64,000 bases of DNA from Lacinutrix sp. WUR7 (GTDB lineage Bacteria; Bacteroidota; Bacteroidia; Flavobacteriales; Flavobacteriaceae). Below, one piece after another: positions 1-64,000 of the stretch (position 1 is the first letter of the stretch; the number at the start of each line of letters is the position of its first letter). The notes beneath the pieces are model-generated. The model was not told the DNA's origin and made no database searches. It saw only the letters and a program-made list of their open reading frames with translations. The translations under genes were made by a program, and so were the position numbers. The stretch covers positions 2,019,001-2,083,000 of the forward strand of contig NZ_CP045067.1 in NCBI RefSeq assembly GCF_016864015.1, read 5' to 3'.

Positions 1-1
1 T

Positions 2-1636
2 TACAACGCATCTATTGCAGATGGTTATACACTAAAACTAATTAGAGAAGAAATAGCATCTAATTATAAAATGGTTTTAGAACAAGCCTTAAAGGAAATT
101 AAAGTATTACAAGGTGATGTTCCTAAAAAGAAAATCTATGCAGATGCACGATTTGCAGAACCAATGTTAGATTACATTGTTGAAGATTTTGAAAGTTTTA
201 GATTAATGAATAACGATGCATCAGTTGGTGCAATGGTAGTTTGTGACAGTTCAGATCAAGCTAAAATGTTATTTGAGATATTCAATAATAAATATAGAGA
301 TAGTGATGCTATTGTTTTAGACAAAGTAGCAGAAGAAAGAGAATCTTACGGAGATAAAAAAAGAGAAAGCTATAAGGTTAAAAAAGCAGCTTTAATTCTT
401 CACGACATAGGTACTAAAGAAGAACGAAAACAAGAAGTAGAAGATTTTAAAGATGGTAAAATAGATTTTCTTTTTGTTTACAATATGTTATTAACTGGTT
501 TCGATGCTAAAAGGCTAAAGAAATTATACATAGGTCGTTTAATTAAGAAGCACAATCTATTACAAACATTAACCAGAGTAAACAGAACATATAAAGATTA
601 TAAATATGGTTTTGTAGTTGATTTTGCAGATATTAAAGCAGAGTTTGATAAAACCAATAAAGACTATTTTGAAGAACTTCAAGAGGTTTTAGGTGATGAA
701 ATGGAGCATTACTCTAACATCTTTAAATCTAAAGAAGAAATACAAGAAGAAATAGCAGATATAAAAGAGATATTATTTCATTATGATACTTTAAACGCTG
801 AAAATTTCTCACAACAAATTTCTCAAATATCAGACCGTAAAAAAATGTTAGGTTTAGTAAAGGCTTTAGGTAATGCTAAAAGTCTGTACAATCTAATTCG
901 TTTATTCGGGCATTATGAGTTGTTAGAAAAAGTAGATTTTAAAAAGCTTTCAGTATTATATAGAGAAGCTAATAATCACTTGCAATTACTAAATCAAAAG
1001 GAAGCATTAGAAAACAATATAGATACTACCAATCTATTAAATGTAGCTTTAGAAGATGTTATTTTTATGTTTAACAAAGTTGGGGAAGAAGAACTAATAT
1101 TAGCAGACCAACTAAAAGATACACTTCGTAAAACAAGAGAAGAATTAGCAAGTAATTTTGATAAAAAAGACCCTGAATTTGTAAGTTTGTATGATGAATT
1201 AGAGCGTTTGTTTAAGAAGAAGAAATTAAACGAAGTAACGCAAGAAGATATGAAAGCTAATATTGGAGCGTTAAAAGAAATTCACGCAAAAATATTAGAG
1301 TTAAATAGACAAAATAAACTACTACAAGTTAAATATGATAACGACCCTAAATACTGTCGTATACATAAACGTTTAGTAGAAAAAGGTGGTTTAACAAAAA
1401 GAGAAAGCCAATTATTTGAAGCCTTACAATCTGTTAAAAGTGAAGCAGATTTACAAGTAATACAAAATAGTCGTTTACTTCAAAATGAGGGCTATTTAGA
1501 TAAAATGATGATTAAATTGGTAATTAATCAATTTGTAAAACAAAACAATATTAAATTAAATCCAGAGACTTCTAAATTCATTAATAATTTAGTAGTGCAA
1601 GAATATACTAACGAATTTCACGGGCGTACAGCTTAG
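2..1636 (+). CDS. hsdR: Type I restriction endonuclease subunit R (HsdR), C-terminal part
   Basis: The reading frame is open from base 2, before the first ATG at 71, and those codons read as HsdR-like protein (NASIADGYTLKL), so the gene starts upstream of the window. HsdR is the ATP-dependent translocase/nuclease subunit of type I restriction enzymes. What is visible is the second helicase lobe, with a motif V-like segment (LLTGFDAKRL, near residue 141 counted from the ATG at 71) and motif VI QTLTRVNR (near 165). A long helical C-terminal region that normally contacts HsdM follows. The nuclease domain and Walker A would lie outside the window. hsdM starts 10 bases after the stop, so the genes are co-transcribed. 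The family is clear; whether the gene is complete cannot be seen. Confidence 0.93.
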   Translation, partial: YNASIADGYTLKLIREEIASNYKMVLEQALKEIKVLQGDVPKKKIYADARFAEPMLDYIVEDFESFRLMNNDASVGAMVVCDSSDQAKMLFEIFNNKYRDSDAIVLDKVAEERESYGDKKRESYKVKKAALILHDIGTKEERKQEVEDFKDGKIDFLFVYNMLLTGFDAKRLKKLYIGRLIKKHNLLQTLTRVNRTYKDYKYGFVVDFADIKAEFDKTNKDYFEELQEVLGDEMEHYSNIFKSKEEIQEEIADIKEILFHYDTLNAENFSQQISQISDRKKMLGLVKALGNAKSLYNLIRLFGHYELLEKVDFKKLSVLYREANNHLQLLNQKEALENNIDTTNLLNVALEDVIFMFNKVGEEELILADQLKDTLRKTREELASNFDKKDPEFVSLYDELERLFKKKKLNEVTQEDMKANIGALKEIHAKILELNRQNKLLQVKYDNDPKYCRIHKRLVEKGGLTKRESQLFEALQSVKSEADLQVIQNSRLLQNEGYLDKMMIKLVINQFVKQNNIKLNPETSKFINNLVVQEYTNEFHGRTA

Positions 1637-1646
1637 ATAAAAATAA

Positions 1647-3272
1647 ATGACAGCAACAGTACAATTTCAAACAGAAGTAAAAAACCTAATAGACAGCCTT
1701 AAAGGTATTTGTTCTAATTATGGTTTAGGTAATGATGGAGACGAATATAAAATCATAACACAAGTATTTCTATATAAGTTTTTAAACGACAAATTTGCTT
1801 ACGAAGTAAAACAATTAAATCCTGAATTAGCGAAAGCTAAAAAATGGCAAAAAGCAATTGAAGCATTACCTGATGAAGATTATGAAATGCTAACCTTGCA
1901 GTTAAATGCAGACACAGCAGTATTGCAACCGCAACATTTTATTTCGCATTTATTCGATATACAAAACAAACCAGATTTTGCTAAAACGTTTGATGATACT
2001 TTAATGGATATTGCCATTCAAAATAATGACATCTTCTCAGTAAAAACAACAGGAGGTTCTAAAGAACCTTTATTTGAGCGTATTAGTGAAATTGTAGAAA
2101 CAGCAGAACGTAATGCGTTTTGTAAGGCAATTGTAAACCAATTAGTAGATTTTAGTTTCGAGCATATTTTTAATGAAAAGTACGACTTCTATGCTACTAT
2201 TTTTGAATACTTAATAAAAGACTATAATAACGATAGTGGTGGTACGTATGCGGAATATTACACGCCTCACGCAGTAGCTAAAATTATGGCTTCTATAATG
2301 GTAACGGAAGATAATATTCAAGATGTTACTTGTTATGATCCAAGTGCAGGATCAGGAACGCTTTTAATGAATTTAGCGCACGCTATTGGTGAAGATAAAT
2401 GTACTATTTACTCACAAGATGTTTCTAAAAAATCATCCAAATTATTACGTTTAAATTTAATCTTAAACAACTTAGTACACTCATTACAAAATGTAGTACG
2501 TGGTAATACTATTTTATCGCCTTATCATAAAGATGATAATAACGAATTACAAAAGTTTGACTATATCGTATCAAACCCACCTTTTAAGTTAGATTTTAGC
2601 GAGTATAGAGACGATTTAGATAGTAAAGAAAATAATGAACGCTTTTTTGCAGGTATTCCAAATATTCCAAAAAGTAAAAAGAGTAGTATGTCTATTTATA
2701 GTCTGTTTTTACAACACATTATGCATAGCTTAACAAAAACAGGAAAAGCAGCTATTGTAGTGCCTACTGGTTTTATTACTGCGCAATCAGGTATCGATAA
2801 AAAGATTAGAGAAAAAATGGTGGAAAGCAAAATGTTAGCAGGTGTGGTAAGTATGCCATCTAATATTTTTGCAACTACAGGTACAAACGTTTCTATTGTC
2901 TTTTTAGATAAAACAAATACCGATGATGTAGTTTTAATTGATGGATCTAATTTAGGAACAAAAATAAAAGAGGGTAAAAATCAGAAAACAGTATTATCGG
3001 AAGCTGAAGAACAACAAATTATTGACATTTTTAATAATAAAGAAGTTATTGAAGATGTATCTGTAATTGTATCGTATGATGATATAAAAACGAAAAACTA
3101 CTCTTTAAGTGCAGGTCAATATTTTGAAGTTAAAATTGAGTATATAAATATTAATGTTAATGAATTTGATTCTAAAATAAAAAACTTTGAAAGTAACTTG
3201 AACCAATTATTTTTTGAAAATAAAACTTTGGAAGCTGAAATTCAGAATAATCTTAAAAACTTATCACTTTAA
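1647..3272 (+). CDS. hsdM: Type I restriction-modification DNA methyltransferase subunit (HsdM)
   Basis: N6-adenine methyltransferase subunit of the type I enzyme; it methylates the sequence chosen by HsdS and is needed for restriction. The 541-residue protein has a helical HsdM N-terminal domain (about 1-150). AdoMet-binding motif I DPSAGSGTLL lies near residue 231, and catalytic motif IV NPPF near residue 310. The last 40 residues are a predicted coiled coil (NEFDSKIKNFESNLNQ), which usually packs against HsdS. The stop codon overlaps the hsdS start as TAATG, implying translational coupling. Length and motifs are normal, so the subunit should be active. Confidence 0.96.
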   Translation: MTATVQFQTEVKNLIDSLKGICSNYGLGNDGDEYKIITQVFLYKFLNDKFAYEVKQLNPELAKAKKWQKAIEALPDEDYEMLTLQLNADTAVLQPQHFISHLFDIQNKPDFAKTFDDTLMDIAIQNNDIFSVKTTGGSKEPLFERISEIVETAERNAFCKAIVNQLVDFSFEHIFNEKYDFYATIFEYLIKDYNNDSGGTYAEYYTPHAVAKIMASIMVTEDNIQDVTCYDPSAGSGTLLMNLAHAIGEDKCTIYSQDVSKKSSKLLRLNLILNNLVHSLQNVVRGNTILSPYHKDDNNELQKFDYIVSNPPFKLDFSEYRDDLDSKENNERFFAGIPNIPKSKKSSMSIYSLFLQHIMHSLTKTGKAAIVVPTGFITAQSGIDKKIREKMVESKMLAGVVSMPSNIFATTGTNVSIVFLDKTNTDDVVLIDGSNLGTKIKEGKNQKTVLSEAEEQQIIDIFNNKEVIEDVSVIVSYDDIKTKNYSLSAGQYFEVKIEYININVNEFDSKIKNFESNLNQLFFENKTLEAEIQNNLKNLSL

Positions 3273-4612
3273 TGGAGTTAGTTGAGCTTAGGTCTGTTGC
3301 TGATGTTATTACAGGATTCCCTTTTAAAAGTAAGTTTTATGGGGGTAAAGGTATAAGAACAGTAAGGGGGGAAAATATTACTGAAGGTAAATTAAGATGG
3401 GATTCTATAAAATGTTGGAATGAACCATTTGATAAGAAAGAATATTATAGTCTGAAAGAAAATGATATTGTTATTGGAATGGATGGTTCAAAGGTTGGTA
3501 AAAATAAAGCTAGAATAAAAAAAAATGATTTACCGTTATTGTTAGCTCAGCGTGTTGCTTGTGTAAGAGCAAAAAAACATTATGACCAAGTTTTCCTTTT
3601 TTATTGCATTAATAATCCAAGACTTGAAGATTATGTAGCTAGAATACAAACTGGTTCTTCAGTTCCTCATATTAGTAAAACACAAATTGAAAATTTTCAA
3701 ATACCATATCTAGAATTATCGACACAAAAACAAATAGCCAAAGTTTTGTCTGATTTAGATTATAAAATAGAAATAAACAACAAAATCAATACAGAGTTAG
3801 AAGCAATGGCAAAACTTATTTACGAGTATTGGTTTGTACAATTTGATTTTCCAGATGCTAACGGTAAACCACATAAAGCTTCAGGAGGTAAAATGGTTTA
3901 TAATAAGAAACTGAAAAAAGAAATACCTGAAGGTTGGCAAGATAAAACCATTGCAGATTGGATAGAAAAAGATAAAAGTGGAGATTGGGGTAAAGAATCA
4001 GCACAAGGTAATTATACAGAACAAGTCTCTTGTATTCGTGGTGCAGATATTAATGGTTTAAATGGTAATGGTGTAGTAAAAGCACCAGAGCGTTTTATTT
4101 TAGAAAAAAACACACATAAATTATTAGAAGAAGGAGATTTAATTATTGAAATGTCTGGAGGTAGTCCAACGCAGTCTACAGGTAGAATGGCTTTTATAAC
4201 ACAAGAAACTTTAGAGCGTTTTGAGAATCCATTAATCTGTTCTAATTTCTGTAAAGCAGTTACTTTAAAAGACGAAATCTATTTATATAATTTCGTGTAC
4301 CAATGGCAAAGGTTATATGATGCTGGAGTATTATTTGGTTGGGAAGGAAAAACAAGTGGTATTAAAAACTTATTGTTTGAGAGCTTTGTTACTAATTATA
4401 ACACAGTTTTTCCTAAAAAAGACATCGTAGAAAAGTTTTACCAAAAAATAAAACCAATACACGCTAAAAAACAAAAGAACCTAAGAGAAAACCAAAAATT
4501 AGCAGATTTAAGAGATTGGTTATTACCAATGCTAATGAATGGTCAAGTAACGGTTAAAGAAGCGAAAGAACTTATTAATCAAGCAGCAGAACCACAAGAG
4601 AATTATGGCTAA
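3272..4612 (+). CDS. hsdS: Type I restriction-modification specificity subunit (HsdS)
   Basis: Determines which bipartite DNA sequence the type I enzyme recognises. The 446-residue protein has the usual two-part layout. Target-recognition domain 1 is at about 1-150. A conserved helical spacer follows (STQKQIAKVLSDLDYKIE..., about 148-190). Target-recognition domain 2 begins after IPEGW (about 215), and a second helical repeat (LADLRDWLLPMLMNGQVTV) is near the end. The domains are not obviously truncated. The start overlaps the hsdM stop by one base (TAATG), and the end overlaps the DUF4062 gene by 8 bases, so all are one operon. The recognised sequence cannot be predicted from the protein. 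Confidence 0.94.
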   Translation: MELVELRSVADVITGFPFKSKFYGGKGIRTVRGENITEGKLRWDSIKCWNEPFDKKEYYSLKENDIVIGMDGSKVGKNKARIKKNDLPLLLAQRVACVRAKKHYDQVFLFYCINNPRLEDYVARIQTGSSVPHISKTQIENFQIPYLELSTQKQIAKVLSDLDYKIEINNKINTELEAMAKLIYEYWFVQFDFPDANGKPHKASGGKMVYNKKLKKEIPEGWQDKTIADWIEKDKSGDWGKESAQGNYTEQVSCIRGADINGLNGNGVVKAPERFILEKNTHKLLEEGDLIIEMSGGSPTQSTGRMAFITQETLERFENPLICSNFCKAVTLKDEIYLYNFVYQWQRLYDAGVLFGWEGKTSGIKNLLFESFVTNYNTVFPKKDIVEKFYQKIKPIHAKKQKNLRENQKLADLRDWLLPMLMNGQVTVKEAKELINQAAEPQENYG

Positions 4613-5234
4613 AAAGAAGAAAGACATAAAAATTATGGTAGGTTCTACTGTTTATGGTTTTGAAGACCAACTATCCCAAATAGTAGCGCAATTACAACAA
4701 TTAGATTATACTGTTTTAAATTCTCATAATGGTAGTATAAAAGTAAATCCTAAATTATCTAATTTAGAAAATTGTCTTAAAGCTGTAGAAGAATGTGATT
4801 TGTTTTTAGGGATTATACGACCTTATTATGGTACAGGAAATATTGGAGATAAAAACATAACCTTTGAAGAAATTAAAAAAGCGATTGAACTAAAGAAGCC
4901 ATATTGGTTTTTAGTTCACAGAGATGTTACGTTTGGTCGTTTATTACGTGGTAAATTACGTCTTAAAAAAGGAGATGCAATTATTGCAAAAGATGATGAT
5001 AAATACAACGATCTTTCTATAATTGTAGATAAGAATAAATTTTTTGATGAACGGACTATTGAAATATATGAGTACGTTATAGAAAATCATATTCCAGTAA
5101 CATTACGAAATGGTAATTGGGCACAAGAGTTTTATCGTTTAGATGAAATGCTAACTTATATTATTACTCAGTTTTCAGATAAAAGTTTTGTTGAAGGTAT
5201 AATTAATGAAATACAAGAGGCGGATGGAGAATAG
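4605..5234 (+). CDS. DUF4062 domain protein within the type I R-M operon
   Basis: The 209-residue protein matches the DUF4062 pattern: IKIMVGSTVYGFED at the N terminus (about residues 8-21), then NPKLSNLENCLKAVEECDLFLGIIRPYYG (about 47-78; read here in parts). This fold is related to nucleoside 2-deoxyribosyltransferase/TIR-like Rossmann domains and is often found in NTPase or defence contexts. No catalytic role has been established that I can assign here. The start lies 8 bases inside hsdS and the end overlaps the next gene, so it is translated with the restriction system. A defence accessory or signalling role is inference from this position. Confidence 0.75.
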   Translation: MAKKKKDIKIMVGSTVYGFEDQLSQIVAQLQQLDYTVLNSHNGSIKVNPKLSNLENCLKAVEECDLFLGIIRPYYGTGNIGDKNITFEEIKKAIELKKPYWFLVHRDVTFGRLLRGKLRLKKGDAIIAKDDDKYNDLSIIVDKNKFFDERTIEIYEYVIENHIPVTLRNGNWAQEFYRLDEMLTYIITQFSDKSFVEGIINEIQEADGE

Positions 5235-6663
5235 TTTTATTATAAATAACTTATTACAGAAAGAAGAGAGTGTACGTTTAGAGTTTAAAACGAATGCGCA
5301 TATAACTACTATTGCCAAAACTATAACCGCTTTTATTAATACAGAAGGTGGTGATTTATTAATTGGTGTTGCTGATAATAAACAAATAATTGGTGTAAAT
5401 AATGCTCAAAGGTTAAGAAATAGAATACAACATCAATTAATTGATACTATTAGACCTAATGCACCGATTTCATCGCAAGTAATAAGATATAAAGGTAAAG
5501 ACCTTGTGTTAATAAGTGTTTGGGAAGGAGCAAATAAACCATATCAATACAAAGGTCAGATTTTTACTCGTGAAAATGACAGAACTAAACTATCAAGTCA
5601 AGATATACTAAAAGAACTAATTAGTGAGCGTAAAGCAGCAGATTTTCATTGGGAAAGACGTTCGGTTTTAGGTGCTTCTCTTTCAGATTTAGATAAAGAT
5701 GAAATAAACAAAACTATTGAATATTATAAAGATTTTAAATCTGATGTTTATTTTGAAGATGAAGAAGATTTTCTAATTCAAATGGGATTAATGCAAAACG
5801 GTCATTATACGAACGCTTGTATTGTGCTGTTTGCAAAATCACCTATGCTATTTATTCCGCAGTCTAAAATAAGAATTACAGTATATCCATCAGATAGTAC
5901 AGGAGATAGATTTTTAAACGACCGTATTTTTGATGATAATTTATTTAATAACATAACTGGTGTATTAAGTTTTTTAGATGCAACTTTTGGTAAAAGTATT
6001 AGTGTTGATGGTATTCATAGAAAAGAAAAATTAAACTATCCTTTATTAGCTTTAAGAGAAGGTTTACTAAATGCAATGGTGCATAGAGATTATAATTCTG
6101 TTAATGGTTTTTTACAAATCTCAATTTTTTCTGATAGAACAGAAATTGCTAATTATGGTGGTTTGCCAGAAGGTATTACATTAAGAGATTTAAGAAGAGA
6201 ACATAATTCTATACTACGTAATCCAGATATTGCTAAAATATGTTTTATAAGAAGGTATATTGAAATGCTTGGAAGTGGTACTTTAAGAATGATTAATGAT
6301 TGTAAAAATAATAAGTTTAAAACACCTTCTTGGAAACAAAATAATAATATTACTACAGTTGTTTTTCCGGAACTTAAAGTAACTCTTAAAAATAGTGAGG
6401 GTATAAGTGAGGGTATAGGTGAGGGTATAAAAAGTAGACTAAAAGAAGTTTTTAAAGATGAAAGTGAGGGTATAAAAAATGAGCTTATTACTATTTATGA
6501 ACTTATTGATTCTACTTCTGGTTTAAAAACCAAAGATATTGCTGCTGTTATAGATAAAGGGTTATCTACTACAGAGCGTTATCTTAAAAAATTGAAAGAT
6601 GGAAGTTTTGTTGAATATGTAGGTTCTCTAAAAACAGGTAGTTATACAATTAAGAATAATTAA
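5224..6663 (+). CDS. Schlafen AlbA_2 / RecG-like ATP-binding domain protein (COG2865 type)
   Basis: Putative nucleic-acid-binding transcriptional regulator or helicase-like protein. The AlbA_2 domain starts at ESVRLEFK and includes TEGGDLLIGVADN (first 130 residues). A GHKL-type ATP-binding segment, ALREGLLNAMVHRDY, lies about 276 residues in, followed by GSGTLRMI. A winged-helix-like C terminus follows a repeated S-E-G-I linker. An in-frame ATG at 5206 would add six residues (KYKRR...); the ATG at 5224 fits the family better and overlaps the DUF4062 stop by 11 bases. Similar proteins are commonly embedded in type I R-M loci of Bacteroidota. The biochemical activity is not established. Confidence 0.78.
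   Translation: MENSFIINNLLQKEESVRLEFKTNAHITTIAKTITAFINTEGGDLLIGVADNKQIIGVNNAQRLRNRIQHQLIDTIRPNAPISSQVIRYKGKDLVLISVWEGANKPYQYKGQIFTRENDRTKLSSQDILKELISERKAADFHWERRSVLGASLSDLDKDEINKTIEYYKDFKSDVYFEDEEDFLIQMGLMQNGHYTNACIVLFAKSPMLFIPQSKIRITVYPSDSTGDRFLNDRIFDDNLFNNITGVLSFLDATFGKSISVDGIHRKEKLNYPLLALREGLLNAMVHRDYNSVNGFLQISIFSDRTEIANYGGLPEGITLRDLRREHNSILRNPDIAKICFIRRYIEMLGSGTLRMINDCKNNKFKTPSWKQNNNITTVVFPELKVTLKNSEGISEGIGEGIKSRLKEVFKDESEGIKNELITIYELIDSTSGLKTKDIAAVIDKGLSTTERYLKKLKDGSFVEYVGSLKTGSYTIKNN
6394..6474 (+). repeat. In-frame 12-bp tandem repeat in the AlbA_2 gene
   Basis: AGTGAGGGTATA occurs at 6394-6405 and 6406-6417. A one-base variant (GGTGAGGGTATA) follows at 6418-6429, and a fourth perfect copy lies at 6463-6474. 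The unit is a multiple of three, so copy-number change would only alter the length of the Ser/Gly-Glu-Gly-Ile linker between the ATP-binding and winged-helix parts. Confidence 0.9.
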
Positions 6664-6664
6664 G

Positions 6665-7570
6665 ATGATCTTATATAACTTAAAATCAAAAGAATTAATT
6701 AGTGTTTTAAAAGAAAAGCCATTTAAATTAGAAAGAGAGATACAATCACTTTTTGAAAATAATTTAAATGAGTTAATGGATTTACAATTAGTAAAATCTG
6801 AGTTCTCTATTAAAAACAAACGTATAGATACTTTAGCTTACGATACGCAGTCTAATGCATTCATTATAATTGAATATAAGAGAAGTAAAAATATAAGTGT
6901 AGTAGATCAAGGATTTACATATTTAAGTTTAATGCTTGAAAACAAAGCGGATTTTATAGTTGAGTATAACGAAACTTTAAAACAAAATTTAAAGCGTACA
7001 GATGTAGATTGGAGTCAAACAAGAGTAGTATTTGTTTCTACAAGTTTTACCGAAAATCAAAGAACAGCAACAAACTTTAAGGATATAGCTATTGAGTTGT
7101 GGGAAGTTAAACGCTATGAAAACAATTTAATTAGTGTAAACCAAATAAAGAAAAGTAAATCTGCTGAAAGTATTAAGCCAATTACATCAAGTAATACGAA
7201 GTTAGATAATATCACTAAAGAAATTAAAGTTTATTCAGAAGAAGACCACACATTAAATAAGTCTGATGGTGCTGTAGAGTTATATGAAACTTTTAGAGAT
7301 TCTATTTTAAATTTCAAAGAAGACATAGAAATAATACCACGTAAGAAAAGAATTGCGTTTATAGGTAACCGAATTATTTGCGATATTTTAATTCAAAAAA
7401 GCGGTATAAAGCTATGGGTAAACTTAAAAAGTGGTGAGCTCGATGATCCTAAAAACTTAATGCGTGATGTTTCTAATATTGGTCATTGGGGAAATGGAGA
7501 TTATGAGTTGGTTATTAAGGATACTGAGAACTTAGAATATATTATGAGTTTAATAAAACAGGCTATTTAA
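6665..7570 (+). CDS. PD-(D/E)XK nuclease-like / DUF5655 protein
   Basis: The N-terminal half carries a restriction-like nuclease core: an Asp at residue 55 in KRIDTLAYD and the E70-Y-K72 pair in FIIIEYKRS, separated by the usual beta-hairpin distance. The C-terminal 110 residues match DUF5655 (around LWVNLKSGELDDPKNL and GHWGNGDYEL), a domain often annotated as a predicted transport protein. The gene starts two bases after the AlbA_2 gene stop, so it closes the restriction operon. An accessory nuclease or DNA-end-binding role is inferred from the fold motif. DUF5655 alone has no assigned biochemical function. Confidence 0.75.
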   Translation: MILYNLKSKELISVLKEKPFKLEREIQSLFENNLNELMDLQLVKSEFSIKNKRIDTLAYDTQSNAFIIIEYKRSKNISVVDQGFTYLSLMLENKADFIVEYNETLKQNLKRTDVDWSQTRVVFVSTSFTENQRTATNFKDIAIELWEVKRYENNLISVNQIKKSKSAESIKPITSSNTKLDNITKEIKVYSEEDHTLNKSDGAVELYETFRDSILNFKEDIEIIPRKKRIAFIGNRIICDILIQKSGIKLWVNLKSGELDDPKNLMRDVSNIGHWGNGDYELVIKDTENLEYIMSLIKQAI

Positions 7571-7758
7571 ATGTAACTTATTTTTTCATTTGGTTATAAT
7601 AAAAATAAGCTTAAACCTTTTTAATTGATGTAAGGATACAAATTAGTAAAATCCTATTCTTTATTAGTAGGTAAAAAATCCTCGTTTTTTATAAAAGTGA
7701 CGTTGGCGTAAAACATGTAAAAACGTGTTTTAATAATTTTACAGCCATTTATATTATA

Positions 7759-7791
7759 AATTAAACGGTAATTAAACGGTAATTAAACGGG
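7759..7791. repeat. Three tandem 11-bp repeats (AATTAAACGGT)
   Basis: Units are 7759-7769, 7770-7780 and 7781-7791; the last differs only in its final base. The 11-bp period places each copy on about the same face of the helix, which suits cooperative protein binding (iteron- or arm-site-like). The function is unknown. Confidence 0.85.
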
Positions 7792-7808
7792 AAAACATTG
7801 TTTTAAGC

Positions 7809-7867
7809 ATTGTATTACACTTTTTAAGTATTGTTGTAATACGGTTTGTTAAAAGACGTAATACAAT
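7809..7867. repeat. Inverted repeat ATTGTATTAC...GTAATACAAT with a third central copy
   Basis: Arms at 7809-7818 and 7858-7867 are perfect 10-bp inverted copies. A further GTAATAC lies between them at 7836-7842. The same element occurs again as a tight inverted pair at 14085-14115 near the tRNA remnant, so it may belong to a recombination or regulatory system of the island. Confidence 0.75.
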
Positions 7868-8112
7868 TAAAATAGTTTAAAATTGCCATTACCTTAAGTG
7901 ATTTTCAAATAGGGTATTGCTGAATTTGCAGTAATTGTACATTAAAGTGTTGATAGTAAGTAATCAATGAAAATAATAAAGCTAGTAAAAGTTTTTTTAT
8001 TGTTTATAACCCTTTGGCTTATAAGGGTGTTCGTGTTGAGCCAATTATAGTTCAATTTTGGAGGCGAATTAATTAGAATAACATCTTTTATATTAAAAGT
8101 GAATAAAATAAA

Positions 8113-8148
8113 GACACAAAAAAACCAGAATGAAAATGTCTGGTTTTT
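8113..8148 (-). terminator. Rho-independent terminator of the M23/CARDB gene
   Basis: Perfect 10-bp stem: AAAAACCAGA at 8120-8129 and TCTGGTTTTT at 8139-8148, with a 9-base loop. Read on the minus strand it ends in a run of T (8124 downward), 25-50 bases after the stop at 8174. It could also work weakly in the + direction. Confidence 0.85.
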
Positions 8149-8173
8149 AAGTAAAATTGTATGTTGGAATAAA

Positions 8174-11100
8174 TTATTCTTTAATGATCTTAAATTCTTT
8201 CGTTTTATTATCATCTGTCTTTATATTTAAAAAGTACATACCATTAGAAAATGAACTTGTATTTATTTCTAAAACTTGTTTGTTTTCAAATTCATAATTC
8301 ATGACTTTTTGACCTAACACGTTATGAATCTTGATATTAACCTTAGAATGATTTTCTCCAAGATTAATCGTTAAAATATCTTTAACAGGATTAGGGTATA
8401 TTTTAATATGATTGTTTAATTCATTATCAATTATTCCTAAAGTATCATCTGTAATTGTAATAGGAATACATTCAAGATTATTATTTTCATTGCTTTCTAC
8501 AATAATATCTTCAGCATCCGCAACAAAAAGGATATAATAATTTCCAATACTTATATCACTAGGTATTGTTACATTTTCATACTCAAACTCAGAAGGGTCA
8601 TCACTACCAATACCTGATGGGTCATCTTCAAGATAATAATCGTTGCTATCTAAAATGCAATCTGTTGATAGGTAGTAATATACTCTAGGACTACTAATTT
8701 CTGTATCTGTTTGATATCCTGTATAGTTCTGAAAAACAGAAATATAAATTTGGTCTCCTAAATTTGCTTCAGTAACATCTACAAAAGGATAACTTAATGT
8801 AACATCTTGGTAGTTAGAATTTGCTGAAAACAAATTAAATTCAACACATGAAATATTGTTGTTTTCATTGGTCTCATAAACTCCATTTTCCACATCTACT
8901 CTAGTAATAATATAATAAGTTCCAGGATTTAAATTATTTGGTAGTTCTATGGACTCAGTAACATCATTAACTGGTAAGTCAGACCCTAGACTAATACCAT
9001 CATCACTTACTAATATATCATCGTTACTCAAAACGCAATCAGTAGATAAGAAATAGAAAACCTCTATACTTGGTAAATCTGCATTAAGTTGAATTCCAGA
9101 ATAATTCATATTAGCAAAAACCTCAACTTCACTGCCTATCATCACATTATAAGGATTACATGTTTCATCTGTAATAAAAATATCTCCTTCTGGTGTACTT
9201 GTGCCATTTATTGTTATTTCAACACACGCAACATTATTATTTTCTAAAGAACCTTCATTAATTAGATTTTCACTATCTGCTACAAAAAGAATGTAATACG
9301 TGCCAGAAGGTGTTGCTGGTGGAATAGTTAGAATATTATCTTCATCAATATTTGGATTATTTATGCCTAGGTTAGAAGTGTCATCATCTAAAAACACATC
9401 CTCTGCATAGCTAAAATTACAATCCGTTGAGAGGAAATACCCTAAAGTTAATGTAGGTAAATCACTTGAGGTTTGATTACCCAGATAAATATGGTTTGCA
9501 GCTACATTAATAGTACCTCCTGCATTAACATTTGTTTGCGTTACAGATTCATTTAAGATAGTTACATCATCTGTATTAGAACTAGCAAGTGCAATAGTCA
9601 CTCTGTCATCATCATAATTATTGTTTTCATTTGGTTCATTAATTTGATTATCACTATCAGCAAAAACAATTAAATCATAAGTTCCAGCAGAAGGAATATA
9701 AGTTGGCAAATCGAATTCTTCAAATACGGTTTCGTCTTCATCAACATCCAATCCATTAAAAGTAAATGTTCCCATGAGTTCATTAGTGTCTGGATCACCA
9801 TCATCATCAATATCAAGAAACACTAATACTTCAAAATCATTAACATCTTCTGTACCTTCGTTCTCAATAAGAATTTCTAGTTCGACTTCTTGACCTGGAA
9901 CAAGGTCTATATCTGGAACAGCTCTTACCCTTCTCACATCTAAATCAGGTCCGTTTTGCACTACATCACCTATTTGTATTGGATAGAAATCTAGATTGTT
10001 ATTTTCATTACTTTCATTAATTATATCTACTGGGTCTGGGTCTGTTACAAGATAGTATTGACCATCAACTACATTAGGTATTGATATTTCAGTTGAAAGA
10101 GAAATGGTTTCATTTGGAGCAATTGTTTGTGGAATTAGTTCACTTCCCATATTATCATCTGAACCATTCAAGATAGTATCCGTAGATAAATATATATTAG
10201 GAGTTAACCAAAATTGAGTAGCTTCATCTCCATTATTAGTAACAGTATAATCAATAGTAATAGTATCCCCAACATCTGGATTATTATTACTTGTACCTGT
10301 TATATTACTTACTAAATCTATACCATTAGTATTGGTTTCTTGATGTGTTACACAAATTTTAAAAGTGTCAGTACTTGGAGGAGAACCTTGGTAGTTCCAT
10401 TCAAAAACTCTTATGTAATACGTTTGTCCTATAGTTAAACCATTCCATGTTTCACTTACAGAAGACGGAGCTCCAATTGGGTCGTAACAACCAATATAGT
10501 TGCTAGAACCAGATGAACATGATGTTCGTAATTCAATCACTGCATCAAAATTACTAGCGTAATTTCCAACTGTAACAGTATGACTTGTAGCTATTGCTGT
10601 AAATTTATAATACACATCATAATCGTCAGGAGATTCACATTCACAACCTAAACAGCTATTTGCTCCAACTGAAGGTGTAGCATCTTCTACAGTTCCATTT
10701 GTATAATTACAACTAGTGTTACTTGTTAAAGTTGTAGCATTATTACAATCGTCATTTGGTGGTGGATTACCACCAGTAGTGCCATCAACTGTTATGGTTA
10801 CTTGGTCTGTGTCTGTACAACCGTTTTCTGTAACCGTTAATGTGTATATTGTTGTTTGCGATGGCGTTGCAGTTGGCGTACAACTATTTGGATTACTTAA
10901 TCCTGTTGATGGCGACCATGAACAGCTTGTGCCTCCTGAGCCTTGTAATGTTGTTGATTCTCCGTTTTGAATGGTTACGTTAGAACCTGCATTTGCGGTA
11001 ACACTACACCTAGATGAATTGAGTTTATGAGAACGGTCTTCAATTAAAGTATTGTTAGAACTAGCTTGACGTCCAGAACTATTTGGTATAGGATGTTCGC

Positions 11101-12694
11101 TTAATATTTCAATTTGATTAGTACCCAAAATGCTATTCCCATTAATATCTTCACCTTGGAATACCAAATCTGTTTCATTTATTGTGCCTGTATAAAACAT
11201 AGACAGACCCCAACTTTTTCCATCTGGTGAGCCCACCATATTTGTAAAACCAGTGGATGGGTCGTCTACTTTGACTCTAACAAATAACATTGGTTCACTT
11301 GCTGTAACTACTAAATCAAATTGGTCACCTGGATTAATTTGATATTGAGCTTCAACACCTGTTAACTCTAGCCCATTACTTTGAGAATTTAATTCCCAAC
11401 CTTTGTTATAAACTTCCTGTGCACTAAAAGTAACTTCAACATTCTTGATATGTGGATTAAAATTATCAATGATTATAGGAGCCTCTTCTGAAAAATGCTC
11501 TTGGTCTTGTACATCTGTTAAGACTGCTCTTAAATGATAATTTCCGTCAGGATATCTTGCTAAGTTGCTTAATTGAGCATCTTGTCCGCCGTTTGTTACT
11601 CTTGGAATGAACTGTGTGAAATAGTAATCATCGTAGCTACCTGAACCGTATGCTTTTGGTTCAACTCCTGTATTAGTCCAATTACCAAGATATTGACTTC
11701 CACTACCACCTACATTACTAGGTATTGGTGTGCTACCGTTACCACCATACGATATTTCTGCCCAATTATTAACACCCTGTATTATTGAATAGTTACCATC
11801 ACTGGGTTTTAATTCCAATTCAATTAGTTCTGGGTCAAAAACACAATATAGATATCTCTGCTGACTTGAGCTATTTAATATAGTGCCAGGATTTGCAAAT
11901 GTAACTTTTGCTTTAATAGGGTAGTTATTGTTACCTCTGACATTAGAAAAAGTAGAACCGTTTTGGCTCTCTAAACTTATGCTGTAACCTCCGTTAAAAA
12001 AAGGATTGTTTTGATAATTAAATTCGGCTAATACATTATCAGAATTTACATCACTCCATAGACTTCCGTTAGTAGGTGTAAAGCTTTGAGTTTTTTGAAT
12101 ATGTAAATGTGTATGATAACTAACTTCTTGACCGTTACTGTTTATGTAAGAACCTGAATTACCAATAGGAGCTATAATATCATTGGGTATTACTGAATTA
12201 GTGGTTGTATAAGGATTACCCAAAAAGTTAAAATTATCCCCACCAATTTCAGCAAAAGCTTTTCCATATGGTGTGATAATTGCATACTTTGGATTTGTCG
12301 AACTATTATAGTTGACAAAATAGAAGCCATTTACACTAAATGTTGAGTCATTTATATTATTAGGACAATCACCTGAATTACCAGAGAAAATATGTCTGTA
12401 ACCAATACCATTTGAAAAAAGTATACTTTTTAAACCAGTTGAACCACACTCAATTTTTTCAACAGTGCTGGTGAAATCTACTACAAATGGAATTCCGTAG
12501 CTATTGTCATTTACATCAAGCCCACCATGGAAATTATGATTACTTGCTCTTGGGCCATAGTCAGATGTGATATCTTGAAATTGAAAATACTTGTACTCTG
12601 AATCTGAATAATAACGTTGACTTATTTCATTTGCTGATTGCCCTAAAACAAAAAGTTGTAAGAAAAAAAAGCCTAATGTTGTTAGATTTTTCAT
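8174..12694 (-). CDS. Secreted M23 peptidase-like, multi-CARDB protein with T9SS sorting domain
   Basis: Large exported protein of 1506 residues. A signal peptide (about 1-19) is followed by an M23/LytM-type metallopeptidase region with H56-GGL-D60 and H196-L-H198, the HxxxD and HxH zinc-ligand motifs. An Ig/PKD-like segment (about 565-640) and a pre-peptidase C-like region starting PPNDDCNNATTL (about 645-785) come next. About five CARDB-type beta repeats follow (NNNPDVGDTI..., about 788-1410; each with YLSTD and NENNN). The T9SS type A C-terminal signal has YPNPVKD and ends KEFKIIKE. It should cross the outer membrane by T9SS and act on peptidoglycan, or on glycine-rich/peptide targets outside the cell. 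Its ATG overlaps the TGA of the upstream gene (ATGA), so the two are coupled. Confidence 0.85.
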   Translation of the reverse strand: MKNLTTLGFFFLQLFVLGQSANEISQRYYSDSEYKYFQFQDITSDYGPRASNHNFHGGLDVNDNSYGIPFVVDFTSTVEKIECGSTGLKSILFSNGIGYRHIFSGNSGDCPNNINDSTFSVNGFYFVNYNSSTNPKYAIITPYGKAFAEIGGDNFNFLGNPYTTTNSVIPNDIIAPIGNSGSYINSNGQEVSYHTHLHIQKTQSFTPTNGSLWSDVNSDNVLAEFNYQNNPFFNGGYSISLESQNGSTFSNVRGNNNYPIKAKVTFANPGTILNSSSQQRYLYCVFDPELIELELKPSDGNYSIIQGVNNWAEISYGGNGSTPIPSNVGGSGSQYLGNWTNTGVEPKAYGSGSYDDYYFTQFIPRVTNGGQDAQLSNLARYPDGNYHLRAVLTDVQDQEHFSEEAPIIIDNFNPHIKNVEVTFSAQEVYNKGWELNSQSNGLELTGVEAQYQINPGDQFDLVVTASEPMLFVRVKVDDPSTGFTNMVGSPDGKSWGLSMFYTGTINETDLVFQGEDINGNSILGTNQIEILSEHPIPNSSGRQASSNNTLIEDRSHKLNSSRCSVTANAGSNVTIQNGESTTLQGSGGTSCSWSPSTGLSNPNSCTPTATPSQTTIYTLTVTENGCTDTDQVTITVDGTTGGNPPPNDDCNNATTLTSNTSCNYTNGTVEDATPSVGANSCLGCECESPDDYDVYYKFTAIATSHTVTVGNYASNFDAVIELRTSCSSGSSNYIGCYDPIGAPSSVSETWNGLTIGQTYYIRVFEWNYQGSPPSTDTFKICVTHQETNTNGIDLVSNITGTSNNNPDVGDTITIDYTVTNNGDEATQFWLTPNIYLSTDTILNGSDDNMGSELIPQTIAPNETISLSTEISIPNVVDGQYYLVTDPDPVDIINESNENNNLDFYPIQIGDVVQNGPDLDVRRVRAVPDIDLVPGQEVELEILIENEGTEDVNDFEVLVFLDIDDDGDPDTNELMGTFTFNGLDVDEDETVFEEFDLPTYIPSAGTYDLIVFADSDNQINEPNENNNYDDDRVTIALASSNTDDVTILNESVTQTNVNAGGTINVAANHIYLGNQTSSDLPTLTLGYFLSTDCNFSYAEDVFLDDDTSNLGINNPNIDEDNILTIPPATPSGTYYILFVADSENLINEGSLENNNVACVEITINGTSTPEGDIFITDETCNPYNVMIGSEVEVFANMNYSGIQLNADLPSIEVFYFLSTDCVLSNDDILVSDDGISLGSDLPVNDVTESIELPNNLNPGTYYIITRVDVENGVYETNENNNISCVEFNLFSANSNYQDVTLSYPFVDVTEANLGDQIYISVFQNYTGYQTDTEISSPRVYYYLSTDCILDSNDYYLEDDPSGIGSDDPSEFEYENVTIPSDISIGNYYILFVADAEDIIVESNENNNLECIPITITDDTLGIIDNELNNHIKIYPNPVKDILTINLGENHSKVNIKIHNVLGQKVMNYEFENKQVLEINTSSFSNGMYFLNIKTDDNKTKEFKIIKE

Positions 12695-13560
12695 TTGTTA
12701 ATTTTTTTTGTAGATATAACATTTTGGCTGTCATTATCTAGTATATTTATTATTCCATTATTTATCTTTATTGTGGATTTATTTAATTCAGCTTTTTCAG
12801 TCCAAATTATTTTCTTTTGTTTTAAATCAATTAGTTTAATATTTTCTAGATGCTTATTATCAATGGCTAATAATAAATAATCTTTAGTTGGAAAAATTCC
12901 ATATACATTTTCAGAATATTTGAAACTTTCCAAACCTTTAATATTATCTAGTGAATTTATTTTTGTTCTTAAATCTAACAGAGCAGGTTTATATTCATTG
13001 TAATCATCATTTAAATCAGCTTTCGTAAGCTGAATTCCATATAAATACTTTAAGTCATCGGAAATTGATTTTGCAATGAACCTAGTTTTATTTAACTCGA
13101 TAGCAGAGACTTCAAGCCCATTAAGATTTAAAATTTTTATTGTTGTTAAAAAATCAAAATCATCAACCTTTTTTTCAGTTGCATAGTAGCTTACGAGAAT
13201 ATAACTGGGTTTATAATCAAGTTTGTTGGGAGTATTAATATTTGTAAGACTTTTTAAAACATTATATTTATAATTGCTTTCATAAGGATTATTCTCTTTC
13301 AAATTATAGACACTAATGAGTTCATCATTTTCATAGAACATTATCTCATTTTTTTGAAAATCATATTCCTGTTTATTTGTGATTTTATGGTCTTCAATTG
13401 ATGATTCATTGATTTCTGAATTAATATCATTATTTTCAATAATCATCTCTTTTATATTATCGGTTTTCTTTTGATTATAAATATATTCTTGCACCCTAAA
13501 ATACCCGCCAACAAAAATTAGCAATAGAACTCCAACAATTAAAAAATATTTTTTCTTCAT
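12691..13560 (-). CDS. Membrane-anchored protein of unknown function
   Basis: I do not recognise a family. From the ATG at 13560 the protein is 289 residues with one N-terminal membrane anchor (KKKYFLIVGVLLLIFVGGYF); the rest is hydrophilic and should lie in the periplasm. A longer frame to 13572 would need a TTG codon and add only four residues. The body has spaced beta-like segments such as ILVSYYAT, ATIKILNLNG and YLLLAIDNKH, reminiscent of a beta-propeller-like read-out protein, but this is weak. The stop overlaps the start of the M23/CARDB gene, so it is probably a partner or processing factor for it. Confidence 0.6.
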   Translation of the reverse strand: MKKKYFLIVGVLLLIFVGGYFRVQEYIYNQKKTDNIKEMIIENNDINSEINESSIEDHKITNKQEYDFQKNEIMFYENDELISVYNLKENNPYESNYKYNVLKSLTNINTPNKLDYKPSYILVSYYATEKKVDDFDFLTTIKILNLNGLEVSAIELNKTRFIAKSISDDLKYLYGIQLTKADLNDDYNEYKPALLDLRTKINSLDNIKGLESFKYSENVYGIFPTKDYLLLAIDNKHLENIKLIDLKQKKIIWTEKAELNKSTIKINNGIINILDNDSQNVISTKKINK

Positions 13561-13587
13561 AATTTTATACAACTTAAAATTAGATAA

Positions 13588-13860
13588 TTAACAACTAAAT
13601 ATAGCCTGATACATATATCCATTGATTAAACCTTTGGGTATTTGATTTTTTCTTGATAATTCTATCAACTCCTTTAAAAGGATTAAATCCTCTTTAAGAT
13701 CATAATCTTCATTGGTGGTATCTATTAATTCTAATATTAGATGGATTCTTTTAAGTTCTATTTCTTCAACTAATAAATCAGTTTTTATTTTTTTAGTCTT
13801 TTCATTTTGGCCAAAAGAAAAACAAGAATAGAAAAATAGAAAAAGCAGTAAAAGTCTCAT
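13588..13860 (-). CDS. Small exported protein
   Basis: A 90-residue protein from the ATG at 13860; the longer frame uses TTG at 13866. It has a hydrophobic signal peptide, LLLLFLFFYSCFSFG, with probable cleavage before Gln. The remaining 70 residues are charged and helical (EEIELKRIHLILELIDT, LILLKELIELSRK) and end in Cys. No family is recognised. It is the first gene of the leftward operon, 27 bases ahead of the membrane-anchored gene, and a promoter lies directly upstream. Confidence 0.5.
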   Translation of the reverse strand: MRLLLLFLFFYSCFSFGQNEKTKKIKTDLLVEEIELKRIHLILELIDTTNEDYDLKEDLILLKELIELSRKNQIPKGLINGYMYQAIFSC

Positions 13861-13878
13861 AAGCAATTAATTAATTCC

Positions 13879-13909
13879 TAAATATAAATGTTAAAATTTT
13901 AACAATCAA
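13879..13909 (-). promoter_or_regulatory. Promoter of the small exported protein-M23/CARDB operon, with palindrome
   Basis: On the minus strand, a -33 TTG (13909-13907) and a -7 TATATTTA (13886-13879) are separated by 20 bases, matching the Bacteroidota housekeeping promoter. A perfect 14-bp palindrome, GTTAAAATTTTAAC (13890-13903), fills the spacer and is a possible operator. The transcription start should fall about 13 bases before the ATG at 13860. Confidence 0.55.
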
Positions 13910-14177
13910 GACTTGTAGGTGAAAAATTCTAATTTAGTATTCTTATGTAATTTGAAATAATCTTCATATTAAATGATGTCATTTTCAATTTACAAGTTTC
14001 ATAAAAGTAAATGCCAATACTTTTATTTTTATAATTATCGATTTTTAAAAACGCTAATTATAAACTATATGTGGAGAAAATTCATGTAATACAATTTATT
14101 TCATTTTGTATTACAAATTATTATATATTTGACTTTTATTATTAATCAGAGTACACGATTCCGTACACGATTTTAAT
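13910..14177. other. Intergenic region with direct and inverted repeats at island edge
   Basis: No credible gene. A perfect inverted pair TGTAATACAA/TTGTATTACA lies at 14085-14094 and 14106-14115. Two direct copies of GTACACGATT (14151-14160 and 14163-14172) lie immediately before the tRNA remnant. Such arrangements are typical of tyrosine-recombinase attachment regions, but no integrase gene is in the window. Confidence 0.5.
14085..14115. repeat. Inverted repeat TGTAATACAA / TTGTATTACA
   Basis: Perfect 10-bp arms (14085-14094 and 14106-14115) around an 11-base spacer. The sequence repeats the motif at 7809-7867. The hairpin lacks the GC content and T-run of a terminator, so protein binding is likelier. 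Confidence 0.75.
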
Positions 14178-14261
14178 AGTGAGACAGCTAATAGGAGTAA
14201 AATTCGGTGTTATATCAAACTCATAACCCGAAGGTCACTGGTTCGAGTCCAGTTCCCGCTA
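14178..14261 (+). pseudogene. Damaged tRNA-Met(CAT) with intact 3' half: probable attachment-site remnant
   Basis: From 14220 to 14261 the sequence is a normal tRNA 3' half: anticodon loop CTCATAA (CAT anticodon, 14220-14226), stem strand CCCGA, five-base variable loop AGGTC, T-arm ACTGG-TTCGAGT-CCAGT (14237-14253), acceptor strand TCCCGCT and discriminator A. The 5' part is degenerate. AGTGAGA (14178-14184) pairs with the acceptor strand except for one A-C mismatch, the D-arm is eroded, and 11 extra bases (14209-14219) sit in the anticodon loop. It should not give a functional tRNA. Tyrosine recombinases often target the segment from anticodon loop to 3' end, leaving such a half-copy at one island edge. 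Confidence 0.75.
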
Positions 14262-14266
14262 CTAAG

Positions 14267-14300
14267 AAAGCCAGATACGAAAGTGTCTGGCTTTTATGTT
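14267..14300 (+). terminator. Rho-independent terminator behind the tRNA remnant
   Basis: 12-bp stem AAAGCCAGATAC (14267-14278) / GTGTCTGGCTTT (14283-14294) with one G-T pair and a GAAA tetraloop, followed by a T-rich run. It is the natural end of the former tRNA transcript, which places native chromosome to the right and the inserted island to the left. Confidence 0.8.
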
Positions 14301-14543
14301 TTAGATACGGCATCACGCTATTTTACTAGCGTATGGTATATAAGGATCAATTCCGTGGTATTTCGCTTAAAGATTCGTGTTTTGTTGCATGGGCAAGTGA
14401 AATCATGTTGGTTTTTTATCTAAAAAAGGCATGTAGGGAGCTTATCTAATAGCTATATTATTTTTTAAATACAAAGTAATACGCGGATACATCGCTGCAT
14501 TCAAGGTTCTAACGCAACAAACGTTGCTTTTTTTTAGTTTATA

Positions 14544-15548
14544 CTAAGCTACATTTTTTAGTTCAAAATCCATAATTTCTTGAGGAGTTTTATAACCTAT
14601 TATTTTCCGAGGTCTATTGTTAAGTTTTTCTTGAATACTCATTAGTGATTTTTCATCAATTTGATTGAAGTCAGTTCCTTTAGGAAGGTATCTTCTAATA
14701 AGTCCATTTGTATTTTCATTAGTTCCTCTTTCCCAGGAAGAATATGGATGGGCAAAGTAAATTTTCATGCCAGTATTTTGTGTTATTTTTTCGTGTTTTG
14801 CCATTTCAATTCCGTTATCGTATGTCATTGTTTTCTTAAATAATTGATTTAATAGGTTTAGTTTTTTCGAAAATATTTTTGCTACTTCATCTGATTTTCT
14901 GCTATTAAGTTTTATTATAATAGTGTATCTAGACTTTCTTTCAACAATGGTTTCAATAGCACTCTTTTGATTCTTACCAATCATTAAATCTCCTTCCCAA
15001 TGACCAATTTCTTCTCTTAGTTCAATGTGTTTGGGCCTTAGATCTATACTGACTTGGTTGATTATTTTACTTCCTGTTCGGCGTCTTTTTTTAGGGGTTC
15101 TTCGTCTAGTTTTTTTGCGTACAAGAAGCTTAATTAGTTTTTTGTTTAAACTAGCTTGAGGACGTGTATAAATGTGTCTGTAAATAGCTTCATGTGAAAT
15201 TGTCATTATGGGATCATTAGGATAATCTTGTTTGATTTTACCAGCTATTTGCTCAGGAGTCCAATTTGATAAAAGACCTTTATATACAAAGAATCTTAAA
15301 AGAGAGTAGGTGCTTATTTTGTCAAGATTTCTTTTGTTTAAGTAGTCCTCTTTAGCACACCAATGTGCCAAATGAGCTTCGTATTTATCGTACTTATTTT
15401 GTACCCACTTATTGACTTCTCGAGAGATTGTAGATCGCGATCGATTTAGTCTTTTAGCTATGTAAGCTTTAGTGTTGTTTTCGTTTAAAAGAGTCTCTAT
15501 TTGAATTCTCTCCTTTAAGGTAAGTCGTTTATGTTTTTTTACTTCCAT
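14544..15548 (-). CDS. IS30-family transposase
   Basis: Cuts and joins the ends of the surrounding insertion sequence. The N-terminal helix-turn-helix reads LTLKERIQIETLL...YIAKRLNRSRSTISREV (residues about 9-45), typical of IS30. The RNase-H-like core has the expected acidic residues: EGDLMIG (first Asp), TYDNGIEMAKHE (second Asp) and TNENTNGLIRRYLPKG (Glu). The 334-residue length is normal and the frame is intact, so the element may be mobile. A palindrome just upstream (15552-15577) holds a -7 motif only six bases from the ATG, so the message may be nearly leaderless. Confidence 0.95.
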   Translation of the reverse strand: MEVKKHKRLTLKERIQIETLLNENNTKAYIAKRLNRSRSTISREVNKWVQNKYDKYEAHLAHWCAKEDYLNKRNLDKISTYSLLRFFVYKGLLSNWTPEQIAGKIKQDYPNDPIMTISHEAIYRHIYTRPQASLNKKLIKLLVRKKTRRRTPKKRRRTGSKIINQVSIDLRPKHIELREEIGHWEGDLMIGKNQKSAIETIVERKSRYTIIIKLNSRKSDEVAKIFSKKLNLLNQLFKKTMTYDNGIEMAKHEKITQNTGMKIYFAHPYSSWERGTNENTNGLIRRYLPKGTDFNQIDEKSLMSIQEKLNNRPRKIIGYKTPQEIMDFELKNVA

Positions 15549-15551
15549 TGT

Positions 15552-15577
15552 AACAAATCTATAAATTTAGATTTGTT
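15552..15577. promoter_or_regulatory. Palindrome at the IS30 right end with -7 motifs on both strands
   Basis: Perfect 10-bp arms AACAAATCTA (15552-15561) and TAGATTTGTT (15568-15577), six-base loop. Because of the symmetry a TAGATTTG element reads inward (15561-15554, just before the transposase ATG) and outward (15568-15575). It may be both transposase promoter and outward promoter. No clear -33 element supports either direction. Confidence 0.4.
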
Positions 15578-15583
15578 GCGTTA

Positions 15584-16030
15584 AGTTATTGAATTCGGAA
15601 TCTTACAGGCTTATGCAACATAACTGGTTCATGTATAGCCGTTCTATTTTATAAAATAATAAACAGCTACTTTAGGAAATATATATAGCTAAATTTGAAA
15701 AATAAAGCAATGCTGTATATGGAAAAATAAGTCTTAAATTTCATTCTTCTTATAGTCCCATAATAGGATTTTTTCTGTAGGCTAAATCGCTCAATTATTA
15801 GCCGTTTAGCATGCAAAAAACGTCTTTTATCGTTATAATTGGATTTTTTTTTACTTTTTTTAAGTTTTTTTTTTACTAAAAATAGTTGCTGTTTTTTTTT
15901 TTCTTCCAGATGCTCTAAAAGTCAGTGATAGCTTTAACTTAGATGCTTTTTTACAATGTGCTTTGTTTCGTTTTTAGATACAAATTACAGATGGAAATCT
16001 CCTATTATATGAGGTTAAATAAAAATTTAG
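15584..16030. other. Intergenic region, no gene seen
   Basis: About 450 bases between the IS element and the small exported gene. It contains long T runs on the + strand around 15847-15905 and no protein-like ORF. No tRNA or strong terminator was recognised. Confidence 0.6.
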
Positions 16031-16032
16031 GG

Positions 16033-16062
16033 TTGTGCATTTTGATTATTTGCCTAGATTTG
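16033..16062 (+). promoter_or_regulatory. Promoter of the small exported protein gene at 16096
   Basis: A -33 TTG (16033-16035) and a perfect -7 TAGATTTG (16055-16062) are separated by 19 bases, the usual Bacteroidota spacing. The start of transcription would be near 16069, leaving a leader of about 27 bases. Confidence 0.65.
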
Positions 16063-16095
16063 TTGCATAATTTTAATTATTAAAGATTTACAAAT

Positions 16096-16551
16096 ATGAA
16101 GCTTAAACTTGTTTTTTTTAGTGTTATTTTTTTATTAATTACTGGAGTAGGAACAGCTCAAAATAGAACTGGAGCTCCAAAGAGTATTATTAATAAAGAT
16201 GTTGCGATCTCTAAATATCATGATCTTAAAGAGTTAGAGGATATGCAAAAAGGGAAATTATTAGAGTTATATACCGAACGAATGGAAATCATTATTAAAC
16301 TATTGCCATCCATCGCTTTCGGGATTAAACCAGGTATTACAATGTCTAGTTTTGGTATTCCAGATTCTAAAGAAAATAGAAGTGCATTGGAGGATCATCA
16401 TGAGGCTACTGCAAGTTTTTTCGCAAATACTATTGCCTTTCAGAGTAGAATTTTGCCATATTCCGATAAAGCTAATTTAATAGCAGCTATTTTGTTTTAT
16501 GAACAAGTTTTGAAGTCCCTGCATATTTACGGACAGGAAAATAAGTTCTAA
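16096..16551 (+). CDS. Small exported protein upstream of the spr locus
   Basis: A 151-residue protein with a clear signal peptide, KLKLVFFSVIFLLITGVGTAQ, cleaved near residue 21. The mature part is mostly helical (LEDMQKGKLLELYTERMEI; HHEATASFFANTIAFQ). No family is recognised. It has its own promoter and a strong hairpin terminator behind it, so it is mainly transcribed alone although it sits at the head of the gliding adhesin locus. Genes of unknown function also precede sprC in Flavobacterium johnsoniae. A link to gliding is therefore possible but inferred. Confidence 0.6.
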   Translation: MKLKLVFFSVIFLLITGVGTAQNRTGAPKSIINKDVAISKYHDLKELEDMQKGKLLELYTERMEIIIKLLPSIAFGIKPGITMSSFGIPDSKENRSALEDHHEATASFFANTIAFQSRILPYSDKANLIAAILFYEQVLKSLHIYGQENKF

Positions 16552-16668
16552 ATGGATTACAAAAAAGGAGGAATTACTTGAAAATAATTAGAGACGTAAG
16601 AAAAAGAGTGCAATGTGATTTTATTTTTTTACCATTACTTTCTCGATTTAGTTTATAAATATTCTTTG

Positions 16669-16735
16669 AAAGCCCGACTAACAGTCGTTTTATTATGTAA
16701 AAAGCTGTTAATTGGGCTTTTCTATTTTTTCTATT
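16669..16735 (+). terminator. Hairpin terminator after the small exported protein gene
   Basis: AAAGCCC (16669-16675) pairs with GGGCTTT (16714-16720), and TAACAG (16679-16684) with CTGTTA (16705-16710), giving a two-step stem with a 3x3 internal loop. A T-rich tract follows (16721-16735). It lies about 120 bases after the stop. Confidence 0.6.
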
Positions 16736-16768
16736 TTCATTTTGCTTCTTGCATTTAATCGATAATAT

Positions 16769-16799
16769 TTGCATTACGTGGAATTTCTTTCTAGATTTA
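16769..16799 (+). promoter_or_regulatory. Promoter of the beta-helix protein gene
   Basis: A -33 TTG (16769-16771) and a -7 TAGATTTA (16792-16799) with 20 bases between. The predicted start of transcription is near 16806, 37 bases before the ATG. Confidence 0.5.
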
Positions 16800-16842
16800 C
16801 CATCTTAATTAACCTACTTTGAATTATTAAATATTTTTCGTT

Positions 16843-18141
16843 ATGAAACATTTACCCAAAATCGTATCAATATTTCTTTTGTTTATTGGTAGTGCCCTTG
16901 CACAGCAAGAAAAAGGAATCATAGGCAATAACAATTGGTTAAGTTCTTGGACAGAATTTAGACCTGACCTTGTGGAATATAATGAGGCTAACGAAATTCT
17001 TACAGGAATTATTTCAACAGATACAAAATTACTAAAGCGAAATACCTATATGTTATTAGGTGATGTTTTTGTTACAGATGGTGCTGTGTTAACTATTGAG
17101 CCAGGTACTGTTATTATTGGTGATTTTAAAACCAAAGGATCTTTAACTATTACTAAAGGAGCTACCATAATCGCTAACGGTCTAGAAACAGATCCTATTA
17201 TTTTTACCTCCAATAGAAGTGTGAAAAAAGCTGGAGATTGGGGAGGGATAATTATTCTTGGAGATGCACCAATTAATACATACGGCAATGGCGCTTTAAC
17301 GGGCTACAATTTTGCGACAGATGCTTCTATAGATATTAGCTATGGAGGAGAAAATATAGAAAGTAATGCTGGAATTTTACGATATGTAAGAATAGAATAT
17401 GCAGGTAAAAGAACAAGAGACGGTGATAATTTTAATGCATTGCTATTAGCCGGTGTGGGTACCGAAACAACTATTGATAATGTGATGGTAAGCTATTCTG
17501 CAGGTAATTCGTTTGATGTATATGGAGGAGAACTATACTTAGAAAAATTGGTTTCCTATAAATCCAATCGTATCGACTATAACCTTAATTATGGAACGCA
17601 GTGTAATTTATTCAATTCGTTAGCAGTTCGATCTTCTTATGTTTCTAGTTCTAAAGGGTCCAGATGTCTCAATATTGCATCCTACGACAAAGGAGAGGAT
17701 GTTAGTTTTGTTAAACAGGAAACTGCAGTAACGGCATTAAATTTAACATTGGTGAATGTAAGTGATGATTTAGATTACGAAATTAAATTAAACCTTGTAA
17801 AGGAAGCTGTTTTTATAGGTAATGATGCATCTCTTAGTATGAAAGAGAGCGTAATATCTGGTTTTAGTCCTGCCGTTTTAATCGATAATAGCGTTCGTGT
17901 TAATAACGAAAATTTAAAGAAAATAATTTTTCAGAAAATGTATTTCAATAATTGTAACGGAAATATTTTTAAAGAGTACAATAATAACAATGAAGATTTA
18001 GAAAACTGGTATGGTAACAGTAGCTTTTTTAATGTGTATTCTAAAGGTCTTGATTCGGAAACATTTATTGATATTAAAAATGAAAATAGACTAGACTTTA
18101 GACTTCGTATTAATAAAATTCTTGCATCTAATATTGATTAG
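16843..18141 (+). CDS. Exported right-handed beta-helix protein
   Basis: A 432-residue protein with a signal peptide (KHLPKIVSIFLLFIGSALAQ). The middle is a ladder of short beta strands with turns, e.g. GDVFVTDGAVLTIEPGTVII, SLTITKGATIIANG, and GDWGGIIILGDAPIN, as in pectin-lyase-like solenoids common on Bacteroidota surfaces. No C-terminal T9SS signal and no obvious catalytic cluster are visible, so it may remain periplasmic or be an inactive binding scaffold. It lies just upstream of sprC on the same strand. A role in adhesin assembly or surface binding is inference. Confidence 0.65.
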   Translation: MKHLPKIVSIFLLFIGSALAQQEKGIIGNNNWLSSWTEFRPDLVEYNEANEILTGIISTDTKLLKRNTYMLLGDVFVTDGAVLTIEPGTVIIGDFKTKGSLTITKGATIIANGLETDPIIFTSNRSVKKAGDWGGIIILGDAPINTYGNGALTGYNFATDASIDISYGGENIESNAGILRYVRIEYAGKRTRDGDNFNALLLAGVGTETTIDNVMVSYSAGNSFDVYGGELYLEKLVSYKSNRIDYNLNYGTQCNLFNSLAVRSSYVSSSKGSRCLNIASYDKGEDVSFVKQETAVTALNLTLVNVSDDLDYEIKLNLVKEAVFIGNDASLSMKESVISGFSPAVLIDNSVRVNNENLKKIIFQKMYFNNCNGNIFKEYNNNNEDLENWYGNSSFFNVYSKGLDSETFIDIKNENRLDFRLRINKILASNID

Positions 18142-18200
18142 AATTCAACAATATAATATGGCCGTCTTAAATGCGGAAGCATGACGTTTAAATAAGCTTA

Positions 18201-18208
18201 TACTTTTG
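18201..18208 (+). promoter_or_regulatory. -7 promoter element before sprC
   Basis: TACTTTTG matches TAnnTTTG exactly. The implied start of transcription, near 18214, lies after the TTG codon at 18213, which supports translation from the ATG at 18234. No TTG at -33 was found. Confidence 0.45.
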
Positions 18209-18233
18209 GTATTTGTCTTTAATAAGTAAGTGT

Positions 18234-19694
18234 ATGATGAAAATTACTTTTATACGTAAATTATTTTTAGGATTATGCATTAGTGTTTTTTTAGTTTCTC
18301 AAAAAATAAATGCACAAATTGTAATTGGGACTCCAAATTTAGGATTCAGCCAAGCATGTGCAAATGCGTCTTTTAATTCCTATAATGTCAATTTTGTCTT
18401 TTCACATAGTGCTCCATTAGATGCATCCAATCAATTCAACATATTATTGTCCGATGCTAACGGTGATTTTACTAACGAAACCGTTATTATTCCAACGAAT
18501 GCAGGGACAATAACTTCTTCTCCTGCAGTTTTAAATTTTTTATTACCAACCAATCTCGCTGGTGAAGGATATAAAATAAAAATAAGAAGTACGGCTCCCG
18601 TTGCAACTAGCTCTAGATCTGTTGCATTTGCCGCATATTATAAAATTCAAGACGAACCATTTACCATTAATAATTTAATAGATACTGCGATTTTTTGTGT
18701 TGGCGGAAGCTATTTGTTAACCATTGATAATCCAGGAACAGGAACTAACGATTCGCCACTAAATTATCCTTCTTTATCCTTTAAATGGTATAAAGAAACT
18801 AGTATGACAACATCTGTTTTTGTTGCCGATGGCCCTAGTTTATCTGTAAATAGTCCTGGAACTTATTTTGTAGAAACCAATTATGGTTCTTGTACTTCTA
18901 GTTCCTATTCGAATAGAGTACAGGTTTCCGAAGCAACTTCAAGCATAAATGCTACAATTATCTCCAGCTTAGGTAATCCGTATTGCCCAAGTATTACACC
19001 AACCATTTTAAGTACAACAAATGGGGAAACGTATCAATGGTACCAGGATGGAAACCTTATTTCTGGAGCCACCAACCAAATATATGCAACTACAGAATCC
19101 GGATTATTTGAAGTTCGTGTAGATTTAGGTGGTTGTGTCGCAATGGGTAGTATCGATTTAATAAGCGAACAGTTTTCAAGTAGTATCAATGTTTTTGAGG
19201 AAAACACTATAGAATCAGACGAAACTTTAGAAGTTATTATCACTTCATCTGCAACAAATCCAGAATACCAATGGTTTTTTAATGATGTGCTTATTACAGA
19301 CGCTTTAGCAGATACTTATGAAGCTAGCCAAGAAGGAAATTATAAAGTAATCATTACCGAAACTACAGGTTGTCAAGCTTCAAAAGAATACCATTTTACT
19401 GTAATTCAAGCAGAAGACCCATTTCCAGATGTTGCCAAAATTCCAAATTTAGTTAGTCCTAATGGGGATGGAGCAAACGATACTTGGGTAATTCCAAATG
19501 CATATGTAAGTGGTACAAATACCGAAATAGTTATCATGGATTCCTACGGAAAAATAGTTTTTAAAACCAAGGACTATCAAAATAATTGGCCAGAAAGTGA
19601 ATTGCCTTTTAATGCCGTAAATGCCGTGTATTATTATGTGATTATGACAGAAGATAAAAACACGAAAAACGGATCTATAACAATAGTTAAATAG
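18234..19694 (+). CDS. sprC: SprC-like exported protein with gliding-type (type B) T9SS C-terminal domain
   Basis: Exported 486-residue protein. The signal peptide is KITFIRKLFLGLCISVFLVS (read in part), cleaved at NAQ. Several Ig-like modules with paired Cys and YQWYQDG / YQWFFND patterns follow. It ends in a CHU_C/type B sorting domain starting IPNLVSPNGDGANDTW, with IVIMDSYGKIVFK and YYYVIMTE. In F. johnsoniae sprC lies directly ahead of sprD-sprB-sprF and is needed for normal SprB function, and the order here is the same. The frame can be extended to a TTG at 18213, but that codon lies before the predicted transcription start. The next gene starts one base after the stop. Confidence 0.8.
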   Translation: MMKITFIRKLFLGLCISVFLVSQKINAQIVIGTPNLGFSQACANASFNSYNVNFVFSHSAPLDASNQFNILLSDANGDFTNETVIIPTNAGTITSSPAVLNFLLPTNLAGEGYKIKIRSTAPVATSSRSVAFAAYYKIQDEPFTINNLIDTAIFCVGGSYLLTIDNPGTGTNDSPLNYPSLSFKWYKETSMTTSVFVADGPSLSVNSPGTYFVETNYGSCTSSSYSNRVQVSEATSSINATIISSLGNPYCPSITPTILSTTNGETYQWYQDGNLISGATNQIYATTESGLFEVRVDLGGCVAMGSIDLISEQFSSSINVFEENTIESDETLEVIITSSATNPEYQWFFNDVLITDALADTYEASQEGNYKVIITETTGCQASKEYHFTVIQAEDPFPDVAKIPNLVSPNGDGANDTWVIPNAYVSGTNTEIVIMDSYGKIVFKTKDYQNNWPESELPFNAVNAVYYYVIMTEDKNTKNGSITIVK

Positions 19695-19695
19695 T

Positions 19696-22482
19696 ATGAA
19701 GAAAACATTACTCGTAATAGCTTTATTTTTTGGTATCACTCAGTGCTTCTTTGGACAAGAAGAAGATGGGGTGATTTCGCTAGCTATACCTGTAAGAAAT
19801 TCATTGAAATTTAATAGATTTAATATTAACCCAACTTTTAGTTTTGTAAGAGAGCAAAACAAATATATAAGTATCAATAATAAAAGAGAGTGGGTGCAAT
19901 TTGAAGATGCTCCGCAAACCTATTTATTAAGTTATTCTGGTAGATTTAGAGAGAATATAGGGGTTGGTATTGGCTTCTTTCAACAAAATTACGGCGTTTT
20001 AACTTCCTATGGCGGAATTTTAAACCTAGCCTACAATGCCATGCTACAACCAGATAGTAATTTAACTTTCGGATTGAATATTGGCTTTTATCAAAGTGGT
20101 ATCAATGAAGGTAAAGTGGTTACCAATGTGGCAGATCCTTCTTTAGAAAATATACCATCCAATTCTATTTTAAGTGTTAGTCCTGGAATTAATTACGGAA
20201 CGGTATTTTTTGATTTCGGACTTTCCGTAAATAATCTAGTACAGTACAATTTTAAAACATCACAACTTCTTAAAGAAGATCCGCAACAAGTTATTCAGGC
20301 ACATATTATGTATACCGGATATATGAGTAGTTATGGTTTTCTAGATGAAAGTAAATTTTCTGGTATTATAAAATCGGAATTTAAAAAAGACAAAACAGTG
20401 CTTTCCGGATTAGCAATGCTTACAGTACCTAAAGGGATTTGGGGACAAGTTGGTTATAATACACAATATGGTATTTCAGGCGGTATCGGACTTAATATCA
20501 CTTCACAAATAGCTATTGAATATAACTATGAGAAAGCTATTGGCGATCTTTCTGCTTTTGGTTCTTCACATGATATTACGTTGGCATATAAATTTAAAAA
20601 CACAAATAATTTTTATTATAGTGGAGATGATGAAGAGGAAACGATGCTTTTCAAAAAGAAGAAAAGAAGAGTGGTTTCTTCAAAACCAAAAGTAGATTTA
20701 GAAGCTAGAGCGATAATTGCTAAAGAAAAAGCAGATGCTAGAGCCTTAGCGCAAGCCAAAATTAAGGAAAAAGCAGATGCAAGAGCAGCAGCAAAAGCAG
20801 CAGCGACGGAAAACAGAAGATTAACAGAAGAAACAACAATACCAACGGTCGAAGAAGTAGAAGAAGAAAGCGTAATAGCAGATACTGAACTTCAAGCAAA
20901 AGCACAAGCCGATGAAGAAGCAAGACTAGCAGCAGAAGCAGCAGCAAAATCTCAAGCAGACGAAGAAGCAAGACTAGCAGCAGAAGCAGCAACAAAAGCA
21001 CAAGCAGAGGAAGACGCAAGACTAGCAGCAGAAGCAGCAGCAAAATCTCAAGCAGACGAAGAAGCAAGACTAGCAGCAGAAGCAGCAACAAAAGCACAAG
21101 CAGCGGAAAACGCAAGATTAGCAGCAGAAGCAGCAACACAAGCACAAGCCGATGAAGAAGCAAGACTAGCGGCAGAAGCAGCAACAAAAGCACAAGTAGA
21201 GGAAGAAGCAAGGTTAGCAGCAGAAGCAGCAACAAAAGCCCAAGCAGAGGAAGACGCAAGATTAGCGGCAGAAGCAGCAACGCAAGCACAAGCAGAGGAA
21301 GACGCAAGATTAGCGGCAGAAGCAACAGCCCAAGCACAAGCGGATGAAGACGCAAGACTAGCGGCAGAAGCAGCAGCGCAAGCACAAGCAGATGAAGACG
21401 CAAGATTAGCGGCAGAAGCAACAGCCCAAGCACAAGCGGATGAAGATGCAAGGTTAGCAGCGGAAGCAGCAGCACAAACACAAGCAGATGAAGACGCTAG
21501 GTTAGCGGCAGAAGCAGCAGCACAAACACAAGCCGATGAAGACGCAAGGTTAGCAGCAGAAGCAGATAAAGCTTTAGAGAAAGAAGCATCTTTATCAGAA
21601 ATAACACAGAAAGATGTGATAGCAAAAGAGATGTTTGCAATTACAGAATCGGCAAAAATATCTAAAGAAAAGCAGGATGCATTGTTAGCGAAATTAAATG
21701 AAGCAGTTGCAAGTAAAGATAAAGACCTTAAAGACTTAAAAGAAGAAAATGATTTGAGTGAAAAAGGAATTTATTCAGAACCTAAACCATTTAAAAGTAT
21801 TGCTGCAGAAAATCGAATGCTAGAATCCTTAAAAACAGAAGTAGATCAAGTTATTCAAGAGCGTGGTGAAGAAATAGTAGCATTAGAAAACCTGTATAAT
21901 AATAGGCTTAAAGATGTTTCCAATAAAAAGGATGAAACGAATCAATATTATTTAAATGCAATTCAAACTTTAAAGGAAGAGCAATTACAATCTAAAAGAG
22001 CGAAAGAACAATTAGTATCTACTTTAGAAAGTATTAAGATTGCTACCGATTTTGAACGTAAACGAAGAATTAAACGTGCCGTTTATGATAATGAGAAAGA
22101 TCGTTATTTAAAGGATAAAGCAACTTTAGAAAGCATTATAGAAAATACACCTTTAAGTAATGAACCTATTACGGAAGAAGATTTTGATTTTGGAGAAGCA
22201 CAAAGTGCAACGGTACAAATCTTAAAAGGTATGCAAAATATAGAAGAAGGATATTATATAATAATAGCAGTACATAGTGACAAAGAAAAAAGAGATGACT
22301 TTATAGAAAAAGTAGTCTCTACAGGACAATCTAATATTAATTTCTTCTTTGATGTAAATACCAATAAATACTTTATTTATTATGAGAAATTTGATTACGT
22401 AGAGGAAGCTATGCGAGCTTTAGAAGCTAAAGGTAGCAAACCTTATAATGGCAAAATGTCTGTTATTAAAATAGAAAATTGA
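19696..22482 (+). CDS. sprD: SprD-like protein: PorP/SprF-type barrel, Ala-rich helix repeats, SPOR-like end
   Basis: A 928-residue protein of the gliding adhesin locus. After a signal peptide (residues 1-20), residues about 25-310 resemble the PorP/SprF outer-membrane family (NINPTFSFV..., FGLNIGFYQSGIN, YKFKNTNNFYY). Residues 405-628 are 14 tandem copies of a 16-residue unit related to ADEEARLAAEAAAKAQ, a charged alpha-helical rod. A further coiled coil leads to a C-terminal SPOR-like segment (EEGYYIIIAVHSDKEKRDDF ... YFIYYEKF). The layout would tie an outer-membrane barrel to the periplasm or cell wall by a long helix. Position between sprC and sprB supports SprD. The 48-bp DNA repeats could vary in number between strains. 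Confidence 0.8.
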   Translation: MKKTLLVIALFFGITQCFFGQEEDGVISLAIPVRNSLKFNRFNINPTFSFVREQNKYISINNKREWVQFEDAPQTYLLSYSGRFRENIGVGIGFFQQNYGVLTSYGGILNLAYNAMLQPDSNLTFGLNIGFYQSGINEGKVVTNVADPSLENIPSNSILSVSPGINYGTVFFDFGLSVNNLVQYNFKTSQLLKEDPQQVIQAHIMYTGYMSSYGFLDESKFSGIIKSEFKKDKTVLSGLAMLTVPKGIWGQVGYNTQYGISGGIGLNITSQIAIEYNYEKAIGDLSAFGSSHDITLAYKFKNTNNFYYSGDDEEETMLFKKKKRRVVSSKPKVDLEARAIIAKEKADARALAQAKIKEKADARAAAKAAATENRRLTEETTIPTVEEVEEESVIADTELQAKAQADEEARLAAEAAAKSQADEEARLAAEAATKAQAEEDARLAAEAAAKSQADEEARLAAEAATKAQAAENARLAAEAATQAQADEEARLAAEAATKAQVEEEARLAAEAATKAQAEEDARLAAEAATQAQAEEDARLAAEATAQAQADEDARLAAEAAAQAQADEDARLAAEATAQAQADEDARLAAEAAAQTQADEDARLAAEAAAQTQADEDARLAAEADKALEKEASLSEITQKDVIAKEMFAITESAKISKEKQDALLAKLNEAVASKDKDLKDLKEENDLSEKGIYSEPKPFKSIAAENRMLESLKTEVDQVIQERGEEIVALENLYNNRLKDVSNKKDETNQYYLNAIQTLKEEQLQSKRAKEQLVSTLESIKIATDFERKRRIKRAVYDNEKDRYLKDKATLESIIENTPLSNEPITEEDFDFGEAQSATVQILKGMQNIEEGYYIIIAVHSDKEKRDDFIEKVVSTGQSNINFFFDVNTNKYFIYYEKFDYVEEAMRALEAKGSKPYNGKMSVIKIEN
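20908..21579 (+). repeat. Fourteen tandem 48-bp repeats in sprD
   Basis: Each unit encodes 16 residues around A-R-L-A-A-E-A, with variation mainly at the D/E/N and K/Q positions. Fourteen units fill exactly 672 bases. The last one diverges into DKALE. The strand is biased to GCA/GAA codons, which creates a false 239-residue Leu-rich frame on the other strand. Confidence 0.92.
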
Positions 22483-22551
22483 TGAAAATTTGAAGTAAAA
22501 AATAATATTTAATCCATCCCCCAAATGGCTTAAATGTATGAAAAATATAGC

Positions 22552-25500
22552 ATGAAAAAACCTACTTTTTTTAAGATTGGAATAGTAATTATATTACTAA
22601 CAACTAGCCTGCAGTCTATCGCTCAGAATTATGTCCCATTTACACCTAGATTTAACCAAGACCTAAAAGGAGATATTCGGTTGATTGGGAATAATATATT
22701 AGGCCCAGACAATAATGCTTTCAATAATGATAATGTGTATAATCACAATGTGGATATGCAGTATATTGATATTGATGGAGATCCTTCAACATTCAATTCT
22801 ACAAGTGCAGATTTAGAAATTCCGAATCCTGGTTGCTATAGAATTATACATGCAGGTTTGTATTGGGGAGCAGTTACAAATGGAACAGATCCAATTACAA
22901 ATGTCAAATTTAAAGGTCCCGAAGGAGGTTATAATGATGTTGTTGGAACGCCAATTTATAGTGCCGGAGGAGTCGCAACGGGTGATAGTTATCCGTATTC
23001 TTGTTATGCAGATGTAACAAGTATAGTTAATGGTTTTACAAATAATCTAGGTACCTATACAATAGGTAATGTTTCTACAGCACAGGGAGAAACATCCGAT
23101 TTCACACCTTATAACGGAACTGGATATTCTGCAGGTTGGTCTTTATTTATCGTTTTTGAAGATCCAACTTTACCAGGAAAATCGATTACTAGTTTTGATG
23201 GTTTTAGTGCCATCAGTTTTGCCGATAACCCTAATTTAGATATTCCTGTTTCTGGTTTTAGAACCGTACCAGCACCTATACCTGTAAGAGCAAACTTTGC
23301 ATTTGCAGCTTTAGAAGGAGATAAACCAATTCAAGGAGATAGGTTAAGAATTAATGGCGTAAACATGTCTACGGTAGATCGTCTTGCCAATAACTTTTTT
23401 GATAGTTCTGTAACGCAACTTAACGCAACTCCTGTAATGAATAGAAATCCTAACAGTACAAACACTTTAGGTTTTGATACAGGAATTATGGCGGTTCCCA
23501 ATCCTGGGAATTCTGTTATCACAAATGATTCTAATAATGCAACTATTAGTTTGGCAACACAAGGAGATACTTACTTTGTGTATCTTTCTGCTATAGCTGT
23601 AGAGATTATAGAACCTAATATTGTTCTTACTAAAATTGTACTCGATGAATTTGGAGCCGATATTGGTGGACAAATGGTTGCTTTAGGACAGCCTTTAACC
23701 TATGTTATTGGTTTTCAGAATACAGGAAATGATGATGCTGGAAATTTAATTATTAAAGATATACTTCCTATTAATACCATTTTTGATTATCCAACTGGTT
23801 TAGAATTACCTCCAGGTGTTTCCATTGTCAGTTATGATCCTATTTCGCGAGAAATTATCTTTAGTGTAGCTAATTCCTATGTTGAACAAGGGTATCCTGT
23901 TTCCGAAATTCGAATAAATGTAAATGTTGTTGAAAACTGTAATGAAATTGATGATGCTTGTTCTAATATTATTAATAATCAGGCTTTTGCAACCTATACA
24001 GGTATTACTAATTCTAATTATGAAATTACAGATGATCCTAGTGTAAATAGTAATACAGGATGTTTATTAACGCCGCAAGCTACTAATTTTCTTGCCGATT
24101 TAAACGATTGTATATTTACACAAAATGAAGTGCTTTGTGGAGAAACGGTACAGTTAACTGCAGCTGATGGTTATGATACCTATTCTTGGTCTACAAGTCC
24201 TACAGGTACGCCTGTAATAGGTACAACGCAAACAATTACAGTGACCAATGTTGGTACGTATTATGTGCATAATGCCGCAGTAGCTCCTTGTCAATCTATA
24301 GATCAAATATTTACAGTTACGCCGTATGGTGCTTCTATTACAAATCCTGTAATTCCGTATGCGGATGAAGTTGTTACTTGTCCGAATGATGGAAAATTAC
24401 TGCCTAATATATTCTTATGTGGTGCTAATGATTTTGTGTTTATTGAAACAAATATTGCAGATGCATCTACGATTATTTGGGAACAATTAGACGAAGCAAG
24501 TTGTGCGCCAGTTTCTGATACCGATTGTGCCAATGAAAATACTTCTTGTACTTGGACGCAAGTTGGAACAGGGCCAGACTTTTTAGCGAATACTTCCGGA
24601 CAATTTAGGTTAACTTTAAACTATGATGGTGGATGTTTTAACCGATTTTATTTTAATGTATATCAGAATATTTTAATTCCGACGGTTAATGCTCGTGATA
24701 TTATTTGTACCACTCCTGGTCAAATTACAGTTGGTGGTGTTCCTTCCGGATATGAATATAGCATAGATGGAACAAATTTCCAGGCTAGTAATATTTTCTC
24801 CGTTACTGTTGCAGGTATTTATACAATCTATATTAGACAAACAGGAGTAACTACAAATCCTTGTATTTTTACCGTTCCAGATATTCAAATTAGAGAAAGA
24901 GATTTTACGGTTTCTACAAACGTGACACAACCACTTTGTCATGGCGATAAAGGAAGTATTCAATTGGTTGCAAATGATGTTAGACCACAATATTTTTTCA
25001 CCATCCATAATGGCGCTACACTTGTAAATAGTGTTGGTCCGATTACGGAAAACAATTATGCATTTAATAATTTAAATCCTGGTACTTATACTGTTTTAGT
25101 AGAAACGGAAGACGGATGTACCTATACAGAAGATATTACCATTTCTGAACCTCCATTATTAACAGTTACCGCAGCTATTACTAGTCCGTTAACCTGTGCC
25201 GATGGTGAAATTACAGTATATCCGCAAGGCGGAACACCTCCTTATTTCTATTATATAAATAGTACAACAGATTTTCAAACGGTACCAGAAATAGTGGTAA
25301 CCGCTGGAGGTACTTATGATATTACCGTATTAGATGCTAACAACTGTAGTGCTAGTACGACTATTGAAATAGTAGATATCCCTGCTCCAGAATATACGAT
25401 TAGCCAAACAGATGTTTTATGTTATAATGATACTACTGGCGAAATTCAAATTAATGTTACCAATGCAAATGGATATACTTTAGAATATAGTATAGACAAC

Positions 25501-28500
25501 GGAACAACTTTTACTTCCAGTTCTACTTTTACAAATCTAAATGGTGGTAATTATGAAGTCATAATTAAATACACGCTTGGAGCATCGGAATGTTTTACAA
25601 CCGTAGAAACGATTATCATAAACCAACCAGATGAAGCTTTAACAGCTACGGTAGGAATCTCTGCACTTGCAGGTTGTGGCCCATCGGGAGAAGGGACGAT
25701 TAGAATTACCAATCCGCAAGGAGGAACACCATTCCCTGGTCCGAATTTTTATGAATACAGTTTTGATAACCAAGCTACATGGACCACATCTAATGAAGCA
25801 TTTGTAAATCCGGGAACGTACACCGTTTACATTCGTGATGCTAATGGCTGTGTTTTTGTTATGCAGGATACCATTTTAGATCAGGAACCTCCTGCGCCAA
25901 CGATTGAAGTTGGTGATACTATTTTTAATTGTGATGGTTCAGGGAATGCAACGGTAACGGTAACTAATAATGGAGGAACTACTTATGCATACGATTATTA
26001 CTTAGATGGTACACTTAATTCAAATACAACAGATCCTCAAACATTTGTAAATGTACCTTCAGGATCGCACACGATTAGTGTAGAGTACACTTTATTAACG
26101 GTACCAACATTTAGTAATTTACTTTATGAGACATTCGGTTATGGTGAAGACACTACTTCTCCTGGAATTAACCCAACCTACTACTGTTTTGAACAGCAGG
26201 TAGCAGCAACACAATGTGGTAACACTCCAAATATCGATGATGGAGAATATACCGTTACTTCTAATATCGAATTTCCTTTTTGGTCATGGGTAAATCCAAC
26301 AGACTATACTCCTGCTACAAATCCTGTAACTCCAAACGGAAGATATATGGTTGTTAATATTGGAGCAACAATACCAGCATCTGAAGTTTTATACGAAAAG
26401 CAAATAAATGATATTATACCTAATCAACCAATACAAGTAGAATTTGCTGCAATGAATTTACTTAGAACTGGTATTGGTGAATTCGATCCTGATTTAAGAG
26501 TGGCACTAGTAGATGCTTCAGGCACAGAAATAGATTTCTATAATACTGGAAATATTCCTAAAACAGAAAATTGGATTGAATATCCTACTACTCCAATAAC
26601 TTTAGATCCAGGAGCAAACACAAGTTTAAAATTCATTTTAAGATCTAATGTTCAACAAGTTACTGGTAATGATGTTGCAGTAGACGATTTGAAAGTGTTT
26701 CAACTTCCTGTTGCTTGTACTAATCTTGTAGATTTTCCTTTTGTTATTCCTTCTGGAAATGCCTTTACTGCAGATATTACAGGAACTTCCATGATAAGCT
26801 GTTCTGGTAATGCAGATGGTGAAATTACAATCGCGGTACAAAATTTTGATCCTATTTTAGGTTTTCAGTATTCCATAGATAATGGTGTAACTTGGATAAC
26901 CGAAACAACATCTCCGCAAACGATTACCGGATTAACAGATACAACGTATAATATTCAAATACGTTATGAGGATGCAGCAGATACTTGTGTTTTTGACTTT
27001 ACAGAAACAATTACCTCAGCAAACCCATTAACTATTAATGTTTCTAATACAGAAGTAAATTGTGTGGATGGCGCAACCATTACAGCTACTGCAACAGAAG
27101 GAACGCCTGGGTATTCTTTTCAATTGATTGATACGGTTTCTCCTTTTACAGTAACCGATTTTCAAAATGGTACTTTAACAGATGTAGCTCCAGGAACGTA
27201 TACAGTAGAAGCGACAGATGCTTCCGGTTGTACAGCATCGACAACACTTACGTTAGTTGCAGCTCTAGCACCAACGGCAGTAATAAGTACCACATCTAAT
27301 TTCTGTTATGATCCTATAAATGGAGCAACACTAGAAGTTACTGCTTCTGGAGGTGTAGCACCATATCAATATAATATCAATGGAGGGGCATTTCAAAATG
27401 ACAATATTTTCAATAGTTTAACACCTGGAACGTACACCATAATAGTAAGAGATACTTTTGGATGTGAGGTGACTTTACCTGCGGAAACTATAGAGCCTCA
27501 ATTAATATTAAGTACTATAATAACAAAAGATTTAGACTGTACAACGTCTCCGGATGCTGTAATCACAGGAACTATATCTGGTGGTACTGCGCCATTTACG
27601 TATGCAGTATCTGAAAACGGAGGAACATACACTGCATTAGGAACTACTGGTACACCATTTACTTATCCAGCGGCAACAGCAGGAACGTATCAATTTGAAG
27701 TGACAGATGCACAAGGTTGTATTGCAATATCGGAAGTCAATACTGTGGACGCTATTTCAACGCCTACAGGAACCGCTAACGGTGTAGATCCAATTTGTTT
27801 TAATGATGCAAATGGAGAAGTTCAATTGTTTGCGGCAGATGGTTCTGGAGGATATACTTTCAGTTTTAATGGAGGTGCTTTTTCAACTACTTCTTTCTAT
27901 GATGCTCTAGATGCAAATACCACTACAGCTACAACTACAGAATATACCTATCAAATACAAGATAGTAATAACTGTCTATCTCCTATATATACGATTACTT
28001 TAAATAATCCGACAGCGGTTGTTGCAACTGCTACTTTATCGAATAACACTAATTGTAGTACTACCACAGATATTACGGTAACGGCTTCTGGTGGTGCTGG
28101 TAATTATAGCTATAGTTTTAATGGGAATGCAACTTATACTGCTACAAACGTATTAACAGTAACCAATACAATTACAGCGCAAACCATAACGTTTTCGGTA
28201 AGAGATGCTAATGGTTGTATTGATACGGAAACTATTGAGGTTCCACCATTCCATCCTTTATCAGGAATGACTTTTGTGGATTCTAATACCATTACTTGTA
28301 ATGCTGCCACTACAGATGTGACTGTAACTGCTACAAATGGAATGGCTACATTTTTATACGAAATTACTGCTCCAGCAGCAGCAACTTCTAATACTTCTGG
28401 TGCAACAAGTGGAGTCTTTACCAATGTTAGTCCTGGAGATTATACCTTCCAAATAACAGATGGTAATGGTTGTACAACTACTGCTTCCCATACCATTGCA

Positions 28501-31500
28501 CCAGCAATTAATATTGCAGTAGCGCAAACAAACACAGATCAAATATGTTCTGGATCGGATGATGGAACTGCTGTTTTTACAATGACAGATGTTAGTAGTC
28601 TAGGAAACTATAGCTATACATCAACGCCATCGGCAGGAACAATGACACAAACAGGTAATGAAGTTACAGTAACTAATTTACCAACAGGAACCTATACGTT
28701 TGATGTTGTAGATAATACAACAGGTTGTACTAGTTCTGCATCTATTACTATAGATCCAGTAACTCCAATTACTTTTACCGTAAACGCAAGCAATATCAGT
28801 TGTAACACGGTTACTTCAACTATTAGTTTTGCAACATTATCAGGTGGAACTGGAGGTTATAGCTATGCGTATATAACTTCTGGAAGTGCAGCTCCTGCTA
28901 GCAGTGATTATAGTACTTCAACAACAGTAGATACTAGCGTTTTAGGATTAGTAATTGATGTTTACGTTATGGATAGTAATAATTGTGTGGTTATGGATAC
29001 CGTAACGATTACAAGTGATGTTTTACCTACGGTTACTGCAAGTATAGATAACCAATGTACAGGAACAGGAAATAATTTCACGATTACAGCAACGGTAACA
29101 GGTATTGCCACGTTAATGTATAGTATCGATGGAACTAATTTTCAAACAGGAAATACATTTACAGTAACTGCAGGAACATATACTGTAACCGTTAGAGATG
29201 GTAATGGTTGCGAGGTGACAGATACGGTTACTGTTAATCCGCAATTAACACTTGCTGCTGTATTAGATAAAGATATTACATGTGTTTTACCAGCAGAGGC
29301 GGAAGTAACACTAACAGCTTCAGGAGGAGATGCATCGGTTTATACGTATGCATATTCCACAGATGGTGGTGCTACATATACCAATATGGCTACTAGTGTA
29401 CTAAATACAACAACACCTGGAAGCTATATTTTTATGGTTACGGATGCTAATTCTTGTACGGCAGTAACAACAACGCCTATAGAGATTACTGCAGCTGTTA
29501 ATCCAGATATTACAGTAGCACAAACCGGATTCATTAATTGTAATGGAGAAGAAACAGGTGCTATTTCTATAACACCAGATATTACACTTGGTCAAGCGCC
29601 ATTTGTTTTTGAAGTATATAATACAACCACAAGTACTTCTTATGGGACACAAACTTCAGGTTTACCAGCAGGAGATTATACCGTTTCTGTAACGGATGCA
29701 AGAGGATGTACAGAAGTAGAACCTATTAGTATTTTACAACCAGCTGCGATTATTGTTAATCATTCTACAGTGCCAATTACATGTACTGTAAGTGGAGTTT
29801 CGCAAGGATCGGTAATTGTGGATAGTGTTACAGGAGGAACAGGACCTTACAACTATTTTGTTACAGGAACTAATGGTTATGATGAGGTAGAACTGAATAA
29901 TATAGGAGATACATCTACTACTTTCGATGTTGTGGACTTTGGATTGTATCAAATTAATGTTGTGGATACCAATGGATGTTCCGTGTTAATACAAAATGTA
30001 TTAGTAGCTTCTCCTCCAGATGATTTAGATATTACTATAAACGCGACAGCAGACTGTACAACAGGTGGTCAAGCTACTGTGGCTGTTAATACAGTATTAG
30101 CTGGTTCAGGTCCTTTCTATTTTGATATTTATAATGGTACTATTCCAACAGCACCACCAGGAGGAACATGGCAACTAGAGACATCACCTGGAGCCATTAC
30201 ATTTTCAGGATTAACAACTGGTGTTTTATATACTTTTATCGTTTATGATTCGCTTACAGGTTGTACTTATTTTGAATCCGCAGCCGCTCCAATTCCAACG
30301 AACTCAACTTTAGCAGTAGATACGGTAAGTTCTAATAATATAACATGTACAGGAAGTGCAGATGGTAATGTTTCCTTTACGGTACATAATCCGGAAACGA
30401 GTGCTATTGATGTAGATTTTGAAATTTTTGATTCCTTATCACAAATATCAACAGGTGTTAATGGAAATGGAACAGTACCAGCAAATGGATCACTTCCTAT
30501 AACTAATTTAGGACCTTTACCTTTTGGAAACTATTATGTTTTAATTACAGAAACCTCTGGTACAAATGCTGGTTGTAGTATTGTAACTGCTTCCCCATTT
30601 AATATTACAGAATCTGCTATTGATTTTAATTTAACTGCTTCGGTTTCTTCCAATGAAAATTGTAACGATTTAGGAGTTATCACTGCAATTGCTAGTGATG
30701 GTACAGCTCCTTATCAATATCAAATTTTATTGGATTCGGATACTGCTCCAATCGCATCAAGTACAGGTTGGGCATCTGCTAACACATTTACTGTGGCAGC
30801 AAATGGATATACCGTTTATGCCATCGATGCTTACGGATGTATTAGAGATTTTGATGTTACTTTAATTAAAGATGCAGAACCAACAATCGATCCACAAACA
30901 GCACCTTGTTTTGAAGGTAATCCTATAAATATTACCATTACTGGTAGTGTTGCTATAGGAAGTCCGTTGTATAGTATGAATGGAACTACTTTTGTTTCCA
31001 ATCCGAACTTTACAGTTTCAGCTTCTGGAACCTACACTTTATATATACAAGATGGAAATGGTTGTGTGGCATCCACACCTTATATTATTAATGATCAATT
31101 ACTATTAAGTGCTGCTTTAACTAGCGCATTAGATTGTAGTGCAACACCAGATGCGGAAATTACTTTATCTGCAAGCGGAGGCGATGCTACATTATATACC
31201 TATGAAGTATCTACCGATGGTGGTGCTACATATAGTCCAATGGGTACCAATGTATATACCACAACAACAGCAGGAACATATTTGTTTATGGTTACAGATG
31301 CTGCAGGTTGTACATCTACGGTAACCTATGTTTTAGATGCTATACAAGCAACAACTTTTACAACAGCAGAAATAAATGTGAGCTGTAATGGTGGTAATGA
31401 TGGTTCTATTACGGTAACCACGACGTCATCTACTGGTCCTTTTATGTATCAGTTAGATAGCGGAACACCACAAAGTTCTAATGTGTTCAACGGATTATCT

Positions 31501-34500
31501 CAAGGAACGTATACAATAACCGTTATAGATGCAAATGCTTGTAATACTACAAGTACACCAATTACTATAAACGAACCATTGCCATTAACAGCTACCGATT
31601 CTGTTTTAGCAACCACGACTTGTGATGTTGCAACCGTTATTACGGTATTAGGTCAAGATGGAACGCCTACAGTTTCTGGAGAATATTATTATGATTTTAA
31701 TGGGACTGGTTTTTCAACAACAAATACATATACAGTCAATAGTAATGGTACGATACAAACGATTAATTATACGGTAAGAGATGCAAATGGATGTGAGGTT
31801 ATAGGTTCTGTAATTGTTAATCCGTTAAATTCTCCAACAGATTTAGATTTTTCAGCAACGCCAATTACCTGCTTAGTTAGTACTAGCGATATTACTTTAA
31901 CAGCAACAGGAGGAACTGCTGCATTAAGTTATGAGATTTTGTCTCCTGCAAGTGCAACAACAAATACTACAGGTGCAACAAATGGAATTTTCACAGGATT
32001 AACAACAGATAGTTATACGTTTCAAATTACAGATGCAAATGGTTGTTCTTACCAAGAATTATATGTGTTAGAAGATGTCGATAATATTGAAGTTACCGGT
32101 CAACTAATTAGTGATGTTACTTGTAACCCAGGAACAGATGGCGAGGTGATATTTGCAATTTCTAATTTTGCAGGAACATACAGCTATTCTATTAATGGGA
32201 ATCCGCAGGTAACCGGACAAACAAACCCTACAGTTATCATAAATGGATTAACAGCTGCAGGTACACAAACGATTGTGGTTACCGATGAAGCAACAGGATG
32301 TACGGCAACAACATCTATAACCGTATCTCAATCTACTCCATTAAGTTTAGTTGCAGATCCATTTATTAATGCGAATTGTAATGCAGGTGCCCAAGTAAGT
32401 GTAACAGCTTCCGGAGGAAACGGATCTTACAGTTATTCTTTTGTAGTAAGTGGTGCACCAGCAGGAACGTATTCTAGTTCCAATACTGCTGTTTTAGATC
32501 CAGCGATTTCAACAACGTGGGATGTCTATGTTCAAGATACTAATAGTTGTACTATTTCTACACCTTTAACAATTACGATTGCTACAGATCCTATTCCAGT
32601 AGGAATAACGGTTACAGGTTCTCCATGTCTAAGTGTAGCAAACGATTATACTTTTACCGTAAATGTAGCTTCCGGAATAGCGCCTTACCAATATAGCATA
32701 GGAAACGGTTTTCAAACGAACCCTATATTTACAGTAAGCGCTCCAGGTACTTATACTATAACGGTGCAAGATGCTAATGGTTGTGAGAATACAACAACAT
32801 ATACTATTGACGATCCAATAGCATTAACACTAGCAGCAGTATCACCAAGTTGTAGTGATGATGATGGAGAAATTACAGTAACAGGTTTTGGAGGAACTGG
32901 TAGTTATACCTATTCTATAAATCCGAACCCTGCTTCTATAACTATAACAGGAAATGTGTTTTCTGGAGTACCTTCCGGAGATTATGTAGTGACTATTACC
33001 GATGCTGCAACATCTTGTTCTAATGATGCGAACGTAACATTAGATACAGCAACAGCAGTGCTGTTTGCTACTAGTGTTAACGATGTAACTTGTAATGGAG
33101 ATGCGAATGGTGTCATTACGGTAGATTTACCTGCTAGTAATGATAACCCAATCTATACCTATGAGATTACTGCGCCAATTATTGTAGCGCCACAAAGCTC
33201 TAATATATTTACAGGATTAGCTGCAGGTACCTATACGGTGCAAGTAACTTCGGGAAGAGGTTGTACAATGACAGCTAACGTTCTTGTTGAAGAACCAACA
33301 ATTATCGATGTTCCGGCACCAGCAATTGTACAATATACATGTACAATTGGAACGAACACCATTAATTATGCTTCCATAACGGTAACCGGTGTTACTGGAG
33401 GTTCTGGAATATATACTATTTATGAATTTTTAGAAGGTGGTACCGTTGTTCAATCTGGTACTAGCAATGTGTATACAGAGTCCGATGCTTCTGGAGGAAA
33501 TTATATAGTGAATGTATATGACGATCAAGGTTGTTTAGGAAGCACACTAACCGCAGTTATTATTAATCCGTATCTAGATTTAGATACGATATCTGTTGCC
33601 GTGGATAATGCTATTACGTGTACTAATTTAGAAGATATTACCGTTACCGCTTCAGGAACTACTGGCACACCAACAAATTTAGAATATACAGTAGAAGATG
33701 TTACTGGTACTGTAACAGGTGGAATATATAGCGAGACAAATACAACAGGAATCTTTACCGGATTAGATGTTGGAAACTACAGTATTACCGTAGTAAATTT
33801 AGATACCGGATGTACGTTGGAAAGTGTACATTATGTAAACAATCCAAATACTTTCGATCTTATTGTCGATGCGGTTATAGATGTTACTTGTTTTAACGAC
33901 AACAGTGGTAGTGTTACCATTACTTTTGTAGACGACGTTGTTACCGGTACAAACCCAGATCAATCCGGGCCATTTAACTACACTATTTTAGATAGTTCTG
34001 GTACCACAGTAAATTCTGGAGCTACTGCAAATGCAGGGCCAGTTAGTATTACAGGATTAGCAGGAGGAACGTATACTATAAATGCTACTTTAATAGGAAG
34101 TCCTTTTTGTACCGTAAGTGAAAACTTTACAATTACAAGACCTACAGAAGCATTGGCACTTACCACAACACAAACTTCGGTAACCTGTTTGGATGGTATA
34201 GGTACCATTTCAGCTGTTGGTACCGGTGGTTGGGGTAATCTAGAATATGAATTAACGGGAGATGCTACTGTTGCATATTCTTCTAACGGAACATTTACAG
34301 GGCTGTTTGCAGGAAATTATGTAGTGAATGTAAGAGATGTTCAAGGTTGTATTGTTTCCGAAAATGTAAATTTAGCAGCAACACCTCCAATAGATAATAC
34401 CTTCATTCTAACACCAAGTGTATTGTCTTGTTTTGGAGATCAAGACGCAACGATAACGGTAACGAATGTTACTGGCGGACAAGGAAGCAATTACACATAT

Positions 34501-36384
34501 ACTTTAAATAGTGCATCGCCTAGTGTTACTAATTCCGGACCACAAACTTCTAATGTCTTTACCGATTTGGCAGCTGGTGTATACTCTGTTACTATAGCAG
34601 ATGGTTTTAACTGTACAGTTACTTCCGCAGATATCAACATACAAGCACCATTAGAAGTAGAAGCTAGTTTAGTAAAACAATCCTCTTTAACTTGTTTCAA
34701 TGATGCAACTTTAACTTTAAGTGCGTCAGGCGGAACTGGTACGTATACGTATAGTGCGAATAGTTCCATGATACCGGTACTAGGTACATTTACAAATGCT
34801 ATTACATTTCCTGTAGCGGAAGGAAATTACATGTATTATGTAAGTGATGCTAATGGTTGTATTTCTGAAGTTTCTAATGATATTCAAATTGATGCACTTC
34901 CAGATTTAACAATAGATTTAACATTAACCAATGTAGTTATTAACTGTGCTGGTGATAATAATGGTGCTGTTGTAGCAGTTGCTGCAGGTGGTTTAGGAAA
35001 TTACGTGTACACATTGCAAGATGCTTCTGGTACTCCAATTATTGCAACACAAACAAGTCCAGGCGTTTTTACAGAATTAATAGCTGGTACCTATCAAGTA
35101 GAAGTAGTTAGTGGAGATTGTCTTACAACATCTGCATTAATTAATATTACAGAACCAGCGGCGCCATTAACAGCTACTTTTATAGTAAATGATATTACTT
35201 GTAATGGTGCAGATGATGGTTCTTTAATCATTAATGCTTCCGGTGGGACAGGTATTATTAAATATGCGATTTCTCCGCAAATGAATCAGTTTTTTGAAAC
35301 CAATACTTTTGAGAATTTAGAACCTGGTAATTACGATGTTGTTGTTCAAGATGAACTAGGTTGTTATTTAACTTCTAGTTTCACCATAAACGAGCCAAGT
35401 GCTGTATTACTTAGTATGGTTTCTGGATCTATTTTCCCAGAAGTATGTTCTGGAGATAATGATGGAGAATTTAGTGTAGATATTTCGGGAGGAACACCTG
35501 TATATTCGGTGAGCTTAGATGATTATAATGGACCATATATTACAGGAGTCGTAGGACAAACACAATTTGATTTTACAGGTTTAAGCGGTGGAGATCATAC
35601 GGTATTTATAAGAGATAGCTTTGGATGTGAATCGGAATGGAATATCACTTTCCCAGAATCTGTAACGATTAATCCAATAGTTAATATAGAGTACGGTTGT
35701 GTAAATAATGTTTCTAGTAATTTGGTTATCGTAACGGTAGATGATAGTATTACAGATCCAACAGATTTAGATTATTCTTTAAACGGTGGAGCATATCAAG
35801 CGAGTAATGTCTTTATAGATGTGGTTCCTGGAATGGGCCATTATATTGATGTAAGACATACCAACGGCTGTATTAAAAGAACAAATCTTTTTGATATTTC
35901 ATTTTTCGATCCGTTAACACTTTCTATAATAGATGGTGAGTTTAATGAGATTGTTGCTATAGTTGCAGGAGGATCTGGTAATTATGAATTTACCTTTAAT
36001 GGAGAAGATTATGGAAGCACAAGCACATTCATGATCACCGAATCTGGAAGCTATACCGTGACGGTTACCGATAGTAATGGATGTATGGCAATAGCTACAG
36101 ATTATTTTGAATTTGTTGATATCTGTATTCCAGACTATTTTACACCAAATGGAGATGGTGTTTTAGATGGTTGGGCTCCAGAATGTGTGAATCAATACCA
36201 AAATATTGAATATTCGATTTTTGATCGTTATGGTCGTAAAATAGCAACATTACGAAGAGGTGAAAAGTGGGACGGAACATATAACCAAGCAGAGCTTCCT
36301 ACGGGAGATTATTGGTACGTTATTGAATTAAATGATCCGTCAGAAAACAGAGATTTCGTAGGGCACTTTACATTATACAGATAA
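22552..36384 (+). CDS. sprB: SprB: giant repeat adhesin of gliding motility
   Basis: Mobile surface adhesin moved along the cell by the gliding motor and exported by T9SS. From the ATG at 22552 (signal peptide ending SLQSIAQ) it has about 4610 residues; an ATG at 22534 adds six. The N-terminal 350 residues form a globular region, followed by a DUF11-like module (TYVIGFQNTGNDDAGN). Tens of SprB-type repeats follow, each ending like GTYTITVTDANGC and beginning with NVSCNG-type motifs. A jelly-roll-like insert lies at about 1190-1390 of the longer frame (LLYETFGYGED...). The C terminus is a type B sorting domain: IPDYFTPNGDGVLDGW, YSIFDRYGRKIA, GDYWYVIEL. The frame is intact over 13.8 kb. SprF, its dedicated helper, follows. 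Confidence 0.95.
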   Translation: MKKPTFFKIGIVIILLTTSLQSIAQNYVPFTPRFNQDLKGDIRLIGNNILGPDNNAFNNDNVYNHNVDMQYIDIDGDPSTFNSTSADLEIPNPGCYRIIHAGLYWGAVTNGTDPITNVKFKGPEGGYNDVVGTPIYSAGGVATGDSYPYSCYADVTSIVNGFTNNLGTYTIGNVSTAQGETSDFTPYNGTGYSAGWSLFIVFEDPTLPGKSITSFDGFSAISFADNPNLDIPVSGFRTVPAPIPVRANFAFAALEGDKPIQGDRLRINGVNMSTVDRLANNFFDSSVTQLNATPVMNRNPNSTNTLGFDTGIMAVPNPGNSVITNDSNNATISLATQGDTYFVYLSAIAVEIIEPNIVLTKIVLDEFGADIGGQMVALGQPLTYVIGFQNTGNDDAGNLIIKDILPINTIFDYPTGLELPPGVSIVSYDPISREIIFSVANSYVEQGYPVSEIRINVNVVENCNEIDDACSNIINNQAFATYTGITNSNYEITDDPSVNSNTGCLLTPQATNFLADLNDCIFTQNEVLCGETVQLTAADGYDTYSWSTSPTGTPVIGTTQTITVTNVGTYYVHNAAVAPCQSIDQIFTVTPYGASITNPVIPYADEVVTCPNDGKLLPNIFLCGANDFVFIETNIADASTIIWEQLDEASCAPVSDTDCANENTSCTWTQVGTGPDFLANTSGQFRLTLNYDGGCFNRFYFNVYQNILIPTVNARDIICTTPGQITVGGVPSGYEYSIDGTNFQASNIFSVTVAGIYTIYIRQTGVTTNPCIFTVPDIQIRERDFTVSTNVTQPLCHGDKGSIQLVANDVRPQYFFTIHNGATLVNSVGPITENNYAFNNLNPGTYTVLVETEDGCTYTEDITISEPPLLTVTAAITSPLTCADGEITVYPQGGTPPYFYYINSTTDFQTVPEIVVTAGGTYDITVLDANNCSASTTIEIVDIPAPEYTISQTDVLCYNDTTGEIQINVTNANGYTLEYSIDNGTTFTSSSTFTNLNGGNYEVIIKYTLGASECFTTVETIIINQPDEALTATVGISALAGCGPSGEGTIRITNPQGGTPFPGPNFYEYSFDNQATWTTSNEAFVNPGTYTVYIRDANGCVFVMQDTILDQEPPAPTIEVGDTIFNCDGSGNATVTVTNNGGTTYAYDYYLDGTLNSNTTDPQTFVNVPSGSHTISVEYTLLTVPTFSNLLYETFGYGEDTTSPGINPTYYCFEQQVAATQCGNTPNIDDGEYTVTSNIEFPFWSWVNPTDYTPATNPVTPNGRYMVVNIGATIPASEVLYEKQINDIIPNQPIQVEFAAMNLLRTGIGEFDPDLRVALVDASGTEIDFYNTGNIPKTENWIEYPTTPITLDPGANTSLKFILRSNVQQVTGNDVAVDDLKVFQLPVACTNLVDFPFVIPSGNAFTADITGTSMISCSGNADGEITIAVQNFDPILGFQYSIDNGVTWITETTSPQTITGLTDTTYNIQIRYEDAADTCVFDFTETITSANPLTINVSNTEVNCVDGATITATATEGTPGYSFQLIDTVSPFTVTDFQNGTLTDVAPGTYTVEATDASGCTASTTLTLVAALAPTAVISTTSNFCYDPINGATLEVTASGGVAPYQYNINGGAFQNDNIFNSLTPGTYTIIVRDTFGCEVTLPAETIEPQLILSTIITKDLDCTTSPDAVITGTISGGTAPFTYAVSENGGTYTALGTTGTPFTYPAATAGTYQFEVTDAQGCIAISEVNTVDAISTPTGTANGVDPICFNDANGEVQLFAADGSGGYTFSFNGGAFSTTSFYDALDANTTTATTTEYTYQIQDSNNCLSPIYTITLNNPTAVVATATLSNNTNCSTTTDITVTASGGAGNYSYSFNGNATYTATNVLTVTNTITAQTITFSVRDANGCIDTETIEVPPFHPLSGMTFVDSNTITCNAATTDVTVTATNGMATFLYEITAPAAATSNTSGATSGVFTNVSPGDYTFQITDGNGCTTTASHTIAPAINIAVAQTNTDQICSGSDDGTAVFTMTDVSSLGNYSYTSTPSAGTMTQTGNEVTVTNLPTGTYTFDVVDNTTGCTSSASITIDPVTPITFTVNASNISCNTVTSTISFATLSGGTGGYSYAYITSGSAAPASSDYSTSTTVDTSVLGLVIDVYVMDSNNCVVMDTVTITSDVLPTVTASIDNQCTGTGNNFTITATVTGIATLMYSIDGTNFQTGNTFTVTAGTYTVTVRDGNGCEVTDTVTVNPQLTLAAVLDKDITCVLPAEAEVTLTASGGDASVYTYAYSTDGGATYTNMATSVLNTTTPGSYIFMVTDANSCTAVTTTPIEITAAVNPDITVAQTGFINCNGEETGAISITPDITLGQAPFVFEVYNTTTSTSYGTQTSGLPAGDYTVSVTDARGCTEVEPISILQPAAIIVNHSTVPITCTVSGVSQGSVIVDSVTGGTGPYNYFVTGTNGYDEVELNNIGDTSTTFDVVDFGLYQINVVDTNGCSVLIQNVLVASPPDDLDITINATADCTTGGQATVAVNTVLAGSGPFYFDIYNGTIPTAPPGGTWQLETSPGAITFSGLTTGVLYTFIVYDSLTGCTYFESAAAPIPTNSTLAVDTVSSNNITCTGSADGNVSFTVHNPETSAIDVDFEIFDSLSQISTGVNGNGTVPANGSLPITNLGPLPFGNYYVLITETSGTNAGCSIVTASPFNITESAIDFNLTASVSSNENCNDLGVITAIASDGTAPYQYQILLDSDTAPIASSTGWASANTFTVAANGYTVYAIDAYGCIRDFDVTLIKDAEPTIDPQTAPCFEGNPINITITGSVAIGSPLYSMNGTTFVSNPNFTVSASGTYTLYIQDGNGCVASTPYIINDQLLLSAALTSALDCSATPDAEITLSASGGDATLYTYEVSTDGGATYSPMGTNVYTTTTAGTYLFMVTDAAGCTSTVTYVLDAIQATTFTTAEINVSCNGGNDGSITVTTTSSTGPFMYQLDSGTPQSSNVFNGLSQGTYTITVIDANACNTTSTPITINEPLPLTATDSVLATTTCDVATVITVLGQDGTPTVSGEYYYDFNGTGFSTTNTYTVNSNGTIQTINYTVRDANGCEVIGSVIVNPLNSPTDLDFSATPITCLVSTSDITLTATGGTAALSYEILSPASATTNTTGATNGIFTGLTTDSYTFQITDANGCSYQELYVLEDVDNIEVTGQLISDVTCNPGTDGEVIFAISNFAGTYSYSINGNPQVTGQTNPTVIINGLTAAGTQTIVVTDEATGCTATTSITVSQSTPLSLVADPFINANCNAGAQVSVTASGGNGSYSYSFVVSGAPAGTYSSSNTAVLDPAISTTWDVYVQDTNSCTISTPLTITIATDPIPVGITVTGSPCLSVANDYTFTVNVASGIAPYQYSIGNGFQTNPIFTVSAPGTYTITVQDANGCENTTTYTIDDPIALTLAAVSPSCSDDDGEITVTGFGGTGSYTYSINPNPASITITGNVFSGVPSGDYVVTITDAATSCSNDANVTLDTATAVLFATSVNDVTCNGDANGVITVDLPASNDNPIYTYEITAPIIVAPQSSNIFTGLAAGTYTVQVTSGRGCTMTANVLVEEPTIIDVPAPAIVQYTCTIGTNTINYASITVTGVTGGSGIYTIYEFLEGGTVVQSGTSNVYTESDASGGNYIVNVYDDQGCLGSTLTAVIINPYLDLDTISVAVDNAITCTNLEDITVTASGTTGTPTNLEYTVEDVTGTVTGGIYSETNTTGIFTGLDVGNYSITVVNLDTGCTLESVHYVNNPNTFDLIVDAVIDVTCFNDNSGSVTITFVDDVVTGTNPDQSGPFNYTILDSSGTTVNSGATANAGPVSITGLAGGTYTINATLIGSPFCTVSENFTITRPTEALALTTTQTSVTCLDGIGTISAVGTGGWGNLEYELTGDATVAYSSNGTFTGLFAGNYVVNVRDVQGCIVSENVNLAATPPIDNTFILTPSVLSCFGDQDATITVTNVTGGQGSNYTYTLNSASPSVTNSGPQTSNVFTDLAAGVYSVTIADGFNCTVTSADINIQAPLEVEASLVKQSSLTCFNDATLTLSASGGTGTYTYSANSSMIPVLGTFTNAITFPVAEGNYMYYVSDANGCISEVSNDIQIDALPDLTIDLTLTNVVINCAGDNNGAVVAVAAGGLGNYVYTLQDASGTPIIATQTSPGVFTELIAGTYQVEVVSGDCLTTSALINITEPAAPLTATFIVNDITCNGADDGSLIINASGGTGIIKYAISPQMNQFFETNTFENLEPGNYDVVVQDELGCYLTSSFTINEPSAVLLSMVSGSIFPEVCSGDNDGEFSVDISGGTPVYSVSLDDYNGPYITGVVGQTQFDFTGLSGGDHTVFIRDSFGCESEWNITFPESVTINPIVNIEYGCVNNVSSNLVIVTVDDSITDPTDLDYSLNGGAYQASNVFIDVVPGMGHYIDVRHTNGCIKRTNLFDISFFDPLTLSIIDGEFNEIVAIVAGGSGNYEFTFNGEDYGSTSTFMITESGSYTVTVTDSNGCMAIATDYFEFVDICIPDYFTPNGDGVLDGWAPECVNQYQNIEYSIFDRYGRKIATLRRGEKWDGTYNQAELPTGDYWYVIELNDPSENRDFVGHFTLYR

Positions 36385-36424
36385 TCATAATGTGTTTTTA
36401 TTATCTAACTAAATACTATTTAAA

Positions 36425-37402
36425 ATGAAAAAATTAACCATATATATTCTTTTATTGTCTTTGACAGTAAGTTATAGTCAAGAGCTAAACATACCAGTAT
36501 TTACACAGTATTTAGCAGATAATAGTTTCGTAGTTTCTCCAACCTATGCCGGTATTGGCGACAATATAAAAATTAGAGCGAATGGACTAACACAATGGGT
36601 TGGTATTAAAGGTGCTCCAGATAATCAATCTTTATATATGGATGCTAGACTAGGTAATCGTTCCGGAGTTGGACTATCTTTATATAATGATAGAAACGGA
36701 AACACAGTACAAAAAGGATTTAAGGCTTCGTTTGCACATCATCTTACTTTAGATTATTACTCCAAACAATATTTGTCTTTAGGGATTTCTTATAATTATA
36801 ATACGTTTAAAATTGATATTCATAATTTCAGACCTACAGAGAGCATGCCAGTAATAGATCCTAGAGTGACAGACGATAGATATATTGCGAATAATAACTT
36901 TGATGTTGGTGCTTTATATAGAAACAAGGGTTTTTATTTTAGTTTTAATGCTAGTAATATTCTACCTAAAAAGATTGATAATTTTGTTGGAGTAGAGCCA
37001 GATTTACTTTTAAATTACCAAGCATATACAGGAATCGTACTTGTAAATCCTAGAGATAAAAAAATCGAAATTGAACCTTCTTTATATTTTCAATATTTTG
37101 ATAGTGATGATCGATCTAGTACCGATGTAAATATTAAAGTGAGAAAGTTTAGTAGAAATGAAGATTATGTTTGGGGAGGAATTTCTTATCGTTTTCTAAA
37201 TGATCAATTTTTTAACCCCTTAAATCTTGGACCAATGGTTGGTTTTAATAAGTCTAATTTTTATTTTGGATATGCTTATCAAATTACCATAAATGAGTTA
37301 TCTGGTTATAACGCAGGTACGCATATGGTAACTATAGGCTTCGACTTTTTACAAGGTATTAGTGAGTGCGAGTGTACACAGACTAGGTCACATGTAAAGT
37401 AA
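36425..37402 (+). CDS. sprF: SprF: PorP/SprF-family outer-membrane partner for SprB secretion
   Basis: A 325-residue protein with a signal peptide (KKLTIYILLLSLTVSYSQ) and the PorP/SprF pattern: PVFTQYLADNSFVVSPTYAGIGD near the N terminus, then alternating amphipathic strands to HMVTIGFDFLQG. In F. johnsoniae SprF is required for secretion of SprB. Type B sorting domains generally depend on such paired PorP/SprF proteins, and the gene follows sprB by 40 bases. A strong terminator follows, closing the locus. Confidence 0.92.
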   Translation: MKKLTIYILLLSLTVSYSQELNIPVFTQYLADNSFVVSPTYAGIGDNIKIRANGLTQWVGIKGAPDNQSLYMDARLGNRSGVGLSLYNDRNGNTVQKGFKASFAHHLTLDYYSKQYLSLGISYNYNTFKIDIHNFRPTESMPVIDPRVTDDRYIANNNFDVGALYRNKGFYFSFNASNILPKKIDNFVGVEPDLLLNYQAYTGIVLVNPRDKKIEIEPSLYFQYFDSDDRSSTDVNIKVRKFSRNEDYVWGGISYRFLNDQFFNPLNLGPMVGFNKSNFYFGYAYQITINELSGYNAGTHMVTIGFDFLQGISECECTQTRSHVK

Positions 37403-37423
37403 AACGTTTTATTTTTAAAGTAG

Positions 37424-37462
37424 AAGCGCCGTATAAAATATGTTTTTTGTACGGCGCTTTTG
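37424..37462 (+). terminator. Terminator of the spr operon
   Basis: Perfect 10-bp GC-rich stem AAGCGCCGTA (37424-37433) / TACGGCGCTT (37450-37459), a 16-base loop, then T residues. It lies 21 bases after sprF. Confidence 0.88.
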
Positions 37463-37541
37463 TAGTTTGAAATCGGTATGTTACAATGTGTTTTTATTCT
37501 TCTTGTGAGTTCGCTTCCTTTTGTTAGATATAGCGATACTA

Positions 37542-37584
37542 TGATTTATGTCATTTTTGAAGTTATCCTTTTTGGCTATCTTTA
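37542..37584 (+). promoter_or_regulatory. FNR-type site (TGA-N6-TCA) and -7 element of the mla operon
   Basis: TGATTTATGTCA at 37542-37553, centre 37547.5. The -7 element TATCTTTA is at 37577-37584, 29.5 bases from that centre. This is the class II activator geometry (about -42). The start codon of mlaE follows at 37603. Confidence 0.7.
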
Positions 37585-37602
37585 TATTGTAAATACGGAA
37601 TA

Positions 37603-38373
37603 ATGAGTAAATCCAATGCTGTTACAACTTTTTTTATAGAAATTGGCGAACTGACCTTATTCGCTGGTCGGTTTTTTAAACAATTATTTACGAAACCTTT
37701 TGAGGGTAAGGAACTTCTTAAACAATGTTATAGTATAGGTAACCGTTCCATTTTGTTAGTAGCTGTTACTGGGTTTATTATTGGTTTAGTAATCACTTTA
37801 CAAACGAGACCAACTTTAGAAGAGTTTGGTGCAGAATCTTGGATGCCTTCTATGGTAAGTTTATCCATAATTAGGGAAATAGGTCCTGTAATTATTGCCT
37901 TAACCTTTGCTGGTAGAATAGCTTCTGGTATTGGAGCAGAACTTGGGTCTATGCGTGTAACAGAACAAATTGACGCGATGGAGGTTTCTGGTACCAATCC
38001 GTTTAAATTTTTGGTGGTAACTAGAATTGTTGCCGCTACACTTATGTTACCTCTTTTAGTCCTTTTAGGAGATGCGCTCGCTCTTTTAGGATCTTATATT
38101 ATAGAAAATATAAAAGGGGAAGTTTCCTTTTTACTTTATTTTAATAAAGTTTTTAATGTTTTAGAATTTAGTGACCTTATTCCTGCTACTATTAAAACGT
38201 TTTTCTTCGGATTTGCAATTGCATTAGTTGGTTGTTTTAAAGGATATAATTGTGATAAAGGAACTGTTGGAGTAGGCGCAGCTGCAAATTCAGCAGTAGT
38301 ATTCTCTTCCATGCTGTTGTTTATTATAGATTTCATTGCTGTTTTTATAACCGATATATTTTTCGACCTTTAA
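37603..38373 (+). CDS. mlaE: MlaE-family ABC transporter permease
   Basis: Inner-membrane permease of the Mla-type system that moves phospholipids between inner and outer membranes. The 256-residue protein has about five membrane helices and the family signatures LSIIREIGPVIIALTFAGRIASGIGAELG (about residues 86-114; read in parts) and RVTEQIDAMEVSG. It is followed after 3 bases by the ATPase gene and then by the MCE-domain gene. No Mla periplasmic carrier (MlaC) is present here, which is usual in many Bacteroidota. An FNR-type site at the class II position suggests induction with the stress block. Confidence 0.93.
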   Translation: MSKSNAVTTFFIEIGELTLFAGRFFKQLFTKPFEGKELLKQCYSIGNRSILLVAVTGFIIGLVITLQTRPTLEEFGAESWMPSMVSLSIIREIGPVIIALTFAGRIASGIGAELGSMRVTEQIDAMEVSGTNPFKFLVVTRIVAATLMLPLLVLLGDALALLGSYIIENIKGEVSFLLYFNKVFNVLEFSDLIPATIKTFFFGFAIALVGCFKGYNCDKGTVGVGAAANSAVVFSSMLLFIIDFIAVFITDIFFDL

Positions 38374-38376
38374 ATT

Positions 38377-39156
38377 ATGAGTACAAAACAAAACATAACG
38401 ACACGAGAAGAAAACACAAGTGCCAAACCAATAATGTTAGAAATTAAGGATTTGAGAAAAAGCTTTGGTGATAATCATGTTTTAAATGGTTTTAATTTAA
38501 AATTGTTTGAAGGAGAAAATTTGGTTATTATGGGGAAATCAGGATCTGGTAAATCGGTGATGATTAAATGTTTGGTAGGCTTATTACAAGCAGATTCTGG
38601 AACCATAAAAATTATGGGAAAAGAAATTAATACGCGAAATCAAGCAGATCTAGATAAATTACATACAGAAATAGGATTTCTATTTCAAGGTAGTGCTTTG
38701 TATGACTCGATGACGGTTAGAGAAAATTTAGAATTTCCTTTACGAAGACATAAACGGAAATTGGATACAGCATCAAACATCGATGAGTTAGTAAAGGAAG
38801 CTTTAGAAAATGTAGGGTTATTACATGCTATAGATTTAATGCCAGCAGAGCTTTCAGGAGGAATGCAAAGACGTGTTGCATTGGCAAGAACCTTAATATT
38901 AAAACCTAAAATAATTTTATATGATGAACCAACCAGTGGTTTAGATCCTATCACATCTAAAGAAATTATTGAGCTTATGAGAAATGTGCAAAAGCAATAT
39001 AAAACCTCTTCATTAATAATCACACATGATGTGGATTGCGCACGTGTTGTTTCCGAACGTATTATTTTATTAGTCGATGGTATTAATTATGCAGAAGGTA
39101 CTTTTAAAGAATTAGCAACAGCTACAGATAGTCAAATAAAAGCTTTTTTTAAGTAA
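38377..39156 (+). CDS. mlaF: MlaF-family ABC transporter ATP-binding protein
   Basis: ATPase of the Mla lipid transporter. The 259-residue protein has Walker A GKSGSGKS (near residue 58), Q-loop FLFQGSALYDSMTV, signature LSGGMQRR, Walker B ILYDEPTSGLDP and switch His in IITHDVD. The SGGMQRR signature is characteristic of the Mla/Ttg2A group. The ATG is 3 bases after the mlaE stop, so the two are translationally linked. The start of the frame carries about 20 polar residues before the ABC domain, but no better start is seen. Confidence 0.93.
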   Translation: MSTKQNITTREENTSAKPIMLEIKDLRKSFGDNHVLNGFNLKLFEGENLVIMGKSGSGKSVMIKCLVGLLQADSGTIKIMGKEINTRNQADLDKLHTEIGFLFQGSALYDSMTVRENLEFPLRRHKRKLDTASNIDELVKEALENVGLLHAIDLMPAELSGGMQRRVALARTLILKPKIILYDEPTSGLDPITSKEIIELMRNVQKQYKTSSLIITHDVDCARVVSERIILLVDGINYAEGTFKELATATDSQIKAFFK

Positions 39157-39260
39157 ATTTATAAGCAAATTATGAACCGAACATGTTAATAGTATTTATC
39201 ATTCCGTATTAGGATTAAAGGGATCAACATGTGCTAGTAAAAACACAATAAATATAACAG

Positions 39261-40247
39261 ATGGAAAAATCAAATAGTCAAAAATTAAGATTAGGAGTCT
39301 TTGTTATTCTTGGGTCGCTTCTTTTTATTACTACCATATATTTTATAGGGGATCGTCAAAATTTATTTGGGAAAACCTTTACCATAAATTCTAATTTTAA
39401 TAATGTAAACGGATTAATGCAAGGGAATAACGTGCGTTATTCTGGTGTAAATGTAGGTACTGTAAAAGGCATTTTAATGCTTGACGATAATACCATTCAA
39501 GTTACTATGGAAATCGAAGAAAAAATGATGCCCCATATTAAAAAGGACGCTATTGCAACAATTGGTTCTGATGGTTTAGTTGGTAATATGATTGTAAATA
39601 TTACTCCAGGAGAAGGTGAAACTACAGTTGTATCTTCTGGTGATACCATTAAATCGTATTCTAAAATAGGAACAGATGAAATGCTTAATACACTTAGTAC
39701 AACTAATGAAAATGCGGCTTTACTTACTTCAAAGTTATTAAATATAACCAATGCGATAACTAGCGGAAAAGGAACTTTAGGAATGCTTATTAATGACACG
39801 ATTACATCTAACGAGTTGCAACAAACCATTCATTATTTAAAATTAACAAGCATGGAAGCTAATAAAACCATGAAAGATATTAATACCATAGTTAGTTCTG
39901 TAGATATAGAGAATAGTGTTGCAGGAGTTTTACTTAATGATGGAGAAGAAGCACAAAAAGTAAAAGATATGATTGCAAATTTAAACCAATCTAGTGAAGA
40001 TATTAAAACGGTTATTGATAATTTAAATGAAACGGTTAATGGTTTTAAAGCAGGAGATGGCGCGTTTAATTATTTAACAAAAGATGAAGATGTTGTTAAA
40101 AGCCTAAAAGAATCTATTGATAATATAAATGAAGGTACAGACAAGTTTAATCAAAATATGGAAGCTTTAAAACATAACTTTTTGACACGAGGTTATTTTA
40201 AGAAATTAGAACGTCAGGAGAAAAAAGAAGCTGAAAAAGAGGATTAA
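39261..40247 (+). CDS. mlaD: MlaD-type MCE-domain lipid-binding protein
   Basis: The 328-residue protein has one N-terminal membrane helix (LRLGVFVILGSLLFITTIYFI; read in part). An MCE domain follows at about 37-115 (FNNVNGLMQGNNVRYSGVNVGTV..., IGSDGLVGNMIVNITPG). A long helical tail has repeated motifs (LLTSKLLNITNAI, MKDINTIVSSVD) and a charged end. It forms the periplasmic lipid channel/collar on the MlaE-MlaF complex. It is separated from mlaF by 104 bases without a promoter I can support, so it is likely co-transcribed. Confidence 0.92.
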   Translation: MEKSNSQKLRLGVFVILGSLLFITTIYFIGDRQNLFGKTFTINSNFNNVNGLMQGNNVRYSGVNVGTVKGILMLDDNTIQVTMEIEEKMMPHIKKDAIATIGSDGLVGNMIVNITPGEGETTVVSSGDTIKSYSKIGTDEMLNTLSTTNENAALLTSKLLNITNAITSGKGTLGMLINDTITSNELQQTIHYLKLTSMEANKTMKDINTIVSSVDIENSVAGVLLNDGEEAQKVKDMIANLNQSSEDIKTVIDNLNETVNGFKAGDGAFNYLTKDEDVVKSLKESIDNINEGTDKFNQNMEALKHNFLTRGYFKKLERQEKKEAEKED

Positions 40248-40258
40248 AAATATATGTT

Positions 40259-40747
40259 ATGAAAATTGAACATTTAGAAGAACGTATTAATGATTATAAA
40301 AAATCCATAGAAATTGTTGTTGAAAAAAAAATGCTATGGGAAACAACTACAAAAAAGAATCTTGTAGAAATCTTAACAACAATAACAAAGCAGTATCATA
40401 TTGGCTGGAAAGTGCAGCAATTAAATTGGATTAATAGCAATGAAGCAGTAAATATTATTTTCGAGTCATTTCCTGCAGATTTAATTAGCAGTACCAATAA
40501 AATTCCTGCGTATCAATTTATTCCAGGAGCTGCATTAGTTTTTTCTCAATCTTATAATGGAGATATCTTCGTCTTTATTTTGTTTCCTATTATTGAAAAT
40601 ATGCCAATCGAAAACAGCTCCATAGATTTAGGTATTCTAAATCCCAAAGAAATTAACGAAAAAGTAATTGTAGAAAAAGTAGATGAATTTTTAAAGGAAA
40701 TGATAAAATGGGATGTGCCATCCATTAAAAATAAGCTTGGCTATTAA
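40259..40747 (+). CDS. Conserved-looking protein of unknown function behind mlaD
   Basis: A 162-residue soluble protein with no signal peptide and no family I recognise. It has an amphipathic helical N terminus (IEHLEERINDYKKSIEIVV), a central beta-rich part with IPAYQFIPGAALVFSQSYNGDIFVF and a helical end. It begins 11 bases after mlaD and ends before a separate promoter, so it is the last gene of the mla transcript. A role with Mla is possible from position only. Confidence 0.5.
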   Translation: MKIEHLEERINDYKKSIEIVVEKKMLWETTTKKNLVEILTTITKQYHIGWKVQQLNWINSNEAVNIIFESFPADLISSTNKIPAYQFIPGAALVFSQSYNGDIFVFILFPIIENMPIENSSIDLGILNPKEINEKVIVEKVDEFLKEMIKWDVPSIKNKLGY

Positions 40748-40771
40748 TTATAAATAATGGATAGTTAGGTA

Positions 40772-40814
40772 TGATTAATGTCATTTTTTATGATCTTGAT
40801 TTTTATTATTTTTA
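40772..40814 (+). promoter_or_regulatory. FNR-type site and -7 element of the sigma-like gene
   Basis: TGATTAATGTCA at 40772-40783 (centre 40777.5) and -7 TATTTTTA at 40807-40814, again 29.5 bases apart. Both lie inside the N-terminal extension of the longest frame, which shows that translation really starts at 40832. Confidence 0.7.
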
Positions 40815-40831
40815 TTTCAAATCTTGAAATT

Positions 40832-41602
40832 ATGAAAACAGATATTAGTTATTACCAAAACAAACAAGAGTACCGTTTATTCGTACAACAGTCTTACACT
40901 AGTCTTCTTAAATTAAAGAATGAAGGAGATAAAGAGGCCTTTAATGCTTTGGTTTTAAAAATATTGCCAACCTTAAGAAATTATATAAATAGAAGCTTAA
41001 ATGCTTTTATAAAAAACGGTAATTTTTCTAAAGGAAAATACAAAGGAGACGATATTATTGATCAGCTTTTTATTGAAATTTACGATCATATTGAAGATGT
41101 AAAACAGGAAAAAGATTTCTATGCTTGGTTGTATTTAAAAGCAGATGAAATAATGGAAGATATTAAAGTAGAAGAAGAATTTAATGAGTTTTTCTTCAAG
41201 AATATTGATACCTATTCAAAACCAGAATGGGACGCCATGGAAGAAAAATATACAAAGGATGCAGATGGAGATTTATTGCTAATAGAAGAGCTAAGCGATA
41301 GCTCTTATAACCATAACGATTATGAATTAAAACCTGTTTTTGTAGAAGATAATGAAGTTGCTTTTATAGATGAAATAGATAAACACCTAAAGCAAGACAC
41401 GATAAAAAATCATACTGCTTTTGTAGTGAGTAATTTGCCTTTTGCAATGCGTCAAGTTTTTGAGTTGTTTACAAATGAGTACCTGTCGTTCGAAGAAATT
41501 GCAGTAGTAAGAAAATCTACAATAAAAGAAGTGAAGCAGTTGTTTCAAGATGCAAAACGTGCATTACAAGTCAGTTTGTTTAATAGATATTTAAACAATT
41601 AA
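40832..41602 (+). CDS. ECF-like RNA polymerase sigma factor
   Basis: A 256-residue protein from the ATG at 40832. Residues about 20-115 resemble sigma region 2 (NALVLKILPTLRNYINRSL, DDIIDQLFIEIYDHI, FYAWLYLKADEIM). The last 70 residues match region 4: LPFAMRQVFELFTNEYLSFEE-IAVV, then STIKEVKQLFQDAKRAL. A roughly 70-residue acidic linker separates them, longer than in standard ECF factors. An upstream ATG at 40778 adds 18 hydrophobic residues but lies within the predicted FNR-type site/promoter. No anti-sigma gene is adjacent. It probably passes the stress signal on to further genes; its target promoters are unknown. Confidence 0.72.
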   Translation: MKTDISYYQNKQEYRLFVQQSYTSLLKLKNEGDKEAFNALVLKILPTLRNYINRSLNAFIKNGNFSKGKYKGDDIIDQLFIEIYDHIEDVKQEKDFYAWLYLKADEIMEDIKVEEEFNEFFFKNIDTYSKPEWDAMEEKYTKDADGDLLLIEELSDSSYNHNDYELKPVFVEDNEVAFIDEIDKHLKQDTIKNHTAFVVSNLPFAMRQVFELFTNEYLSFEEIAVVRKSTIKEVKQLFQDAKRALQVSLFNRYLNN

Positions 41603-41619
41603 TATAGAATTGTATCCAT

Positions 41620-41652
41620 AAAAAAAAGAGCTACATATTAGCTCTTTTTTTT
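41620..41652. terminator. Bidirectional terminator between convergent genes
   Basis: AAAAAAGAGCTA (to 41633) pairs with TAGCTCTTTTTT (from 41639) around a five-base loop, with A and T runs on both sides. It serves the sigma-like gene (+) and the PPOX-like gene (-). Confidence 0.85.
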
Positions 41653-41670
41653 ATATCTCTATTTTAAATT

Positions 41671-42135
41671 TTACGCTTTAAAATCTAAACGTTTTTTACC
41701 TGTTATTTCTCCAATGTTTATTAAAAATACAGCAGGAATATCGTCCTTATAAATCTTACTAGAAAAGTCGCTAATAAAGTTGGCTTTACTTTGTTCTTTC
41801 TCTAAAATAATGTCTTTAATTCCTAAGGAGAATTTGTGTAAATAGGCTTTTGCATCACTCCCAAAATGTTGCTCAAATTTACCATGCACTAAGACAGATT
41901 TCCAATTGGTTACATTGTCAACATCTGCAACTAGCAAAGAAACTGTAGGGTTTTTACGCATCGCATTCATTTTGTGTCCATCTCCAGAATAGCATATTAT
42001 CGCGTTGTTTTCTTTATCAAAAAAATAAGTAATAGGCACTACATAAGGTGCGCTGTTAAATATGTATCCTAACTGACCAATATAATTGTTTTCTAAAATA
42101 TAATCGATTTCTTTTTTTTCTAAATTTTTAAACAT
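41671..42135 (-). CDS. Pyridoxamine 5'-phosphate oxidase-like flavin-binding protein
   Basis: A 154-residue member of the FMN-binding split-barrel family (COG3467 type). Visible motifs are IGQLGYIFNSAPYVVPITYFF (about 19-39; read in part), GHKMNAMRKNPTVSLLV and WKSVLVHGKFEQ. The group is diverse and includes nitroimidazole- or heme-related flavoproteins; the substrate cannot be told. It lies 44 bases behind the PepSY-like gene with no promoter between and is probably transcribed from the FNR-type promoter at 42721-42763. Confidence 0.82.
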   Translation of the reverse strand: MFKNLEKKEIDYILENNYIGQLGYIFNSAPYVVPITYFFDKENNAIICYSGDGHKMNAMRKNPTVSLLVADVDNVTNWKSVLVHGKFEQHFGSDAKAYLHKFSLGIKDIILEKEQSKANFISDFSSKIYKDDIPAVFLINIGEITGKKRLDFKA

Positions 42136-42179
42136 AGCTATTTTGATTTAATTGTCAATGGTATTGATTTTTAGTGCTT

Positions 42180-42686
42180 TTAAAGAAAATTCCCTTCTGC
42201 ATCTACTTTCACTTTTATACGCTTATCTCCATTAATTAAAGTGAGTTTATATTTTTTCTTCGCAATTTCACCTTCTTTATAGTTTACTAAATATACATCT
42301 TTTGTAATATCCCATTTTGGAAATCTTTTGAAAACAGCTTTTACTACAGAAATCGGTAAATCTATATCCTTAAATTTTTCAGCAGTTCTTAGAATATTCC
42401 CATCATTATCATACGTTGCAAGAATTTTTCCTTCAGGTATAATAAAATATACATCATAGAAATCATATTCATCCGTATAAACATCTAATGTTTTAATATC
42501 AAAATTTGCTGCTTTCAGTTCTAATTCTTCCACAGGAATGGCTAAGTCTTCAGCATCTGTGCCATTAATATATTTATAATTGGTATTTACCAATACAACT
42601 TCTTCTAATTCGGTGATTGTAGGCTCTTGAGCATATAAATGCATAGTTAAACCAAAAATAAATAAACCAAGAATTACTTTTTTCAT
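42180..42686 (-). CDS. Exported PepSY-like protein
   Basis: A 168-residue protein with a signal peptide (KKVILGLFIFGLTMHLYAQ). The mature part has PepSY-like features: DVYFIIPEGKILATYDNDGNIL, then DLPISVVKAVFKRFPKWDI, and a final beta hairpin YKLTLINGDKRIKVKVDAEGNF (read in parts). Such proteins are sometimes called nicotinate-nucleotide adenylyltransferase in databases, but no nucleotide-binding motif is present. A periplasmic inhibitor or binding role is a family-level guess. It is first in a two-gene transcript under an FNR-type site. Confidence 0.6.
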   Translation of the reverse strand: MKKVILGLFIFGLTMHLYAQEPTITELEEVVLVNTNYKYINGTDAEDLAIPVEELELKAANFDIKTLDVYTDEYDFYDVYFIIPEGKILATYDNDGNILRTAEKFKDIDLPISVVKAVFKRFPKWDITKDVYLVNYKEGEIAKKKYKLTLINGDKRIKVKVDAEGNFL

Positions 42687-42720
42687 GTTATTGGAATTTA
42701 AAGTTACTATTATATAGTAT

Positions 42721-42763
42721 TAAAAGTATAAATACTATTTGAAGACGCCTATGATAAATATCA
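42721..42763 (-). promoter_or_regulatory. FNR-type site and -7 element of the PepSY-like/PPOX-like operon
   Basis: The TGA-N6-TCA site is at 42752-42763 (centre 42757.5). On the minus strand the -7 TACTTTTA occupies 42728-42721, 29.5 bases from the centre. The gene start is 42686. Confidence 0.7.
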
Positions 42764-42771
42764 GTCTATGC

Positions 42772-43992
42772 CTACAGCTTTCTTTTTAATTCTATACATG
42801 TTATTTCTGGTCGCATACCAATTCTTCCAGGAAAGCCTAGCCAGCCCAAACCACGATTAACATAAAGGTATTGCGAGTGATGTTGGTATAAGCCAGCCCA
42901 ATGTTTGTGTTTATATTTAATAGGACTCCATTCTTTCTTTTTAATTTTTATTCCTGCCTGCATGCCGTGTGTATGACCAGATAGGGTTAAGGCTATATCG
43001 GTTTTATCAATAACCTCTTCATTCCAATGTGTTGGATCATGAGATAATAATATTTTAAAAGGAATAGTTTGGACTTCGCTTAACGTTTTTTGTAAATCAC
43101 CATATTTTTTAAACGGTGGATTTCCCCAGTTTTCAATACCAAGAATGGCTATTCTTTCTTTATTACGAGCAATTATATGTGCTTCATTTAATAAAAGATT
43201 AAAATCTATTTTGTTGAAAAACGCTTTTATCGTTTTAAAATTTGCTTCCTTTTCTTCTTCCGTATCCCAATTACTATAGTCTCCATAATCATGATTTCCT
43301 AAAATGGCATATTTACCTTTTTTTGCGGTTAGTTTTCCTAAGGTGTTTTCCCAACCATTTAATTCCCAAGCATAATTATTTACCAAATCTCCAGTAAAGC
43401 ATATATAATCTGCATTTTCATGATTTATTTTTTTTACTGCCTTTTCTAATAGATGGTATCGATAATTAAAACTCCCTAAATGTAAATCCGAAATTTGTAT
43501 GATTTTTAACCCGTCAAAAGACTTTGGAAGGTTTTTAAAAGTAACTTTTATATGATGTATTTTAAAATGATAAGCAGATTTAAATATCGCATTTACAATA
43601 ACAAAAAAAGGTAGAAAACCAGAGAATAAACCTATCAAAGGAATCACAATAAGCGACTGTCTTTCTGTTAATATATAGTTTGAAAAATAGAGGATAGAAA
43701 TTACAATTATAAAAATTATTTTAGGAATAAAAGAAGATACAGTAAGTCCGTATAAAGAAGATATAAGTAATTGTTTTTTCTTTTGGTCTACATGATCAAG
43801 TCTTATTTTTAAGACCATAATCGCTGTAATTAAACCTACTGTAAATACCCAAAAAAGTATATGAATTACTGTCGTTAAAAAGGGATATGGAATAAGTTGT
43901 GTAATTGATTGTAGCCAATAAAAAGCAAGGGAATCAATAACCAAAATTGCTAGGCATAGTAGGACTATTTTAAATATAGAATGGCTTCGCAT
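42772..43992 (-). CDS. Membrane-anchored metallophosphoesterase (YkuE-like)
   Basis: Four or so membrane helices fill the first 145 residues. The calcineurin-like metallophosphoesterase domain follows with all metal-ligand motifs: ISDLHLG (near 170), FTGDLVNN, LGNHDYGDY, LLSHDPTHW and LSGHTHGMQ. The total of 406 residues is normal for this group, some of which act on lipid-linked pyrophosphates such as UDP-diacylglucosamine. The substrate here is unknown. It is the last gene of the operon 46330-42772, 26 bases behind the MscS gene. Confidence 0.88.
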   Translation of the reverse strand: MRSHSIFKIVLLCLAILVIDSLAFYWLQSITQLIPYPFLTTVIHILFWVFTVGLITAIMVLKIRLDHVDQKKKQLLISSLYGLTVSSFIPKIIFIIVISILYFSNYILTERQSLIVIPLIGLFSGFLPFFVIVNAIFKSAYHFKIHHIKVTFKNLPKSFDGLKIIQISDLHLGSFNYRYHLLEKAVKKINHENADYICFTGDLVNNYAWELNGWENTLGKLTAKKGKYAILGNHDYGDYSNWDTEEEKEANFKTIKAFFNKIDFNLLLNEAHIIARNKERIAILGIENWGNPPFKKYGDLQKTLSEVQTIPFKILLSHDPTHWNEEVIDKTDIALTLSGHTHGMQAGIKIKKKEWSPIKYKHKHWAGLYQHHSQYLYVNRGLGWLGFPGRIGMRPEITCIELKRKL

Positions 43993-44018
43993 AATCGTTT
44001 GAAAACTCTAAAAAATGG

Positions 44019-44912
44019 TTATTTTTTAATTTCTATTTCAGGTATTTTAATTAATTCAATAGTAGCAGATGCTAAAATGACTTTACCATTTGTAGCTTCA
44101 ATTTCTTTTCTAATAATATCGTTTAATACGTGTTTTGTGTATCGTCTTTTTTTATAATCGACGATATATCTTAGATTAAATTGTATCCAATTGTCTGTTA
44201 ATGTAGTTGCTAGTGTAGGTTCTACCATAGCATCTTCAACATAATATTTATTTACAACTTCCTTCCATTGGTCTTTAGATGCTTTCGTATATTCGGTAAG
44301 GGTACTTGTTGCTGCTCCTATAATTATAGTTTTCGCAAGTTCTATGTCAGAGCCATATCGTATGGGTAAATTAAACTCGTCCCAAATAAAAGGGAAATCT
44401 TTAGAGTAGTTATAAACCGGTCCTTTAAACACAAATGCATTGCTCAGTTTTACAATTCTACCGGTGTAATTATCACTTTCCACCCATTGTCCAATTTCCA
44501 TCATGGTGGTGTAAATACTATCGACATCAATAACATCTCCTTTTATGCCATTAATTTCTATTCGATCTCCGGGTTCATATACTTTTACAATAAAGATATA
44601 TACAGAACCTGCAATGCTTAATATTAACTCTTGTAGTGTAAATGCTAATCCTGCGGAAAGCAATCCTAGCGTAACGGTAAAGTCTTTAATGCTTCCAGTA
44701 AAATATAAAATGGTAATAAAGGCTAGTATAAAATAGCCTAGTAATTCTACACCTTTTTGCGACTTATATCTTACCGAAGTATTGGCAATATTTCGTTTTA
44801 AAAATCTTCTAATAAACTGAATACACAACAGTACAAATGCAACGATTATAATGTATTTAAGAATAATTTTTACAAGAGGATACTCTTGAAATAATTGCTG
44901 TATGTTCTCCAT
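44019..44912 (-). CDS. Mechanosensitive ion channel of the MscS family
   Basis: A 297-residue protein with three N-terminal membrane helices. The pore-lining TM3 segment (TLGLLSAGLAFTLQELILSI; about residues 80-100) is followed by the MscS beta domain with YEPGDRIEINGIKGDVIDVD. The C-terminal alpha/beta part is complete. It releases solutes during hypo-osmotic shock or senses membrane state. It lies between the CbpM and metallophosphoesterase genes in a tightly spaced operon, an unusual partnership that fits general envelope-stress control. Confidence 0.9.
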   Translation of the reverse strand: MENIQQLFQEYPLVKIILKYIIIVAFVLLCIQFIRRFLKRNIANTSVRYKSQKGVELLGYFILAFITILYFTGSIKDFTVTLGLLSAGLAFTLQELILSIAGSVYIFIVKVYEPGDRIEINGIKGDVIDVDSIYTTMMEIGQWVESDNYTGRIVKLSNAFVFKGPVYNYSKDFPFIWDEFNLPIRYGSDIELAKTIIIGAATSTLTEYTKASKDQWKEVVNKYYVEDAMVEPTLATTLTDNWIQFNLRYIVDYKKRRYTKHVLNDIIRKEIEATNGKVILASATIELIKIPEIEIKK

Positions 44913-44921
44913 TATTGTGGT

Positions 44922-45218
44922 CTATAAATCTTCGTAAAGTCTTAATGTATTCTGAAGGGATATTACTTCACTTTGCAGGTTTTCTACACGTTCTAATAAA
45001 TTATATACAGCATCTAAACCTTCTAAATTTATATTAAGATCAAAGTGCAAACGCATTAATTTTTCAAGCTCGTTAAGTTGTGTTGTTTTAATATAATTAT
45101 CATCATCTGAAACCACAATCTCTATCAGTTCATAATCTTGTAAATCATTAATAAACGTTACTGGCACATTATAATGGGTACAAAAGGTGGTTATAGAAAT
45201 TAAATCTGTTACTTCCAT
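44922..45218 (-). CDS. cbpM: CbpM-like chaperone modulator
   Basis: A 98-residue protein of the CbpM/MerR-HTH-like family. It has LISITTFCTHYNVPVTFINDL at the N terminus (read in part), an ELEKLMRLHFDLNINLEGLDAV helix and a C-terminal coiled coil. In Escherichia coli CbpM binds the J domain of CbpA and blocks its co-chaperone activity. The start codon follows the cbpA stop by 2 bases, the same gene order as in E. coli, so the pair is translated together. Confidence 0.85.
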   Translation of the reverse strand: MEVTDLISITTFCTHYNVPVTFINDLQDYELIEIVVSDDDNYIKTTQLNELEKLMRLHFDLNINLEGLDAVYNLLERVENLQSEVISLQNTLRLYEDL

Positions 45219-45220
45219 AA

Positions 45221-46117
45221 TTATCTTAGTTTTTGAAGTTCTGTAAATAATTCTTTCTCTTTATCTGTAAGTTTTGTCGGCGTTTTTATTTGATAGGTTA
45301 TGTATAAATCACCAAATTGTCCTGATTTTTTGTACTTCGGAAACCCTTTTCCTTTCAACTTCACTTTCGTTCCGTTTTGTGTTTCTGGTTTGACTGTTAA
45401 CTTAACTTTACCGGTAAACGTGTCTACCATTAAATCGCCACCAAGCATTGCGGTGTATAAATCTAAATCTACAGTGGTATAAAGGTTGTCTTTATCTCTT
45501 TTGAATTTTGTGTGATTCTGAATAGAAAACTGAATTAGTAAATCGCCATTCGGACCACCATTAACACCTTTTCCACCATGCCCTTTAATCTTAATGGTTT
45601 GTCCGTTTTCTACACCAGCAGGAATAGTAATTCGTATGTTTTTATTATTTACAGTAAGTGTACGCTTGTGCTCTTCGTAAACATCTTTAAGATCTAACTG
45701 AAGTTCTGCATTAAAATCTTGGCCTCTAAATCTAGAATTTCCTTGGCTTCTTCTTCCTGAAGATTGACCTCCAAACATGTTGCCAAAAATATCTTCAAAA
45801 TCTCTCTCGCTATAACCTCCAGAACCTCCTGCTTGCCCTTGATATGCTCTTTGTTGCTGTTGCTGCTGTTTTGCTTGTTCGTAGGCTTCCGAGTTTTGCC
45901 AATGCTCTCCATACTTATCGTATTTTTTACGATTTTCAGGATTACTCAATACTTCATTAGCCTCATTAATTTCTTTAAACTTCTTTTCCGCTTCTTTATC
46001 ATTCGGGTTTAAGTCTGGATGATGCTTGCGTGCTAGTTTTCTGTATGCTTTTTTTATATCTTTTTCTGACGCTGTTTTAGAGACTCCAAGTGTTTTATAA
46101 TAATCTATAGCTGCCAT
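45221..46117 (-). CDS. cbpA: CbpA-like DnaJ-family co-chaperone
   Basis: A 298-residue Hsp40 lacking the zinc-finger domain. The J domain (about 1-70) has the HPD motif in [11 protein letters not shown], for stimulating DnaK. A Gln/Gly-rich linker (about 85-120) includes [11 protein letters not shown]. The two C-terminal peptide-binding domains include [29 protein letters not shown] and [20 protein letters not shown] (read in parts). It probably handles stress-damaged protein with DnaK and is tuned by CbpM from the next gene. Confidence 0.93.
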
Positions 46118-46330
46118 TTATTTCAATTTATGAGTTTCTATGTGGTGTTTTAGCTCTTGTTCTAAGGTTTCCAAATAATTTTGCAATTCTGGAATACCTA
46201 CATGTGGATGTTCTTCCGAAGGAATTGTAACCGGTTCTTCTAATAAGAAAGTATACAATTCGGGATAATTAGTTTCTATATTAGTGGTTAATTGGGTAAT
46301 CTGCCTATATAATTCTTGTTTTGTTTTCAT
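46118..46330 (-). CDS. Small helical protein leading the cbpA operon
   Basis: A 70-residue protein that ends directly at the cbpA start. It has two helices (KQELYRQITQLTTNIETNY and IPELQNYLETLEQELKHHIE) around a Pro-rich loop LEEPVTIPSEEHPHVGI. It has no signal peptide and no recognised family. The immediate contact with cbpA and the FNR-type promoter in front make it a real gene of the stress operon. Confidence 0.7.
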   Translation of the reverse strand: MKTKQELYRQITQLTTNIETNYPELYTFLLEEPVTIPSEEHPHVGIPELQNYLETLEQELKHHIETHKLK

Positions 46331-46351
46331 ACCTAACTATTTTAATAACTA

Positions 46352-46394
46352 TAAATTTACTCATAAAAGTAATAGCTTTAACTGATTAATATCA
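46352..46394 (-). promoter_or_regulatory. FNR-type site and -7 element of the cbpA-cbpM-mscS operon
   Basis: The most symmetrical site of the set: a perfect 18-bp palindrome (AACTGATTAATATCAGTT, 46380-46397) with TGA-N6-TCA at 46383-46394, centre 46388.5. The minus-strand -7 TAAATTTA occupies 46359-46352, 29.5 bases away. The first gene starts at 46330. Confidence 0.78.
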
Positions 46395-46408
46395 GTTTGA
46401 GTAATTAA

Positions 46409-47086
46409 TTATTCGTGAATTATTTTACCATCCTCCATCGTGATAATTCTATCGGTGCGATTGGCAAAATCTTCATCATGGGTTACAATTAATAAGGAAA
46501 GGTTTTCCTCTACACTTAGCTTTTTAAATATATTAAAGACATTATCTGCATTATGACTATCTAAGTTTCCTGTTGGCTCGTCACCCATAATTATTAATGG
46601 ATTATTGATCAGTGCTCTTGCTATTGCAACACGTTGTTTTTCGCCACCAGAGACTTGAGATGCGCGCTTATGTGCCAAATGTTCGATGTTTAAAATTCTT
46701 AGTTTTTCAAGTGCATCTTTTTCAATTTCTTTAACGCTTTTTTCTCCTAGTTTTTTGGCAGGAAGCATGACGTTTTCTAATACGGTAAACTCTGAAAGTA
46801 AATAATGAAATTGAAATACAAAGCCAATATGTTTATTTCTAATTAGCGTTAATTTTTGTCTGCTGTCTCCCGTTATCAAATCGTTATTCAAATACAGTTC
46901 TCCTTCGTATTCTGTATCCATAGTAGATAAAATGTACAATAAGGTAGATTTTCCACAACCAGATTTTCCCATAATGGAAACAAATTCTCCTTTATTAATT
47001 TTAAAGTTAATATCCTTAAGCACATGAAAAAGCACAGGCTTTTTAAAGTATTTGTTTATATTTTTTGCTTCTAGAACTGTTTCCAT
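46409..47086 (-). CDS. MacB/LolD-type ABC transporter ATP-binding protein
   Basis: From the ATG at 47086 the protein is 225 residues with Walker A GKSGCGKS, Q-loop FVFQFHYLL, signature VSGGEKQRVAIARAL, Walker B IIMGDEPTGNLDS and switch His VTHDED. The open frame continues upstream to 47200, but that extension overlaps the permease gene and has a non-family sequence. The TAATG overlap with the permease stop fixes the start. It powers the FtsX-like permease encoded just upstream. It is the last gene of the 50484-46409 operon. Confidence 0.92.
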   Translation of the reverse strand: METVLEAKNINKYFKKPVLFHVLKDINFKINKGEFVSIMGKSGCGKSTLLYILSTMDTEYEGELYLNNDLITGDSRQKLTLIRNKHIGFVFQFHYLLSEFTVLENVMLPAKKLGEKSVKEIEKDALEKLRILNIEHLAHKRASQVSGGEKQRVAIARALINNPLIIMGDEPTGNLDSHNADNVFNIFKKLSVEENLSLLIVTHDEDFANRTDRIITMEDGKIIHE

Positions 47087-48348
47087 TATTGTCCTCGTAT
47101 TATTTTTACTGGATCTATTTTTTTTGCTTTTAGTGATGGCAAATAGCCTGCGAAAAAAGTAGAGATGATTGCAAAAGAAAAACCTATTACATAATACCAA
47201 ACATTAAAATCAATAGGATACGTATCTACTTTGGCTAATGCTTCTGTTTTAAACGGAATAGTGCTAATTATATTTGTAAATATTAAGCCTATTAAGAGTC
47301 CTAGAGCACCACCAATGACACCAATTATCAACGCTTGACTCATGAAAATATACTGCACATCATTACCTGAAAAACCGATTGCTTTTAAAATGGCAATGTC
47401 ATTCATTTTTTCATAAATAAGCATGCTTAAAATATTATATACACCAAAACCAGCAACTATTAATAAGGCTATAGAAACGGCGTAAGTAATAAGATTTCTA
47501 ACATCTGTTCCTGTTTCAAATTGTGCATTTGCAGTTTTAATATCTATTGCCGTTACATTAAATTGTTGTTCTGTTTTTTTAGATAAGGGTAATGCTTTTT
47601 CGATATCATAAAGCTTCACATTAATATCTGTGATATAATTTTGTGCTTCCCCTAAAATACGTTGTACCGTTTTTAGGTTTACAAAACTTTGAATCGCATC
47701 AATATCAGAAACACCACTTTGGTAAAGCCCCACAATTTTTAAGGGGAATATATCTCCTTTTATAGTGCTTATTTGTACTCTGTCTCCAACAGATAATGCC
47801 ATTTTTTTTGCAATACCAGAACCTAATAAAATACCGTTTTCTGTGTTTTTAAGTTTTTCTGGAGAACCTGCAATAATGTAATCTCTAAAATTAAATAATC
47901 GAGCTTCATCAATTGGTTGTATTCCTGTTAAGTTTCCAGCTATTTCAATAGATCCAGCTATGTAGAATATTTGTGTTTTTATTTGTGGTATGGCACCTTT
48001 TACATCTTCGTTTTTATTTAAAAATTGAATGATTGGTGAGGCATTATGGATTTTTTTCTGACTTAATTTAGGTTTAATAGAATGTACCACATTAAAGCTG
48101 TTTTTAAAAGCATCATATATATCTACTGGTTGCTTTTTTGAAGGTTCAATTTCATTATATATATGAATGTGAGGGGTTTGATTTAAAATTAAATCGTCCA
48201 ACATATTATTTAAACCTGTCATAAAGCTAACCAAAGTAATGTATGCACCAATACCAAAAGTAACACCTAAAGCAGCAATGGCAGTAGACTTAAATTTGGT
48301 TAATAATTGCTTTTTTGCAATGTCTATTATGACGGTCCAGTTTACCAT
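47086..48348 (-). CDS. MacB/FtsX-type ABC transporter permease
   Basis: A 420-residue permease with one N-terminal membrane helix and a large periplasmic domain (about 45-280). Three C-terminal helices follow, with the FtsX-type motif YEKMNDIAILKAIGFSGNDV between them. The ending LKAKKIDPVKIIRGQ is typical of LolC/E and MacB-like permeases. Such systems extrude lipoproteins, peptides or small hydrophobic compounds across the envelope by mechanotransmission. The cargo is unknown. The start overlaps the adaptor stop (TAATG), so adaptor, permease and ATPase are made in fixed proportion. Confidence 0.9.
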   Translation of the reverse strand: MVNWTVIIDIAKKQLLTKFKSTAIAALGVTFGIGAYITLVSFMTGLNNMLDDLILNQTPHIHIYNEIEPSKKQPVDIYDAFKNSFNVVHSIKPKLSQKKIHNASPIIQFLNKNEDVKGAIPQIKTQIFYIAGSIEIAGNLTGIQPIDEARLFNFRDYIIAGSPEKLKNTENGILLGSGIAKKMALSVGDRVQISTIKGDIFPLKIVGLYQSGVSDIDAIQSFVNLKTVQRILGEAQNYITDINVKLYDIEKALPLSKKTEQQFNVTAIDIKTANAQFETGTDVRNLITYAVSIALLIVAGFGVYNILSMLIYEKMNDIAILKAIGFSGNDVQYIFMSQALIIGVIGGALGLLIGLIFTNIISTIPFKTEALAKVDTYPIDFNVWYYVIGFSFAIISTFFAGYLPSLKAKKIDPVKIIRGQ

Positions 48349-49427
48349 TATTCTGGTTTATAGATATAGGTGTCTTTGGTGATTCCGCTTAAGACTTCAA
48401 TAAACTCCATGTTTCCTAAACCGGTAGTAATAGGTACTAAACCATCGTCGGTTTTCACTTGGTTATTATCTGTGATGTAATTTTTTGGAACCGTTAAAAC
48501 TTTTTCCTTTTTAGATATTATAATGTTGGCTTCACCCGAAAGTCCTGGGTAAAGTACTTTTGGAGGATTTACAAATACAGCTTCCACTTTAAAGGTTTGG
48601 TTGCGTTCGTCTTTTTTAGGATATATTTTAGATACTTTTCCTTTTATTACATTACCACTATAAGCATCGAGAGTGATTAAAACATCTTGGTTTTTTACAA
48701 TTTTAACAATGTCTACTTCATCTACTAACATATCCATGATAAATGTGGAGGCACTACCAATAGAGGCTACAGGTTCTATGGTATTTACTAATTCGCCAGA
48801 TTCTTTGTAAAGCGCATATACTTTACCGTTTATAGCGCTTTTTACAGTAAAATCTTTCGTGCTAATTAATGACGTTTGATAGACATTATGTGCTTGTTTT
48901 ACACTTGTGCTTAACTGGTTTTTAGTTTGATTATATTTGTTTTTAAGTACTGTTAAATTGTTTTTCGATAGTTGGTAGTTTAACTGTTTTGCATCAAATT
49001 CTGCTTTAGATCCTATGCTTTGTTTCCAAAGGTTTTGTTGTCTGAAAAAGTTAATAGAATCATTTTTATATTTTAGGTTAGCAGCTTCTATTTCATCTTT
49101 AATTCCGGCTAAAATGGCAGCGCTTCCATTGTAATTTTCTTTCGCTAAATCTAAAGATAGTTTCGCGTTTTGGGTATTTAAAATTGGTGTATTATTTATT
49201 ATTTGAGCGATAGCTTCGTTTTTTTTAACGATATCCCCTTCTTCCACAAGATTCCTGTCTAAAATACCAGAAACAATGGCGTAAGCTTGGTATAAGCTAT
49301 CCGGTTGTACCGTAACAGAAGTATATACAGATTCGGTTAAATCTTGTTCAATAGGAAGGATTTTATCTTCATTTTTAGAACAGGAAATACAAAAGAAAAG
49401 TATAGCAGGGACAAATAAATATCTCAT
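48348..49427 (-). CDS. HlyD/MacA-type periplasmic adaptor lipoprotein
   Basis: A 359-residue adaptor. The N terminus has a lipobox (LFVPAILFFCISC, Cys at residue 16), so it is a lipoprotein. Then come a barrel/lipoyl half (ASGILDRN-like VSGILDRNLVEEGDIVKKNEAIAQI; read in parts), a long alpha-hairpin (about 75-175), and the returning lipoyl half FTVKSAINGKVYALYKESGELV. The beta-barrel with KVSKIYPKKDERNQTFKVEAVF ends the protein. It should link the MacB-like permease to an outer-membrane exit, but no TolC-type gene is in the operon. Confidence 0.88.
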   Translation of the reverse strand: MRYLFVPAILFFCISCSKNEDKILPIEQDLTESVYTSVTVQPDSLYQAYAIVSGILDRNLVEEGDIVKKNEAIAQIINNTPILNTQNAKLSLDLAKENYNGSAAILAGIKDEIEAANLKYKNDSINFFRQQNLWKQSIGSKAEFDAKQLNYQLSKNNLTVLKNKYNQTKNQLSTSVKQAHNVYQTSLISTKDFTVKSAINGKVYALYKESGELVNTIEPVASIGSASTFIMDMLVDEVDIVKIVKNQDVLITLDAYSGNVIKGKVSKIYPKKDERNQTFKVEAVFVNPPKVLYPGLSGEANIIISKKEKVLTVPKNYITDNNQVKTDDGLVPITTGLGNMEFIEVLSGITKDTYIYKPE

Positions 49428-49433
49428 GTAATG

Positions 49434-50039
49434 TTAGTCTATTTTTTTAAGATTCCATTGCTTGTTTTTTGTCATTACAGCTACTAGTTTTTCGGAAATG
49501 AACTGAGATGTAATCGCTGGTGCTTTCTTTAAATTTGTAGCGGATAATTCTACTGGAATTGCTTCTGTTAAATAGGTTTTAATCTTTCCGGAAGTATCTA
49601 TAACAACTTGAAAATATTTGTATTCCACTATTTCCTTGTTAAGCAGATTATTTCTGCCTAAATCTACTTTAACTAATTCTAAAGCAATAGCGTAGTTGTT
49701 GTTAAAAGTAGTAGCATTTAAAAACTGAGGTTCAATAACGGTTTTTCCAGATGTATCGATAAAGCCATAATAGTTAATGCCATCTTTTTTTTGTTTGATT
49801 AAACATCTTTCGTTATTAAATATTGGATAGTTACCAGCTTCTGTTTTCGTTTCCACCACATCATCTCGAAAATCTATAACGACGGTACCTTCTTTATTTA
49901 TAAATGCCCATTGGTTATCTTTTTTAATAGCGGCTAAGTCCTCATTAAATGTGGAAATGTAGTCTAAGTTTTCCATGGTTTGTGTAAACCCTAAAAGTGG
50001 GATTAGTAATAATGCGAATAGTGATATTAATTTTTTCAT
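49434..50039 (-). CDS. Exported WG-repeat protein
   Basis: A 201-residue protein with a signal peptide (KKLISLFALLLIPLLGFTQ). WG-type repeats follow: LAAIKKDNQWAFINKEGTVVI and YYGFIDTSGKTVIEPQFLNA (read in parts), with a third degenerate copy at FQVVIDTSGKIKTYL. WG repeats are probable protein-binding beta modules. The gene sits 6 bases before the adaptor gene and 28 after the TerB-like gene. A function as a periplasmic partner of the exporter is inferred. Confidence 0.75.
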   Translation of the reverse strand: MKKLISLFALLLIPLLGFTQTMENLDYISTFNEDLAAIKKDNQWAFINKEGTVVIDFRDDVVETKTEAGNYPIFNNERCLIKQKKDGINYYGFIDTSGKTVIEPQFLNATTFNNNYAIALELVKVDLGRNNLLNKEIVEYKYFQVVIDTSGKIKTYLTEAIPVELSATNLKKAPAITSQFISEKLVAVMTKNKQWNLKKID

Positions 50040-50067
50040 GATCTTATTATTTTTGATTATTTTAAAG

Positions 50068-50484
50068 TTATATATCTGTTTTCTTTAATTCAATTTCAAG
50101 TTTAGCAAGTAATATAAGTTCCGATTTATTTTTACCAGCAAAACTATTTGCTATCGCATTGGCAGTCTGTAATATTAACTGTTTAATAGCTTCTGTGAAT
50201 AAATGGTTTTGTTCATTTTTATAATGTATAAAATCGGAGTAGCAGTTTTCTGCATCTAAATTGTTTTCACGATGCAGTAAATCGAAAACAAATTCCATTT
50301 GGTAAGCCGCATCAGAACCAAATTCATCCTCTAAACAATCTACTTTTAACCAATCTAATTTCACGATTTGTTTTAAGGTTTCAACCTCTAAAGGTGCCAC
50401 ATTGTTGTCTGCAGCAGCTATGGCGTAAAATAATTTTCCTAAGTTTTGATAAAAATTATGAGTTAATTTTTTTTTCTTTTTCAT
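50068..50484 (-). CDS. TerB-like protein
   Basis: A 138-residue soluble all-helical protein resembling the TerB/tellurite-resistance fold: YAIAAADNNVAPLEVETLKQIV near residue 15 (read in parts), with the acidic AAADNNVAPLE loop typical of the family's metal-binding region. A second helical half starts near 95. TerB domains act in metal-linked stress responses at the membrane; the exact role is not known. It is the first gene of the exporter operon and is driven by the FNR-type promoter at 50505-50547. Confidence 0.65.
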   Translation of the reverse strand: MKKKKKLTHNFYQNLGKLFYAIAAADNNVAPLEVETLKQIVKLDWLKVDCLEDEFGSDAAYQMEFVFDLLHRENNLDAENCYSDFIHYKNEQNHLFTEAIKQLILQTANAIANSFAGKNKSELILLAKLEIELKKTDI

Positions 50485-50504
50485 CTTTCACAGATTTGCA
50501 AGTA

Positions 50505-50547
50505 TAAATCTAATTACTTGTTAGCGATTAAATTATGATATTAATCA
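50505..50547 (-). promoter_or_regulatory. FNR-type site shared by the divergent TerB-like operon and the histidine kinase gene
   Basis: TGATATTAATCA at 50536-50547 (centre 50541.5). On the minus strand the -7 TAGATTTA is at 50512-50505, 29.5 bases away. On the plus strand a -7 TAGTTTTG is at 50582-50589, 40.5 bases away, one helical turn further, so the kinase/regulator operon might be autoregulated from the same site. Confidence 0.68.
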
Positions 50548-50581
50548 GTTATTAGAATTAAATATGTATGGTTTAGCACAT

Positions 50582-50589
50582 ATAGTTTT
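50582..50589 (+). promoter_or_regulatory. -7 promoter element of the PAS kinase operon
   Basis: TAGTTTTG matches TAnnTTTG. It lies 37 bases before the kinase ATG. No TTG at -33 is present, in keeping with activator dependence. Confidence 0.5.
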
Positions 50590-50625
50590 GTATTTTTAAA
50601 GCAGTATTAAAACTTAGCGTTATAT

Positions 50626-51867
50626 ATGTTTAAAATAGATCAAGAGATTTTTAATGTACTTTTTGAAGCTGTTTCTGAAGGTGTGATTGTAGTAGACGAA
50701 CAGCAGAATATTGTGTTTACAAACTCTTCGGCAGAGGTCATGTTTGGTTACCAAAAAGGAAAACTTTTAAACCAAACGTTAAGTATTCTTATTCCAAAAA
50801 ACTATCATGCAGGACACGGAGCGCATTTTAATGGTTTCATGAAACACAAAGAAAGTAGGCCAATGGGAAGAGGTCGTGATTTGTATGGAGCACGAAAAGA
50901 TGGAAGTAGTTTTCCTGTCGAGGCTGGATTAAATCCATTTGAAATGGATGGAGAAGGGTATATAATGGCTTTGGTAATTGATATTTCTGTACGAAAGCAA
51001 CAAGAAATGGAAATCCAGCAATTAAATGAAGAGTTGGAAGAAAAAGTATCCCAAAGAACCAAAGAGTTAAGTACTACAATAGATAAATTAAAAGTTGTAA
51101 ATATAGAGTTGGATGCAGAAAATAAAAAGCGAATTGAAGCGGAAAACAAAATAAAAAATGCACTTAAAAAAGAAATAGAACTTAACGAATTAAAAACGAA
51201 ATTTCTATCGCTAGTATCTCATGAATTTAAAACGCCATTAAGTGGGATATTGACTTCTACAATGCTCTTAAGTAAATATAAACTAGAAGAACAACAAGAA
51301 AAAAGGGATAAGCATATAGAAACGATTACCAATAAAGTGCACTATCTTAATAATATTTTAAATGATTTTTTATCTATTGAAAAATTAGAAACGGGTAATG
51401 TTAATTATAAGGTGAGTACTTTTAAATTAAGTAAAGTGGTAAACGAAGTGGTTTATAGTGCTAATATGCTTTTAAAGCTTGGACAAAAAATTAGTTATCC
51501 AGAAAATATTGATCATATTTCGCTAACTCAAGACGAAAAAATTATTGAACTAGCATTGTCCAACCTAGTAAATAACGCTATTAAATACTCGCCAGAAAAT
51601 TCTACTGTAAAAATTATTATTAGTCAAGATAACAAAAATACTAGCATTCAGATAGTAGATAATGGCATTGGAATTCCTGAAAAAGACCAAAAAAATATTT
51701 TTAATCGTTATTTTAGAGCCGAAAATGCATTGCTAACACAAGGAACAGGAATTGGACTAAACATAATTAAAACCCATTTTGAAAACTTAGGCGGATGCAT
51801 AAACTTTAAAAGTGAAGAAAATAAAGGATCTACATTTATAATTACAATACCTAATATAGTCAAATAA
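50626..51867 (+). CDS. FixL-like PAS histidine kinase
   Basis: Cytosolic sensor kinase of 413 residues. The PAS domain (about 5-122) is of the FixL type, with PKNYHAGHGAHF, RGRDLYGARKDGSSFPVEAG. By eye, H64 and R84 align with the heme-ligand His and the ligand-sensing Arg of rhizobial FixL (20 residues apart in both), so oxygen or redox sensing is possible but not shown. A coiled coil (about 123-185) leads to HisKA with H199 in LVSHEFKTPLSG. The ATPase domain has LSNLVNNAIKYS, DNGIGIP and GTGIGLNI. No membrane segment is present. The stop overlaps the regulator start (TAATG), so the two form a pair. Confidence 0.9.
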   Translation: MFKIDQEIFNVLFEAVSEGVIVVDEQQNIVFTNSSAEVMFGYQKGKLLNQTLSILIPKNYHAGHGAHFNGFMKHKESRPMGRGRDLYGARKDGSSFPVEAGLNPFEMDGEGYIMALVIDISVRKQQEMEIQQLNEELEEKVSQRTKELSTTIDKLKVVNIELDAENKKRIEAENKIKNALKKEIELNELKTKFLSLVSHEFKTPLSGILTSTMLLSKYKLEEQQEKRDKHIETITNKVHYLNNILNDFLSIEKLETGNVNYKVSTFKLSKVVNEVVYSANMLLKLGQKISYPENIDHISLTQDEKIIELALSNLVNNAIKYSPENSTVKIIISQDNKNTSIQIVDNGIGIPEKDQKNIFNRYFRAENALLTQGTGIGLNIIKTHFENLGGCINFKSEENKGSTFIITIPNIVK

Positions 51868-52919
51868 TGAACAATATTTTATTAATTGAAGATGATATCG
51901 TTTTAAGAGAAAACACAGCCGAACTTTTAGAACTTTCTAATTACAATGTGGTTACCGCTGCAAATGGTAAATTAGGAGTGGAAGCAGCAATTAAAGAGCT
52001 TCCAGATATTATAGTTTGCGATATAATGATGCCTGAACTAGATGGTTATGGTGTTTTAGAAGCATTATCTAAAAATGAAAGTACACAATACATTCCATTT
52101 ATATTCTTATCTGCTAAAACAGAAAGAAAAGATGTTAGAAAAGGAATGGACCTTGGTGCAGACGATTATATCACCAAGCCCTTTGAAGAAGAAGAGCTTA
52201 CAAGTGCTATAGAAAGTAGAATTGCAAGAGCTTCTATATTAAAAGATATAAGAGATAAGCAAAATAGCAATACGGAAGAAGAAGAAAATGAACTAAGAAC
52301 ATTAAATGATCTTAAAAACTATTTTGACGATAACGGCAAACCTTTTAGTTTTAAAAAAGGCGACGTCATATATAATGAAGGTCAAAACTCTAATTATATA
52401 TTTTTAGTAACTAAAGGGGTTGTAAAGTGTTACAAATTTGATGAACAAGGAAAGGAACTAATAACAGCATTACACAAAGAAGATGATTTATTTGGTTACA
52501 CTTCTTTTATTCAAAATATCCCATACCAAGAATCTGCAGGAGTTATTAAAGACGCAGAATTAGCTGGTATTTCTAAAGAACAACTTGCAGATGTTTTAAA
52601 TAGTAATCATAAAATAACTTTAGAACTCATTCAATTACTCACAGACGATTTAAAAGGTGTAAAAAATCAATTGTTAGAAATGGCATACAGCTCTGTAAGT
52701 AAAAAAACAGCAAGCACTATTTTAAAATTTGCCGAAAAATTAAACAACAAACCAAATCAACCTATAAAAATTTCGCGTAGTGATTTATCCAGTGTTGCAG
52801 GTATTGCAACAGAAACTTTAATTAGAACCATGTCTAGTTTTAAAAAGCAAGGTTTAATTGAAATTGAAGGCAGAAATGTTACCATTGTTAACCTTGAAAA
52901 ACTAAAGGAAATCGTTTAA
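51867..52919 (+). CDS. Response regulator fused to a Crp/FNR-type DNA-binding protein
   Basis: A 350-residue regulator in one chain. The receiver domain (1-120) has phospho-acceptor D52 in IVCDIMMPE and K104 in YITKPF. A cyclic-nucleotide-binding-like beta-roll (about 148-260; FKKGDVIYNEGQNSNYIFLVTKG, read in part) follows. A Crp-type winged helix (about 270-350) has the recognition segment GIATETLIRTMSSF. E316 and R320 are the residues that in CRP and FNR contact the TGA half-site. There is no N-terminal Cys cluster for an FNR-type iron-sulphur centre. It probably turns the kinase signal into binding at TGA-N6-TCA sites around it. This is one protein doing what FixJ plus FixK do in rhizobia. 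Confidence 0.9.
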   Translation: MNNILLIEDDIVLRENTAELLELSNYNVVTAANGKLGVEAAIKELPDIIVCDIMMPELDGYGVLEALSKNESTQYIPFIFLSAKTERKDVRKGMDLGADDYITKPFEEEELTSAIESRIARASILKDIRDKQNSNTEEEENELRTLNDLKNYFDDNGKPFSFKKGDVIYNEGQNSNYIFLVTKGVVKCYKFDEQGKELITALHKEDDLFGYTSFIQNIPYQESAGVIKDAELAGISKEQLADVLNSNHKITLELIQLLTDDLKGVKNQLLEMAYSSVSKKTASTILKFAEKLNNKPNQPIKISRSDLSSVAGIATETLIRTMSSFKKQGLIEIEGRNVTIVNLEKLKEIV

Positions 52920-52932
52920 AATGGTATCATTA

Positions 52933-52975
52933 TGATATTCGTCATATTTTAAAAAGTGCATTACATTTAACTTTG
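52933..52975 (+). promoter_or_regulatory. FNR-type site and -7 element of the first Usp gene
   Basis: TGATATTCGTCA at 52933-52944 (centre 52938.5) and -7 TAACTTTG at 52968-52975, 29.5 bases apart. The start codon is at 52994. Confidence 0.72.
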
Positions 52976-52993
52976 TTTTAAAGTTGAATATCA

Positions 52994-53839
52994 ATGAATA
53001 ATATTTTATTACCAACAGACTTTTCAGACAACTCATGGAATGCAATTACTTATGCGTTAAATTTTTATGAGAATGCTGCATGTAACTTTTATTTACTTCA
53101 TGTAAATGAACTAAGCGATATTGTGGTTAATGATTCTTCATATGATACTAGTCAAGAAACTATTCAAGAAGTATATAGTAAACCAACTAAAAAGAAGTTG
53201 GTAGCATTATTAAAAAAAATATCTGAAAAGATACCACACAATAATAATCATAAGCTTTACACTATTTCAGATAATAACTTTTTTATTGAATCTATTAGAG
53301 AACAGGTGCAAGAAAAAAAGATTGATGTCATTGTAATGGGAACCAAAGGTGCATCTGGATTAAAAAAATATATTACCGGTAGTAATACAGGCGATGTGAT
53401 AACTAAAGTGAAGTGTACCACATTGGTGGTGCCAGAAAACGCAAAATATAACAAGATTGAAGAAGTTGCGTTCCCTACAGATTACTCCATAAATTACAAC
53501 CTGCAAACCTTGTTGCCTCTTTCTAAAATATTAGATGCTAATTCTTCAAATTTAAGAATATTACACATTAGTAATGTAGATGAAAAACTAAATGTTAGTC
53601 AGCAACAAAACAAAGAGCTATTAGCAGATTATTTTAATAATAGTAAGTATAGTTTTCATAATCTAACCAATAAAAAAGTAGAAAATGCCATACAATGCTT
53701 TATAGAGTCTAGAAATATTGGTTTAATTGCAATGGTAGCAAAGAATCTTAATTATTTTCAGCAAATACTATTTCATAACAAAGTAGAAAATATTAGTTAT
53801 CATACCGATATTCCGTTTTTAGTATTGCATGAAATATAA
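52994..53839 (+). CDS. Universal stress protein, double-domain (first of four)
   Basis: A 281-residue tandem Usp protein. The N-terminal domain starts ILLPTDFSDNSWNAITYAL and holds the ATP-binding motif GTKGASGLKKYITGSN (near 116). The second domain (about 150-281) keeps the fold (VAFPTDYSINYNL) but has lost the G-x2-G-x9-G-S motif. In its place is a segment matching that of its neighbours only in outline (AKNLNYFQQILFHNKVENI). It probably binds ATP or nucleotide stress signals. It is transcribed alone from an FNR-type promoter and is followed by a second such promoter. Confidence 0.9.
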   Translation: MNNILLPTDFSDNSWNAITYALNFYENAACNFYLLHVNELSDIVVNDSSYDTSQETIQEVYSKPTKKKLVALLKKISEKIPHNNNHKLYTISDNNFFIESIREQVQEKKIDVIVMGTKGASGLKKYITGSNTGDVITKVKCTTLVVPENAKYNKIEEVAFPTDYSINYNLQTLLPLSKILDANSSNLRILHISNVDEKLNVSQQQNKELLADYFNNSKYSFHNLTNKKVENAIQCFIESRNIGLIAMVAKNLNYFQQILFHNKVENISYHTDIPFLVLHEI

Positions 53840-53884
53840 CAATTAGAATAGGGAAACATTAGAGTTGAAAATAAAAATAAAACA

Positions 53885-53927
53885 TGACAAAAGTCATAGT
53901 AAATTGCTTTTAATTAAAGTAATTTTA
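53885..53927 (+). promoter_or_regulatory. FNR-type site and -7 element with no protein gene behind it
   Basis: Perfectly symmetrical TGACAAAAGTCA at 53885-53896 (centre 53890.5) and -7 TAATTTTA at 53920-53927, 29.5 bases apart. Transcription would begin near 53933 and run into the terminator at 53991-54019. Confidence 0.62.
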
Positions 53928-53932
53928 TAATG

Positions 53933-54019
53933 TAATTTAAGGAGTATATGATGTTCATTATTAATTAAATTACTTGCTATTAATCCATGAAAAAGCCAGA
54001 TTTTAATCTGGCTTTTTTT
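53933..54019 (+). ncRNA. Candidate small RNA of about 87 nt between two Usp genes
   Basis: Bounded by the FNR-type promoter at 53885-53927 and a Rho-independent terminator at 53991-54019, with no protein-like ORF. The only start codons inside lead to a six-codon frame (53948-53968), preceded by GGAG. The candidate could base-pair with messages of the stress block or encode a tiny peptide. The alternative is that it is only the 3' untranslated end of the first Usp gene, but that would not explain a second promoter. Confidence 0.45.
53991..54019 (+). terminator. Rho-independent terminator between the first and second Usp genes
   Basis: 12-bp stem AAAAGCCAGATT (53991-54002) / AATCTGGCTTTT (54005-54016) with a T run to 54019. 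It is the end of the candidate small RNA and/or of the first Usp gene. Confidence 0.88.
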
Positions 54020-54043
54020 ATATATAGTAATTCTTTGCTTTAC

Positions 54044-54086
54044 TGATATTTGTCATTGTTTTATATAGCATGCATTGTTACATTTA
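54044..54086 (+). promoter_or_regulatory. FNR-type site and -7 element of the three-Usp/nuclease operon
   Basis: TGATATTTGTCA at 54044-54055 (centre 54049.5) and -7 TACATTTA at 54079-54086, 29.5 bases apart. The first gene starts at 54113. Confidence 0.72.
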
Positions 54087-54112
54087 GTTAATTAAATATA
54101 AACAATATAGCT

Positions 54113-54961
54113 ATGATAAAGATACTGGTTCCAACCGATTTTTCAGACAATGCAATGAATGCTATTGCCTATGCATTAGAGTTTTTTAAATACCAAAAAA
54201 CAGAATTCTATTTTATGCATGCTTATGAAGCAGAAGTGTATAATCATAAAGATTTAGTAAATAGAACAGATTTTAGTGCTATTGTAGAAAGCGTTAAACA
54301 GCAATCTGAAGAAAACTTAGCAAATCTGTTGGCAAAGGTAAAAGAAATTTCTCCAAACCCCAGATTCACTTATTTTACCATATCTGCATATAATTCCTTA
54401 CTTGACCAATCCGATATAATTGTAGATAGTAAAAATATAGACCTTGTTGTTATGGGAACAAAAGGAAAATCTAATCACAGCCACCTAACCTTTGGAAGCA
54501 ATACATTACAGGTTTTAAAATATGTGCAATGTCCTGTGTTGGCTATTCCTCAAAATTATAGCTATGAGAAGCCTAAACATGCATTGTTTCCTACAAATTA
54601 CTTAATACCTTATAAAAGAAGAGAGTTAAAATTACTCTGTGATCTCCTTTCTCCTTATAGAACAAAAATAGATATGCTTTATGTGTCTAAAATTAACAAA
54701 TTGTCTTTCCGACAAGAAGATAATAAAGCATTTATTGAAGAAACAATATGTGAAAATAAAATTAGCTATCATACTACAGATAGTAAGAAAATTGAAACTG
54801 CGATTAATACTTATGTTACCGATAATAATATAGATTTTTTAATCCTGGTAAATACACAGCATTCTTATTTAGAAAATATATTGTTTCAATCTACAATAGA
54901 TAAAATAAGTTTAAAAATATCAATTCCATTATTGGTTTTGCAAAACCTAAGACGCGAATAA
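54113..54961 (+). CDS. Universal stress protein, double-domain (second)
   Basis: A 282-residue tandem Usp. The first domain opens ILVPTDFSDNAMNAIAYALEF (read in part), with the ATP-binding motif GTKGKSNHSHLTFGSN near 120. The second domain has no such motif and instead carries NTQHSYLENILFQSTIDKI near the end, a pattern shared with the next two paralogues. It heads an operon with two more Usp genes and two nuclease-like genes, spaced 9-16 bases. It should act in growth arrest or low-energy survival; the ligand was not shown. Confidence 0.9.
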   Translation: MIKILVPTDFSDNAMNAIAYALEFFKYQKTEFYFMHAYEAEVYNHKDLVNRTDFSAIVESVKQQSEENLANLLAKVKEISPNPRFTYFTISAYNSLLDQSDIIVDSKNIDLVVMGTKGKSNHSHLTFGSNTLQVLKYVQCPVLAIPQNYSYEKPKHALFPTNYLIPYKRRELKLLCDLLSPYRTKIDMLYVSKINKLSFRQEDNKAFIEETICENKISYHTTDSKKIETAINTYVTDNNIDFLILVNTQHSYLENILFQSTIDKISLKISIPLLVLQNLRRE

Positions 54962-54975
54962 TAAAAATAAATATC

Positions 54976-55818
54976 ATGAAAAAAATATTATTACCAACCG
55001 ATTTTTCAGAGAATGCAATGAATGCTATTGTTTATGCATTAAAGTTGTTTAAAGATGAAGAATGCACTTTTTATATTTTAAATACATACACGCCAGTTGT
55101 TTATCAAATGGAGTTTATGCAAGCTAGTTCAGCACAATTTGAATTATTAGATATTGTAAGGAACAGTTCTTTAAATGGTTTGTCTGCGATTAAGGATGAG
55201 ATACATAAAACGTATTTTAATGCGAAACATACCATTGAAACGATTTCTACATTTAACAGCTTAATCTCTGAAATAAAAGAACTTGTGAAATCTAAGAATA
55301 TAGATATGGTTGTTATGGGAACACAAGGAGCATCAGATGTAAAAGGTGTTCTATTTGGTTCTAATACAATACATGTTATTAATTCTGTGAAGTCACCAGT
55401 TTTAGCTATTCCAAGTGGCTTTTATTTTGAAGCACCTCATGAAGTATTATTTCCTTCAGATTATGAAGTAGATTTTCAAGATAGTCAAATACTACCAATA
55501 GTCAATTTGGCTTCTCAATATCATTCTCGAGTGAATATTCTTCATGTGAATTTTGGAGAAGCGCTTTCCAAAAAACAACAAGTAAACAAAGCGAAACTAG
55601 AGGGGTATTTTAAAAATGTTGCGCATCTATTTCATGATGTTAAAAATAAAAACATCGATGAAGCGATTAATGAATTTCAAAGAAAATCTAGAATTAATCT
55701 ATTGGTAATGATCAATAATAAACATTCTTTTTTTGAAAACATATTCTTTAAATCCACAATAAAACGAATAGGATTCCGACTAACTACTCCGTTTTTGGTA
55801 ATACCTTCTAAACAATAA
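54976..55818 (+). CDS. Universal stress protein, double-domain (third)
   Basis: A 280-residue tandem Usp starting ILLPTDFSENAMNAIVYAL. The ATP-binding motif in domain one is GTQGASDVKGVLFGSN. Domain two begins near VLFPSDYEVDFQD and ends with NNKHSFFENIFFKSTIKRI, replacing the nucleotide motif. The close similarity in layout to the flanking genes shows tandem duplication. It starts 14 bases after the previous stop, without a promoter. Confidence 0.9.
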   Translation: MKKILLPTDFSENAMNAIVYALKLFKDEECTFYILNTYTPVVYQMEFMQASSAQFELLDIVRNSSLNGLSAIKDEIHKTYFNAKHTIETISTFNSLISEIKELVKSKNIDMVVMGTQGASDVKGVLFGSNTIHVINSVKSPVLAIPSGFYFEAPHEVLFPSDYEVDFQDSQILPIVNLASQYHSRVNILHVNFGEALSKKQQVNKAKLEGYFKNVAHLFHDVKNKNIDEAINEFQRKSRINLLVMINNKHSFFENIFFKSTIKRIGFRLTTPFLVIPSKQ

Positions 55819-55827
55819 ATTTTAAAA

Positions 55828-56661
55828 ATGAAAACAAAGATATTATTACCTACAGATTTTTCAGATAATGCATGGAGTGCCATAGTATATGCATTAAAGT
55901 TATATGCAAATGAGTCTTGCGTATTTTACTTTCTTAACACTATAGATAATGAAGCATTGCATAGAAGAAGCTTAGTAACAGGGCATTTTTTGGAGGAATT
56001 AAAGCAGGAAGCAACTAAAAATTTATTAGAACTAAAGGAACAAGCCAGTGTTTCTAATGCGAATGAAAATCATGAATTTGAAGTTGTTTTATGTTCCGAG
56101 AAGATAGAAGTTGCTATTAAAAAGAATATAGAAAAGCATCATATTAATATGGTGATTATGGGAACCAAAGGAGCATCAAAAAATGAAAAGGTGCTTTTTG
56201 GAAGCAACACGGTTCATGTTTTAAATAAAGTAAAAACGTGTCCGATTATGGTAGTTCCAGATGAGTTTGATTTTGTAAAACCAACCCAAATTGCTTTTCC
56301 AACAGACTATAATCGTTTTTATAAAGGTGAAGAAATTCAAGTGTTGCGAAACCTAACCGAATTGTATAATTCTAAAATTAGAATTGTGCATATTGAAGAA
56401 GAAAAAGAACTAAACCAAGTACAACGATATAATATTAATGAATTAGACGAATACTTAAATCAAGTAGAACATAGTTTTCATTGGATGCCTAATTATGCTA
56501 AAAAAGCAACTGTAATTAATGATTTTATTGAAGAACTAAACATTAATATACTTGTTATGGTAAATTATAAACACAGTTTTATTGAAAGTATTATTAACGA
56601 GCCTGTTCTTAAAAAGATAAGTTTTCATCCTATCATACCTTTTTTGGTGATTCCAGAATAA
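55828..56661 (+). CDS. Universal stress protein, double-domain (fourth)
   Basis: A 277-residue tandem Usp starting ILLPTDFSDNAWSAIVYAL. The ATP-binding motif is GTKGASKNEKVLFGSN. The second domain ends NYKHSFIESIINEPVLKKI, again without a nucleotide motif. The start is 9 bases behind the third Usp. Sequence divergence among the four suggests separate ligands or partners rather than simple dosage. Confidence 0.9.
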   Translation: MKTKILLPTDFSDNAWSAIVYALKLYANESCVFYFLNTIDNEALHRRSLVTGHFLEELKQEATKNLLELKEQASVSNANENHEFEVVLCSEKIEVAIKKNIEKHHINMVIMGTKGASKNEKVLFGSNTVHVLNKVKTCPIMVVPDEFDFVKPTQIAFPTDYNRFYKGEEIQVLRNLTELYNSKIRIVHIEEEKELNQVQRYNINELDEYLNQVEHSFHWMPNYAKKATVINDFIEELNINILVMVNYKHSFIESIINEPVLKKISFHPIIPFLVIPE

Positions 56662-56677
56662 TTTAAAACTTTAATTA

Positions 56678-57520
56678 ATGGATAATGTAGACATGGATAT
56701 AATAAAATCTTCAGGAGAAAAAGTGAAATTCTCCTTGAATAAATTGCGTAATTCTTTGCAACACACAGGAGCAGATAATGAAACAGTTAGTAAGATTTTA
56801 AATGTTGTTAGAGATGAATTGTATCAAGGTATTTCCACCAAAGAAATCTATAACAGAGCCTTTGCATTATTAAAAAAGAAACACAGTTATTTCGCTTCAA
56901 AATACAAGCTAAAAAAAGCAATATATGAACTAGGTCCTACAGGGTTTCCTTTTGAAAATTTTATAAGTGCTATTTTAAAATACTCTGGTTATAAAACAAC
57001 AACAGGAGATATTATACAAGGGGATTGTGTGAAGCACGAAATTGATGTGTTAGCACATAAAAATAATGAGACAACATTAATAGAATGTAAGTTTCATAAT
57101 GAGCAAGGTCTTAACTGTAATGTTAAAATTCCGCTATATATCAACTCAAGATATATAGATGTTAGAACCCATTGGAATGGGAATAAAAATAATGCTTCTA
57201 AAATAACTAGTGGTTGGGTGGTTACAAATACGCGTTTTACAGAAGATGCAACCCAGTTTGGTAAATGTGCAGGTTTATACTTGTTAAGTTGGGATTACCC
57301 TAAAAATGATGGGTTAAAGGATCGAATAGATAGACTAGGACTTTATCCAGTAACCGTATCTACGCTATTAACCAATAGAGAAAAACAATTCTTACTAAGT
57401 AGAGATGTTGTTTTATGTAGAGATTTGTTAGATGATGCTTTCTTTTTAGATCATTTAGGGATTTCAGAAATAAGAAAAACTAAAATATTACAAGAAATTA
57501 AAAAACTTTGTAATAACTAA
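56678..57520 (+). CDS. ATP-cone domain fused to an Mrr-type restriction endonuclease domain
   Basis: A 280-residue two-domain protein. Residues about 8-95 form an ATP-cone (IIKSSGEKVKFSLNKL, TKEIYNRAFALLKK), a nucleotide-sensing module best known from ribonucleotide reductase and NrdR. Residues about 105-200 form a PD-(D/E)XK nuclease of the Mrr_cat type with KHEIDVLAH and LIECKFHNEQG, the D and E-x-K catalytic residues. A C-terminal helical part has HhH-like residues (LDHLGISEIRKTKIL). The fusion suggests DNA cleavage gated by ATP/dATP level. It is co-transcribed with Usp genes (16-base gap), which links it to energy stress rather than to a classical R-M system. Confidence 0.82.
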   Translation: MDNVDMDIIKSSGEKVKFSLNKLRNSLQHTGADNETVSKILNVVRDELYQGISTKEIYNRAFALLKKKHSYFASKYKLKKAIYELGPTGFPFENFISAILKYSGYKTTTGDIIQGDCVKHEIDVLAHKNNETTLIECKFHNEQGLNCNVKIPLYINSRYIDVRTHWNGNKNNASKITSGWVVTNTRFTEDATQFGKCAGLYLLSWDYPKNDGLKDRIDRLGLYPVTVSTLLTNREKQFLLSRDVVLCRDLLDDAFFLDHLGISEIRKTKILQEIKKLCNN

Positions 57521-57532
57521 AATAATAAAATC

Positions 57533-58906
57533 ATGTCAGATTATGCTAAAATAACATTCTTAGGTGCAGCAGGAACAGTTACAGGATCCAAATACTTATT
57601 AGAAGCTTTTGGGAAAAATATACTTATAGATTGTGGTATGTTTCAAGGTCTTAAAGAACTTCGGGAACGCAATTGGGAGAACTTGCCAGTAATAGTAGAA
57701 GATATAGATGTCGTTTTACTAACCCATGGACATTTAGATCACGTTGGTTATTTACCAAGGTTGTTAAAACAAGGATTTAAAGGGAAAATAATTGGCACAG
57801 CTCCAACATTAGCAATAGCCGAAATCATACTTAAAGATAGCGCTAAAATTCAAGAAGAAGAAGCCGATAAAGCAAATAAAGAAAAGTTTACAAAACACCA
57901 TCCAGCGCTTCCTTTTTATACTATTAAAGATGCCGAAAGAACCATAATGCACTTTCAAGTGGAGGTGCCAGATAAATGGATTTCGTTTACCGACAATATT
58001 TCGTATCGTTTTCAGTATAACGGACATATTATTGGAGCAACTTTTATCGAGTTAGATATTAACGGAAAACGTTTCGTTTTTTCTGGAGATATCGGTAGAA
58101 CAGATGATTATTTATTGAACGATCCTAAAAAACCAGAATGGGCAGATTTTCTATTTATTGAAAGTACCTATGGAAACAGATTACATCCTAAGGAAGATGT
58201 AGAAGCTGTGCTTTCAGAAATAATAAAAGAAACCATACATAAAAATGGAAACCTAATTATTCCAAGTTTTGCCGTAGAGCGCCTGCAAACACTAATGTAT
58301 ATTCTTTGGAAACTATATAAAGAAAATAAAATTCCAAATATTCCAATTTTTGTGGATAGCCCTATGGGAAATAACGTTTTAGATGTTTTTAAACGTTTTC
58401 CTAAATGGCATAAATTATCGCTGGCAGATTATAAAGCCATGTGTAATCATGTGAATATTATTCAATCATACAAAGAAACTTGGCAGACCATAGATGATAA
58501 AAGATCTAAAATAATTATTGCAGGAAGTGGTATGGTAACTGGTGGACGTGTTTTAACTTATTTGCAACAACTAATAGATCATGCTTCAACAACCGTACTT
58601 CTGGTTGGTTATCAGGCAGAAGGAACTCGCGGACGACAGTTGGAAGAAGGTGCACATGAAATTAAATTTTTCGGAAAATATTATCCGGTAAAAGCAACCA
58701 TTAAAAAGATAGATAGTCTTTCTGCCCATGCCGATCAAAACGATTTAATAAACTGGATGAGCAATATCAAAAATGCTCCAGAAAAAATATATCTAATTCA
58801 CGGAGAGCCCACAGCATTGGATGCTTTTAGAGTGAAAATTAAAGATACTTATAACTGGAATGCTACAATTCCGAAACTTTTCGATTCTGAACAAACCTTG
58901 ATTTAA
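57533..58906 (+). CDS. MBL-fold / beta-CASP RNA-processing exonuclease family protein
   Basis: A 457-residue metallo-beta-lactamase-fold nuclease of the beta-CASP group (YSH1/CPSF-like). The zinc motif is LLTHGHLDHVGYLPRL (near residue 63). Other ligands are in GHIIGAT and FSGDIGR. The beta-CASP segment (about 215-360) has IIPSFAVERLQTLMYIL and AGSGMVTGGRV. The RMMBL-type end contains SLSAHADQNDL and YLIHGEPTALDAFR. It probably degrades or processes RNA. It follows the ATP-cone nuclease by 12 bases, in the Usp operon. Confidence 0.93.
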   Translation: MSDYAKITFLGAAGTVTGSKYLLEAFGKNILIDCGMFQGLKELRERNWENLPVIVEDIDVVLLTHGHLDHVGYLPRLLKQGFKGKIIGTAPTLAIAEIILKDSAKIQEEEADKANKEKFTKHHPALPFYTIKDAERTIMHFQVEVPDKWISFTDNISYRFQYNGHIIGATFIELDINGKRFVFSGDIGRTDDYLLNDPKKPEWADFLFIESTYGNRLHPKEDVEAVLSEIIKETIHKNGNLIIPSFAVERLQTLMYILWKLYKENKIPNIPIFVDSPMGNNVLDVFKRFPKWHKLSLADYKAMCNHVNIIQSYKETWQTIDDKRSKIIIAGSGMVTGGRVLTYLQQLIDHASTTVLLVGYQAEGTRGRQLEEGAHEIKFFGKYYPVKATIKKIDSLSAHADQNDLINWMSNIKNAPEKIYLIHGEPTALDAFRVKIKDTYNWNATIPKLFDSEQTLI

Positions 58907-58963
58907 ACGTATTAGAAACATGCTTTAAAATCGATTTTTTTTAACTTTTTAAAATAAAATATT

Positions 58964-59413
58964 ATGATAACTACAAAAACACAAGAGAAATACTTAGAAC
59001 TAATGAATGCTACAGAAATGCATGAAGCATCTAAAAAATGGTATTCCGAATTAAGCTTCATTAAAGACGAACAACTCTTTTTTGATGATTTAGTAAAAAC
59101 CTATACCCTACAATTAATAGACAAAAATGAATTTGCAAATAATAAAGAAATTGTTGATGTTTTAAACCGATCACAAAAAAGAAACGACGAGCTTTTAGAG
59201 ATTGTTCAAACACATATCAATGATTTAGAGCTTTTAGTAGATAATGTAAAACAGCCAAAAGAAGAATTAGGGTATAAAAAAGAGCATAAAGAACTTATTA
59301 AAGTGATAAGCGAATTTTTTATCGACTATAAAAATCTGAAAATGCAATTGTTTGAAATTTTTAAAGGGATACTAAAAGATGAAAAGCAAATGCGTTTACT
59401 AAATAGAGAATAA
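58964..59413 (+). CDS. Helical protein of unknown function at the end of the Usp operon
   Basis: A 149-residue soluble, strongly helical and charged protein (LMNATEMHEASKKWYSELSF; DDLVKTYTLQLIDKNEF; LLEIVQTHINDLELLVDNV). There is no signal peptide, no cysteine and no recognised family. It lies 57 bases behind the beta-CASP gene with no promoter I can support, so it is probably the last gene of the FNR-type operon. The composition resembles ferritin-like or hemerythrin-like helical bundles, but the metal ligands are not evident. Confidence 0.6.
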   Translation: MITTKTQEKYLELMNATEMHEASKKWYSELSFIKDEQLFFDDLVKTYTLQLIDKNEFANNKEIVDVLNRSQKRNDELLEIVQTHINDLELLVDNVKQPKEELGYKKEHKELIKVISEFFIDYKNLKMQLFEIFKGILKDEKQMRLLNRE

Positions 59414-59620
59414 ATCTAAGGATTTCATTTTTGCTATTTTAATACTCGAAACAAGGCTTTCCGTTTTTATTTTATTAGAACGAATAGAAGATGTTTATAA
59501 AATGGTAATAACCTTAATAATTTATAGGAGATTAACTATTAATTTCATGAAATAATCAGCATCTTTGTATCGTTAATTAAATAAATTATTAAGTTTATTA
59601 AACGTATTAAAATATAAAAA

Positions 59621-61657
59621 ATGAACAAGCAAATTGACCAACAAGCAGCAGATAACATAAGAGCCTTGGCAGTAGCCATGGTAGAAAAAGCCAAATCAGG
59701 ACATCCTGGTGGTCCAATGGGTGGAGCAGATTTTATGCATATTCTGTATTCCGAATTCTTTAACTACGATCCATCAGAAATGACATGGCCTTTTAGAGAT
59801 CGCTTTTTTATGGATGCTGGTCATTTATCTACTTTAATGTATGCGCAGTATTATCTTTTAGGAAACTACAAAAAAGACGATTTAGCAAACTTTAGACAAT
59901 GGGGTTCTAATACTCCTGGTCATCCAGAAGTAGATGTTGCAAGAGGTGTAGAAAATACTTCTGGACCGTTAGGTCAAGGACATACTATGGGAGTTGGTGC
60001 TGCAATTGCTGCAAAATACCTTCAAGCTCGTTTTGGAGAATGGATGAATCATAAAGTATATGGTTTTATCTCTGATGGTGGAATTCAAGAAGAAATATCG
60101 CAAGGAGCAGGAAGAATTGCTGGTCATTTAGGACTGAGTAATTTTATTATGTTTTTCGATTCTAATGATATTCAATTATCTACTTCTACAGATGAGGTAA
60201 CTTCAGAAAATACCGCAATGAAGTATGAAGCTTGGGGTTGGAAAGTAGTTACAATTGATGGTCATAACCATGACGAAATTAGAAAAGCATTAACAGATGC
60301 AAATAACGAAACAGAAAAACCGACTTTAATTATTGGTAAAACAATAATGGGTAAAGGTTGTGTTACTGCAGATGGAAGTAAGTATGAAGGTCACTGTGAA
60401 TCTCACGGACAACCAATAAGTAATACAGATGCAGATTACGAAAAAACATTATTGAATTTAGGTGCTAATCCAGAAAGTCCTTTTGATATTTATGAAGATG
60501 TTCAGGCATTTTATAAAAACATTGTAGCTGAAAAAACGGCGAAAGCAGCAGAGAAGAAAGCTGAAATTACTACATGGAGAAATGCAAACGAAGCATTAGC
60601 GACTAAATTAGACTTCTTCTTGTCTGGTGAGTTACCAGAATTAGATTTTTCAACTATAGAACATAAAGCAGGATTGGCAACAAGAGCTGCTTCTTCTGGA
60701 GTGCTAGGTTATTTGGCGGAAAATGTAGAAAACATGATTGTTTCTTCTGCAGATTTATCCAATTCAGATAAAACAGATGGTTTCTTAAAGAAAACACACG
60801 CAATACAAAAAGGTGATTTTACAGGTTCTTTCTTGCAGGCAGGAGTTGCAGAATTAACGATGGCTTGTGTAGCAAACGGATTGGCATTACACGGAGGAGT
60901 TATTCCTGTAGTAGCAACATTCTTTGTGTTCTCCGATTATATGAAACCAGCAATTCGTTTAACTGCTCTTCAAGAATTAGGTGTAAAATATGTTTGGACA
61001 CATGATGCGTTTAGAGTAGGTGAAGATGGACCAACACACCAACCAGTGGAGCAAGAAGCGCAAATACGTTTATTAGAGAAATTAAAAAATCATAGTGGAG
61101 ATCCAAGTTTCTTAGCGCTACGTCCTGCAGATTCTGCAGAAACTAACGTTGCTTGGAAAATGGCTTTAGAAAACAAAAGCAGACCTACAGGTTTAATTTT
61201 ATCTAGACAAGGTATTAAAGATATAGAACCTCAAAAAGATTCTAGATATAACGAAGCTTTAGCTGCCGAAAAAGGTGGTTACTTAGTGAAAGAAGTAGCA
61301 AATCCAGATGTGGTTTTAATAGCAAACGGATCGGAAGTTGCAACATTATTTGCTGCAGCAGAAATATTAGAAAAAGAGAATAATTTAAAAGTGAATATCG
61401 CTTCTGTAATTTCAGAGGGTGTTTTTAGATTACAATCTAAGGAATATCAAAACAGCGTGATTCCTAAAGACAAACCATTATTTGGTTTAACAGCAGGTTT
61501 ACCAGTAAATTTAGAAGGTTTAGTTGGTGATTCTGGTAAAGTTTTTGGTTTAGATCACTTTGGTTATTCTGCACCAGCAAAAGTATTAGACGAGAAATTT
61601 GGCTTTACTGGAGAAAAAGTAAGCAAACAAGTATTAGAATATTTACAAACCGTATAA
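59621..61657 (+). CDS. tkt: Transketolase
   Basis: Thiamine-diphosphate enzyme of the non-oxidative pentose phosphate pathway that moves two-carbon units between sugar phosphates. The full-length 678-residue chain includes [14 protein letters not shown] (near 25), [19 protein letters not shown], the ThDP motif [13 protein letters not shown]...MFFDSND (read in parts), the pyrimidine domain with [14 protein letters not shown], and the C-terminal domain. The next gene, transaldolase, follows by 10 bases. No FNR-type site precedes it, so it is outside the stress regulon. Confidence 0.96.
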
Positions 61658-61667
61658 CATAATAAAT

Positions 61668-62321
61668 ATGAAATTTTTTATAGACACTGCAAACCTAGAC
61701 CAAATTAAAGAAGCACAAGATTTAGGTGTTTTAGATGGGGTAACAACCAATCCGTCTTTAATGGCGAAAGAAGGAATTACCGGAGCAGAGAATATTTTAA
61801 ACCACTACAAAAAGATTTGTGAAGTAGTAGAAGGCGATGTTTCGGCAGAAGTTATTGCTACAGATTTTGATGGTATGGTAAAAGAAGGGGAAGCTTTAGC
61901 TGCATTACACCCACAGATTGTTGTAAAACTTCCTATGATTGCAGATGGTGTAAAAGCTTGTAAGTATTTTTCAGATAAAGGAATTAAAACCAACGTAACT
62001 TTAGTGTTTTCAGCAGGACAAGCATTATTGGCTGCTAAAGCTGGAGCAACCTATGTTTCTCCATTCTTAGGAAGATTAGATGATATCTCTACTGATGGTT
62101 TAAACCTTGTAGATGAAATTAGAATTATTTATGATAATTACGGATTTCAAACACAAATTTTAGCAGCATCTATTCGTAATACGATGCACGTGATTAACTG
62201 TGCTAAAATAGGAGCAGATGTAATGACTGGGCCTTTATCTTCTATTACAGGATTATTAAAACACCCTTTAACAGATAGTGGTTTAGCTAAGTTTTTAGAA
62301 GACTATAATAAAGGAAACTAA
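61668..62321 (+). CDS. tal: Transaldolase / fructose-6-phosphate aldolase-type (TalC family)
   Basis: A short, 217-residue class I aldolase of the TalC/MipB group. It begins [19 protein letters not shown], then [14 protein letters not shown]. The Schiff-base lysine is in VVKLPM (near residue 86), and the ending includes ILAASIRN and GADVMTGP. It works with transketolase in the pentose phosphate pathway. It could instead be a fructose-6-phosphate aldolase, since the two activities differ by few residues. The pairing with tkt favours transaldolase. Confidence 0.92.
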
Positions 62322-62365
62322 AACAATATTCCTTATTTTTTAATAAGAAGAATATTGTCGTATTA

Positions 62366-62404
62366 AAAGCAGGTTGTAATCTAATTTACATCCTGCTTTT
62401 TTGT
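62366..62404 (+). terminator. Terminator of the tkt-tal operon
   Basis: Arms 62366-62379 (AAAGCAGGTTGTAA) and 62386-62399 (TTACATCCTGCTTT) pair with one mismatch, followed by a T run. A weaker hairpin precedes it at about 62325-62358. Confidence 0.82.
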
Positions 62405-62503
62405 TTTGTGAAAAGAGATAATTAATGGTAAATATATGTTATTAGTAGTTTTCTAATAAATTAATTTCGGTAATTTGTAGTCCAATATTAAAAGTTGTTT
62501 TCC

Positions 62504-63094
62504 ATGATTTGGTACTTGATCATATTCCATGTTTTATCTTTTCATAATCTAAATTTAAATACAAATGATACCCATTTAAAATTCGATATCGTTTTAAAAG
62601 AAAAGATTGTAGGGCAGCTTCAGGCGTCCAAAACCTTTAAAGATTCTAAAATTCATTATCAGAGTGCTACTAATATCAGTACTAGGTTTATAACAGATCT
62701 TTCTGTAAATTATAAATACAATGTGGTTTTTAATAATCACAATTTAAAAAAGGCAGATGTTTATATCACAATAAATAATAAACCACATGCAGAAACAAGC
62801 ACAGAGTGGCAAGGAGATCATTATCTAATTAAACAAAATGATGATAAAGCAAGGTTTTATGATGAAACCATTAATTACAGTACTATTTTAATGTATTTTG
62901 AGGAACCAAAAGATGTTGTTTCTTGTTTTTCGGAAGAAGATGGAAGTATAAATACCATTATTCCTTTAGGAGATCATACCTATAAGAAGGTAAACGCTAA
63001 AGGAAAAGAAAACATTTATTACTATAAAAAAGGAAAGCTTATCAGAGCAGAAATTGATGGCGGATTAATTAGCTTTCAAATGATAGCCAAATAG
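62504..63094 (+). CDS. DUF6134-like exported protein
   Basis: A 196-residue protein from the ATG at 62504; the longer frame needs a TTG at 62495. It has a hydrophobic start (IWYLIIFHVLSF) that may be a signal peptide. Beta-rich segments are FDIVLKEKIVGQLQASKTF, YKYNVVFNNHNLKKADVYI and YYYKKGKLIRAEIDGGLISF (read in parts). The pattern of a FDV/FDI-L-xxK-xIG strand followed by a YKKGKL-type strand recalls DUF6134, whose function is unknown. It ends 36 bases before the phospholipase gene. Confidence 0.6.
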   Translation: MIWYLIIFHVLSFHNLNLNTNDTHLKFDIVLKEKIVGQLQASKTFKDSKIHYQSATNISTRFITDLSVNYKYNVVFNNHNLKKADVYITINNKPHAETSTEWQGDHYLIKQNDDKARFYDETINYSTILMYFEEPKDVVSCFSEEDGSINTIIPLGDHTYKKVNAKGKENIYYYKKGKLIRAEIDGGLISFQMIAK

Positions 63095-63130
63095 ATGTAG
63101 TTATTAAGTAGTGAGTAAATTCTCAGAAAA

Positions 63131-63910
63131 ATGAATATAGGATTAGTTTTATCCGGTGGCGGAGTTCGAGGAGTAGCGCATATTGGAGCTATAAAAGCAT
63201 TAGAAGAAGCAGGAATATATCCTACGCATATCTCTGGTACAAGTGCAGGCGCAATAGTTGGCGGTCTGTATGCTGCAGGTTTAAGTTGGCAAGAGATACT
63301 GCACTTTTTTAAAACAATACCTATTTTTAGAACCAATAAATTTACCTTTAAAAAACCAGGTTTTATCGATACCGAAAAACTAGCAGAGGAGTTTAATAGT
63401 TGTTTTCCCGAAGATGATTTTAATAGTTTAAAAAAAGCGCTATTTGTTACAGCTACTAATATTGAAACAGGAAAAATAAAAGTCTTTAACTCTGGCGAAT
63501 TAATAAAACCAATACTCGCATCTGCTTCTTTTCCAGGTGTTTTTACTCCTGTTACTATTGAAAAATCCCATTATATCGATGGAGGAGTGCTAAATAATTT
63601 TCCAACAGAACCTTTAAAAGAGTTATGTGAAACTATTATTGGTGTGTATGTAAATCCTTTAAAACCAATTAAAGCGAAAAGCTTAAGGCATTCCTATTCC
63701 GTGCTAGAAAGAGCATATAAAATTATGGCTGAATCGCATGCTATAGCAAAGTTTTCAGATTGCAATCTGGTAATATCACCAGAAGAATTAATCCGTTTTA
63801 GTACTTTTAATATGAAAAGTATGGACGCTATATTTGACCTTGGCTATAATAGTACCAAAGAAAAATTAGCAAATAATGCCTTTCCTTTAAAAGGAATTAT
63901 AAAAGGTTAA
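63131..63910 (+). CDS. Patatin-like phospholipase family protein
   Basis: A 259-residue soluble serine hydrolase. The oxyanion-hole motif GGGVRGVAHIGAIKALEEAG is near the N terminus. The nucleophile Ser is in ISGTSAGAIVGGL (G-x-S-x-G, near 38), and the catalytic Asp in YIDGGVLNNFPTEPL (near 153). This catalytic dyad defines the patatin/RssA family of lipid acyl hydrolases. There is no signal peptide, so it probably acts on inner-membrane lipids or in the cytoplasm. The substrate is not predictable. Confidence 0.93.
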   Translation: MNIGLVLSGGGVRGVAHIGAIKALEEAGIYPTHISGTSAGAIVGGLYAAGLSWQEILHFFKTIPIFRTNKFTFKKPGFIDTEKLAEEFNSCFPEDDFNSLKKALFVTATNIETGKIKVFNSGELIKPILASASFPGVFTPVTIEKSHYIDGGVLNNFPTEPLKELCETIIGVYVNPLKPIKAKSLRHSYSVLERAYKIMAESHAIAKFSDCNLVISPEELIRFSTFNMKSMDAIFDLGYNSTKEKLANNAFPLKGIIKG

Positions 63911-63946
63911 TTTTCTAATTTATCCATAAAATTTTACTTTTGTAAA

Positions 63947-64000
63947 ATGGTAGATAATTTTGAAAATGAATATTTCGGAATCGGAATTCAAAACGGAAAA
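63947..64000 (+). CDS. 5' end of a gene, probably an RNA methyltransferase (SpoU/TrmH type)
   Basis: Only 18 codons are inside the window: VDNFENEYFGIGIQNGK after the start Met. The YFGIGIQNGK pattern recalls Bacteroidota SpoU-family methyltransferases that continue with an N-x-G-x-LxR motif, but the rest is missing. A TACTTTTG -7-like element at 63935-63942 would place the transcript start almost at the ATG, so the message could be leaderless. Confidence 0.4.
   Translation, partial: MVDNFENEYFGIGIQNGK

Follow-up and report, generated by a model that had tools for sequence, protein, structure and literature searches.

In proteobacteria, the FNR, FixK and ANR regulons rely on CRP/FNR-type dimers acting from class II sites centred at −41.5, and cbb3 oxidase, HemN-like and Usp genes are among their targets. 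The canonical FNR box is TTGAT-N4-ATCAA, and its regulator has four cysteines that ligate a 4Fe–4S cluster; CRP, which carries an arginine in its cAMP pocket, recognizes a TGTGA half-site. Other relevant systems are (i) FixL–FixJ, where the response regulator is of the LuxR type and acts through FixK; (ii) FnrS of enterobacteria, a short intergenic RNA placed under a CRP/FNR-type site and ending with an intrinsic terminator; and (iii) the DosR dormancy regulon of Mycobacterium, where a response regulator driven by heme kinases controls Usp, CBS and hibernation-type targets, with a DNA-binding domain, an operator and a lineage distinct from those considered here. The sensing of and response to oxygen limitation in Bacteroidota are sparsely covered in the literature that we searched, and the main text of a study mapping flavobacterial transcription start sites (TSSs) contains neither 'Fnr' nor 'Crp' (PMC9723704).

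Here we analyse a 64,000-nt stretch of the genome of Lacinutrix sp. WUR7 (NZ_CP045067.1, positions 2,019,001–2,083,000, forward strand), referred to as the window. Eight of its promoters resemble those of the FNR/FixK/ANR regulons in the type of dimer expected to bind them, the class II site and the targets, but their operator is (A/C)TGAY-N4-RTCAT, their −7 box is the Bacteroidetes TAnnTTTR, and two of the three proposed activators are receiver–CRP fusions. As in FixL–FixJ, a PAS kinase with a FixL-like heme-pocket histidine adjoins a response regulator gene, the output of which is, however, of the CRP type and would reach its target promoters without an intermediate regulator. A short intergenic RNA with an intrinsic terminator lies under one of the sites, like FnrS; this candidate matches no Rfam family at gathering score. 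The putative heme-kinase-driven regulator and the many Usp, CBS and hibernation-type targets recall DosR, the DNA-binding domain, operator and lineage being different.

We consider it likely that the window contains part of a low-oxygen regulon of the CRP/FNR type, with a class II operator, three regulators reading overlapping sets of promoters, and a candidate small RNA. A wider proposal, that this is a low-oxygen and dormancy regulon common to the Flavobacteriaceae, with two receiver–CRP activators driven by heme kinases and an iron–sulphur FNR-like protein converging on one −41.5 operator, together with an FnrS-like RNA, is advanced tentatively, as a reading that could well prove wrong. An exact operator and spacing would make such regulons readable directly from genome sequence and designate testable regulators; they would also bring Usp genes under the same switch as nosZ, the gene for nitrous oxide consumption.

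A putative operator at a fixed distance from the −7 box

As the initial annotation of this DNA had cautioned, six fixed bases alone are frequent: TGA-N6-TCA occurs 22 times in the window, which could favour a chance origin in AT-rich DNA. In 8 of the 22, however, a TAnnTTTR −7 box lies exactly 23 nt past the end of the site (this distance is called the gap hereafter), so that 29.5 bases separate the centre of the site from the start of the box, whereas every other gap from 10 to 40 is represented by at most one site. The eight centres and boxes were found where they had been annotated, three on the minus and five on the plus strand. The features of the window are as follows:

37541..37554, plus: operator ATGATTTATGTCAT, 5′ of mlaE-mlaF-mlaD (MlaE/MlaD Pfam matches)
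37577..37584, plus: −7 box TATCTTTA
40771..40784, plus: operator ATGATTAATGTCAT, 5′ of 40835–41602 (weak resemblance to sigma-70 region 4, under cut-off)
40807..40814, plus: −7 box TATTTTTA
42751..42764, minus: operator, 5′ of 42180–42686 and the PPOX-like gene 41671–42135
42721..42728, minus: −7 box TACTTTTA
46382..46395, minus: operator, 5′ of small ORF 46118–46330 and cbpA-cbpM-mscS-phosphoesterase
46352..46359, minus: −7 box TAAATTTA
50535..50548, minus: operator, 5′ of 50068–50484, WG-repeat and MacA/MacB-like genes
50505..50512, minus: −7 box TAGATTTA
50626..51867, plus: HK1, PAS–HisKA–HATPase kinase with a FixL/DosP-like PAS
51867..52919, plus: REC-CRP1, receiver, cNMP-type domain and Crp HTH, putative reader of the sites
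52932..52945, plus: operator, 5′ of Usp 52994–53839
52968..52975, plus: −7 box TAACTTTG
53884..53897, plus: operator ATGACAAAAGTCAT, candidate small RNA
53920..53927, plus: −7 box TAATTTTA, candidate small RNA
53932..54018, plus: candidate 87-nt small RNA (folding, conservation, operator spacing)
54043..54056, plus: operator, 5′ of the Usp-like run 54113–56661
54079..54086, plus: −7 box TACATTTA

The motif exceeds six fixed bases, since all eight sites match the longer symmetric form MTGAY-N4-RTCAK. In 300 dinucleotide shuffles of the window, gap 23 was represented by 0.10 sites on average and 2 at most, compared with 8 in the real sequence. Because TSS mapping in flavobacteria places the −7 box at −12 to −5 (PMC9723704), the sites are predicted to be centred at −41.5, where class II activators bind, with starts placed from other flavobacteria. 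The class II geometry originally put forward is thus retained, its 'about −42' becoming −41.5.

Recurrence in the genome and in relatives

The genome-wide enrichment on which the initial annotation had made its proposal depend is readily seen: in the 3,987,475-bp genome, gaps 21, 22, 23, 24 and 25 are represented by 1, 4, 45, 5 and 7 sites, respectively. Of the 45 exact-gap sites, 4 fall within coding sequence, and the other 41 are clear of long ORFs and have a gene or an RNA downstream; the set is therefore not limited to the eight local sites but comprises about 41 promoters.

The same holds for 80 related REC-CRP loci, each with at least one site near the REC-CRP gene. There, 343 of 1110 TGAY-N4-RTCA sites have a box at gap 23, versus 1 and 12 at the adjoining gaps and 0 to 12 at the other gaps considered (15 to 31). 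For eight control palindromes in these loci, no gap between 0 and 60 collected more than 7 sites; together with the window shuffles and the gap counts in the genome itself, this rules out chance, to which we give practically no credence. The 343 boxes lie at a median distance of 22 bp from the next ORF, and only 8 of the sites are contained in ORFs of at least 120 residues. TGA is preceded by C (0.56) or A (0.34), and TCA is followed by T (0.96). These promoters do not have the canonical FNR box, T preceding TGA at a frequency of 0.06, and the A/C-TGAY half-site, as opposed to TGTGA, rules out a cAMP–CRP operator.

These counts also bear on whether the sites might be repressor operators. A dimer centred at −41.5 would indeed cover the −33 region as well, but the single exact spacing fits a contact between an activator and polymerase, which demands it, and TTG, a possible −33 element, stands beside the operator in only 26 of the 343 promoters, a count that covers promoters with the operator alone. 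Moreover, cbb3 and haem genes of F. psychrophilum are reported to be induced under O2 limitation, which fits activation (PMC9723704). We thus regard repression as highly improbable and infer that these are class II promoters with (A/C)TGAY-N4-RTCAT as their operator, and that CRP/FNR-type dimers would bind and activate them when oxygen is short.

Genes located downstream of the putative operators

Some of the gene assignments made initially had to be revised: 40835–41602, described as an ECF-like sigma factor, gave only a weak match under the cut-off (Sigma70_r4_2, E = 0.03), and neither 'TerB' for 50068–50484, where the only sub-threshold match is unrelated, nor 'PepSY' for 42180–42686 has a Pfam match at 1e-3. 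The sites at 52938.5 and 54049.5 precede Usp 52994–53839 and the Usp-like run, respectively; Usp-like genes lie downstream of sites in 77 of the 80 related loci.

A general stress regulon, as first proposed, would account for the Usp, CbpA, ferritin-like and BON genes, which are stress-type targets. However, ccoS-ccoNO, nosZ and a HemN-like gene also lie behind operators of this kind. Altogether, the data support the view that the eight sites are part of one regulon-like set with a fixed class II geometry, comprising cbb3 oxidase, nosZ, HemN-like, Usp, CBS, ribosome hibernation, ferritin, chaperone and envelope genes. With cbb3 oxidase, nosZ and HemN-like genes among its members, this set looks like one for oxygen limitation or dormancy more than for general stress. 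The layout probably turns on genes for a low-oxygen lifestyle; its targets would serve high-affinity respiration, nitrous oxide reduction, haem synthesis and iron storage, besides the Usp, CBS, hibernation, chaperone and envelope functions and one candidate small RNA.

A candidate small RNA

The site at 53890.5 had been taken to stand directly before a gene. No protein gene follows it directly; instead, a conserved candidate RNA of 87 nt begins at the predicted +1, so that one promoter out of the eight seems to drive a small RNA. The candidate opens, at that position, with a 9-bp 5′ hairpin, and further comprises a conserved unpaired UUGCUAUUAAUCCAU and a 13-bp intrinsic terminator. In all six complete loci of the genus, the predicted +1 coincides with the first base of the 5′ stem and the operator is at the exact spacing, as it also is in G421 and in L087, a Winogradskyella MAG; a seventh genus genome (G150), whose contig ends inside the RNA, was excluded. 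In the alignment of the six genus members, three more distant sequences being left out of the counts, both sides are changed in 3 of 22 stem pairs. Fold z-scores range from −3.35 to −5.55.

Among the 80 related loci, L087 alone matches the RNA well. A family scan matched 16 of 120 genomes at 0.01, including the Lacinutrix genome itself; since only G421, among the 15 other genomes (16 matches), has the operator and box in the exact places, most of the weaker matches probably represent terminators matched by chance or a different RNA. Comparison with the Rfam 15 families gave eight sub-threshold matches (best E 0.056) and none at gathering score. This comparison covered Rfam only; 85 newly described RNAs are reported for F. 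psychrophilum (PMC9723704), and we make no claim that the candidate is undescribed.

A kinase with a predicted heme-type PAS domain

HK1, which lies directly 5′ of REC-CRP in 79 of the 80 loci, has a PAS domain whose best match is to the heme oxygen sensors FixL and DosP. More specifically, a fold search against the PDB returned FixL and DosP heme domains in the top seven places, with a blue-light LOV–FixL chimera eighth and LOV domains close behind. His64, located in helix 58–74 of the structural model, aligns with the heme-ligand histidine of FixL/DosP and is retained in 77 of the 80 rows aligned; R84, the equivalent of the distal arginine, is found in only 62 of 80. HK1 is thus predicted to bind heme through a FixL-type PAS with the proximal histidine on the F helix, and would pass an oxygen signal to REC-CRP1 by phosphotransfer.

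Three candidate regulators with one recognition helix

The helix ATE[TS]xIR is shared by three of five Crp-type HTH proteins. Two of them, REC-CRP1 and REC-CRP2, are receiver–CRP fusions encoded next to PAS kinases; the third is an FNR-like protein. The output domains of REC-CRP1 match cNMP_binding and HTH_Crp_2 (Pfam); as judged by eye, it has ESAG at the stretch equivalent to the cAMP pocket. The FNR-like protein bears an N-terminal CxxC and further cysteines, their spacing being compared with that of E. coli FNR by eye only; the site of its own gene lacks a −7 box at gap 23.

The initial annotation had named 51867–52919 as the regulator. It is a likely reader of the sites but probably not the sole one, because the helix shared by the three regulators could allow any of them to read the motif. 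The targets present in genomes with only one regulator further weaken the single-regulator reading: four genomes with the FNR-like protein and no REC-CRP at threshold all have a site before ccoS-ccoN, and no Usp-like gene was seen behind any of their 25 sites; G102, which has REC-CRP1 and no FNR-like match at 1e-25, has 10 sites, among them sites before Usp (3 of 10), PPOX and PEPCK genes. Sites near REC-CRP2 also have a GC-richer core (0.38 for 20 sites versus about 0.15 for 21 sites, p = 0.0005). A general stress regulon under 51867–52919 alone is therefore quite improbable.

It is also unlikely, though less so, that the FNR-like protein reads all sites and that the REC-CRP proteins, being merely nearby, bind elsewhere. 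Its homologues are more common (65 of 148 genomes, versus 16 for REC-CRP) and FNR-only genomes have the same operator, but 80 of 80 REC-CRP loci have sites near the gene, the recognition helices match, and G039 and G102, both without an FNR-like match at 1e-25, keep 8 and 10 sites, respectively. The argument from site numbers is mixed. In the family of the window (f1), the median is 21 sites with REC-CRP (n = 13) versus 7.5 without (n = 8; p = 0.004, kinship uncorrected); in family f5, genomes with REC-CRP (G031, G103 and G110) have only 3, 4 and 6 sites, whereas those without reach 12. G143 has 23 sites without REC-CRP at threshold.

We therefore favour the reading in which the two receiver–CRP proteins and the cysteine-bearing FNR-like protein would read overlapping promoter sets. 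The presumed split between them is not clean, since the cbb3, HemN-like and nos-cluster genes of G039, a genome with REC-CRP1 and no FNR-like match at 1e-25, carry sites.

A fixed operator–promoter spacing

The initial annotation had described eight TGA-N6-TCA palindromes in the window, each paired with a TAnnTTTR -7 element (box), and all eight sites and boxes are present exactly as given. They are the eight of the 22 window palindromes that have a box 23 nt downstream; any other gap from 10 to 40 nt occurs at one site at most, and 300 dinucleotide shuffles of the window gave a mean of 0.10 and a maximum of 2. All eight sites fit the form MTGAY-N4-RTCAK. The genome-wide enrichment of the spaced pair, on which the same annotation had made its reading depend, is also found: in the genome (a single contig of 3,987,475 bp), 45 of the 62 sites with gaps of 21–25 nt have a gap of 23, versus 1, 4, 5 and 7 at gaps of 21, 22, 24 and 25, respectively (Poisson tail 2e-30, taking the average of the other four as expectation). 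When the symmetric form TGAY-N4-RTCA is fixed, 42 sites are found versus 1 for the reversed pattern.

Exact-gap sites lie outside long coding sequences in 41 of the 45 cases, counting two that overlap ORFs of 51 and 63 aa, taken as spurious; three of the four inside lack the TGAY..RTCA form. An ORF start is found within 100 bp for 38 of the 41, by a mechanical gene picking that may include spurious short ORFs. The three others are the site of a candidate small RNA (see below) and two further sites. At genome position 3653205 (locus L039), operator and box precede a 49-aa ORF with, by eye, a hydrophobic stretch. At 824020 (L041), the site is 133 bp upstream of a gene for a pyridine-nucleotide oxidoreductase, and a 12-bp hairpin resembling a terminator stands in between; in the related genome G030 (L153), the homologous gene is 18 bp from the site.

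Recurrence in relatives

We collected 80 loci encoding REC-CRP, a receiver plus CRP-type protein (the best 80 of a larger candidate list from one scan; named or MAG, nearly all Flavobacteriaceae by title). They were picked for the regulator, not for the sites, and the closest REC-CRP among them is that of Olleya namhaensis (76%). Over these 1.6 Mb, 343 of 1110 symmetric sites have a box at gap 23, the other gaps reported between 15 and 31 having 0–12; for the eight control palindromes, no gap between 0 and 60 has a count above 7. None of the 80 loci is without a site. The box lies a median of 22 bp from the ORF (at most 150 bp for 320 of 343), and 8 of the 343 sites fall within ORFs of at least 120 aa. 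Within the order, the exact pattern occurs in 101 of 148 genomes (maximum 48 per genome; reversed control 0–4). A scan of 198 phylum genomes gave 0–17 sites in the other orders of the class; outside the class, counts were almost always 0–3, close to those of the control, a few genomes going as high as 8.

Position in the promoter

A centre at -41.5 is the textbook class II position. Here, the distance from the site centre to the box start is 29.5. In a study mapping transcript starts in Flavobacterium psychrophilum, the sigma-A box TAnnTTTG spans -12 to -5 (PMC9723704), which, with the 29.5 spacing, puts the site centre at -41.5. An alignment of the 343 promoters displayed no strong -33 element; TTG occupies the place adjoining the operator in 26 of them, a count within site-bearing promoters alone.

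Regulators and signal

Five Crp-type HTH proteins were found in the genome, three of which have the recognition helix ATE[TS]xIR in common: REC-CRP1 (51867–52919), REC-CRP2 (3855781–3856863) and a 225-aa FNR-like protein adjoining the cbb3 genes. The remaining two have different helices.

In the family holding the window genome, site counts have a median of 21 with REC-CRP (n=13) versus 7.5 without (n=8; p=0.004, kinship ignored), REC-CRP and FNR-like proteins being called at 1e-60 and 1e-25, respectively. The link is absent from another family, f5, where three genomes with REC-CRP have 3, 4 and 6 sites and the rest 1–12; 23 sites are present in genome G143, where no REC-CRP passes the threshold. 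Where only the FNR-like protein is found, the other type being absent at these thresholds (G030, G048, G056 and G064), a site precedes ccoS-ccoN in all four genomes and a HemN-like gene in three, and none of their 25 sites was seen to precede a Usp-like gene (three without a downstream ORF in the stretch, three inside an ORF). G102, with REC-CRP1 only, has 10 sites, three of them before Usp and others before PPOX and PEPCK genes. In G039, which likewise has REC-CRP1 and no FNR-like match, sites go with cbb3, HemN-like, CBS and Usp genes, the nos cluster being 480 bp away. We infer that the regulators may share out the labour.

The core GC of sites near REC-CRP2 is 0.38 (20 sites) versus about 0.15 (21 sites; p=0.0005), which hints at different tastes of the regulators. 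These 20 sites with GC-richer cores, e.g. TGACCTAGGTCA, surround REC-CRP2 and a 924-aa PAS kinase at 3.84–3.91 Mb (L031–L034). At locus L048, a perfect operator lies about 49 bp upstream of the FNR-like gene start, without a box at gap 23, and may mark self-repression.

The window kinase (50626–51867) contains PAS, HisKA and HATPase domains, and this kinase lies directly upstream of REC-CRP in 79 of the 80 loci. The best sequence matches of its PAS domain are FixL and DosP (E 1.5e-13), with His64 aligned under their heme-binding His. Of 80 aligned rows (the window and 79 loci), 77 keep this residue, amid varying neighbours, and 62 keep Arg84. An AlphaFold model of residues 1–135 (pLDDT 91, built from 40 of these sequences) places His64 in helix 58–74; the top seven matches of a fold search are FixL and DosP heme domains and the eighth a LOV-FixL chimera, with flavin LOV domains close behind. 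The signal would be oxygen. Altogether, the system is a familiar type of regulation, class II control (presumably activation) by CRP/FNR proteins, with uncommon features: the operator is specific to the lineage, the receiver-CRP activators go with a kinase of heme type, an FNR-like sister protein apparently acts on the same operator, and a candidate small RNA is among the targets.

Genes behind the sites

Sites cluster at 2.056–2.073 Mb (the window), 2.669–2.696 Mb and 3.84–3.91 Mb, besides scattered places. Targets supported by Pfam include FixS, COX1/FixO (cbb3 oxidase) and the propeller of nitrous oxide reductase; a protein of the radical SAM type whose sequence led us to call it HemN-like; Usp, CBS, S30AE (ribosome hibernation), thioredoxin, and TetR- and ArsR-type regulators; a PEP synthase-type enzyme, PEPCK, dodecin, LigD polymerase, BON and MCRA; two ferritin-like proteins, of which one resembles Dps by eye; an outer-membrane efflux protein, OmpW, patatin and a PCMT/erythromycin-esterase-like protein; and MlaE, MlaD, DnaJ-type CbpA, MscS, a metallophosphoesterase and a MacB-like protein. 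In the 80 loci, by BLAST to the genes of the Lacinutrix genome, Usp-like genes lie behind sites in 77, the 50068–50484 family in 48, S30AE in 16 and ccoS in 10.

A site precedes the operon that begins at 3851120; by gap criteria, this operon reaches the second kinase and then REC-CRP2, so that REC-CRP2 may control its own operon. The cbpA operator is followed first by an ORF (46118–46330) for a 70-aa protein of unknown family, which resembles by eye a 72-aa ORF at 3889543 in the REC-CRP2 cluster; its family lies behind a site in 4 of 80 related loci. Elsewhere in the window, a 4616-aa repetitive surface-type protein (22534–36384) is followed by a 325-aa outer-membrane-type protein, presumably PorP/SprF-like.

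A candidate small RNA

No ORF of at least 50 aa lies between site 53890.5 and the strong terminator behind it, where we place the following feature:

53932–54018, + strand, candidate small RNA of 87 nt

The stretch 53880–54030 is found near full length in five of six other genomes of the genus and is truncated in the sixth, where the contig ends. Operator and box keep the exact spacing in each of the six loci that are complete (that of the window among them), and a 9-bp hairpin begins at the predicted +1. Folding z-scores range from -3.35 to -5.55, shuffles folding as well in 0 of 200 cases in five loci and 1 of 200 in the sixth. Three of 22 pairs, two of them in the terminator and the third in the 5' stem, have changes on both sides, in a single genome each; this count is reached by 4 of 500 column shuffles and lost when partners are slid; since eight of the nine 5' stem pairs never vary, covariation support there is thin. 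Rfam gave no match at gathering score. A covariance model of the RNA alone, without operator or box, matches a Winogradskyella MAG (L087) and G421, of a different genus, both with the operator 47 bases and the box 12 bases upstream.

At five loci from other genera (L183, L186, L197, L209 and L211), the word TGCTATTAATC recurs directly before a terminator and after what by eye is a short hairpin; the operator is missing from its expected place there, and these loci possibly represent another RNA family.
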